From a virus: DNA of 37,662 nt. Below are positions 1 to 37,662 of the stretch, piece after piece. The stretch is from positions 1-37,662 of the IMG/VR virus record IMGVR_UViG_3300027847_001762, one strand, 5' to 3'. Both the position numbers and the translations under genes were made by a program. Within the stretch, counting starts at the first letter, position 1. Each line of letters opens with the position of its first letter. The notes under the pieces are model-generated. The model was not told the origin of the DNA. It made no database searches and was given only the letters and a program-made list of their open reading frames with translations.

Positions 1-1063
1 CTTTACGGTATTTGGCAGCCTTCTCCGTATCCGACAGATCGCGGTCTTCTTCGGGAGTGAGTTTGAAGCCGCGTACCGATTTGAACCCACCAGTCGCCTC
101 GGCGAACTCGTAGTATTCGGCCATCTCGTCAATCTCCGTGTCAGTTACCGGGGAATTGAGACGCGAGTCCCTCATGTCCAAGTTGAACTCACGTCGATCT
201 CTTTCCAGATCGCGTCGTCGCTCACTCCGATCCGCCGATCGTTCTGCACGCCGTCGACCGGTTCTGGTCGTTCGGGGGCCAAATCGCCAACCCCCGACAG
301 GACCATCACGTCGGGACCGCAGACCTGGGACTCGTGGAGTAGCCGGGCGCTCCCAAACAGTTCCCTCCTGAACCAGCATGTCCATATCTGCATCCCGCGC
401 ATCCGCATTGAAGGCAGTTGTTGCGGCAACACGAGCACGGTTGAGTTTCCGACCGAGAGCCTTCCCCTCGTACAGTTCTTCCATCAACGACTTTTTCCGG
501 CGCAATTGTCGGCGAACCTCACGAGAAACTGCGCGCTCTAGCGTGCGCCGGGCTTGGCGACGTTGATAGTTGCGGCCAAACGCTGTTGACCCAGTGCGCT
601 TTGCATAATCAGTCATGTTGCTGCACGGCATCCAAACGGTGTTCCCAGTACGGGACACACGCCTAGAAACACCGATGCATCCCAACTGGCGGGATCGCCG
701 ACGAGCCAACCGGGGAGTCGTAAACACATCCGGGTCTTCCTCATCCGGAGCCCAGGGTGCGGACTTAACTGAACCGCCGACAAGACCGCCACCAGCGATC
801 GTGTCGATGGAAGTCACACCCCGTTCAGCGAGAGGTTCCCAGTCTCGTTTGTTTTTTCCCTTGGAATTACGAGATCGGCGACGCTGCTCAACTACCCGAA
901 CGGTGTTTTTCTTGTCTTTTTTGACAAGTTCTTCGTATTCCTCCATGGTTGTGCACGGCATCCACTTCCCGTCGGGGTGCTTGTGCGCGCCAGTACAGCC
1001 CATTTCTTGGGCGAGGCGTAGCGCGGCTGCCTTGGACGCCACCAGATCGGTATCTGTCGCCAT
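1..1063 (-). CDS. Partial modular virion/polyvalent-type protein with a duplicated GC-G...WMPC motif and the shared KALGR/VQEGT module
   Basis: The frame is open from ATG at 1061-1063 to the left edge without a stop (at least 354 aa; the C-terminus lies outside). Residues about 22-45 hold a GC-x-G-x-H block followed by KWMPC and a MEEYEEL helix. A second copy (GCIG, then VWMPC and MTDY) lies about 110 residues later. Paired Cys/His suggest a small metal-binding or disulfide fold, and I recall this motif from actinophage virion proteins. A highly basic stretch and the KALGR...RDADMDM...VQEGT...ERPA module (308-463) follow, then PGLRSRR and GGFKSVR copies of the G-(L/F)-x-S-x-R linker motif (308-325, 71-88). 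The gene starts 5 nt after the 102-aa gene stops and lacks a strong Shine-Dalgarno, so it is probably expressed by coupling. The function is unknown; it belongs with the other giant proteins of the operon. Confidence 0.85.
   Translation of the reverse strand, partial: MATDTDLVASKAAALRLAQEMGCTGAHKHPDGKWMPCTTMEEYEELVKKDKKNTVRVVEQRRRSRNSKGKNKRDWEPLAERGVTSIDTIAGGGLVGGSVKSAPWAPDEEDPDVFTTPRLARRRSRQLGCIGVSRRVSRTGNTVWMPCSNMTDYAKRTGSTAFGRNYQRRQARRTLERAVSREVRRQLRRKKSLMEELYEGKALGRKLNRARVAATTAFNADARDADMDMLVQEGTVWERPATPRVPGLRSRRDGPVGGWRFGPRTTRTGRRRAERSADRSERRRDLERDRREFNLDMRDSRLNSPVTDTEIDEMAEYYEFAEATGGFKSVRGFKLTPEEDRDLSDTEKAAKYRK
308..463 (-). repeat. Shared KALGR-VQEGT module, copy 1 (partial left-edge protein)
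   Basis: Order: KALGRKLNRAR, FNADARDADMDM, LVQEGT, VWERPATP, then PGLRSRR. It is homologous to copies at 8835-8996, 15205-15353 and 32208-32421. A linker motif follows immediately. Confidence 0.85.
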
Positions 1064-1068
1064 GGCGA

Positions 1069-1377
1069 CTAGCCGCTTTGGATTTTGGCAGCAGCCTGTG
1101 TAGCGGCCTCTGAATCGTTCGGGTACCGCTTCTGATACATGCGGGCCTCTTCGATCTGCTCGGCCCACTTCTGCATCACTTCAGCGAATGGATCGTCTGC
1201 GTCTTCGTCAATGCCGAGAGTGAAGTCCTCAACGAAGTTGTTTTGTTCTTTCGGATTAATGGAGAAGGGCGGGTAGTCGACCAGAAGTGACAGTTCCTGA
1301 TGGGTTTCGGCGAGTTCGCCCATACGAGCGGCGTGCGCTTCTCTCTCTTTGGGGGAACTACCTAGTTTGTATCCCAT
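1069..1377 (-). CDS. Small acidic hypothetical protein (102 aa)
   Basis: No family is recognised. The product is 102 aa, soluble, without a signal peptide or membrane segment. Residues about 8-35 and 60-100 look helical and charged; the middle is acidic (DFTLGIDEDADDPF), and an Ala-rich helix closes the protein. The ATG overlaps the stop of the upstream 2721-aa gene (TAATG), typical of translational coupling. The next gene begins 5 nt after its stop. Conserved placement between two giant proteins suggests a small virion component, a chaperone or a connector-like accessory, but nothing in the sequence decides between these. It is called real because of the tight junctions on both sides and the lack of any competing frame on this strand. 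Confidence 0.75.
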   Translation of the reverse strand: MGYKLGSSPKEREAHAARMGELAETHQELSLLVDYPPFSINPKEQNNFVEDFTLGIDEDADDPFAEVMQKWAEQIEEARMYQKRYPNDSEAATQAAAKIQSG

Positions 1378-4300
1378 TAGTGGAAACTCCCATACGAGGG
1401 GATTAGTTCTCTGAGGCGAGCCTGATCCAGTTTCCCCTCTTTGGCCAACTTCTCGATTATCTCAGTGACTTCTTCACCGGTAACCGGATGGTCCAGCACC
1501 ATCACCGAGGCTCGGTTGGAAAGGCTGACCACGCCGCCATGCCGCTGAACCGCATCGTATCCGTAGAACGGCAGAGTATCGAAAAGGAAATGGTCTTCCC
1601 TGGAATCTAACTTTTGGACAGATGCTGGCAGTTTCCCTAGGAAGTCCCAAGCCGCTTCCAACTGTGTCGGATCAAGGTCTCCGGAGTCATGCAAATCTAG
1701 AACCTGATCGACTATCGATCCGAACTCCGTGTCTCTCCAACCAGCCGTCATGGGCTTCATTGAGCCCTTCGAACCGCCAATACCGAAACCGGAACCAGTG
1801 GGCAAAATCTTTGATGGATTGTTGGGGTCTTGAGGTTCCCGGTGGTCGGCTCGCCCTTTGACCTGCAGGCGTCCACCTGTAGCCTTTTCTGCTGCGTCAA
1901 GGGCTGCCCGAACTGCGGCAGAAAAGTTGTCCCCATCGTGCTTGATTGAAGTTGGGGCTTCGGTGTCGACAAGCCCTGCCGCACTAAGAACCCCGACGAT
2001 CGATTCGGCTTCGTCGTTGATCTCGGCAAGTTTACCCCATCCAACGAGTCTGGTTTCAGGCGTAATAAACGTCAGGGGTCCTGATCCGTAGCCGCCGAAC
2101 ATGAATCCCTTCGACACAGGATCTGATAACGAACCATCGGGTTGACGTACACGGACGGGCGGCTCTGCATTATTTTCACCGGCACCATGCACTTCGCCCC
2201 CCTGGCCTCCAACGAAGCGCGAAACGAGACGCGTCCACTGCTCCCAGTAGACATCGCCTTCTCTCGAATTGCCGTCCTTGTCCCGACCCAGGCCACGCAA
2301 CATGGGCTTGAATCCCTCACGAAGTTTGAACCTTCCCGGGTAGTCCGGATCTTCTTCGAATACCACGTCTTGGATTTCTTCGGGACCAACCATTTCCGGA
2401 AGACCACTATGTCCGGCGTGGAACCAGGAAGCGTCAATAATGTCATCGCGCGTTCTCGGTGAATCTTTGCCTTTCTGCCGTTTCTTCGCTACGTCCTTCC
2501 CAGTCGCTGTTCCGCGTCTGACTCTGGTGAGGCGTGCCAATCGATCGATAAAGGTGCTGTCAACGACCAGAGCGCCTTCGACTTTCTCCCATTGCTCCAA
2601 GTCGTCACCGGTACCGGCGAAGTACGTTGTGGCAGCGGCACCACCGAGCGGCTTGTCAACGTCACGGGCTCCACTGGTCCGGTTTTCGCTGATTCTGCCA
2701 AGTCGTTGATCGCTAGTGAGCCTGCCGAGTTTCTTCGCCTTCTTCTTGGCCCTCTTGAGTTCCATTTGTTCGAGCGGGCTCAGTTTCTTCTTCCAAGGCT
2801 GAACGCTCTTCGTCGGTCCAGCGCCACCCGTACCGGCACCTCCGGCTTGGGCTGCACGCCGCTGGGCAGCCAACTGTTGCCTGCGTATATAGGCAGCAGG
2901 CACGCCGGGAGACAGAATGGCTGTTCCGATTCGCTCCCGTATCGGTCCCTTATCCTCACCCTTGGGCATCTTCTGCCTAAATTTCCTACTCCGGCGTTTG
3001 ACGTGTTTCTTGTACTCATCCATGCTGTCGTGGCCGGCGATGGCACCCCAAACCGTTGACTTTTTGCCACCAGTTTTTGTAACACCCTTGATCTTTTCGG
3101 GAAGGGTTTGGTCCTTGGATCGCGCGATATCCAGAAACCGCTTGCGGGCTTCGGGGTGGAGATGTTCTAATGCCTCATAGTTTCCACTTCTGCGCATCTG
3201 TTGAAGAACCTGCAGAGAATCCAACAGTTTCCTCTTGGTAGTGATGCGCTGACCAACAGTACCGGTGGTTTCAAGCAACTGGACCTGGAAGGCCTGTTCG
3301 AAGGTTCGCACACCCGTGTTCTCGCCCCTACCTATCTGTTCTAATCTCCACTCGGTTACCGGCGGGGTTGGATCATCCTTGCCAATATGCCCGGATCTAA
3401 TCATCTCGGCCCTAACGGCATCCCCGAACATATCTGCGTAAGTCTGATGTTGGGTTGCATTTCCGCCAGCGAGACCACTGTCGAAACTATTAGCCCTGGG
3501 AGAGATGTCTTGTCGGCCAGACATCAGTTCTATTTCGAGTTGGTCGGCTGCGTCCTCAAAGGCTTTAGCATGCGCCGGGGACATCACCCCAGCGTCATCA
3601 GTGAGCGAATCCCAAATCTCTCCGTCGGCTGTGCCGGCTTGCCGTGGACTGTCCTCGCGGTAGAGGGTTGGAAGAGTCATCATTGTTTTGTCGGCTTCGT
3701 CACCACGTCTGGAGGCCAGACCGAGTGGACGAGCAGAACGTTGCGTTGTCGCAACACGCATACGAGCACGAGACGGTTCACGTTGTGACTGCAACCCACC
3801 GCCACCGATGGAATGCCGTTCCGCGTCGGTTATTTCTCCACCCTGACTCCAGAAGCGTTGACTGACCGCTCTCCGCGCAGCGCTTCTTTCAGGATCCGAC
3901 CACGGTGCCCCATCACGCGATGACCGCAGGCCACGCTCACGGGCCTTTTCGATTGCGGCCAATTGCTGTTGGGCAAGTTCGTTGATCTTCTTCTTGTTGG
4001 GCTTCTTTTTGCCGCGTTCGTCACCAATCTGTTCGGAAAGTCCAGCGATTGTGCTTTCGGCTTCTTCGCGGGCTTCCCTCCAGTCCGCATCCCAATCATC
4101 CGTTGTTCGACTAGAACGGTAGCCAGAGGCGACACGGCCCTTGCCCATTGCCTCACCGAGTTGTTCGCGAAGTTCAGCCTCTGACTCCTGAAGGGGTCGG
4201 ACTTGTTTCCGGAGACTATGGACAGCCTTGGTGTCGTCTTTCCCCTGGGCCTCATCGATCCGTTCGAAGAGGGGTTTGATTTTGCCATCGCGGAGTGCGT

Positions 4301-7300
4301 CGATTTGCTTATTGAGAGAATCGACTTTGGCTGTGTCCACTGCCGGCGCTTCAGGCACTTCTGTTGCGTCGTCCCCTCCCTCTGTCCGCCGCTGATCGCG
4401 TCCCTCTAGTCTTTCCGTGAGGGTTTCCCCTGCTCGTACCGAACGGAATCCACCAGTGCCGCCTGGATCGCGCTCGGCGTCTTCGGCGTATTGGAGCATT
4501 TCTGGTGATGTGCCCAGGTAGGCGACTTCACGGAACCGGACCTCTTCCGGATCCATGTTGAATCGGTCAGCCACTTCGTCCAGAGACATTCCACGCATGC
4601 GAGACTCAGCGATACGCCGATTCAAGTTTGGCTGAGTATTGAACTTCTCTTGGCCCGAACGGCCATGGGCGTGAGTGATTTCACGCATCCGAACCTCAGC
4701 CCGGTCCATGTCGTACTTCTCAGCGACTTCCTCGATGGTCATACGGAAGCCCACACGATCCTCAAAGATGCGCCGGTTTAGATCCGGCTGGGCCTCATAC
4801 CTTTCCTGGCCGGACAGCAAACTCATGTGTTCCATCTCGCGACGCCGAACCTCGACACGATCCATGTCGTACTTGTCAGCAACCGCGTCGAATGCCATCG
4901 GCGTCATGCGGTCATTGAAGATGGCTTCATTGAGTTTTTGATCCCGCACGAACGGGTCGTCGTGATGCAGGAGGTCGGGATCGGTGTCTCTCTCCGGATC
5001 AAAGTCCCGATCAATGAATGAGCGGAACCCTGCCTCGCGAGCCCATTCGATGTCATTCAGGGCTTGCCGGCCGGCTTCTTCGAGTTCATTACCTCTCGTG
5101 AACTCTTCTTGACGCATCTCATCCGTCATCCGGTTGAGTGACTCTTCGATCCGCTGATCCATCATGTCGCGGATTTCTTCTTGCGTTTCTTTCCAGTTGT
5201 CAGGATCTTGTGCGTACCGGGACTCTGGTCCGTCGTCTGGGACGTGTTTGTCTAGCCAGCCTTGGACGCCTTCGGGGTGACGTTTGAGCCACTCGGGGTC
5301 GACTTGATCGATGGTGGTGCCGTCCGATCGCATCGCTCTAACCATGGGGGGCGGATCGTTGCGTGGGTCGTATGGGTCGTTTGAGCCGCGTGAGGAGTAG
5401 AGGCCGTCTCGACGAAATCCCATGTTCCCTTCGCCAAGAGTCTGAGGGCCACCGGGGTCATTCTCGCGACCCGGGAAAGGCTGACGCCAATACTCTTGCG
5501 TCCCTCCCGGATTCTCTTCAGATGGGGCGCCAGGGTGTGCCCTCCACGTTTTGAGTTCTTCTTCGATTTCTTTCCAGTCATCTGGATCGCTGCGCTGAGA
5601 GCGCAAGCCACCTCCACCGGGGCGACGAGGATCGAGATAATCCGTGAACATCCCCTGGCCGGTCGCCAGGTTCCGTGAGAGCGTGTCGAAGTCGAGGAGG
5701 TGATATTTCACCGCACCCTGAGCAGCGAGGTGTTCGCCGGTCTCCGTGTTTATGGTTTGCAACAGTTCGCGAGTTTCAGAGTCCAGATCAGTCGCCTTGG
5801 CGATCCCTTCCCTGTTCCTATCGTTCGACTCTAAGTAAACTTTTAGTGCGCTCCGCACCTGGTCTTGCTTTTCCCGTTCGTCGAGTGCATGGCGTTTCCC
5901 GCCCTTGTCGCCTTGAGCGAAGGAACCGAGTCGCTCCTTTTGGGTGTAATCAGAGAGACTCCACATTCCAACCTTGGCTGTGCCACCCTCGGCACCGTCC
6001 ATGTCTCGGGTTTTGTCTGTACGCGGCGCTCCTTTACGGAGACTTTCGGGTGGAACGGCTCCGAGCCAGCCATTGCCGATGGTGGCGACATTTTTTAGAT
6101 CTGCGAGAATTATTTTTCTGGTGATTTCCAGTGGGCCGGCCGGCTTGTCCGGATCTGTGGGATCCTCACGGTGAACCGTTTTCCCGTGGCCGAGAATGGA
6201 GTCGACCCAGTCTTCTGTCCTCAGGTGAGGGAAGTCAGCGTTGGTGCCCTGAGCCGAATCACCCGGAGCGACCGCCAGCCGATACCGAATGTTCTCGACA
6301 TCAACAGGCATCTTGGCGGCCTTGGCTGCCTCCCGAAATTGTTCCCAATGTTCGCCGTTCATCAGGTCGAGTTGCTCTAGACGGAGTTGGTCTTTAGCCT
6401 TGAATTCTGCAAAGGTGCCAGCATTCTTTCTTCCACTCTTGCTAAGGCCGTCGTACCTTTTCCGGGAAATTCTCTCTAGGGTATCTTTGAGTACTTCTTC
6501 GGGATAGGCATCGGCATTCGTTTTACTGAGACCTGTTTCGATGGCTTCTATTCTGAGGTTGGCCGTTACTCGATCCGGGGGGAGACTCACTCCCGAGTGC
6601 TCCTCCCTTCCACCGGCGGACAATCCGAAAAAGGCAAATCCACTTCCTACCAGTGCGTCAAAGAATTCCCCACCGGGACCGTATTTCTCACCCGGTGTAG
6701 AACTACCCGATTTCATTGTCGTCGACGGCATGTTCCCTTGAGGGTCGGAAAACTTGCCGCCCGTGCTTCCGCTTTCGGCGTGCCTGCCGGCCTCGGTGTT
6801 GCGGGTGTCGATGTCGGCGATGATGTCGTGTCCCAATCGCCGGGATTGGAAACCTGGACTCTGACGGGATTCATCGTAAGCAGCGATGCGCCCATTGCCC
6901 GTGGGGTAGAAGCCCGTAACAAGAGTGTCGAGCCATTTCCTCTGATCTTCGTCCGTCCCATTCAGGGCGGTGGAGAAGAGATTCTGATCGTCGCCGCTAT
7001 CGGGGTCAACCCATTCCTCGTAGGGAATGTCATCGTCGATGGCCCTATCGAGACCGTCGTAATGTGCGGCTGCATCTTCGGGTGTAGCGAATGTGTCCAG
7101 GTCGTACAGGTCTTCGGCTCGGTTTCCGAAGGCCGAGTCCAGGTCGCGGTATTGGCCGACGACCATCCAGCCCTCTTCGCCTTCCAAGACCTCGCTTGCG
7201 CGAATGATCTCTATATTCATGTTGCCGGTGCTTATTTTGGCAACGGCGTCGCTGCCGCCGTGGAACTCTGATTCGTGCCAATCCCTGGGGTCGTCGGGAT

Positions 7301-9542
7301 CGCGGATGTCCCAATCCGGATTGATTCGCGGGTTGAGCAGGCTGTCATAAACGCTGTCACCCCGTTGGGAGCGCAGACCATCATCCATTTGCCGGTCTTT
7401 CCACACCTCGTATGGAGAAGGACCGGACGGACCTGTGATCATGTACTTGGACGGATCATCCCAGAAATCTTCCTCTACCGAAGCAAGGAACTTGGAGCGA
7501 GTGTCGCCGGCTGTTCCACGATCGGGGAGCAACTCGTCGAGTGTTTTGCCGAAATCGGCACCGTCGTCGTCGGTGATGTCCCAATTGTTTTCTGTGATCA
7601 GTTCGTCCAGCAATCTGTTTGATCGATTACTGATTTCGTCCGAGTCGTACAACTTGCCGATGGGCGTCTTGCCGACACGTTTCGTTAGGGCATCGAGGCC
7701 GCGCTCTTCTTCTGGCGTGGGACCTTCGGCCCAGGGGTCATTCCCCCGCTGGGAGCGCATGCCGCCAGCGGCACGGTCCTCACCACGATCCTCGGCACGT
7801 CCTTCCGCCCTGAGGATTTCGATCCGCTCCTCGCGAGCAGCAACCTCGTAGTCGTCTTCGTCTTCTCGACGGTCTAGTTCGATTTCGTGGTCATTGATTT
7901 CTTGCTGCCATCGCGCTTTCTTGGCATCATCGGTTTCACTATCTCGGCGTCGGTAGTAATCGTCGAGGCCGGTCTCCATGTCGTCGGTCGAGGTATGGTC
8001 GAACCTGTCTTCTAGCGACTGCTCTCGCTGCCGTCGAACTTCTTGGTACCGGTTTCCAGCAGGATGAAAGCCATAAGACGATCTATGTTTTTCTGCGACT
8101 AAAGATCTGAGTTGTCCAAAGGTGGACCCAGGCCCTGTACCAAGTACCCGAGCATCATTCCCAAGTCGTCGGAGTTCTTCAACTGCCTCTTCCCTGGTCA
8201 TGCCACTCCACCGCTCGGGCATCGACCCATCAGTGGACATGAGTGCGTCGCGCATCCTTCTGTACTCCGCACTGTCCTCTCGGCGTTCACGATCACCCTC
8301 TGGTGTCCCATAAGGTGCGTTCCGGCGGACGCTTCGATCAAATTCGCGGAAGGAGCGCAGGCCGCCGCTAGCGTCGTCGTCCATTTGCCGGTCTCTTGCT
8401 ACGTCATATGGATCAGGAGGCCCGGGACCACGACGCAACCCGTCCATCTCCATGAGTGCATCAGGATCGCCATTAAAGGCAGCCTCAGAGAGATCCCTAA
8501 TGGCTTTCTGCCATTCTTCAGGGAGATCTTTGATCGGTTTATTGAGTTGTGCATCCAGTTCATCTTCGTCGAGGGTGGATGTGAAATCTTGCAGTTTGCT
8601 CCAACCATCCTGTGGAAGTTCATCAGACAACTCGTCCAATGTGTAGTCCTGCATTGCACTACGGAAACGGTCCCACTGGCGTTCGTACTCTTTTTCGTAC
8701 TCTGGATCATCGTCCGGCTGGTAGTAGGCATCGGATCGGCTTGAACTGAGACCCTGCCGCATTCTCCTAGCCGAACGGTCGCGATCAGCGGGGGTACGAC
8801 GGGCTGTGCTGGGAGTGCCAGGAAGGTTTGGTTTACCCGGTAGTGCGGGACGCTCGTAGACGGTGCCTTCCTGAACGAGCATGTCGAGATCAGCGTCTCG
8901 TGCATCGGCATCGAACCCAGCAGCGCTACGTCCAGCCCCTTGACCAATACGTCGGGCACGGCGAGCCCCTTGGCCGATCGCCCGCCCCAACGCTTTAGTT
9001 TCCATCTCTCCTTGACGAAGAAGATGCCTAGTATTGACAAGTGCTTTGGTCTGGAGCAGTTCCCTGACCGTCCTACGAACAGAAGAACTATCTGGGACAA
9101 GGTTCCGTCCAGACAGGCGAGCCTTTAGAAGCGTACTGGAATGACGCGAATCAGTTAAAAAAGCATGCGCTTTGTAGTCAAGGGCGAGTTGGCGCGACTT
9201 CTTCGAAATGCCAACGAGAGGAACATGAGTGAGCCCGAGTCCGGTCGAGTTGTTGGGCAACCACTCAGATTCAACGAGAACAAACATTTCGGGTGTGGGA
9301 ATTGTTTCGGGAGACTTTTCCAGCATGTCTTCGACATCGAAATGAAGGCGTCCGAAATGCCCCAGTTCTACATCTGGCGGCAAACCCTCTTCGAAAGTTT
9401 TGATTTCGCCCGCGTTGTACAGGTCGGCCCACTCTGACCCCGCAGCATGAAATCCGTAACAAATGGAACCTGAACCGTTTTTGACAACAAGACCAAATGG
9501 TTCACTACGGACGGTATCGGTGGCTACTGCGTAATACTTCAC
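1377..9542 (-). CDS. Giant polyvalent-type protein (2721 aa) with shared module, about 12 linker motifs and a triple HTH-like repeat
   Basis: It starts at GTG (9540-9542), overlapping the upstream stop as GTGA, with a strong GGAGGT five bases before it. Residues 1-180 form a unique globular head. The shared module follows at about 181-236 (KALGRAIG, RDADLDM, VQEGT, YERPALP). The rest is long, charged and apparently disordered, punctuated by 12-13 G-(L/F/M)-x-S-x-R motifs. Recognisable islands are a possible SAP-like helical segment near 450-486 (weak); a duplicated PYDVARDRQMDD / PYEVWKDRQMDD block; three tandem helix-turn-helix-like units at about 1535-1685; a helical region near 1970-2200; and a basic KKK-rich stretch near 2240. 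The C-terminus has GYDAVQRHGG followed by SLSNRASVMVLD, which faintly recalls the last strand of ADP-ribosyltransferase folds. Enzymatic function is not established. It is inferred to be a virion-packaged polyvalent protein. Confidence 0.9.
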   Translation of the reverse strand: MKYYAVATDTVRSEPFGLVVKNGSGSICYGFHAAGSEWADLYNAGEIKTFEEGLPPDVELGHFGRLHFDVEDMLEKSPETIPTPEMFVLVESEWLPNNSTGLGLTHVPLVGISKKSRQLALDYKAHAFLTDSRHSSTLLKARLSGRNLVPDSSSVRRTVRELLQTKALVNTRHLLRQGEMETKALGRAIGQGARRARRIGQGAGRSAAGFDADARDADLDMLVQEGTVYERPALPGKPNLPGTPSTARRTPADRDRSARRMRQGLSSSRSDAYYQPDDDPEYEKEYERQWDRFRSAMQDYTLDELSDELPQDGWSKLQDFTSTLDEDELDAQLNKPIKDLPEEWQKAIRDLSEAAFNGDPDALMEMDGLRRGPGPPDPYDVARDRQMDDDASGGLRSFREFDRSVRRNAPYGTPEGDRERREDSAEYRRMRDALMSTDGSMPERWSGMTREEAVEELRRLGNDARVLGTGPGSTFGQLRSLVAEKHRSSYGFHPAGNRYQEVRRQREQSLEDRFDHTSTDDMETGLDDYYRRRDSETDDAKKARWQQEINDHEIELDRREDEDDYEVAAREERIEILRAEGRAEDRGEDRAAGGMRSQRGNDPWAEGPTPEEERGLDALTKRVGKTPIGKLYDSDEISNRSNRLLDELITENNWDITDDDGADFGKTLDELLPDRGTAGDTRSKFLASVEEDFWDDPSKYMITGPSGPSPYEVWKDRQMDDGLRSQRGDSVYDSLLNPRINPDWDIRDPDDPRDWHESEFHGGSDAVAKISTGNMNIEIIRASEVLEGEEGWMVVGQYRDLDSAFGNRAEDLYDLDTFATPEDAAAHYDGLDRAIDDDIPYEEWVDPDSGDDQNLFSTALNGTDEDQRKWLDTLVTGFYPTGNGRIAAYDESRQSPGFQSRRLGHDIIADIDTRNTEAGRHAESGSTGGKFSDPQGNMPSTTMKSGSSTPGEKYGPGGEFFDALVGSGFAFFGLSAGGREEHSGVSLPPDRVTANLRIEAIETGLSKTNADAYPEEVLKDTLERISRKRYDGLSKSGRKNAGTFAEFKAKDQLRLEQLDLMNGEHWEQFREAAKAAKMPVDVENIRYRLAVAPGDSAQGTNADFPHLRTEDWVDSILGHGKTVHREDPTDPDKPAGPLEITRKIILADLKNVATIGNGWLGAVPPESLRKGAPRTDKTRDMDGAEGGTAKVGMWSLSDYTQKERLGSFAQGDKGGKRHALDEREKQDQVRSALKVYLESNDRNREGIAKATDLDSETRELLQTINTETGEHLAAQGAVKYHLLDFDTLSRNLATGQGMFTDYLDPRRPGGGGLRSQRSDPDDWKEIEEELKTWRAHPGAPSEENPGGTQEYWRQPFPGRENDPGGPQTLGEGNMGFRRDGLYSSRGSNDPYDPRNDPPPMVRAMRSDGTTIDQVDPEWLKRHPEGVQGWLDKHVPDDGPESRYAQDPDNWKETQEEIRDMMDQRIEESLNRMTDEMRQEEFTRGNELEEAGRQALNDIEWAREAGFRSFIDRDFDPERDTDPDLLHHDDPFVRDQKLNEAIFNDRMTPMAFDAVADKYDMDRVEVRRREMEHMSLLSGQERYEAQPDLNRRIFEDRVGFRMTIEEVAEKYDMDRAEVRMREITHAHGRSGQEKFNTQPNLNRRIAESRMRGMSLDEVADRFNMDPEEVRFREVAYLGTSPEMLQYAEDAERDPGGTGGFRSVRAGETLTERLEGRDQRRTEGGDDATEVPEAPAVDTAKVDSLNKQIDALRDGKIKPLFERIDEAQGKDDTKAVHSLRKQVRPLQESEAELREQLGEAMGKGRVASGYRSSRTTDDWDADWREAREEAESTIAGLSEQIGDERGKKKPNKKKINELAQQQLAAIEKARERGLRSSRDGAPWSDPERSAARRAVSQRFWSQGGEITDAERHSIGGGGLQSQREPSRARMRVATTQRSARPLGLASRRGDEADKTMMTLPTLYREDSPRQAGTADGEIWDSLTDDAGVMSPAHAKAFEDAADQLEIELMSGRQDISPRANSFDSGLAGGNATQHQTYADMFGDAVRAEMIRSGHIGKDDPTPPVTEWRLEQIGRGENTGVRTFEQAFQVQLLETTGTVGQRITTKRKLLDSLQVLQQMRRSGNYEALEHLHPEARKRFLDIARSKDQTLPEKIKGVTKTGGKKSTVWGAIAGHDSMDEYKKHVKRRSRKFRQKMPKGEDKGPIRERIGTAILSPGVPAAYIRRQQLAAQRRAAQAGGAGTGGAGPTKSVQPWKKKLSPLEQMELKRAKKKAKKLGRLTSDQRLGRISENRTSGARDVDKPLGGAAATTYFAGTGDDLEQWEKVEGALVVDSTFIDRLARLTRVRRGTATGKDVAKKRQKGKDSPRTRDDIIDASWFHAGHSGLPEMVGPEEIQDVVFEEDPDYPGRFKLREGFKPMLRGLGRDKDGNSREGDVYWEQWTRLVSRFVGGQGGEVHGAGENNAEPPVRVRQPDGSLSDPVSKGFMFGGYGSGPLTFITPETRLVGWGKLAEINDEAESIVGVLSAAGLVDTEAPTSIKHDGDNFSAAVRAALDAAEKATGGRLQVKGRADHREPQDPNNPSKILPTGSGFGIGGSKGSMKPMTAGWRDTEFGSIVDQVLDLHDSGDLDPTQLEAAWDFLGKLPASVQKLDSREDHFLFDTLPFYGYDAVQRHGGVVSLSNRASVMVLDHPVTGEEVTEIIEKLAKEGKLDQARLRELIPSYGSFH
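4488..4940 (-). repeat. Three tandem about 50-aa helix-turn-helix-like repeats inside the 2721-aa protein
   Basis: Three consecutive units begin LNEAIFNDR, LNRRIFEDR and LNRRIAESR. Each continues with a core of the form (F/I/L)-(D/E)-(A/E)-VA-(D/E)-(K/R)-(Y/F)-(D/N)-MD-x-x-EVR-x-RE. The core reads like a sigma-region-4 or Xre-type helix-turn-helix (the 'EVA.KY.M....V' pattern). The units are separated by SGQE(R/K) linkers ending in QP(D/N). The repeat is protein-level, with moderate DNA similarity. A DNA-binding role, to packaged phage DNA or host DNA, is an inference from the pattern. Confidence 0.7.
7362..8430 (-). repeat. Internal duplication: GP..PY-(D/E)-V-x-x-DRQMDD block, two copies
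   Basis: The block DPYDVARDRQMDD (about 8361-8430) and SPYEVWKDRQMDD (about 7362-7432) are near copies. Both lie after a Gly/Pro-rich stretch and both run directly into a G-L-R-S-x-R motif. At the DNA level they share tccatttgccggtct and neighbouring matches. This indicates segmental duplication of a linker unit and shows how the giant protein may have grown. Confidence 0.7.
8835..8996 (-). repeat. Shared KALGR-VQEGT module, copy 2 (2721-aa protein)
   Basis: Order: KALGRAIGQGARRARR, FDADARDADLDM, LVQEGT, VYERPALPG. It is the most divergent copy (Leu for Met, Tyr for Trp). A QGLSSSR linker motif follows about 25 residues later. Confidence 0.85.
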
Positions 9543-11530
9543 TTTGAACCTCCGACCATACCAACAATGCGTTTGAGGCTGTTCCTCAAGATGCCGAGCC
9601 GAGTATCAAAGATAGTTTCAATGATTGCAAGGTGAGCCGTTTCTGCGGGAGTCAATTCGCCATTCCTAGTGAGACTTTGACGGAACAGAGTTGTGTCATA
9701 TTCTTCCGCACGTTGAATCAATTTAGTCAACTGCTGTTGGACGAGACCTCGTTGCGCTGCTTGGAGAGAATCGAAATATTTGCCATACAAACCGTCCGGC
9801 TGAAGAGAACGCATCTCTTCTATCCGTCGTTGTGCAGCCTCTCTGATCTTAAGTTTATCTAATGGAACCAAATCTGAGGGGTTGTCTGCCGCAACCAGCC
9901 GTGTTTTATCTTTATTACTAACCGTCGACAGGGACGTTGGCAACCTCTTATTGATTCCGGTTACAATATCAGCGATCAACATGGCCGTCATCTCTCGCGG
10001 GGATGCGTTGTTGACTGTCTTTCGCCTATCGATCATCCCACCCTCTAGAGTTGAGGCTGCGTCTTGCAATAGGTAACGCCGTTTGTTTCCTTTGCCGACA
10101 AAAGCAACATCTGGAGAACTGAGACCTAAGTGATGTTGAATCTCGGAAGCAAAAGCAGCATGCAGGTGTTCAAAGTCGTTCTTCGAATTCCTAATAGCGT
10201 ATTGCCGTTTCTGCGGAGTCGTAACCAGTTTCTTGGTTACCTCCAAAGCGTTCTTTTCTCGCAAAGCCTCTTCGAGAATGGAGGGGGCGATATCTGACAG
10301 GTTCCCACCTTGAGAAATGTGAGCCAACGCCTCGTTGATGCTGGTGATTTTCTCTGATTCTGGTACTTCGGGTTCCGGTGCCTTTGATGGTGCGCGTTCC
10401 GTTACCCCTGCTGCCGTCGGTTTAAGTGCCTCTGCCCCCGTGGGTTTAGGTGCCCGAGTGCTGCCGCCCTCAATCACTTGGATGCCATCGCCCGTCTCTT
10501 CGGAGACATACTGGAGTCGGGACAGTTCGTCATCTCCGGCTTCCCGTTTCATTGCGGCGTTGACCGTGCGACCGAGTTTCCTTCGTTCACCGACGGTGAG
10601 TTCTCGAACTTTGGCTATCGACACGCTCGTACCGTCATCTCGCACATAGGTCAGGTTGGTGACGCCGGTATTTGACAAAAGGCCGAGTTCCTCTCCACCA
10701 ATCCCTTCCGACCCGATGCTCATCATGTAGGTCGCGCCCTCCATGTCCCTGTTGTCAGGAATGGTTCTCAGTACCGCTGGCGTGACAACCGGTTCCAAAT
10801 CGAACCCGTCTCGACGAATCATGCGATGAGCCTGGATGTCTGGCTTACCCATCTGGGGGATCAACTGTTGAACTTTTTGCCTCTGGAGTTGCTTGTTGGC
10901 AGGACCGACCCGGGGGATAGTCCTGTTCGGATCACGCCTCTCGCTTTGCCCAGGAATGTCGCGTCCTCGACCCAACGCTGTCGACTGAGGTGCTTGCGCC
11001 CCCACTGTCCCTCGTGCGGAACGGCGGATGGCTGCAATGGTTTCGCCAAGAATGCTGGGGAAGTCGAACAACTGCTGGCCACAAGTGGAAAGTTCGGAGT
11101 CGGTAAAACGTCCTCCATACTGGAAACCCTCCGGGCATCGGTAGGATCGCTCCCGTCCACGAATACCACGGCCCGGCAAACTCCCCATACCCGGGGTGAG
11201 CGCCGAATAAAGCCTGGATCTCACTGGGCTGCGAATCCGACTGACGTTGCCGGGCGTGAGCATGGAACCAACGGCCTGCACCGACTGTCCCAGTCGACTA
11301 CTAGAGCCGACCAGCCCGACTCGCTTCACGCTGTATTGACGAGTGTTCCCATTCCGCTTCGACAGGGCCTTGTAGTTGATGACCGACTCGATGTCTGCGC
11401 GATGACCACAGATGAATCCTGAAGGTCGCGGCTTAGAAAGGTCAGCAAGAATAACCCGCTTTATGGTAATAGTTACATTTTCACCAGGGCAACAAGAGGC
11501 GTCTTTCGTATAAGTGTAACTAAGTTCCAT
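9539..11530 (-). CDS. 663-aa virion-associated protein with RCPEGF...FTD motif; possible degenerate kinase-like C-terminus
   Basis: The ATG overlaps the upstream stop (TAATG), and its own stop overlaps the GTG of the 2721-aa gene by 4 nt. Residues 1-75 form a unique head with CC and CGH cysteines. Residues 76-127 are Ser/Gly/Arg-rich. At 131-150 the sequence reads RCPEGF, then GGRFTDSELSTC, the same motif family as FRCPPGTP...QFTD...GSTC in the 2494-aa protein. An Ala/Pro/Lys linker lies near 370-395. The C-terminal half is helical; a segment with ADIVTGINKR followed about 20 residues later by VAADNPSDLVPLD could be a degenerate HipA/PI3K-like kinase core (the 'DRHpGN...iDn' layout), but key residues do not match and this is weak. 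It lacks the VQEGT module and canonical G-(L/F)-x-S-x-R motifs. The role is unknown; its position suggests a virion component. Confidence 0.85.
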   Translation of the reverse strand: MELSYTYTKDASCCPGENVTITIKRVILADLSKPRPSGFICGHRADIESVINYKALSKRNGNTRQYSVKRVGLVGSSSRLGQSVQAVGSMLTPGNVSRIRSPVRSRLYSALTPGMGSLPGRGIRGRERSYRCPEGFQYGGRFTDSELSTCGQQLFDFPSILGETIAAIRRSARGTVGAQAPQSTALGRGRDIPGQSERRDPNRTIPRVGPANKQLQRQKVQQLIPQMGKPDIQAHRMIRRDGFDLEPVVTPAVLRTIPDNRDMEGATYMMSIGSEGIGGEELGLLSNTGVTNLTYVRDDGTSVSIAKVRELTVGERRKLGRTVNAAMKREAGDDELSRLQYVSEETGDGIQVIEGGSTRAPKPTGAEALKPTAAGVTERAPSKAPEPEVPESEKITSINEALAHISQGGNLSDIAPSILEEALREKNALEVTKKLVTTPQKRQYAIRNSKNDFEHLHAAFASEIQHHLGLSSPDVAFVGKGNKRRYLLQDAASTLEGGMIDRRKTVNNASPREMTAMLIADIVTGINKRLPTSLSTVSNKDKTRLVAADNPSDLVPLDKLKIREAAQRRIEEMRSLQPDGLYGKYFDSLQAAQRGLVQQQLTKLIQRAEEYDTTLFRQSLTRNGELTPAETAHLAIIETIFDTRLGILRNSLKRIVGMVGGSK

Positions 11531-12198
11531 TACTCACATCCGCAATCGCCAGGAGAGAAATTGACACTCATCAAACTGCCGACTTCATCTTCTCCTTCTA
11601 TTTCCCAATTCTCGTAATTTCTGAGATAGGAAACGAAGGAGGGTTCCATGTCTACGAAGTCGCGAAGCACACCCGAAGCGTGCTTAAAATCAGCATCGGT
11701 TACTACTGGATTATAGTTGCTACCACCCAGTGAATCTTTGACCTCTGGGAAATCTCCAAAGAAGAAATCTTCTTCATAAACAAATTCATCGCCAAAAGCA
11801 TCTTTCTTTCCTTTTTTGATGCGCTTCTTGAAGCGTTTACGCATCCGCTTTCCCCACTCGTCATCTGTCCACCCCGGCGTCACCTTCCGGAGTTTCCCCT
11901 TGCAGTTCTTCATGCCGGGATGATGGCATCCCTCGTTGGGCCATTTACCGGTGGTCTCATGGTGAAGCCACGCGCAGATGCGTTCCAACGGGTACAACTC
12001 CGGATGGTTGGCAAGGATGACTCGGCAACGTGTGAACCCGCCAGGCTTTTTCATAATCGGCCTCCAGTAACGGAGGAGTCGTTCGAGATTTCCACGACGA
12101 GGGCCGCGACCGCGAGTGATGGAAGTCAGCCGCTCCTGCGGAAGGTCTAGCAGAATATCCTGCGGTCCTTTAATCTGATAATCAGATTCAGTTTCCAT
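11530..12198 (-). CDS. Conserved actinophage-type protein (222 aa), WRPIMKKPGGF / CAWLHHETTGKWPNEG family
   Basis: The N-terminal block (residues about 28-110) carries RGRGPRRGNLERLLRYWRP, MKKPGGFTRC, a HPELYPLERICAW segment and HHETTGKWPNEG, ending in a Cys/His cluster (CHHPGMKNC) that could bind metal. I recall this block from many actinophage head-gene clusters; no biochemical role is known to me. It is followed by a strongly basic stretch (RMRKRFKKRIKKGKK) and an acidic Phe-rich C-terminal region (EEDFFFGDF) ending in GDCGCE. The start overlaps the 99-aa gene by 11 nt, with only a weak GCAGG upstream. The strongly charged, bipartite composition would suit a small virion structural or DNA-interacting protein, but that is inference. 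Confidence 0.85.
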   Translation of the reverse strand: METESDYQIKGPQDILLDLPQERLTSITRGRGPRRGNLERLLRYWRPIMKKPGGFTRCRVILANHPELYPLERICAWLHHETTGKWPNEGCHHPGMKNCKGKLRKVTPGWTDDEWGKRMRKRFKKRIKKGKKDAFGDEFVYEEDFFFGDFPEVKDSLGGSNYNPVVTDADFKHASGVLRDFVDMEPSFVSYLRNYENWEIEGEDEVGSLMSVNFSPGDCGCE

Positions 12199-12487
12199 TG
12201 TGCCTGCTCAGTATTCTGCGAACCGTTGGTTCGGTGCCGATTGAATGACGGAGCCCCCACAGGGAGGCATCCTGTGTATCCCTGAAATCGCGATCAGGTG
12301 TTGACACACTCATATCGAATACGGTTTCTTCGAGCAAAGTGTGCCGGTCTTCGTGGTGAGGGTCTGTGCCCGTTTCCAGTTCTCGTAGGCGACCAATGAA
12401 TTCGTCGATACTTTCATCTTCGTTCTGTTCGATGTCGCCATCGTCAAACAATTCGTCTCGTCTGGCTCGCCAGCGTTCGTCAGCCAT
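12188..12487 (-). CDS. Small acidic hypothetical protein (99 aa)
   Basis: The product is 99 aa and very acidic in its first half (DELFDDGDIEQNEDESIDEF), with a His-containing middle and a basic C-terminal helix (VRRILSRHNGN). No signal peptide or membrane segment is visible and no family is recognised. GCAGGAA lies about five bases before the ATG, a reasonable ribosome-binding site. The gene overlaps the 1089-aa gene by 8 nt on one side and the 222-aa gene by 11 nt on the other, supporting it as a real operon member. Head-completion proteins and chaperones often have this size, but there is no direct evidence for either. Confidence 0.75.
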   Translation of the reverse strand: MADERWRARRDELFDDGDIEQNEDESIDEFIGRLRELETGTDPHHEDRHTLLEETVFDMSVSTPDRDFRDTQDASLWGLRHSIGTEPTVRRILSRHNGN

Positions 12488-15400
12488 ATGGTTCCTGCTT
12501 TGTCGTATTTCGCGCTAACCGTTCCAACTGGGGAGACTGTCGTAGCAGTTCTTCTCTGCGTAGAAGTTCGTCGCGAGCCAGATGGATTCGGGTTGCCCGG
12601 CCTTCATCTATATTAACCTTTGCCGTGAACGGCTGGTTGCGCCTCAGCCATGCAGTTAGTTTTTTCAATGCGCCATGTTGTGTGGAGTTTATGGGGGGTC
12701 TGATAGACAGTCCCGAAGTGAGCGCTGCACCAAGTTCTGCAAAGAACTCATGATGACGAGCACTCATTCCGTTGACCAGTGGCATCATTCCGGCCTGGCG
12801 GTAAGGGCGCTGGTCGATCCATCCCATGTAGGGAGCCCACTTGATTATGCGTCCGTTGGCCAGTTCGTATTCGAAACCGATGTCTTCTATCAGATCCATT
12901 ATCCCATCAATTTCTGCTTCGCCGAGATCGTCGAAATGGAATGCCGACCTGCCGACGTGTTCCAGATACGAAGATATGTTTTTCAGTCCAATATCTCTTT
13001 GATCACCGGTTGCGTGTCGTGCATCTTGTGTGAGTTTGTCCATCCAGTGCTCTACGAGTTCATCTAGTGCCCCACTCACCTCGTCTGCTGGTAAATCCTC
13101 ATCGAGGAAAGGTAGTACGTCACGCCCTTTGCCGAGTTTGGGTTTCTTGTCGGATGGCATGTCTGCCAAGGTTTTTCCCGGAATGTCCCCTCTGATCAGG
13201 GTTTCCTTGTACCAAGAGCGATCGATTTGGCCCACGCTGCGTGTCAAAGCATCGATGAGGATACGGGTGCTGTCAGGGTCGAGTGCGGGAATAATTGCCC
13301 CCTCTTGCATCAGCATCTCCGTATGGGTTCCATCCGGATGGGCCACCAGGCCGTGCATTTGTATCTCAGGTGTTCCGTGTTCGAGCATTATCTCAAATGC
13401 GTCCGGCGTGTAAATGAAGTCGTTCACGGGGGCGCTGGTTGGCACGCCACCCACCACGGCGAATTGATGTTGCGAAACGGTGATTAGAGATCGTCCGGAT
13501 AGGGGCTGGGTGTAACTGCCGCCGTATTTTCCGGTCGAACGGGTTGGGTCCAGATCGACTGCCCACAGTGGGGTTCTTTGTGGTCCGCCACTGATGTCGT
13601 CTCCAGCGAATGCGTTGCCGTGAGCGTTTCGGTGAGCGTGTTCGGAACCAAATACGTTGAGTAAGTGCTGACGCGTCAGCAGGTCACCCACTTTGGCTTC
13701 CTCACCCAATGCCGCATCACGGTCGCTAGTCCCGTGGAGTTCCGTTGGATCAAGATCAAGAAGGTTCTCTACGACCGAACCGGTAAACATTGGGTGGCTG
13801 TTGAGGAACGTGGCGATGTCGTCTGTAATGAGGACCGGTTCGCCGTCTGCCCCCATGATCGGTTGTTTCAGATGTTCGGCAAGACCTTCCAAGGACTTAC
13901 GGCTGGCGGCTCGCAACTCTGCCACTTCGCTGTCTGACCCGCTGCCGCCCAACAGGGTTTGGGGGGCGGCCAGACCTATCATGGCTATTGTTTTTTCGGA
14001 GTTGAGGTGGGTTACATACTTTGGGAGCGTTTTGGCCAGACGTTCCGATACGACGGTTTCCAGGGCGCGTCGTTTTTGTCTGTCCGTCATATGGGAAGTC
14101 AGTTGTGTCCTGATGAAATCTTCCAGACCTTCCATGGTGGTTCCACCCTCACCAACATGCTTTTTGATGGCCTTAACGAGATCGGCGCGCATTGCCATGT
14201 AATGATCTGCATGGGAGAACTCGTGGTGTGCAACATTGGATGCAGCGTGTCGCGTTGCTTCTTCGTGTTGTTTCCTGACCTTTTTTTTGCGTCGAGTTGG
14301 CCTGGGTGTACCTACATGTACTCCCAGTCGGGGGTCCGTGTGTCCCCTGGTGGTATGTGGGGTGTTCCAGTTGTCTGTTGGATCAAGTTCCCATCCGTAG
14401 TCGCTGTTCATCATGTGCGGCTCATCTAGTTCAGCCATGAAACTCATGTAGATACGCCTGGCCATCATGTCCATGGAAGCATCGCCGACTCGTTTCGGGT
14501 CTGCTCGCGGGCTGAAATTGGCGTCCAAATGTTGGTCCCAGTAACGCTGTCCGTCTTGCATCTGAGCAGCCATGGGGGAGTTTCTGTCCGGATGATTTCG
14601 TCTGTGATCGTTTTCAGCCAGAGGAGTGTCTGACTTGTAAGCGATGCTGATTGTCGGCTTCTCGTCTTCCTTGAGTATCAGTTCGCCATTCTGATCAAAG
14701 TCGAATAGCGTCCCGCCTTCATACATTGCCCATCCGTCTGCTTGAAAACTGACCTGCGGAAGGTCACGTTCGTCTCGGGTTCTGAAACTGTGGACTTGCA
14801 GGTTTGCATCCTGAAGGTTCGGATTGAGGCGCAGGTGTTCCAGGAGCGCGTAGCCAACTTCTCTTTCCACGGGACCCATTTCAGACGGATTAGAAACTCC
14901 TCCATCAAATTCTGATCCTTCTCCGTCCGCGAATCCGGGATGGGCTTTTTTGAGGGCCGTCAACATCTCTTCGCGGGTTCGGATTGGTTCACCGCCGCTG
15001 TACGCCTTCTCAACCGCCCTGTGTTTGCGATCCATTATTTGTCGTGATTCCTTGGGATCGATGTCGACATAGCGGTCTGGGTTCTTGTGGAATTCTCTCC
15101 AACCTTTTCCGTCACGCGTCCATCCGCGCTCAACGCCACTATCGCTATCGCCCCTGCGGCTCTGAAGACCCTGCTGTCTGGAGCGGCGCGCCATTCGTCG
15201 AGGCGAATCGGGCACACCGGGAAGTGCTGGCCGTTCCCACGGAGTCCCTTCCTGAACAATCATGTCCATGTCGGCGTCTCTGGCAGTGGCATCGAAACTG
15301 CCCCCACGGGCAAGACGCCGACCAGCCCTGCCGATCCCCCTGCCGAGCGCCTTCTCGTGAAGACCTGCCGCTAGGAGACTCTTGAATTCTGAAGCCCGAT

Positions 15401-15749
15401 TACCGCGCTTTTCGCTGGCCTTCTTGCGCTTCTGATGTTCGGGAAAATTCGTAACAACAGGAACACTCAACAAGAGTTCTTTGCGTGGCTCGATGCTGTG
15501 CTCCCGGAACACCCTATGCCAACGCTTTGCGAGCGCTCCGTCTCGTCCATGCCATAAGAAGTCGTGAAACTTGGTGTTGGTGATTTCTTTCCAACCCTTG
15601 TCTCCAGAAACTTTCATCATGTAAGGGAAAAGATCCATGAAGAAAGGTTCTTGACCTGGTCGGACGACGGCACCGTCGTGATCTTCTTCCTTGTCGATGA
15701 GGAAGTAAACCCTGTCATCATAATAAGTGGCTAGAAGAATTGCACGCAT
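12480..15749 (-). CDS. Polyvalent-type protein (1089 aa) with shared module and an HExxH zincin-like motif
   Basis: The ATG overlaps the upstream stop (TGATG). Residues 1-125 form a unique head beginning MRAILLATYYDDRVYFL. The shared module lies at about 133-180 (KALGRGIG, RDADMDM, VQEGT, WERPALP), followed by QQGLQSRR, the only clear G-L-x-S-x-R copy. A charged, Asp/Arg-rich region leads to HEFSH at residues 509-513 inside a long helix (VAHHEFSHADHYMAM). This fits the HExxH zinc-metallopeptidase signature and the zincin-like domains described in polyvalent proteins. The third zinc ligand cannot be assigned by eye. Downstream helices (residues 540-690) and a beta-rich segment (about 700-850) are not recognised. 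It is probably a virion-delivered effector or a protease-like domain. Confidence 0.88.
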   Translation of the reverse strand: MRAILLATYYDDRVYFLIDKEEDHDGAVVRPGQEPFFMDLFPYMMKVSGDKGWKEITNTKFHDFLWHGRDGALAKRWHRVFREHSIEPRKELLLSVPVVTNFPEHQKRKKASEKRGNRASEFKSLLAAGLHEKALGRGIGRAGRRLARGGSFDATARDADMDMIVQEGTPWERPALPGVPDSPRRMARRSRQQGLQSRRGDSDSGVERGWTRDGKGWREFHKNPDRYVDIDPKESRQIMDRKHRAVEKAYSGGEPIRTREEMLTALKKAHPGFADGEGSEFDGGVSNPSEMGPVEREVGYALLEHLRLNPNLQDANLQVHSFRTRDERDLPQVSFQADGWAMYEGGTLFDFDQNGELILKEDEKPTISIAYKSDTPLAENDHRRNHPDRNSPMAAQMQDGQRYWDQHLDANFSPRADPKRVGDASMDMMARRIYMSFMAELDEPHMMNSDYGWELDPTDNWNTPHTTRGHTDPRLGVHVGTPRPTRRKKKVRKQHEEATRHAASNVAHHEFSHADHYMAMRADLVKAIKKHVGEGGTTMEGLEDFIRTQLTSHMTDRQKRRALETVVSERLAKTLPKYVTHLNSEKTIAMIGLAAPQTLLGGSGSDSEVAELRAASRKSLEGLAEHLKQPIMGADGEPVLITDDIATFLNSHPMFTGSVVENLLDLDPTELHGTSDRDAALGEEAKVGDLLTRQHLLNVFGSEHAHRNAHGNAFAGDDISGGPQRTPLWAVDLDPTRSTGKYGGSYTQPLSGRSLITVSQHQFAVVGGVPTSAPVNDFIYTPDAFEIMLEHGTPEIQMHGLVAHPDGTHTEMLMQEGAIIPALDPDSTRILIDALTRSVGQIDRSWYKETLIRGDIPGKTLADMPSDKKPKLGKGRDVLPFLDEDLPADEVSGALDELVEHWMDKLTQDARHATGDQRDIGLKNISSYLEHVGRSAFHFDDLGEAEIDGIMDLIEDIGFEYELANGRIIKWAPYMGWIDQRPYRQAGMMPLVNGMSARHHEFFAELGAALTSGLSIRPPINSTQHGALKKLTAWLRRNQPFTAKVNIDEGRATRIHLARDELLRREELLRQSPQLERLARNTTKQEPYG
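14211..14225 (-). other. HEFSH zinc-metallopeptidase-like active-site motif
   Basis: Residues 509-513 of the 1089-aa protein read H-E-F-S-H, preceded by VAH and followed by ADHYMAM, giving the hydrophobic helix expected around HExxH in zincins. The motif alone is short, but the helix context and the matching motif in the 2494-aa neighbour make coincidence less likely. Confidence 0.6.
15205..15353 (-). repeat. Shared KALGR-VQEGT module, copy 3 (1089-aa protein)
   Basis: Order: KALGRGIGRAGRR, FDATARDADMDM, IVQEGT, PWERPALPG, then QQGLQSRR. Positions 15256-15283 are identical at the DNA level to 32287-32314 (28 bases). Confidence 0.88.
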
Positions 15750-18700
15750 CAGACTACCGAAACTGTTGGATCATAAACTGGAATAGGTCGACGAACGTCG
15801 TCTACTAGAGATTTTCTTTTTCTAATAATGTCCGCTCGGATCAGATGCTGCAACAGTTCGTAAACGTTACTATTGGGACTGGGCTTATTTCCGCCCCATG
15901 CGGTTGGTGGAAGAGACAACCATGTCTCCGGATTGAAGTAATCGATGGAGTCATGGTTTGGAAAAACCGTTTCAAGACCCAGTTTCCTTAGTTCACGCTT
16001 CTTCTCCAACATCCCTAAATAGTTTCTCATATAGAGTGCGTAGTGGTGAGCCTTCGAAGATCCGTACTTGGAGAACAGTTGGTCCAACTCTGCATCCGAG
16101 AGATTGAATGGTGCTAAGGCATCCACGAGGTCCTGATGATTGCGACCCATGTCTCCGGGGGCCAAGTCCTCAGGAACGTTGAATGTTCCGGTCGGCATGC
16201 TGACATGTTCAACGTCTTCGAAATCGAAACCTCCCGGCACAAGCGCTTCGGCATACCGATGTGACACGCTGGCTGCCTGTGAAGGACTCACATCGTTCCG
16301 AGTCGCCCTCCGGTGAACGTCGGGATCAAGCACGCCGCTCCAGTCGCCCGTGAGGCTCCCATTTAGAAGAGACATCACATGCATCCGGTTTTCCCCCGAC
16401 GATCTTGACGTTTCCGGGAACAACAGTGCCGCAAGTAAATCGTCGGCGTTGGTTGAGGTCAATGTGGTTGGTCGTTTAGCCCCCTGGATCGCAGAGTCGC
16501 CGAATATGACTCCAGAATCATTGGCGCGATCTGCCTTCAATACAAACTCTATTGACCCGGTGCTGGTTTCGCCATACACCCATGTCGCTGGCCCGCCCGG
16601 GGAGATGCCGTTGTCTGCCCAGTAGTCGGGGAGAAAATCTGGATCGACTGCGTTCCCGAAATTGGCTCGGCCTGATCCCCGATCCTTATCGCGGGCTTCC
16701 AACCATGCGAGTTTTAGTCTGCGAGATTCCTTGTGATCCACATAACCGCTGATTGGTCGAACCTCTGCTGGAGCGTCCATGGGGACACCCCACGTCAGTT
16801 CCAGTTGCCTGCGTTCATATGCCCCTGAGTGCTGAGAAGTGACTTCGTGTGTTGACTTTGCCCGCCTGTCTGGATCTGCGAGTAACTCTTCAGCCCTGCC
16901 ACGTTTGGCGGCGATACGAATCTTGGGATCAAAATCGCTCACATACTGCCGCACGGCCTGTCTGAGACGGTCCAAGACCTCTTCGTCGGTACTTGTTGCC
17001 ATGAGTTTGCGAACCGCTGGCGGCAGGGGAACATTGACGAAGTTCTCACTCCGTTGATCGCCATAATCGATCGCCCATTCCGTTCCGCGAAAGGTTTCAA
17101 TCGCATGACGCGCCTCGTCTAGAGCGCGCCCGACCTTCTCATCGCGAGTGCCAATAGTCCAGTCATAGTGTCCTCCCCCCAGTCTGGGAGTGTGGTCTCC
17201 CTCTGGCGTGCCGTGGTCCTCCCGTAATTTGCGAATGGCCTCTTCAACCCAGGTGTCGTCAGGGTTGAAAATGTCACCCGTCGCACCACCCACGCCGTTC
17301 TCTGTCCTGACCGCTTGCCGCTCGTTGTCTTTGTCCTGCATGCGAGCCCTGGTGCCACGGTCGGCACTGCCACGCGATGACTTGAGTGCCGCCCGATTGT
17401 TGTTGTTGAATTCCCGACGGTCGCGTCGTTCTGTTCTGGCCAGGTACTCGAAGTCTTTAGCCAGTTCTGCTAGTTCGTCCTCGTTCTGAGTTCCCCTGCG
17501 AGAACGCATGTTTTCCGTGAGGCGTTCCTGTTGTTCTCCGAGACTCGTCCGCAACTCATCGTTACGGCGGGAGGCCAAGCCGCCCACACGTTCATATTCG
17601 TCGCGGAATTCAATCGGATCTCTTTGCTCTCGGTCCCGATCCCAGGCGGCTTCTCCATGGTTTTTCCAGAAGATGTCTTCGAACAGTTTGCCACCGCCGC
17701 CCCTCCCGGATCCTGGCTCCCTCTCGCCGCCCGTAAAGAGAACCTCACCCCCAACGCTGACCTCTACGTCGAACGGTACGAACGCGTCGTTGATTCCGTC
17801 GTGCGTCGTCGTTCGTCCTTGTTCAATGTCAGACAGGGTCCTTTCCCGATAAGCCTGCTGCTCCGGTGTCCGCATGGGGGGATTGGCGGTAGTTATCTGC
17901 TCCGGATTGAATGCGACATATGAGACTTGACGCGGATCGCCGCTGTTTTGTAGCCCTATGGCATTTGCTTCCTTGCCGCCCGGGGGACCCATCCACGCCT
18001 CTTTGATGATGAGGCCGTCATAGCCCTGGCCCTGGAGCCATTCACGCGTCAGGAGATCATTGCTGGTGCCCTCTCCCGGAACACTCTCCCTGTTCTGCGA
18101 TAGGAACAGCATCGAACTTAATCCCTCTACTTGCTCAGGGGTCAGTATGAGTTCGAGATTGGGTATCTTGTGATCGTTGAAGACCCTGCCTTCGTATTCA
18201 TTGCTTCCCGCCCTCGGATCATCTCGGAAGTGATGGCGATTCTTGACGCGCTGCAGTTCCTCTATGAACGCTCTGGCTAAACCCTGTTCACCATAGGAGC
18301 CGATTCCGAGGGCACGGTCGGCGTACATTAAACGCTCAAAGGGGGTGTTGCCTTCCAGGGCGACGCCGGGAAAGTTCGCTTCCAGATGAGCCTCAAACAT
18401 CTCCTCAAAGAGTTCGTCAAGTCCCAATGCGGAAATAGAGGCCCTTTCACGAACGCCCTGCAAGAATCTCAGATCCGCAATCGGTGCCGGGTTTCTCAAA
18501 TCCAGATGAACCGTTTTAACAAAAGCACCAGCACTCATCCCAGCGGCTGTTTGTTCGAATGGGGAAAAGTGGAAACCGAGACCAGAATCGGGGTTCTTTG
18601 TCCCGCCGCTCGCGCCGGCGCCGCTGATGTTGCGACCGTGCTCAAATTCTTCAAAATCATGTCGTGTCCCGTGATACATGATGTCAGTAAGCAAGGGCGG

Positions 18701-21700
18701 GAGTATGTCTCTGGGATCATCAGAAGTACCGTTCCCCAGTTGGGAATCACGCACCTTGAGACCCGAATGGTTCAATTTCCAATTGGTCCTGACTCCTGAG
18801 GGAACATGGCGCTGATCCCTTGTAGCAACAGAGAAATCAGACCACGTCCCCGTTTCAACGTCGTATCGCCTGAAGCCACCGTTTTCTTCGGCAACCACTA
18901 GACCAATTTCTGGATCGAATAGGTGCTCTGGCACCTGGGAAAGGTCGGGACGCCACCGCTCTCCATCCCACTGGAACATGGTTCCATCCCCGTTCGGAAC
19001 AAGCGGCAAGTCTTCCCAGATGGGTAGCCCATTCTCGTCACGACCACCTGTCATTTGTTGCAACAGGCTCCGCTGCTGAGCGTCTCTGGCCGGGTTGCGG
19101 CGGATACCCAAATGTTGCCATTCGCCAGCGGCGCGGTTGTAAGTCATTCGAATTCCGCTGCTGTCCGTGTGGACACCGTTTTCATCAAGGTCAACATCGG
19201 CACGAGAAGAGCGGAAACCCCCTTCACGCTGGGAGCGCAGGCCAGTATCCGGGCCGACCATGATCCAATCATCATCCGAAGGTGTTGCAGATAGATCACC
19301 CGTACTGGGGACGTGAATGACGCGAGGGACGCGAGCCTCGTCGTCGTCCGGATCGGGCAAGTCGGAACTACCGGTGCTACGCATCCTGACGAATCGGCTC
19401 AACTCATTTAGACGGTCCTTCTCTCGGCCCACGAGTGGTTCTCGTTCGTTCCTGTTGGCGAGTTCGTTCAACTCTCTGTGAACTGAGGGGAGTGGCATTT
19501 GCTCGGGAGCGTCGTACAGGACGCGGATTTCCTCTGGCTCTTCGACTGTCGCCTGTACCTGACCCCTGACCACTGCGTTACGGACCATTTTTCGCTGATG
19601 CTCTTCCTCGTGATCCAGGGGAGCCGGCATGTCGTCCAGGGCGTTCTCAATGTTTTTGAGGACCTCTGCGCCCGTCCGTTGGGTAGCAGGCGTTAGGACG
19701 ATGTCGCCGTTGTCGTCGATGGAGGTGACTTCGAACTCGCCCGGCGGGAGCAGCACATCGTTTTCCCTGTGAATCCCTCTGTCGCCTGCCTGCATTTCGA
19801 TTCGGAACGAAGCACCTTCCACCGGTTCTGTTCGATCGTGTCGGTCACTGTCAGCGTGGCTGGATGCGGTACCGAACGTGAAATCGCGCTTGATGATGTC
19901 GCCGACTTGCCTCACGTCGCGATCGTTTTCGTCCCGCACTCTCACCGTGACAGATTCGGGCAGCGGGTTCTCGTCGATAACTTTCATTGCTGGAATGACG
20001 AAGTCGATGATCTCCCTATCCACATGGGGGCTGGGTTCATCTGGAGATGTTGAGATTTCGATGCTGTGATCGTCCGCGTACCGGGCGGCAGCAGTGTTTA
20101 GTTGGATTCGTTTTGCCAGTTTCTCTGGGTCTGTCAGGTCACGGTGTTTGGCTGGCAGGTCGGCATCGATCGCGATTGCTTGCTGTTGGCTTAGACCACC
20201 CATCATGATTGCCCGCCGGGTAGCCGTGTGGGCACTGAGGGCTTCGTCGGTTTCTCTGATGCTCGGAGGTTGGAAGACTCTGGTTCCGCCCAAATCGTCG
20301 AACAGTTGATCCGTGTCGCTCCGAAGTGACCTCGTCCAGTCGTCAATCCATCGTCCGTCTAAGGGATCTCCAGGCGCAACAGGTTTCCCTTCATTAGCAA
20401 GTTTGTTCTTGTAATAGTCGGTGGCTTTTGCACGTCGTGCGTTCTCGTTGAGGATTTGTTCCATGCCACGAGCAGCCAGATACATGCGTATCTTCTCGTT
20501 GTGGGTAAGTTCTCTGTCCTGGTCCAACCTTTCGAATGCGTCGTGGAGGGCTTGGAAGCGCTCGTCGAGAAGATCAGCGCTGATCGTGTCCATGGAAGCG
20601 TCTTCGAACAACCCACGATTTGCGATACCAAATTCTTCGTTGATGAGAGCACGAACCTGCACACCATCCCCACGAGAACCGACGCCTCGCGCGTGCATGC
20701 TGTCAATGCGTGGACCGGCTCGATCCACCTGTCTGATGGGACGACCTTCTGCGGTTGCTTGAACCACTCGAAAGCGATTTGGTTTACCGGAGGGTCTAAC
20801 AAATTCCGGCAGATCAGCCTCGTTGATCAGCACTTGTCCGTCGGTGACGTGTTGAGCGCGCACCTGCCGGGCGGGTGCATCAAGGTATGAGAGATGACCG
20901 TCAACGACTGGTCCACCGATGATGCCCATTTGTTTTTGGGCGCTGAGTTCGGCTGTTGCTTCGATGTACATCAGCCGTTCGCGTTGTCTCTGACGCTCGC
21001 GGGTTTCCTTCAGTAGGGGGCCGCCCGTGTCTGCCGGGTCGATCCAACCCTGAGCGCCCCTTTGCTGTCTGTCGCGGAGGCCCTTCAGGCGCTGTCCTGC
21101 GAGAAGGTCCAACATCGAGTCCTTCATGAGGGGCATGTCTCCGGGTGGGAAATCGTTGTCCGGAGGTGCGAACATTTCACTGATAACTGCGTCTTCAAGG
21201 TCCTTGTTGGTCCAGTGGGAGAACGCGACACCCTCCTCGGCTCCCTCGAACTCTGGATCGTCAAGATGATGTTGTTCCGGGTAGAGAGACATCTCTCTTG
21301 AATCACCCGTCCAGTTCCCCTCTCCTCTTCGCAGGTTCCCTTTGGGGTCACGCCACGTCGTTGGTGGCCGTGCGTGGGGATCGGTGTATCCAATAGGTTT
21401 ATGGATGGTGTATTTGCCATCTGCACTCAACTGGGATGCAACACGTTCAAAGAAAATGTCATGCTGTTGAGCGTGCGTGTATTCGTGATATGTGACCTGC
21501 ATGGCTCCAGCAAAACGCGACCTGAGCATTCCTTCAGCCAAATCTTGAGAATGTTCTGTCCTCATCTTGTCCAAGAATTTGAACGGTGACATGTGCTGCT
21601 GATCTTTTAGAAACTTATGAAGTTTGTCCCACTTCTCGCCTTCCAACCCGTCGCCTGTGGAAATGATTTGAGAAATCTTGCCGGGAGGTACGGTGTAGTA

Positions 21701-23233
21701 CTGCTTGAAAGTGGCGTCAACCGAGTTGATTGTGATTCGTGCCGGTTGGCCTGGATGGCGGGTTATCCCACCCGTACCCATCCCAAGGTAACGATCGGTA
21801 CCTAAAATGAGTTCACCAACAACACCAGCCCGGTTCGTCCCAGTCCTCAGATCTCTATCCAGCATTTCGAGATGGGCGAACATGGCTCCGTTCGCGTTTA
21901 CAAGCCAGTTCTCTCTGAGTTTCTCCACGGCGTCGTAGAGTTCCCCTCGCTTCTCATATTCCCTCCGCTCCCGCGAAGTGTGAGTTACCGCACCCAAATT
22001 GAGCAGGTCTCTCGAGGGGTTCGACCCGGGATCTTCCAATATGCGTACAGCATCAATCAGTTCATCTGTTAATAGGTCTTCCATTTCATCGTCGGACAAG
22101 TCGACCAATGTGATGGTGTCGGGGTCGAAACCGTCTTCTTCAGGTCTAAGCCCTCGCTTCGTATGACCCGCGAAACTGGTAATCGTCAACTTCGGTGGGG
22201 GAAGGGGATCGCCATCCCGATCTGAACCGTTGGTCCATTCTCCGTTATCTATCGTTTCCCGCATAAGTCCCCTGAGGGCTTCATACGATGCCCGAGGGTC
22301 AGCATGCAGATCATCCGGAAGTTCAATCCCTCGTTTCTTGGCAAACTTTTTGACGTTCTTTTCTAGTCCTGCTTGGTGCTGTTTCAACTGCTCGACGGTT
22401 CTGACACCGCGTCGTCGGGCGTCCGCCACGCCGTGTCTCAGTTGTTCGGCTATCGACATCTGAGTCAACGCTCTGGCTTCTTCCTGAGTCCAGCCGAGGC
22501 CGATGCGTTGAGCCACATCATTGGGAATTCCCACATAAGGGTTGGCGCCGTAATCGATGCCCATGCGATTCAGCAGGTGATCGATTGTTCCCCGCACACG
22601 CCCCAGAGACGGGAAACAAGTAGAGCCGGTTATGTCAGTGAACTGGTTTGCATTGGGGGTGCCCGGAGGGCAGCGGAACTTGCCAAGGTCGTCAACGACC
22701 ATTCCCAACTTTCGGGCCGCACGACCAATCAGGGATCGGCCACCACCACCGATCTTGTCACCGAGGGACTTAAGTTCAATGTCCCGGTAGTCACTTCTGT
22801 CTGCTCCCCCGGTACGGGGATCGATGTCATATTCCCTGATCTGGATCTTTGGTTCCCTGGCAAGGCGGCGGACTGTTTCAAACGAATCCACGGGGGCGGG
22901 AGGATCAACCCATCCGAAGTTGGGTTTCTCGCTTGTATCCAGCATGTCCTCAGCGGTCACATGCAACTTGAGGATCTGTCCGGGCTTCCGAGTGGCCTTG
23001 GGGTCAAAGCGAATCTCGGGCGGCTTGGTGTAGCCACCCGGAACACGTTTCTCCGACTCCCGTTCTTTGTCGGGATTCAACACCTTGACGGCATAGTCGG
23101 GGTCCAAGACACGCGATTTGCTCAGCAAATACTGTTGCGCCCGAAAATCTGAGGCGGCGGTATTGAAGTCACGCCGACCTCTGGTCAGTCGTTGAGATAC
23201 AAATACACGCCGCAAATGGGCAAAGTCCGCCAT
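15749..23233 (-). CDS. Giant polyvalent-type protein (2494 aa): FRCPPGTP motif, zincin-like HEYTH, two ADP-ribosyltransferase-like domains and a DUF3626-like block
   Basis: The ATG at 23231-23233 follows a GAAGGTAGG stretch. It is one of the few genes here with a gap before it (20 nt). Domains in order: a unique head (1-150); KSLGDKIGGGG, a variant of KALGR (about 155-175); the FRCPPGTP...QFTD...GSTCFP motif (182-208); helical text with HEYTH at 583-587; an R-S-E type ART-like region (about 1085-1182: VGDIIKRDFTFGTASS, then RENDVLLPPGEFEV); GLRSQR/GFRSSR linkers; an HGT-class ART-like region (about 1515-1785: YHGT, GLGFHFSP, YDGLIIKEAW, YVAFNPEQI); GGLASRR; and a RPISGYVDH...FVLKAD...GDSA block (about 2158-2250) recalling DUF3626. 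It ends in a helical C-terminus. Together these match the polyvalent-protein concept: many host-directed effectors on one packaged chain. Activities are predictions. Confidence 0.9.
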   Translation of the reverse strand: MADFAHLRRVFVSQRLTRGRRDFNTAASDFRAQQYLLSKSRVLDPDYAVKVLNPDKERESEKRVPGGYTKPPEIRFDPKATRKPGQILKLHVTAEDMLDTSEKPNFGWVDPPAPVDSFETVRRLAREPKIQIREYDIDPRTGGADRSDYRDIELKSLGDKIGGGGRSLIGRAARKLGMVVDDLGKFRCPPGTPNANQFTDITGSTCFPSLGRVRGTIDHLLNRMGIDYGANPYVGIPNDVAQRIGLGWTQEEARALTQMSIAEQLRHGVADARRRGVRTVEQLKQHQAGLEKNVKKFAKKRGIELPDDLHADPRASYEALRGLMRETIDNGEWTNGSDRDGDPLPPPKLTITSFAGHTKRGLRPEEDGFDPDTITLVDLSDDEMEDLLTDELIDAVRILEDPGSNPSRDLLNLGAVTHTSRERREYEKRGELYDAVEKLRENWLVNANGAMFAHLEMLDRDLRTGTNRAGVVGELILGTDRYLGMGTGGITRHPGQPARITINSVDATFKQYYTVPPGKISQIISTGDGLEGEKWDKLHKFLKDQQHMSPFKFLDKMRTEHSQDLAEGMLRSRFAGAMQVTYHEYTHAQQHDIFFERVASQLSADGKYTIHKPIGYTDPHARPPTTWRDPKGNLRRGEGNWTGDSREMSLYPEQHHLDDPEFEGAEEGVAFSHWTNKDLEDAVISEMFAPPDNDFPPGDMPLMKDSMLDLLAGQRLKGLRDRQQRGAQGWIDPADTGGPLLKETRERQRQRERLMYIEATAELSAQKQMGIIGGPVVDGHLSYLDAPARQVRAQHVTDGQVLINEADLPEFVRPSGKPNRFRVVQATAEGRPIRQVDRAGPRIDSMHARGVGSRGDGVQVRALINEEFGIANRGLFEDASMDTISADLLDERFQALHDAFERLDQDRELTHNEKIRMYLAARGMEQILNENARRAKATDYYKNKLANEGKPVAPGDPLDGRWIDDWTRSLRSDTDQLFDDLGGTRVFQPPSIRETDEALSAHTATRRAIMMGGLSQQQAIAIDADLPAKHRDLTDPEKLAKRIQLNTAAARYADDHSIEISTSPDEPSPHVDREIIDFVIPAMKVIDENPLPESVTVRVRDENDRDVRQVGDIIKRDFTFGTASSHADSDRHDRTEPVEGASFRIEMQAGDRGIHRENDVLLPPGEFEVTSIDDNGDIVLTPATQRTGAEVLKNIENALDDMPAPLDHEEEHQRKMVRNAVVRGQVQATVEEPEEIRVLYDAPEQMPLPSVHRELNELANRNEREPLVGREKDRLNELSRFVRMRSTGSSDLPDPDDDEARVPRVIHVPSTGDLSATPSDDDWIMVGPDTGLRSQREGGFRSSRADVDLDENGVHTDSSGIRMTYNRAAGEWQHLGIRRNPARDAQQRSLLQQMTGGRDENGLPIWEDLPLVPNGDGTMFQWDGERWRPDLSQVPEHLFDPEIGLVVAEENGGFRRYDVETGTWSDFSVATRDQRHVPSGVRTNWKLNHSGLKVRDSQLGNGTSDDPRDILPPLLTDIMYHGTRHDFEEFEHGRNISGAGASGGTKNPDSGLGFHFSPFEQTAAGMSAGAFVKTVHLDLRNPAPIADLRFLQGVRERASISALGLDELFEEMFEAHLEANFPGVALEGNTPFERLMYADRALGIGSYGEQGLARAFIEELQRVKNRHHFRDDPRAGSNEYEGRVFNDHKIPNLELILTPEQVEGLSSMLFLSQNRESVPGEGTSNDLLTREWLQGQGYDGLIIKEAWMGPPGGKEANAIGLQNSGDPRQVSYVAFNPEQITTANPPMRTPEQQAYRERTLSDIEQGRTTTHDGINDAFVPFDVEVSVGGEVLFTGGEREPGSGRGGGGKLFEDIFWKNHGEAAWDRDREQRDPIEFRDEYERVGGLASRRNDELRTSLGEQQERLTENMRSRRGTQNEDELAELAKDFEYLARTERRDRREFNNNNRAALKSSRGSADRGTRARMQDKDNERQAVRTENGVGGATGDIFNPDDTWVEEAIRKLREDHGTPEGDHTPRLGGGHYDWTIGTRDEKVGRALDEARHAIETFRGTEWAIDYGDQRSENFVNVPLPPAVRKLMATSTDEEVLDRLRQAVRQYVSDFDPKIRIAAKRGRAEELLADPDRRAKSTHEVTSQHSGAYERRQLELTWGVPMDAPAEVRPISGYVDHKESRRLKLAWLEARDKDRGSGRANFGNAVDPDFLPDYWADNGISPGGPATWVYGETSTGSIEFVLKADRANDSGVIFGDSAIQGAKRPTTLTSTNADDLLAALLFPETSRSSGENRMHVMSLLNGSLTGDWSGVLDPDVHRRATRNDVSPSQAASVSHRYAEALVPGGFDFEDVEHVSMPTGTFNVPEDLAPGDMGRNHQDLVDALAPFNLSDAELDQLFSKYGSSKAHHYALYMRNYLGMLEKKRELRKLGLETVFPNHDSIDYFNPETWLSLPPTAWGGNKPSPNSNVYELLQHLIRADIIRKRKSLVDDVRRPIPVYDPTVSVV
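16490..16765 (-). other. DUF3626-like block
   Basis: Residues about 2158-2250 of the 2494-aa protein contain RPISGYVDH, then YGETSTGSIEFVLKAD, then GVIFGDSA. As I recall it, DUF3626 has a similar 'RPxYGxL ... FG.....L.......TF..GDS' layout. The match is by eye only. The biochemical role of this family is not known to me. Confidence 0.4.
17360..19250 (-). repeat. Linker motifs G-(L/F)-x-S-x-R in the 2494-aa protein
   Basis: Two copies sit back to back (TGLRSQR, then GGFRSSR, 19197-19250), just C-terminal of the R-S-E ART-like region. Further copies are GGLASRR (17560-17590) and the weaker ALKSSRG (17360-17390), which follow the HGT-class ART-like domain. The copies therefore sit on domain boundaries. 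The DNA string cgctgggagcgca is shared exactly with the copy at 7747-7759. Confidence 0.7.
17880..18680 (-). other. HGT-class ADP-ribosyltransferase-like domain (ART-PolyVal-like)
   Basis: The domain begins MYHGTRHDFEEFE, with YHGT at residues 1520-1523. It continues with DSGLGFHFSPFEQTA (the 'G.Gf.Ft....A' element), then VHLDLRNPAPI, then YDGLIIKEAW, and closes with VSYVAFNPEQITT. This is the usual order of the HGT (H-Y-E type) ART fold found in polyvalent proteins. The catalytic acid towards the end is not unambiguous. Confidence 0.7.
19690..19980 (-). other. R-S-E class ADP-ribosyltransferase-like domain (ADPrib_exo_Tox-like)
   Basis: The order of elements fits bacterial exoenzyme-type ARTs: VTVRVRDEN, then VGDIIKRDFTFGTASS (the 'G..i....f.STS' element), then ASFRIEMQAGDRGI, then RENDVLLPPGEFEVTSI (the 'ExE...LLpPG..f.v' element). 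The second acidic position of the ExE-like motif is Asp (E-N-D), and the STS motif is degraded to TAS, so catalysis may be altered. The assignment is from pattern memory. Confidence 0.55.
21473..21487 (-). other. HEYTH zinc-metallopeptidase-like motif
   Basis: Residues 583-587 of the 2494-aa protein are H-E-Y-T-H, preceded by MQVTY and followed by AQQHDIFFE, as in the helix of HExxH zincins (compare the VxxHExxH pattern). The remaining zinc ligand is uncertain. The upstream and downstream regions are consistent with a folded domain of roughly 400-700 residues. Confidence 0.6.
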
Positions 23234-23253
23234 CTGGGCCTACCTTCTAATCC

Positions 23254-24969
23254 CTAATTGGAATCTTCGGCATCCTCGTTCATCAACTGGAACTCAATGA
23301 GCGACGACATGAAGTCGTCGTCCTCAACGTCGAGTTGAATAGCCTTTTCGCCACCAGCAACCCAGTTGGCTGGGATTAGTTTCGTGAGGCCGAGAGCCGT
23401 CGCGCGTTTCATGATGTGACGTTTGGCGGCGGTCTTGTCTGTGGCCCTGCCGAATGCTTGAATAGCGTTCTTGAGGTCGCCTTCTGATTCGATTGGATAT
23501 GAACCATCGGGGAGTGCCTGACCGGCACCAGCCATTTCGCCGCGCTGCTCGTCACTGAAGGCACGCTTGAGCGCGATCTCTGCGGCTTCAGCCTCGATGT
23601 CCTCAGCCTCGTCGGCTTCGTAGATGTCGTGACCGAGAATCTCTCCATCGAGAGAAACGAACACGTCGTATGACTTGCCGTCCACGCCGTCAATCTCGAC
23701 AGCGAAACAGTCAAATCCTTCGAACACGTCAGGTTCCACTGAAGCAACTTCGCCGGGGATCGACTTTGTTGCAACACCAGCAGCGTCGTTGTATCCGATG
23801 TACTCAACGACTTGACCTTCTACCGTTTTGTGCTCCAAGACGGAATCGTCCAAACGGTGGTAGCCGAGGATCTCAGCGTTACTACCATCAACGAAGACTT
23901 CGATAGCCCGATCGTCTTTGGTTGCCAAGTCGAGAACGAACATGTCGGCATCCTGTGAGTAACCGGAGTCGATGATCTTGCTGTCGAATTCGTTTTCGAC
24001 CATGCCTTCAATCTCGAGTAGTCCTGGCATACCCTTTTCGGCCATGCATCCGCCGGGACAGTCGTCACAAACCGGAGAACCGCCGGGGTAAGCCTTGCGT
24101 TCGATGGCGCAGACGTAAGCCTTGTTTCCCAGTTCTCCGGATTTGACTCCCATGCTGTCGAGTCGACGCTGACGGTAGCCGGCGTAAGTTTTCTCGTCTT
24201 CTTCAGTCCACTCTGGACCGTAGTTCTTAGAGTTGCCGACCGGGTTGCCGTCTTCGTCGTAGACCTCATCGCCTTCTTCTTCGATGTTGATCTTCTCGTC
24301 TTCGACTGCGTTCTTTAGTTCCTCTTCCTCTTCAGGACGAGGGGGCGGGACGCGTCGTGGCGGAGGCATTTCCCCTTCGGGGGCCTCTTCGGCTGGAGCC
24401 TCCAGACGCGGAGCGGGGGGAGGAGGGGGCGCTGCTGGTGCAGGGGCCTCTTCTTCTGGGGGCGGTCCCTCAGGCGGTCCAGGGGGCGGTCCAGCGGGTG
24501 GAGGAGCCCCTTCGGGGGACATGCCCTCGCCGCCTTCTGCCGGAGGCATTCCTGGCGCTTGGGGCTTTTCGGGCTTCCGCGTTCTGTGGGCCTTTTCTGC
24601 CATATTAGTTTCCTCACCGAGGTCTTCTTCTAGTGGTACCATCTTGACAGCAGTAGCCATCGCTCCACATTTACCACAAACTTTGGTATCAGACTTGTAG
24701 CCACAATCTGAAGTGCCATAAGATTTTGCGCACTTTAGGAGATCACCTTTGTCGTCTACTTGAACGACAGCCTTATCGTCGTACTCCATATTCTCGGACT
24801 CCTTGTAACGCATAGTTCCCTGGGTGCAGCCTTGGGGGCTGGAGCATTCGTTGCATGGCATCTTAGCCTCTGTACCGGCCAGGATGCAGTAGTAGTTAGA
24901 CTGTGCCTTTCTAGGTGCTCTCTGAGTATTGTATCCCACTGGCGGGCTGATCTTAGGCTGCTTGCCCAT
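23254..24969 (-). CDS. 571-aa Cys-rich / Pro-rich head-assembly candidate with PepSY-like repeats and DUF6582-like C-terminus
   Basis: The ATG overlaps the protease-fusion stop (TGATG). The N-terminus (about 25-105) has CNEC, GC, LKCAKS, DCGY and CGKCG, suggesting one or two zinc-ribbon-like knuckles. Residues 129-214 are a Pro/Glu-rich, surely disordered tract. CDDCPGGC lies near 300. It is followed by two related beta units of PepSY appearance, one with AIEVFVDGSNAEILGYH (about 320-367) and one with SYDVFVSLDGEILGHD (about 391-454). The C-terminus (about 470-542) has LPDGSYPIESEGDLKNAIQAFGRA and KRHIMKRATALG, which I recognise as a DUF6582-like domain common in actinophage capsid-maturation or scaffold-region proteins. 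Its position directly after the protease would suit a scaffold or an assembly factor; it does not look like a major capsid protein. The function is inferred. Confidence 0.85.
   Translation of the reverse strand: MGKQPKISPPVGYNTQRAPRKAQSNYYCILAGTEAKMPCNECSSPQGCTQGTMRYKESENMEYDDKAVVQVDDKGDLLKCAKSYGTSDCGYKSDTKVCGKCGAMATAVKMVPLEEDLGEETNMAEKAHRTRKPEKPQAPGMPPAEGGEGMSPEGAPPPAGPPPGPPEGPPPEEEAPAPAAPPPPPAPRLEAPAEEAPEGEMPPPRRVPPPRPEEEEELKNAVEDEKINIEEEGDEVYDEDGNPVGNSKNYGPEWTEEDEKTYAGYRQRRLDSMGVKSGELGNKAYVCAIERKAYPGGSPVCDDCPGGCMAEKGMPGLLEIEGMVENEFDSKIIDSGYSQDADMFVLDLATKDDRAIEVFVDGSNAEILGYHRLDDSVLEHKTVEGQVVEYIGYNDAAGVATKSIPGEVASVEPDVFEGFDCFAVEIDGVDGKSYDVFVSLDGEILGHDIYEADEAEDIEAEAAEIALKRAFSDEQRGEMAGAGQALPDGSYPIESEGDLKNAIQAFGRATDKTAAKRHIMKRATALGLTKLIPANWVAGGEKAIQLDVEDDDFMSSLIEFQLMNEDAEDSN
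24300..24600 (-). repeat. Proline-rich low-complexity tract
   Basis: About 85 codons of the 571-aa protein are mostly Pro, Ala, Gly and Glu (PPPAGPPPGPPEGPP, then PAPAAPPPPPAP). The DNA is a G-rich imperfect repeat of ggcggtcc-like units. The tract separates the Cys-rich N-terminus from the PepSY-like region. Confidence 0.85.
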
Positions 24970-27900
24970 CAGAGAATGTCCATTCCAAGGTCAACAAGTT
25001 TTTCGAGAAACTTCTCTACCGCCGCGATGCGTACTGGCATCATTGATTCCACTTCGGGATGGGTTCGTCCAGCCGATTCGTCTATAACCTTCAAATAGTC
25101 GATCAGTGCGCGTTTTCTCTCTATTCCACTGACTTTCGACTTCATGCTCCACCTGCCCAACACGTCGAATAGCGCATCAACGATATCTGGTAGGGCGTCA
25201 TTGTCGATCTGTATTTCCCCATCCGAGGTTTGGTGCGGATTCTTTGGCCCGTATCGAATGGATGATGAATTGAAATATTCGAAACTCTTTTTCAACTTCT
25301 GAAGAGCGCCACGTTTGACATCGTCGCGTTCTTTTCTAATTTCCACATCAAGGGAGTCGTAGACAATTTTGAAGAACGGAGAAGATTGTTTGATTAGTGA
25401 ACGATCTTTCGGGTTGCGAGCCGCACGCTGTTTGGACATGTCGCGGCCAGACGCAAGCCCGCCATCGCGTCGAGACATGAACGCGTCGCCACGCCGAGCG
25501 CCAGGTTCTGGTTCGAAGGTGGCCGGTGTGTCACGTCCCGGAACCTCTTCAATGCGGGAAGGTCCAGCGCTCAAGTCGATGGAGGCAATCAGTTCGTCTA
25601 GTCGTTCATCCGCTTCCTCGTCGGCTGTCAGCCTGCGAGCACTGCGTTCCTTCGGGGTTTCCATGGCTCGTGCATGAAGTTCGTTGTCGGAACGACGCAC
25701 CGACGGAGCCTCCAACGCGCTCTGCAAATCCTCCTCGGACAGCGCTTCGCCGGGTGTGAAGCGCGGTGTCGGCGATTCGGATCGTGGCCGTCTCTCAACA
25801 TCGTCTAGATAATGGCGATCCGAAATAACTCCTGTTAGGCCTTGTCCGAGTTGTTGTCCAAGTCGGGCTTCGTCGCGTTCCTCTTCGGCCTTCCTTAATC
25901 TCTGCAGGGCCAATGCGGTGAGTTCCTTTTTGCCCAGTGGTTCAGGGCCGAGCGCCGCGCGTGCCTGCAGGGACCGATGAAATTGTGAGCGTTGTTCCAT
26001 GGGAATATTCAAGTCGAAGTCGCGAGCCTCACGCCGTGCCAACTCTCGGAAGGCCAGCATTTGCCATGCTGTGATCTTCCAATCCTGAAGACGGGCGGTT
26101 TGAGGGGATGGGTAATCGAGAATTTGGTGGAGATGGTTCTCTTTAAGGTAGCGACCTCTGTCCATCTTGGCCATTGTCGCTTCCCGGCTCCCGGGCTCCA
26201 GTCCGGGCGGATTGCCGATTACCCGATACAGGTTGTTTCCGAATGTTTCGATTTGTGTCTTAAGGTTGGGTACGGAGTCCAAATCCGCGTCATCATCAGA
26301 TGAGATACCAGGGATCTCATCTTGGTCGTATCGATCATCCAGCACTCCGTTTTCTGCCATCCGTGAGAGTGCATGAAACGCGACTGCCGCCTTACTGAAC
26401 TCTGCTTCGTCGTGGTACTGCATTGGGCTGTCGCCGATTCCGAGGTCTTCGAGCCAGAAATTCAGTTCGTCGGCCTCGATGATCTCTTCCCACGTCCCTA
26501 TCGCTTCTCTTACTGCGAGTTCTTGTTTAATACTTCGTCCCGGTGGGCTGTTTTCTCGGCTGCCTGCGCTGGGCTGCTCTAGCCAGAAGGCTCCAATTTT
26601 GTTCAGTTCATCGGTACTCATGTCGCTCAATTCATGAGGTCTTGTTCGATGCAGTGATTCGATTTCTCCTTCGACCCCCAGTTGGTCTTCGACGGAGAGA
26701 GCGTCTTGCTCGGGTTCTTCAACCATGGCGCGGTAATGTGCTCGGGCGCCCTGCACTTCATCATCCAGGGTGTCCAAATCAACAGGTCTCATCCTGGCCC
26801 CTGAGCCGCCGGGCTCTCCCGTTGGGCCTTGGGTGTATTCGTCGTCCATTATTGCCTGCGTCGATCTTGTGTCTTCCGGTCCCCTCTCAATGCGATTACG
26901 GTTTCTTGTCTCGTCAAGATCACCACCGGACGGGATGCCTCTCGCTTCGAAGGCCGCTTCCACATCGGATCTTGTCAACAGGGGGATGCCATCACCGTCG
27001 ACATCGTCTGAAGCGTAAGTCCAGATCACGGGGTCATCGGGTTCCAGGCCGTCGCCCCACAGCGGGGTCCGTGCGCCGCTTGGACCGCCCCTCCGATGTT
27101 CCATCCATTGATCAATGGCATCAGACAAGGTTCCAACGAATTCTTCAGGGCCGGCGTAACTGCCGCCACCCATTAGGTCATAACTGCCTTCTCGCTCCAT
27201 GTCGGGCCACACCTCGCCAGTGCCGGTTCGGGAGGCGTTGGTACTCCTGAGTTCATCTTCATCACCGCGTCGAGAAGCGAGACTCCCCGATTCCCGTTCC
27301 CGCCTATGTTCGATGACCGCTTCGATGGTCTCGAAGTTCGGCCCCTCGAAGGTTTCCCCGCTGCTTATATCCCGTGCTATCCAATTTCCCGTCCGGGGGT
27401 CTTGATCTATTTCGTATTCGTCGCCAGCCAGGCGCCGTGCTGGTTCCATTGCCTGCCTTCGTATTTCGTCCCAACTGGGCGTTGTCGCGCTATCTGGATC
27501 ATCGGCCCAATCCTGGTCCTGGAATTCCTCCTCCGTTCCCCCCGTTCTCGCTACGTCCTGAGCGCGCCGACGATCCGGGTGGTCGGGAATTGGATCGATG
27601 CCCTCGCGATCGCGTCGAGAAGAGAAGCCCCATGGCGTTCGAACCGGGTTCATCTGCCCCATTACGTCGTCTTCATCTGCCCTTAGTCGAAGTTGTTCTT
27701 CTTGAGATAGAGCCTGACGGGCAGCGACACGCTCCTCAAATTTCTGATCGTCCTTTGCTTTCTGCTGACGGCGCTTTTCCTCTCGCTTCGCCCTCCACTT
27801 TTTGTTCTTTTCCATGTCTCGGGCTTCTCGCCTGCCCTCCCTTGCGACCTGTCGGGTTTCCCGATCTCCCCGTCGGGAGCGGAAGGCGCCCCCCAGATCC

Positions 27901-30900
27901 ACGACCCCTTCCAATTCGATATCATCTAGGTCGGCGTCAGGATCCTCACTCTGTCCAGGTCGCTTGCGCAATGCCTCTAGGACACGCTCCCTGTCGCGGG
28001 CCGTCCGCTTACGATCGCGCTCTTCCCGAACGGCGTCACCTGTGAGCCGCGACGCTTCCATGCTTCGTCGCTCGGCGGGATGACGCTCGGGCCTCCCTAC
28101 CGGTTCAGTTTCCCTTGACACCTGAGCGGTCCCCTGGGGATCGTCTGGAGCGTCATCCCCCTCGGGCGCCGCCTCCGTACCAACCCATCGCCTAGCCGTG
28201 TCGTCCACATCCTCAACGAAAGGATCGCCACGCTTGATGAACTTGTCGTCCTCATACTCTTCGCGGATCGTTTTAACATGCTCTCGTAGGCGACTGGCGA
28301 AAGTCATACTTCGATCTTCATCTTCGGTCAAAGTGCGACCGTTCTGATTTTCGAGATAGTCGTCAATCTGTACACCCAGCCGTTCGACCATGTCAAACGT
28401 CAGGTCTTCATCTCCGTCGAGAGTGTCCTGTAGGGAATCCCAAAATTCGACATGAGACTCATCTGCCCTGGAATCCATTGACGCATTCGCGAGCGCATTG
28501 CGCTTGGTGCCGATGTTGACATCAAGGGAGTCCATTATTCTGAGACGACGATCCCGGGCCGCCTGTTCGCCTCCGGAAGAGAGCGGCTTACCGACCTGAT
28601 CCGTAAGGCTCCGCCCACTTTCGGGATCCAACAGTCGGCGTTGCTTGCCACCAGGACCCGGGTCGAGGTCGCCGAGTCCTCGCTGAACTGCCGTAGGCGT
28701 CGTTGAATGTGAGTCAGGAGATTGAGGTCGTCTTTCACGACGCTGTGGCGAAGGTGAGGTTTTAGCAGCATCGGCTATCCGCTGCCGGCGTTCTCTGCGT
28801 CGTCTGGCAACAGCCAGACTCGGAGTCGCACGCTCGTCCCGGGTTTGGATTTGTTCAAACACTTCGCCGAGAATTCGATCGTAGTCAGCGGCCCTCAGAC
28901 GCTCTTCGGGGGGCGGCCAGTCAAAGAGTTGTGGCTGGCTGGAGCGAGGATTGAAATTGATCATCAACTCGTCTGCCTGCTCGTCGAGACTCAGTTCATC
29001 CCAGTTCTCCGGCTTGACTTCCTCCCATTTTTGTCCCACGAATCGCCCCTGCCCGGGACCCTGGTTTACCGCTTCGTCGCGCCTCTTCAGGCCCCCACTA
29101 GACATCTCGGGCTTTTCCCTGGATGATCGAAAACCCCGACGTTCCCCGTACCGTGCCATTCCCCTGCCGGCTGGGCTGTGGTTCGCGAAATAGTCGTGGA
29201 GCCGAATCCAATCTCGTGGTGACAACTGTTCCCCGCCACGGTCATAACGTCGAACCAAGTCTTGAACTACATGGAAGCCACCTTGCTGCCGTGCCCAATG
29301 AACCAAATCACCCTGAAGCCGTGGTGTGATATCTGCAGGTGCACCGTTGTTGGGACGCCGCGAAGCAAAGCCATGCGGTCGGTCAGGGAACTGTGTGTCC
29401 TTGACGACGTTAGGAGAAACCCATTTGCCCTTCTTGGAGAAGGCCGCCATTTCGAGAACATCTCGGCCAGGTTTGAAATAGCCATCTGGATCTACCGCAT
29501 CAAGACGGGCATACGATTCAAGAATCTGATTGTATTCAGCAGAATCCAGACTGACTTTGCCGCCCTTGGCATTCCGAAGTTTTTCATCGTATGCAGTTAG
29601 ACCGCGTTCGATGTTGGGATGTCCATCGTATTTGGCTCGCGTGGACTTCAGCCCATCACTGATTTCACCGACCTCTTCTTCAGAAAGAGACACTTCCATT
29701 CGACCACCATGGTGGGCGTTGACCCGGTTTCGGGGATCGGATCTAATCGCTACGGCAGCACTATTTAAAAGTTCTGCGACATGCGGCTCTCCGTCGCCGC
29801 GCAGGTTGTTGGACAAGTTGTGAAGTTCGTCAACCAGACGCGCTCGATCATCGGGGATGGCGGGGGAGGCTTCTTTCCCGTCGAGGATCTTTTGGGCTTT
29901 ATTGAAGGTCTCGGCTTCCGCCCTATCTAGTCCCCTGTGGTCCCTCACCCTATTGGTGTGCCTCTTCAGTTTCTCACCCAGAGTTGGTGTTTCGGTGGGG
30001 AGGCCCATCCTGTCAACAACTGTGCCGTCGGGCTTTATGAGGTACGCCTCCGTGCCCTTGATGTGGTCGTTGAAGGTCTCGCCCAGACTGGCAGTGTGCT
30101 CTGGCAGCAGGAAGGCGGCCTTATCGGAAGAAATACCTCCGTAGACATATGTGCGTCCCCCTTTGAAGGTGAGTACGAGTTCTTCATCGCCTGCCCTGTA
30201 ATGCGCATGGCTGATGGCTGTGCTGCCGAACGTGGGTATGTCGTGGTCTTCCCCCATGCCACGGCCTCGCTGTGATCGGAAGCCCTGACCGGTCGGCGTG
30301 AACGTCTCCAGGCTCCCGGTTGTTGCGTCCAGCCGTCTTGATGGTTCCATGTTCGCTGCTCGCGCAATCATTGATTCATCGGGCTGCGTTTCGATCCGCA
30401 TGTTGCGGTCGTAGTTGTCGACCTTCTCGGCAGCCTCTAGAACTTCGTTTGCCCCATTCCGTGAATGCTGGCTGACACTTTCTTCGGCGCCGTATTGCTC
30501 TTGTTCCTTTTCCTCCATATCTTTTCTGAGGTCCCGCGCTGCATTCCACTCGTATTCGAGAGACGACTCCCAGTGGGGCTTACCATCGGAGTCGTCAGTT
30601 TCTAGATTCTCGAAGTAGCCCGCCCTGTCCCTGGGGGATCTGTGCTCTCCCACAACATATTCAGGAGTGAACAACGCCCGGAGGCCGTCATAGTCGTCGT
30701 TTTTTAAGAACTCTTTGATTGTGTCATCTGTGACGTATGCGCCGTTCGGCAACTGGCTGGGTGCCAACTTGTCAGTGATGGTGTCAATGCGATCTCTAAG
30801 TTGTTCGTCAAGGTCTCGCAGTTCTCCGACTACCTCGTTGCGTTTTTCAATCGCTTCTTCGAGGTCGTGATTTTCCTCTCTGAACCCGCCAAGAATATTG

Positions 30901-33608
30901 TCGTATTCGGTCCTGAGTGTGTCCCAGTCATCCATGAGCGAATTCCATGATGCTTCGCCACCGGGGAATTCTTCCAGGGAGGGATATTTGCGAGTATCGA
31001 GGTCATAGTCGAGACCTAGGGTCGCATCGAAATGCGGATTCTTTACCAAGAAGTCAAGCATTGCCTCACGGGCGCCTATGAGATCTCGCAGATTCCTGTG
31101 TGCGTCTTGGCCATGGAAATTTCTCATGGAAGCCAATCCTGCTGGCTTCATCGGGGGAGGGTTCGAGAGGGCGGTGACCTCTCTTTCGTTGAAGCCCTGA
31201 CTACGCAGATCGGCGGCCCGACGGCTGGCAAGACCAGTCTCCGTTTCTCTGTTCCAAACAACCCTCTCGTCACGAGCGGGTTTGGGGGTGCGGGAGGCCC
31301 CTCGTTGCATCCGCCGACCTCCCTCTCTGTCTGGGGCTACTTCGGCAGCCCGGAGATCAGACCTGTTTCTGGTGGATTCCAAACCCCCGTCGGGAGCCGC
31401 CCACTCGAGAAAACGTCGCTTACTCCTTTCCCTCTGTTGGTTGCTTCCGCCGCGAGCAACCACCAGCATCTGCAGCCTCCTCATTTCAGGAGTCACCTTC
31501 TCCACGGCGATGCCGATATCGGAAGGTTTAAAACCGCCGTCGAGAAGTTCCCCGCTATTAGCGACCAAATCGCCCCTGCTGTTTGTTCGAGCGGGAATGT
31601 TTTTTCTGGGACCGCGAATGCCTCTCCGCTTGGATGAGGTTTGCCTGATCATCCTCACCGGCACAACCTGCATGCCCAGTCGTTGTGCGGCAGCCAGCCT
31701 GTGGTTGCCTTCGTCAAGAGCCAGGTCGCCGGTTTCGGGGTCGTATTGGACTATCAACGGATTCTTGATGCCGTTGGTGCGGATGTCCTCCGTCAACTTG
31801 TCCAAAGCCTCTATTTCATAGTCGTTTTCTAATTCCCAAGTACGCATTTCTCCGGCACGAGTAGCGGCATCTTCATCCCAACCATTGGAGACTGAGCCGC
31901 CGATGTTGCCCGGCATGTCTTCGAAGAAAGACATGGGGACTAGTTCGGTCCTGTCGAAGGTGTCGAACTCGGTCAGGGCGGGATGGGGGTAGAGGGGGTC
32001 GCTTACGTCCTGAATTCCGTAAGCCTCAATGATCTTTCGGGCCTGATCAGCACGGAACGCTTCGTATTCATCGCGTGACATTTTCCCCATGCGTGCTTTG
32101 GACGGGGGGCGCTCATCCATGGCGACGCCCTCTGCTGGGGCGTCCGGGGTTGGAGTGTCAGGGGTTTCTTCTTCCCCCTCTTCGTCCCAATTGCGTCCTT
32201 GTAATAGGCGTCTACTGGAACGAAAGCCACGAGATGGCCCGGGTTTGCGAGGAACTGCTGGTCGCTCCCATGGTGTGCCTTCTTGGACAATCATGTCCAT
32301 GTCGGCGTCTCTGGAGTCTGGATCGAAGCCTCGAAGGGCCGCTCCGGCCCTACGAACTTTTCCCAACCCTCCACCACCGCCTCGGGGAAGGCCACGACCA
32401 AGCCTCCGGCCTAAGGCCTTTGTAGCCGTCTCAACGGCTTCGATGAAGTCGGGCGTCGCCCCCGACTTGATGACGATTCCCTCTTCGGTCACCTCAGCGA
32501 TTACGCCGTGGTAGTCGATGATCGGATCGAGCAGTGACTTGGTGACGAAAGCGTCTTCAAGTTTGCATGAAATAACTAGTTGATCAGTTCCCGGCATCCA
32601 GTTCGCGTCACTCTTTGCGCTGTCGTCGCTGTCCAATTTCTGAACGATACGCATGACTCTGGGCATGACCGTTTCTTGAGGGGTGTGTTCGTAGCGATTG
32701 GCCGGATTCACTTGTGGCTTCGCTTGAACTCCGGGTGGCTTGAATGGGGCGTACACCATTTGTGGAGCAACTCGTTCGGGCTGACCCAACATGAACCCAC
32801 AATCCGGGTGGTAATGAAAGTGGACCCGGTACAGGGCCGTCCCGTTGTCGGAACGTTGGACCTGGAAAATGGCCACACCGTCGGTTGTGCTGATCAGTTT
32901 GATCGGCTGTGGCGAACGGGATTGCAACTCCAGTTCCAATTTGGCATCGTGTTGATCGGACAGGTTCTCAGTCCGTGGAGTCTCGACGGGCATCATCGCG
33001 AGCATCCCGTCCTTCTCATAAAGATCATCGAAGGTGAATTCAAGATCGTCGGCTTCTGTATCTGGACGCTCCAGAACAGCAGCGTTGGCACCCTTGACGG
33101 AGATGGTTCCTGTCAGTTGATTCGCGCCATGCAGTACGGGGGAGCATTCGTACAGTTCCACTTCATGCAAAATGTTCGCTTGTCTAACCGGGTCGAATGT
33201 GGCGTTGATCGTTTTGTAGCCGATCGACCATTCCTGTTCGCCTCCGAAGAAGGCGACATTGGCGAAGGCTTCCCGACCCTTCTCGGATTCGAGGTTGAAC
33301 TGAACTCGTGCATATAGGCCCCCGACACCTCCCGCTTTCATTTTTTCTGGGAGGCGTGGGTCGCTGGGTCCCACTTCGTGGATATCCAGGACTTTCCCGA
33401 TGGGATCGTTCCAGTTGTGACCCCAAACGACGCGTGGCTTTCGCCGTTGAAGACTGCCGGTGAAGGCTCCCGGCTGGATAATGTCGCCGACAGAATCCTT
33501 GTTGCCGATGCCGGCCACGAAGCACTCAACGATACCCTGAGCCTTGTTAACACTAACCTGGCCGTTGGTCGCTTTGATTTGGATGTCTGTTTCCATACCT
33601 ACAGGCAT
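24969..33608 (-). CDS. HK97-type (S78) prohead maturation protease fused to a giant polyvalent tail (2879 aa)
   Basis: The ATG at 33606-33608 follows GGGAG six to seven bases upstream. Residues 1-175 are an S78 prohead protease: GDIIQPGAF, VVWGHNWNDP (catalytic His64), EWSIGY (catalytic Ser128) and HEVELYECSPV near 148-158. Such proteases are normally about 200-250 aa, so over 2600 residues are extra. After a beta-rich linker (180-390) comes the shared module (about 396-461; KALGRRLG, RDADMDM, VQEGT, WERPAVP) ending in GFRSSRR. Then come a ParB/Srx-like domain (about 600-660: DIRTNGIKNPLIVQ, DEGNHRLAAAQRLG), a KTSC domain (about 1125-1188: TAISHAHYRAG, LTFKGGRTYVYGG, GETFNDHIKG), long Arg/Asp/Glu-rich disordered stretches with about 11 G-(L/F)-x-S-x-R motifs, and a helical C-terminus. 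The protease would process capsid or scaffold precursors, and possibly its own tail. Confidence 0.92.
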   Translation of the reverse strand: MPVGMETDIQIKATNGQVSVNKAQGIVECFVAGIGNKDSVGDIIQPGAFTGSLQRRKPRVVWGHNWNDPIGKVLDIHEVGPSDPRLPEKMKAGGVGGLYARVQFNLESEKGREAFANVAFFGGEQEWSIGYKTINATFDPVRQANILHEVELYECSPVLHGANQLTGTISVKGANAAVLERPDTEADDLEFTFDDLYEKDGMLAMMPVETPRTENLSDQHDAKLELELQSRSPQPIKLISTTDGVAIFQVQRSDNGTALYRVHFHYHPDCGFMLGQPERVAPQMVYAPFKPPGVQAKPQVNPANRYEHTPQETVMPRVMRIVQKLDSDDSAKSDANWMPGTDQLVISCKLEDAFVTKSLLDPIIDYHGVIAEVTEEGIVIKSGATPDFIEAVETATKALGRRLGRGLPRGGGGGLGKVRRAGAALRGFDPDSRDADMDMIVQEGTPWERPAVPRKPGPSRGFRSSRRLLQGRNWDEEGEEETPDTPTPDAPAEGVAMDERPPSKARMGKMSRDEYEAFRADQARKIIEAYGIQDVSDPLYPHPALTEFDTFDRTELVPMSFFEDMPGNIGGSVSNGWDEDAATRAGEMRTWELENDYEIEALDKLTEDIRTNGIKNPLIVQYDPETGDLALDEGNHRLAAAQRLGMQVVPVRMIRQTSSKRRGIRGPRKNIPARTNSRGDLVANSGELLDGGFKPSDIGIAVEKVTPEMRRLQMLVVARGGSNQQRERSKRRFLEWAAPDGGLESTRNRSDLRAAEVAPDREGGRRMQRGASRTPKPARDERVVWNRETETGLASRRAADLRSQGFNEREVTALSNPPPMKPAGLASMRNFHGQDAHRNLRDLIGAREAMLDFLVKNPHFDATLGLDYDLDTRKYPSLEEFPGGEASWNSLMDDWDTLRTEYDNILGGFREENHDLEEAIEKRNEVVGELRDLDEQLRDRIDTITDKLAPSQLPNGAYVTDDTIKEFLKNDDYDGLRALFTPEYVVGEHRSPRDRAGYFENLETDDSDGKPHWESSLEYEWNAARDLRKDMEEKEQEQYGAEESVSQHSRNGANEVLEAAEKVDNYDRNMRIETQPDESMIARAANMEPSRRLDATTGSLETFTPTGQGFRSQRGRGMGEDHDIPTFGSTAISHAHYRAGDEELVLTFKGGRTYVYGGISSDKAAFLLPEHTASLGETFNDHIKGTEAYLIKPDGTVVDRMGLPTETPTLGEKLKRHTNRVRDHRGLDRAEAETFNKAQKILDGKEASPAIPDDRARLVDELHNLSNNLRGDGEPHVAELLNSAAVAIRSDPRNRVNAHHGGRMEVSLSEEEVGEISDGLKSTRAKYDGHPNIERGLTAYDEKLRNAKGGKVSLDSAEYNQILESYARLDAVDPDGYFKPGRDVLEMAAFSKKGKWVSPNVVKDTQFPDRPHGFASRRPNNGAPADITPRLQGDLVHWARQQGGFHVVQDLVRRYDRGGEQLSPRDWIRLHDYFANHSPAGRGMARYGERRGFRSSREKPEMSSGGLKRRDEAVNQGPGQGRFVGQKWEEVKPENWDELSLDEQADELMINFNPRSSQPQLFDWPPPEERLRAADYDRILGEVFEQIQTRDERATPSLAVARRRRERRQRIADAAKTSPSPQRRERRPQSPDSHSTTPTAVQRGLGDLDPGPGGKQRRLLDPESGRSLTDQVGKPLSSGGEQAARDRRLRIMDSLDVNIGTKRNALANASMDSRADESHVEFWDSLQDTLDGDEDLTFDMVERLGVQIDDYLENQNGRTLTEDEDRSMTFASRLREHVKTIREEYEDDKFIKRGDPFVEDVDDTARRWVGTEAAPEGDDAPDDPQGTAQVSRETEPVGRPERHPAERRSMEASRLTGDAVREERDRKRTARDRERVLEALRKRPGQSEDPDADLDDIELEGVVDLGGAFRSRRGDRETRQVAREGRREARDMEKNKKWRAKREEKRRQQKAKDDQKFEERVAARQALSQEEQLRLRADEDDVMGQMNPVRTPWGFSSRRDREGIDPIPDHPDRRRAQDVARTGGTEEEFQDQDWADDPDSATTPSWDEIRRQAMEPARRLAGDEYEIDQDPRTGNWIARDISSGETFEGPNFETIEAVIEHRRERESGSLASRRGDEDELRSTNASRTGTGEVWPDMEREGSYDLMGGGSYAGPEEFVGTLSDAIDQWMEHRRGGPSGARTPLWGDGLEPDDPVIWTYASDDVDGDGIPLLTRSDVEAAFEARGIPSGGDLDETRNRNRIERGPEDTRSTQAIMDDEYTQGPTGEPGGSGARMRPVDLDTLDDEVQGARAHYRAMVEEPEQDALSVEDQLGVEGEIESLHRTRPHELSDMSTDELNKIGAFWLEQPSAGSRENSPPGRSIKQELAVREAIGTWEEIIEADELNFWLEDLGIGDSPMQYHDEAEFSKAAVAFHALSRMAENGVLDDRYDQDEIPGISSDDDADLDSVPNLKTQIETFGNNLYRVIGNPPGLEPGSREATMAKMDRGRYLKENHLHQILDYPSPQTARLQDWKITAWQMLAFRELARREARDFDLNIPMEQRSQFHRSLQARAALGPEPLGKKELTALALQRLRKAEEERDEARLGQQLGQGLTGVISDRHYLDDVERRPRSESPTPRFTPGEALSEEDLQSALEAPSVRRSDNELHARAMETPKERSARRLTADEEADERLDELIASIDLSAGPSRIEEVPGRDTPATFEPEPGARRGDAFMSRRDGGLASGRDMSKQRAARNPKDRSLIKQSSPFFKIVYDSLDVEIRKERDDVKRGALQKLKKSFEYFNSSSIRYGPKNPHQTSDGEIQIDNDALPDIVDALFDVLGRWSMKSKVSGIERKRALIDYLKVIDESAGRTHPEVESMMPVRIAAVEKFLEKLVDLGMDIL
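30045..30228 (-). other. KTSC domain in the protease fusion
   Basis: Residues about 1125-1188 read STAISHAHYRAGDEELVL, then TFKGGRTYVYGGIS, then ASLGETFNDHIKGTEAY. This is the KTSC pattern: a strand starting S-x-x-I, a hydrophobic strand ending F-x-x-G-x-x-Y-x-Y, and S-x-G-x-x-F-x-x-x-I(K/R). KTSC domains are small and often found on phage and polyvalent proteins; a nucleic-acid role has been suggested. Confidence 0.8.
31640..31810 (-). other. ParB/sulfiredoxin-like domain in the protease fusion
   Basis: The sequence LTEDIRTNGIKNPLIVQ, then LALDEGNHRLAAAQRLG, then MQVVPVRM, matches the ParB N-terminal fold (an 'I...G...P..V' strand-helix and a GxHR-type box, here GNHR). This domain is common in polyvalent proteins and can act as a nuclease or NTPase. 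It stands at about residues 600-660, close to the N-terminal side of the tail. Confidence 0.8.
32208..32421 (-). repeat. Shared KALGR-VQEGT module, copy 4 (protease fusion)
   Basis: Order: KALGRRLGRG, a Gly-rich stretch, FDPDSRDADMDM, IVQEGT, PWERPAVP, then SRGFRSSRR. It has an inserted Gly/Arg stretch relative to the other copies. It marks the junction between the protease-containing head and the polyvalent tail. Confidence 0.88.
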
Positions 33609-33705
33609 AGATAACTCCCTGTCGCTCTGTAGTCATGATAGAGCACGACGGTGGCAGGCAACTGTAAAATGATGTGAAAAATCTTTTAGTTTCTGTAAAG
33701 GGCCG
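33609..33705 (-). promoter_or_regulatory. 97-bp intergenic gap between portal and protease-fusion genes; candidate promoter and ribosome-binding site
   Basis: This is the only sizeable gap inside the minus-strand operon. It is AT-rich compared with its surroundings. On the minus strand it holds TTTACAG twice, exactly 31 bp apart (33662-33668 and 33693-33699), a TATCAT -10-like box with a TTGCCT 15 bp upstream, and GGGAG just before the protease ATG. A secondary promoter or a regulated site is plausible; none of the boxes is strong. No terminator hairpin is obvious. Confidence 0.4.
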
Positions 33706-35688
33706 TTAACCCGCTAGATTCCAAGCCCTACGCGACTCGCTGGTAGCAACTTTTGGACGCACTTTTGCCAACAGGTGAGTAAAGTGACCCACAAGGGCAG
33801 ACTTGAATGCTATCAACCGGTGGTCATCTTCTTCTATGCGCAAGGCATAGGTGATTTCTTTGGATATCGCTTCTCTGCTATCCAGATTGATCGATTTGAT
33901 TCTGTCCATTTGAGAGTTGACATGAGTGACAACATCTTCGGCTAGAGGCGGAGAATGTTCTGCCGACTTTCCCAAATAGGATCCTGTCGCATCTTGAACA
34001 ATTGCATTCAGGACTGGACGAATATCCTCATCCATTTGTTTGTCCCATATGTCTTGAGGCATGAGCAAGTCGACTACAAGAGTTCCTTTGGAAAGTGCTT
34101 TTCTGGCCTTGGCGCCACCGGCCTTCTCCAGAACCACTCTTTGTTGACGTTCGAACAGACGCTCAATGCTTCGGTCCAAAATCCCTGACCATCTATCCAA
34201 GTCGGAATCTGCGGAGATTGAGTGAGCGTCCTTGAACTCCATGCTTCCGGATTCGTCAGACAGTTGCTGTGGCGCTCCTGCTGCTTGGGCCGCCATAGCG
34301 CCCTGCATGGTGTTCGGATCGAGCGGAGCCCCAGGAGGTGGCATTCCCTCGGCGGGAGCCCCAGGAGGCGCTCCAGGGGGCGCTCCTGGCATTCCTGGCA
34401 TTCCCCCTCCGCCCGGACCCATCATTACGTTGGGTTCTGGTTCCGTTTCCTTGTGGGTGTTCGCTATGGGGGTGAGGTTCGGGTTTTGTAACAGGGAGTC
34501 TCCGAGTTCGGAATGAACAATCTTGCGCCCGGTTGCCTCTCGGTATTCGTTAGCACTGATTAGGCCAGTTTGGAATTCCTGGAGCACATAGCGTGACCGT
34601 TCCTGCCGATACATCGTTAGGGTCGGAACTTCGTCTAGGTCAAAGTCGACATAATGCTTGTCGTCCAACTCATCCAGGGCGCGAGCGATGTGTTGGAGGT
34701 GAGGTGCCATGGTTTCGCTCCAGAACACCCGAATCTCTTCGGAGGCGTTGGCGAAAGTTCGCCCAGAGGCATTACCGATCACCGACTCAGGCACACCGAA
34801 CGAAGCCAAAATCTCTTCTTTTGTGATTTGACGCATCTGAATGTAAGCGGCATCACGGGGGCTTGCAGAGGTGTCGACATAATCGACACCGTCATCAGCA
34901 GCAATGACGGTCGTGGCACCGGCCTTGCCCAGATTCCCTCGGAACCTGTTTCTGAGTTCGTTCCTATCGTCGTCGTCGATCTCCCCCTTGACCACGAGCA
35001 GTCCTCCGGGACGACCGTCATTGAGGAGATAGTTTCGGTTATACAACTTGGCAAGGTTTTCGATTTCGATAGCCACGCCGGCGGCTTCCATTGGAGTCAT
35101 GGAGAGGTACGGGTCGAGTGGGTGCGGCCTGCGAATCCACACGACGCTTTCGGGCGGCATGATGATTTTCCTGCCATCCGGCATGGCGACCTCATACCCG
35201 GAGACGAATCGTTTGGGGTGAGGAATGGGGGCCGTGGCCTGAGGTGGGAGAAGGTTGAGACCGATGATGCGACCGTCCCGCCCTCGGATCTTCTCAACGA
35301 ATGCGCCGCGCGTTCCCATGAGGAGTTGGGCTGACAGTCTGTATCGGAAAATAAAGGAGTTCTCTCCGATATTGGATTTGGTGTTCAGGAGGCTCAGAAT
35401 GGAGTCGTTTCTTACGCGCTTGCTTGTGACGATTTCACCATCGGGCACATTGTCTTTTCGAAGAATGACCGGAAGGCGTGCTTGATTTCCAGCGATGGCG
35501 TCAACGCAGCGGGCCACCCATGTGACCTTCTGCATGCCCTCTGAATGGGCTCGCTCTATGTCCCACCCATCACGGTATGGCTGACCAGCCAGACTGGGGT
35601 TCTGGGCGACGGGCGCACCTGGACCGACAATGGCCCGGCCCGCTGCCATCTGATGGGATTTTGTTTCTGGAGAAGAATTCCAAGCCAT
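33706..35688 (-). CDS. Phage portal protein, HK97 type (660 aa)
   Basis: The portal forms the dodecameric ring at the capsid vertex through which terminase packages DNA. Typical HK97-portal features are visible in order: VTWVARCVDAIAGNQARLP near 55-75; SIL(S)LLN and FIFRYRLSAQLLMGTRGAF; GLNLLPPQ; PPESVVWIRRPHPLDPY with SMTPMEAAG; LYNRNYLLNDGRPGGLLVVKG; QITKEEILASFGVPESVIGN, followed by FANASEEIRVFW; and LQEFQTGLISANEYREATG. A Gly/Pro/Met-rich, collagen-like tract (about 420-460) and a helical C-terminal domain (about 500-655) extend it beyond the usual 400-500 aa. The ATG lies 2 nt after the stop of the small membrane-protein gene. No G-(L/F)-x-S-x-R motif is present. Confidence 0.95.
   Translation of the reverse strand: MAWNSSPETKSHQMAAGRAIVGPGAPVAQNPSLAGQPYRDGWDIERAHSEGMQKVTWVARCVDAIAGNQARLPVILRKDNVPDGEIVTSKRVRNDSILSLLNTKSNIGENSFIFRYRLSAQLLMGTRGAFVEKIRGRDGRIIGLNLLPPQATAPIPHPKRFVSGYEVAMPDGRKIIMPPESVVWIRRPHPLDPYLSMTPMEAAGVAIEIENLAKLYNRNYLLNDGRPGGLLVVKGEIDDDDRNELRNRFRGNLGKAGATTVIAADDGVDYVDTSASPRDAAYIQMRQITKEEILASFGVPESVIGNASGRTFANASEEIRVFWSETMAPHLQHIARALDELDDKHYVDFDLDEVPTLTMYRQERSRYVLQEFQTGLISANEYREATGRKIVHSELGDSLLQNPNLTPIANTHKETEPEPNVMMGPGGGGMPGMPGAPPGAPPGAPAEGMPPPGAPLDPNTMQGAMAAQAAGAPQQLSDESGSMEFKDAHSISADSDLDRWSGILDRSIERLFERQQRVVLEKAGGAKARKALSKGTLVVDLLMPQDIWDKQMDEDIRPVLNAIVQDATGSYLGKSAEHSPPLAEDVVTHVNSQMDRIKSINLDSREAISKEITYALRIEEDDHRLIAFKSALVGHFTHLLAKVRPKVATSESRRAWNLAG
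34310..34432 (-). repeat. Gly-Pro-Ala-rich collagen-like tract in the portal
   Basis: The tract encodes MGPGGGGMPGMPG, then APPGAPPGAPAEGMPPPGAP. It is made of imperfect repeats of ccaggaggcgct and cctggcatt units. It resembles the flexible Pro-rich tract of the 571-aa protein and probably forms a disordered linker before the C-terminal helical domain. Confidence 0.8.
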
Positions 35689-35690
35689 AT

Positions 35691-35858
35691 TTACTCAAGA
35701 CCTAATAGAAAACCAAGGACTCCACATGACACGCCAGCGACTATTAGCCCCCACGAGGGGCGAATCATCCACGCACCGATGCTTGTGAATATAATAAAGG
35801 ATACCATCAGAGCATTTGCCGCATTCGCCCGACTAAACAGGACTCGGAGCCAGTTCAT
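35691..35858 (-). CDS. Small two-helix membrane protein (55 aa)
   Basis: The frame is open upstream into the terminase region, but the sensible start is the ATG at 35856-35858, which gives 55 aa and avoids overlapping terL. The product has a short basic N-terminus (NWLRVLFSR) and two hydrophobic segments: ALMVSFIIFTSIGAW (about 16-30) and WGLIVAGVSCGVLGFLLG (about 36-53). TAGGGT lies about ten bases upstream as a possible ribosome-binding site. The stop is 2 nt before the portal ATG. Small membrane proteins of this sort occur near packaging genes in actinophages; roles such as holin-like or superinfection functions are possible, but nothing decides. Confidence 0.65.
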   Translation of the reverse strand: MNWLRVLFSRANAANALMVSFIIFTSIGAWMIRPSWGLIVAGVSCGVLGFLLGLE

Positions 35859-35920
35859 GTGCGTTACCCTATCGCACCCGTCGGGCTGTTCTAGAATGTA
35901 TGAGGACTGGAGTTGCACAC
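35859..35920. promoter_or_regulatory. Divergent intergenic region between the head operon (minus) and terL (plus)
   Basis: The two leading genes are transcribed away from each other across about 60 bp, so promoters for both directions are expected here or just inside the coding ends. On the plus strand TAGAAT (35892-35897) is a reasonable -10 box, but no good -35 stands at 16-18 bp. The terL ribosome-binding site GGAG is at 35909-35912. No operator palindrome is obvious. Confidence 0.4.
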
Positions 35921-37225
35921 ATGGCTGATTGGGAAAGCATCTTAGAATTCTTGCAGCCGAAGGAGTCTCCGTACTGCCCGGAAACACCCTCGTTAACTCA
36001 GAAGGTGTTTTTACGCACCTATTCCATGGAGGGCCTGTTCGGTGGAGCGGCTGGCGGAGGTAAGTCGTCAGCGCTGTTGATGGCCGCACTTCAATATGTG
36101 GATGTACCGGCCTACTCCGCCATCATCTTTCGTCGCACCTATGCCGACCTTGCACTACCCGGCGCCATCATGGACCGTTTCACAACATGGATTTCTCAAG
36201 CGGATGACGTGTCTTGGAATGGCTCCCTGTATGTGGCCACGTTTCCGTCAGGAGCACGAATCTCATTTGGCTACCTAAATAACAGTCAGGACTATCTGCG
36301 TTACAAGGGTGCGGAATTCCAGTTCATCGGGATGGATGAAGTCACCGAAATCAGGGAGCATGATTATCGCTACCTCTTTTCTCGGTTGCGTCGGCCGGCC
36401 TCAGGCCCCTTGTCGCAGGTTCCCCTGAGAATGAGATGCGCTTCCAACCCCGCGCCCAATTGGGTTAGGCAACGCTTCATCGTGGAAGGCGATACCACCG
36501 GTCGAGTTTTCGTTCCGTCACTCCTTACCGATAATCCTGGCATCGATGCCCAGTCGTATCGGCAATCGCTGCAGGCGCTGGATCCCGTAGAGCGCAAGCG
36601 TTTGGAAGAAGGCGACTGGTGGTCAACCACTCTGGGGACCATGTTCGACAGGGAGTCAGTTGTTCTTCTGGAGCACGACGAATTGCCGACATTGAGCCCC
36701 AAGGCGAAAGCCGTTCGGTTCTGGGACCTTGCGGCATCAGAACCATCTCCTTCTTATCCGGACCCCGACTGGACGGTGGGGACTTTGATGCTCTTTGACG
36801 CTGGGGTTGCATACATGCTGGATGTCAGGAAGATCCGTCACCGGGGAGAAAAGGTTGAGCAGTTCATTGCCCAGACGGCGTATGAAGACGGGGTGTCGGT
36901 CCCTATCCGGATGGAGCAAGAGCCGGGGTCTGCAGGAAAGGCGCTTATCAACCAGTACGCCAGATTTGTCGTGCCGGGATTCGACATCATGGGCATCCGA
37001 TCAACCGGTGACAAGGTGACTCGCGCTCGCCCATTCGCAGCGGCCGTCGCCAATGGCAACGTGAGGGTGGTACGGGGAGCGTGGTTAACCGACTGGCTCG
37101 ATGAGTTGTCTTCGTTCCCGGAAGCCTGCCCCCACGACGACCAAGTCGACTCAGCCACGGGAGCCTTTTCATTTCTTACGGGCTTAGGCTTGCCCCAGCG
37201 CAAGCGAGCCGCTATTCTGGCTTGA
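35921..37225 (+). CDS. terL: Terminase large subunit (ATPase/nuclease), 434 aa
   Basis: TerL drives DNA translocation into the prohead and cuts the concatemer. The N-terminal ATPase has Walker A GGAAGGGKSS (residues 41-50), AIIFRRTYADL, and Walker B FIGMDE (135-140, with catalytic Glu140), followed by a coupling-type segment and RCASNPAPNW. The C-terminal RNase H-like nuclease shows RFWDLAASE (Asp269), MEQEPGSAGK (Glu332 or Glu334) and PHDDQVDSATGAF (Asp406, Asp407, Asp410). I chose the ATG at 35921 over the one at 35900 because GGAG stands eight bases before it and the protein then starts MADWES. The length is normal. The stop overlaps the next gene's ATG by one base (TGATG). Confidence 0.97.
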   Translation: MADWESILEFLQPKESPYCPETPSLTQKVFLRTYSMEGLFGGAAGGGKSSALLMAALQYVDVPAYSAIIFRRTYADLALPGAIMDRFTTWISQADDVSWNGSLYVATFPSGARISFGYLNNSQDYLRYKGAEFQFIGMDEVTEIREHDYRYLFSRLRRPASGPLSQVPLRMRCASNPAPNWVRQRFIVEGDTTGRVFVPSLLTDNPGIDAQSYRQSLQALDPVERKRLEEGDWWSTTLGTMFDRESVVLLEHDELPTLSPKAKAVRFWDLAASEPSPSYPDPDWTVGTLMLFDAGVAYMLDVRKIRHRGEKVEQFIAQTAYEDGVSVPIRMEQEPGSAGKALINQYARFVVPGFDIMGIRSTGDKVTRARPFAAAVANGNVRVVRGAWLTDWLDELSSFPEACPHDDQVDSATGAFSFLTGLGLPQRKRAAILA

Positions 37226-37662
37226 TGCAACAAAGCCAGATGACTCCTGAAGATGTCCGGGCGCTGCGGATGGAGATCGCTGCCCTCGAAGTCAAGTTGG
37301 TCGAGTACACGAAGGACGACCATTCGGTCGAAGAATCAGCCGACCTGCTGCTCGAACTGAACTTGGCTAAACGGGATATGGGTTTTCTCTACGATGGCCT
37401 GTCAACTTGGCTCGGCAGAGTGATGGCCGGCAACCAAATTCTCGACCTGCGAGACAGAGCCTCGGTCGAACGCAAGATGTCTGCCAGCCGTTCGGGCTGG
37501 AGACACAAAGACCTTGCCCGAGACGTGCTGAACCGCATCGAACAGTCGTCGGTCGACATGGAGACAGGTGAGGTTGTCTTGTCCCCCAACCAAATGGTCA
37601 TGAAGATGTTGGATTACCTCCAACCGTCGTATTGGCGAGTTGGAGCATTGAATAAAATCGGA
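37225..37662 (+). CDS. Partial conserved actinophage-type protein downstream of terL (146+ aa)
   Basis: It starts with the ATG at 37225-37227 overlapping the terL stop and stays open to the right edge. The N-terminus is a helical, coiled-coil-like stretch (about 8-55). Then come LGRVMAGNQILDLRDRASVERKM, a SRSGWRHKDLARDVLNRI block, VDMETGEVVLSPNQMVMKML, and SYWRVGALNKIG at the edge. I recall this '..W.H..LAR.V..R' plus '..YWRV.AL..LGI' layout from a small actinophage protein family of unknown function. The C-terminus, which usually ends soon after the YWRV segment in that family, lies outside. Being coupled to terL suggests an early or packaging-associated role. Confidence 0.75.
   Translation, partial: MQQSQMTPEDVRALRMEIAALEVKLVEYTKDDHSVEESADLLLELNLAKRDMGFLYDGLSTWLGRVMAGNQILDLRDRASVERKMSASRSGWRHKDLARDVLNRIEQSSVDMETGEVVLSPNQMVMKMLDYLQPSYWRVGALNKIG

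Follow-up and report, generated by a model that had tools for sequence, protein, structure and literature searches.

Short motifs of lineage-specific spelling delimit the modules of giant phage proteins and may punctuate them for cleavage

We analysed a linear IMG/VR virus record of 37,662 bases, called the window in what follows and meant as the whole stretch of DNA. Its leftward genes encode, in this order, the portal, proteins of 2879, 571, 2494, 1089, 222, 663 and 2721 aa, and a partial giant protein at the left edge; the terminase gene is read rightward. A short peptide motif, in its canonical form G[LF]xSxR, recurs in the giants, which combine biochemically different domains, in the window Peptidase_S78, ParB_N, KTSC and ART-PolyVal, all except S78 under the Pfam cut-off. 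The features of the window are the following.

35900-37225, rightward: terminase
33706-35688, minus strand: portal protein, without the canonical motif
24969-33608, minus strand: 2879-aa giant, with the S78 protease, a shared module, ParB-like, KTSC and other modules
33105-33533, minus strand: Peptidase_S78 (prohead protease) domain, residues 26-168 of the 2879-aa giant
31632-31823, minus strand: ParB_N domain, residues 596-659 of the 2879-aa giant, under the Pfam cut-off
30054-30224, minus strand: KTSC domain, residues 1129-1185 of the 2879-aa giant, under the Pfam cut-off
15749-23233, minus strand: 2494-aa giant, with zincin-like and ART-PolyVal domains
21473-21487, minus strand: HEYTH zincin motif, residues 583-587 of the 2494-aa giant
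18467-18682, minus strand: ART-PolyVal domain, residues 1518-1589 of the 2494-aa giant, under the Pfam cut-off
12480-15749, minus strand: 1089-aa protein, with the shared module and a HEFSH zincin-like motif at residue 509
1377-9542, minus strand: 2721-aa giant, with 10 canonical and 2 variant copies of the motif
2-1168, minus strand: left-edge partial giant, with DUF3721 and the shared module, complete in L106

The contig L106 overlaps the window, is 100% identical to it over the common part and completes the left-edge protein (1693 aa, 4 copies of the motif), after which comes the major capsid gene. The giants are thus encoded among head and packaging genes, in the interval from the portal (33706-35688 in the window) to the capsid gene (seen in L106). 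The end of the completed left-edge giant (L106:7770-12848), immediately before the capsid gene, resembles SEGE, which we take to be the third ART motif. In L107, an 84% relative, the counterpart of this giant has 3005 aa with 8 copies and additionally carries a Zeta toxin domain; the counterpart of the 2721-aa giant is there two ORFs of 756 and 1732 aa (L107:2323-9789), by a gene split or a sequencing frameshift. The giants of relatives add ArdC-N, MPTase-PolyVal, sigma-70 region 4, UvrD, RNase_T and Zeta toxin domains (Pfam).

Among the matches listed, the closest cultured portals, from Gordonia and Brevibacterium phages, are 39-43% identical. The 2721-aa giant had no match among cultured relatives, and the 2879-aa giant had none past query residue 256 in the listed matches to cultured phages (25 of 79). 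In the 18 proteins examined of Cantare, GMA6 and Hanem no such code was found; the Hanem capsid has EIKS three times and Hanem gp29 has other repeats.

The canonical motif was found 26 times in the window (left-edge partial 2, 2721-aa 10, 1089-aa 1, 2494-aa 3, 2879-aa 10) against about 0.7 copies expected as the sum of per-protein shuffle means (Poisson tail at 0.67 about 4e-32). No canonical copy was present in the portal, the terminase or the 571-, 222- and 663-aa proteins, among the ten window genes scanned. A sequence-only reading of the window had counted about 30 copies, confined to five giants between 71 and 32228, and had proposed a scan against shuffled sequence. Its confinement and the enrichment were borne out, and both ends agree with the last and first residues of the copies that begin at residues 361 and 461. 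Its count is a fair one when the canonical copies are joined by two with another residue at position 2, both in the 2721-aa giant (Tyr in GYRSSR at 1807, Met in GMRSQR at 594), and by several near-copies such as AFRSRR, SLASRR and AFMSRR. The copies are placed as follows.

2879-aa giant, minus strand: copies at residues 461, 742, 792, 824, 1109, 1319, 1413, 1492, 1994 and 2717
32211-32228, minus strand: GFRSSR, residue 461 of the 2879-aa giant
30267-30284, minus strand: GFRSQR, residue 1109 of the 2879-aa giant, 20 aa before the KTSC domain
29355-29372, minus strand: GFASRR, residue 1413 of the 2879-aa giant, before the NNGAP..ITPRM module
29118-29135, minus strand: GFRSSR, residue 1492 of the 2879-aa giant, after the NNGAP..ITPRM module, the same place being the natural C-terminus in L034 and L053
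2494-aa giant, minus strand: copies at residues 1331, 1339 and 1885, none upstream of 1331
15153-15170, minus strand: copy at residue 194 of the 1089-aa protein
2721-aa giant, minus strand: canonical copies at residues 264, 394, 722, 897, 1312, 1380, 1698, 1871, 1916 and 1941
308-325 and 71-88, minus strand: copies at residues 282 and 361 of the left-edge partial

That the copies lie in disordered linkers was looked at for the copy at residue 461 of the 2879-aa giant, which is probably disordered, being in a stretch of pLDDT below 50 in an AlphaFold2 model.

A DNA-level repeat is ruled out, as all 26 copies differ in DNA (26 distinct 18-mers). Because of this, and because codon use for Gly and Arg in the copies is near background and Ser is skewed to TCN (24/26), selection on the motif is, as read from these sequences, at the protein level. 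In five relatives at 89-91% portal identity (L011, L013, L016, L018, L019), identity reached 0.88-0.97 at the fixed motif positions and only 0.70-0.82 over the 15 residues on either side; the same comparison was uninformative for the near-identical L010 (0.95 vs 0.97) and for the distant L023 (0.40 vs 0.32) and L025 (0.42 vs 0.38).

A search with the portal found 381 relatives, and 80 were kept. A protease ORF was present in 76 of the 80 portal loci and was usually fused to a giant in the longer ones. For 35 of the 48 ORFs of more than 1000 aa (counted from the listing), the gapped peptide with the strongest over-representation was a variant of one motif, for which five spellings were distinguished.

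Spelling A, G-[LF]-[RAS]-S-x-R: 101 non-redundant sites
Spelling B, [RK]-[LF]-S-S-G-[RK]: 116 non-redundant sites
Spelling C, G-M-R-S: 82 non-redundant sites
Spelling D, F-A-S: 8 non-redundant sites
Spelling E, S-S-R-S: 13 non-redundant sites

Loci without an assigned spelling (L084, L082, L080, L076, L074, L075) were excluded from the spelling tests. Common to all five spellings is a Ser at position 4, and to four of the five a bulky hydrophobic residue at position 2, features that are partly fixed by the patterns used. This common core suggests a recognition element, without pointing to the scissile bond. The sequence-only reading had placed a cut after the Arg; we do not retain this position, as the last Arg, frequent in spelling A, is less frequent elsewhere, and Ser 4 is what all of them have.

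Long ORFs carry mostly one spelling with few copies of the others, L025, L044 and L046 being mixed. Moreover, one spelling is used per genome across separate giant genes: G018 encodes four giants with 9, 8, 4 and 4 GMxS (one incomplete at a piece edge) and two giants of G027 have 17 and 7 [LFM]SSG; in G018, G012, G021 and G027 some ORFs end at the edges of the retrieved pieces. In the portal tree, A corresponds to one clade (14 rows, support 99/97) and B to another (23 rows, 100/100); C is found in a clade of 11 rows (100/100), in L078 and L081, which are sister to an E genome, and in L041. The recurrence of C in separate places of the tree therefore indicates that spelling changes quickly, and close relatives do switch, L069 having SSRS beside the GMxS of L078 and L081. 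Within several clades the spelling is stable. The giant of L126, an independent contig from a MAG and a member of the window's clade, carries 10 copies of G[LF]xS. In the giants of L084, L127 and L128 no clear code is seen, which, like the mixed spellings of L025, L044 and L046, counts against cleavage at the motif. L126, L127 and L128 are contigs of the group that were binned in MAGs named Phycisphaerae or Gammaproteobacteria, and they are probably mis-binned phage.

We also looked at the ORFs of two 91-kb contigs, G017 and G027, each read in pieces. Results showed that ORFs of at least 600 aa with at least 2 copies, a group defined by copy number and including two ORFs outside the portal-capsid interval, hold 16 of 20 copies (1.5 expected) in G017 and 26 of 26 (0.6 expected) in G027. 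The remaining ORFs hold 4 copies (2.5 expected) and none (1.4 expected), so these contigs do not support the view that the motif simply comes with large protein size; a 2261-aa G017 protein without copies is no control, just 0.03 being expected in it. Outside the portal-capsid interval, a 1265-aa ORF (G017:C1:67687-71481) has 3 copies of its own genome's spelling (0.63 expected) and a 1446-aa ORF (G027:C1:19800-24137) has 2 of its own (0.13 expected).

The position of the copies relative to domains was analysed with a Pfam scan of 23 motif-bearing giants and large ORFs, of which 16 were used; the seven left out had no or weak domains, or were the left-edge partial (DUF3721, no copy inside). 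In the 16 giants, none of 164 copies fell inside counted domains, where 17.6 were expected, and none of 147 (11.6 expected) when the S78 and DUF6321 domains were removed. As homologous giants are not independent, a reduced set was also counted, with 0/64 copies inside against 4.9 expected (p about 0.007). Three copies would lie in two weak matches that were not counted: those at 792 and 824 of the 2879-aa giant in LytR_C (residues 784-846, E 0.06), and the one at 2254 in L034 in Birna_RdRp_C (E 0.28).

In addition, the first 120 aa of 34 giants contain 3 copies against 17.0 expected from density, the three exceptions being in L078 and L069, where the protease is split off in front, and in L107, where the motif precedes the first Met of the ORF. 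It looks as if the first module needed no mark; the mark therefore stands between modules and does not belong to every single one.

Some modules allow their borders to be followed closely. Among six B-type giants scanned, the five with ArdC-N all have the motif 7-10 aa before it. The unit of ArdC-N and MPTase measures 320-321 aa from motif to motif in three giants and reaches the natural C-terminus in two. In the ArdC unit of L034 (317 aa), residues 5-280 match residues 9-283 of a solved ArdC of 297 aa (6i89). The correspondence of an inter-motif segment with a complete stand-alone protein is clear for the ArdC unit only, the UvrD and RNase_T units having matched just parts of solved chains.

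Gene fusions were also considered. There were 75 C-terminal cases, 60 of which were viewed, and two kinds of event were judged real, concerning the NNGAP module and the splitting of the protease; the other C-terminal cases were discarded, as they looked like contig or retrieval edges, and no motif was present in 8 N-terminal cases. In L034 and L053 the giant ends with the NNGAP module; A, C and D genomes have the module inside the chain, and its end bears the local motif in 10/11 and 7/8 aligned giants (among the 60 of 75 cases listed), L013 having GSRSSR instead. L069, L078 and L081 have a split-off protease, and in them the chain is broken at the KALG module and not at the motif, which counts against cleavage at the mark.

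Two shared modules accompany these proteins, the first at four places in the window.

32241-32420, minus strand: KALGR...DADMDMIVQEGTPWERPA in the 2879-aa giant, immediately before the first motif
15216-15353, 8838-8996 and 329-463: the other three copies of the KALGR module
22613-22684: second module, FRCPPGTPxANQFTDxxGxxCF, residues 184-207 of the 2494-aa protein

The first, of the form KALGR..(basic)..DADMDMxVQEGTxxERPA, occurs once each in four motif-bearing proteins, at most about 30 aa before the first motif; its version in relatives, DxDGxVQEGTPFxRPAIPG, is calcium-loop-like. It may be a packaging element. The second is nearly invariant in ten aligned zincin proteins and is echoed in the 663-aa protein (window 11081-11143) as YRCPEGFQYGGRFTDSELSTC.

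The sequence-only reading had set the copies at domain borders, namely after the shared module, around the ParB-like and KTSC domains and after each ART-like domain. The shared module and KTSC agree with this, by the distances given above, and the ParB-like domain does so more loosely (135 aa before, 83 aa after). For ART the statement fits loosely only, the one Pfam-matched domain, in the 2494-aa giant, having a motif 179 aa before it and the next canonical copy about 300 aa after. Across the group, that the motif delimits the modules of the giants is well supported by sequence comparison.

We then compared homologous positions in giants of different spellings. In BLAST alignments, the local spelling was found near homologous motif sites in 237 of 698 comparisons, against 179 of 8995 control positions lying more than 25 residues from any query motif; the comparisons are not independent and the difference is large. 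The looser G[LF]xS was used for clade A, two 663-aa-type proteins with loose matches were kept, and portals, still present in the preceding version, were removed. For example, the site before the NNGAP module reads GFASRR in the window, KLSSGRE in L034, GFASSGK in L057 and GFSSRR in L027, and the site before KTSC reads GFRSQR in the window, GMTSSR in L081 (by alignment) and GFSSAR in L027. The linkers at module borders in which the copies sit are poor in hydrophobic residues and poorly conserved.

The most economical reading, toward which we lean with modest confidence, is that the motif would be the cleavage punctuation of injected polyvalent polyproteins. The giants between the portal and capsid genes would each string together self-contained modules (proteases, ART, ArdC, ParB, KTSC, helicase and others) and would presumably be carried in the head for injection, and the short peptide in their disordered linkers would mark the end of one module and the start of the next. 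A phage protease, either the S78 heading the first giant or the zincin-like metallopeptidase encoded close by, would cut at the mark and release the modules, during head maturation or after injection, and each lineage would have its own spelling as mark and reader changed together. The cleavage code imagined by the sequence-only reading thus survives in that a motif delimiting polyprotein modules fits the comparative data, and not in the cut after Arg nor in the fused protease as reader. Some copies are too closely spaced to part modules, being 8 aa apart in the 2494-aa protein and 25 and 32 aa apart elsewhere, and this counts against cleavage.

A fuller proposal is that these phages produce their injected effectors, tens of them, as a small number of giant chains that are separated at a short code; the code would be exchanged as a whole from one lineage to the next, at homologous sites and in separate genes alike, and its protease reader with it. 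We put it forward tentatively, stopping just short of calling it probable. If true, a DNA phage would have a cleavage code that changes fast, legible from sequence alone and usable to split giant proteins of undescribed function into functional units.

Which protease might read the motif was considered for both candidates. The S78 is encoded first, its H64, S128 and E149 are invariant in a 39-row alignment, within conserved stretches, and the protease of the 2879-aa giant looks active. Its core is 0.80-0.86 identical between spellings and, within spellings, 0.94-0.97 (C), 0.98 (B) and 0.86 (A, window to L027), a comparison confounded by phylogeny; 87 of 143 core columns do not vary at all, and the catalytic surroundings hardly do across spellings. 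These values, together with a capsid protein without a copy, give no support to the fused S78 as the reader, the role given to it by the sequence-only reading. Lineage-specific differences near the catalytic residues, seen by eye at residues 43-46 and 134-148 (others for example at 79-93; window 33105-33533), are possible specificity determinants. A sequence search for solved relatives of the S78 stretch gave none, and Foldseek on the AlphaFold2 model of the protease gave nothing at E 0.001, its matches to herpesvirus proteases having E values of about 0.3 and 0.6. In the AlphaFold2 model the motif tail was disordered and not docked in the S78 protease, a further point against cleavage.

T4-type prohead proteases cut the capsid protein and cargo at one motif, and the capsid protein is expected to be the main substrate of S78. 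L106 and L107 belong to the window's own clade, and their capsid proteins lack G[LFMY]xSxR, which counts against cleavage at the motif. A capsid cleavage site written in the same code was not found, and of the candidate steps seen by eye in the N-arm (K-T, K-S, K-D) none was preferable. In three B-type genomes, L090-L092, the capsid has an LSS string (LSSREIKSIGE) at the border of the N-arm that is absent from the other capsids seen, possibly by chance.

The zincin-like N-terminal part of the 2494-aa protein has HEXXH counterparts in 10 relatives among the loci examined. H583, E584 and H587 are invariant in nine aligned relatives, and a downstream Glu is conserved in those long enough; the zincin call rests on these features only, the AlphaFold2 model of this part having a mean pLDDT of 50. 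A Pfam scan of five such relatives found no zincin, and a search for further zincin relatives in viral contigs returned only copies of the window's own sequence. Genomes of different spelling share 0.15-0.31 identity here; inside a spelling the value is 0.32-0.50 for C, 0.81 for B and 0.28 for A. As the S78 is as similar between spellings as within spelling A, and the zincins are divergent even among genomes of the same spelling, no clear co-variation with the code is seen for either. The zincin-like metallopeptidase is a candidate on a par with S78.

Other explanations were weighed against cleavage. The motif could be a docking or sorting signal, as the sequence-only reading had named among its alternatives, whose copies bind a protein of the head, be it the scaffold, the portal or the inner surface of the capsid, avidity pulling uncut giants into the head. 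In favour of this, the motif is short, multi-copy, located in linkers, lineage-specific and absent from the capsid protein itself, and encapsulin targeting peptides are a precedent on an HK97-fold shell; however, there is no reason to expect that a tag would shun the N-terminal module, as seen in the 34 giants, or would abut module starts as exactly as the motif does before ArdC-N, and the once-per-protein KALGR..QEGT module would already look like a packaging element. We consider docking unlikely, if the main rival and worth keeping in mind. A host factor (protease, chaperone or binding partner) reading the motif after injection, with a spelling that follows the host, would account for the switch between L069 and its relatives L078 and L081 while the S78 core changes little; the stability of spelling within several clades counts against it, and we judge it improbable. 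Finally, a by-product of module shuffling, or generic Gly/Ser/Arg linkers that nothing reads, would agree with the poorly conserved border linkers and is already disfavoured to the point of being very improbable, given 26 copies of different DNA with near-background Gly and Arg codons, fixed residues better conserved than their flanks and the local spelling at homologous sites.

Cleavage at a lineage-specific mark thus stays our preferred reading. As the motif predicts module termini and differs by lineage, a single proteome of virions or infected cells would put the polyprotein hypothesis to the test. Uncharacterised phage proteins of 2000-4000 aa could also be divided with it into units for folding, searching and expression, and it offers a system where a short code appears rewritten at many sites in concert.

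Encapsulin targeting peptides are short, lie in disordered cargo tails and dock on an HK97-fold shell. Their sequence is not known to be related to the motif, which here has many copies between modules and is depleted at the N-terminal module. The prohead proteases of phiKZ and T4 cut several packaged proteins at a short degenerate motif. Likewise, the prohead protease gp245 of SPN3US cuts several packaged proteins, some several times, at the short degenerate motif AXE (PMC10052503). The window's group resembles SPN3US, as far as the consulted part of that paper goes, in that a would-be short degenerate motif recurs in presumed packaged proteins, here known from the sequence alone. On the contrary, the cleavage in SPN3US is a demonstrated one, and its identified cuts, other than self-cleavage, take off N-terminal propeptides, whereas here a putative cleavage motif stands between modules (PMC10052503, in part). 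The group also differs from SPN3US, phiKZ and T4 processing, in the portions of that work consulted, in that its motif varies by lineage and is missing from the capsid protein.

The closest likeness is with the polyvalent proteins of phages and conjugative elements, which Iyer et al. 2017 liken to RNA-virus polyproteins, proposing release by embedded peptidases and zincins as the peptidases that process them (PMC5512222). In the consulted part of this survey they are likewise multidomain giants, near virion genes in phages, with ART-PolyVal, ArdC-N, MPTase-PolyVal and ParB-like domains and peptidases; there, however, the peptidase is mostly a zincin and an assemblin-like peptidase is described as always C-terminal, whereas the S78 here is N-terminal. 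The same part of the survey makes no mention of a recurring border motif or of a lineage-specific code (PMC5512222), and the consulted parts of the literature found by our search, including PMC5512222, PMC9503650 and PMC10052503, describe neither the motif nor a signal placing cuts in polyvalent phage proteins. In conclusion, that polyvalent phage proteins are processed like viral polyproteins was already proposed, and what the motif adds is a candidate signal for where.
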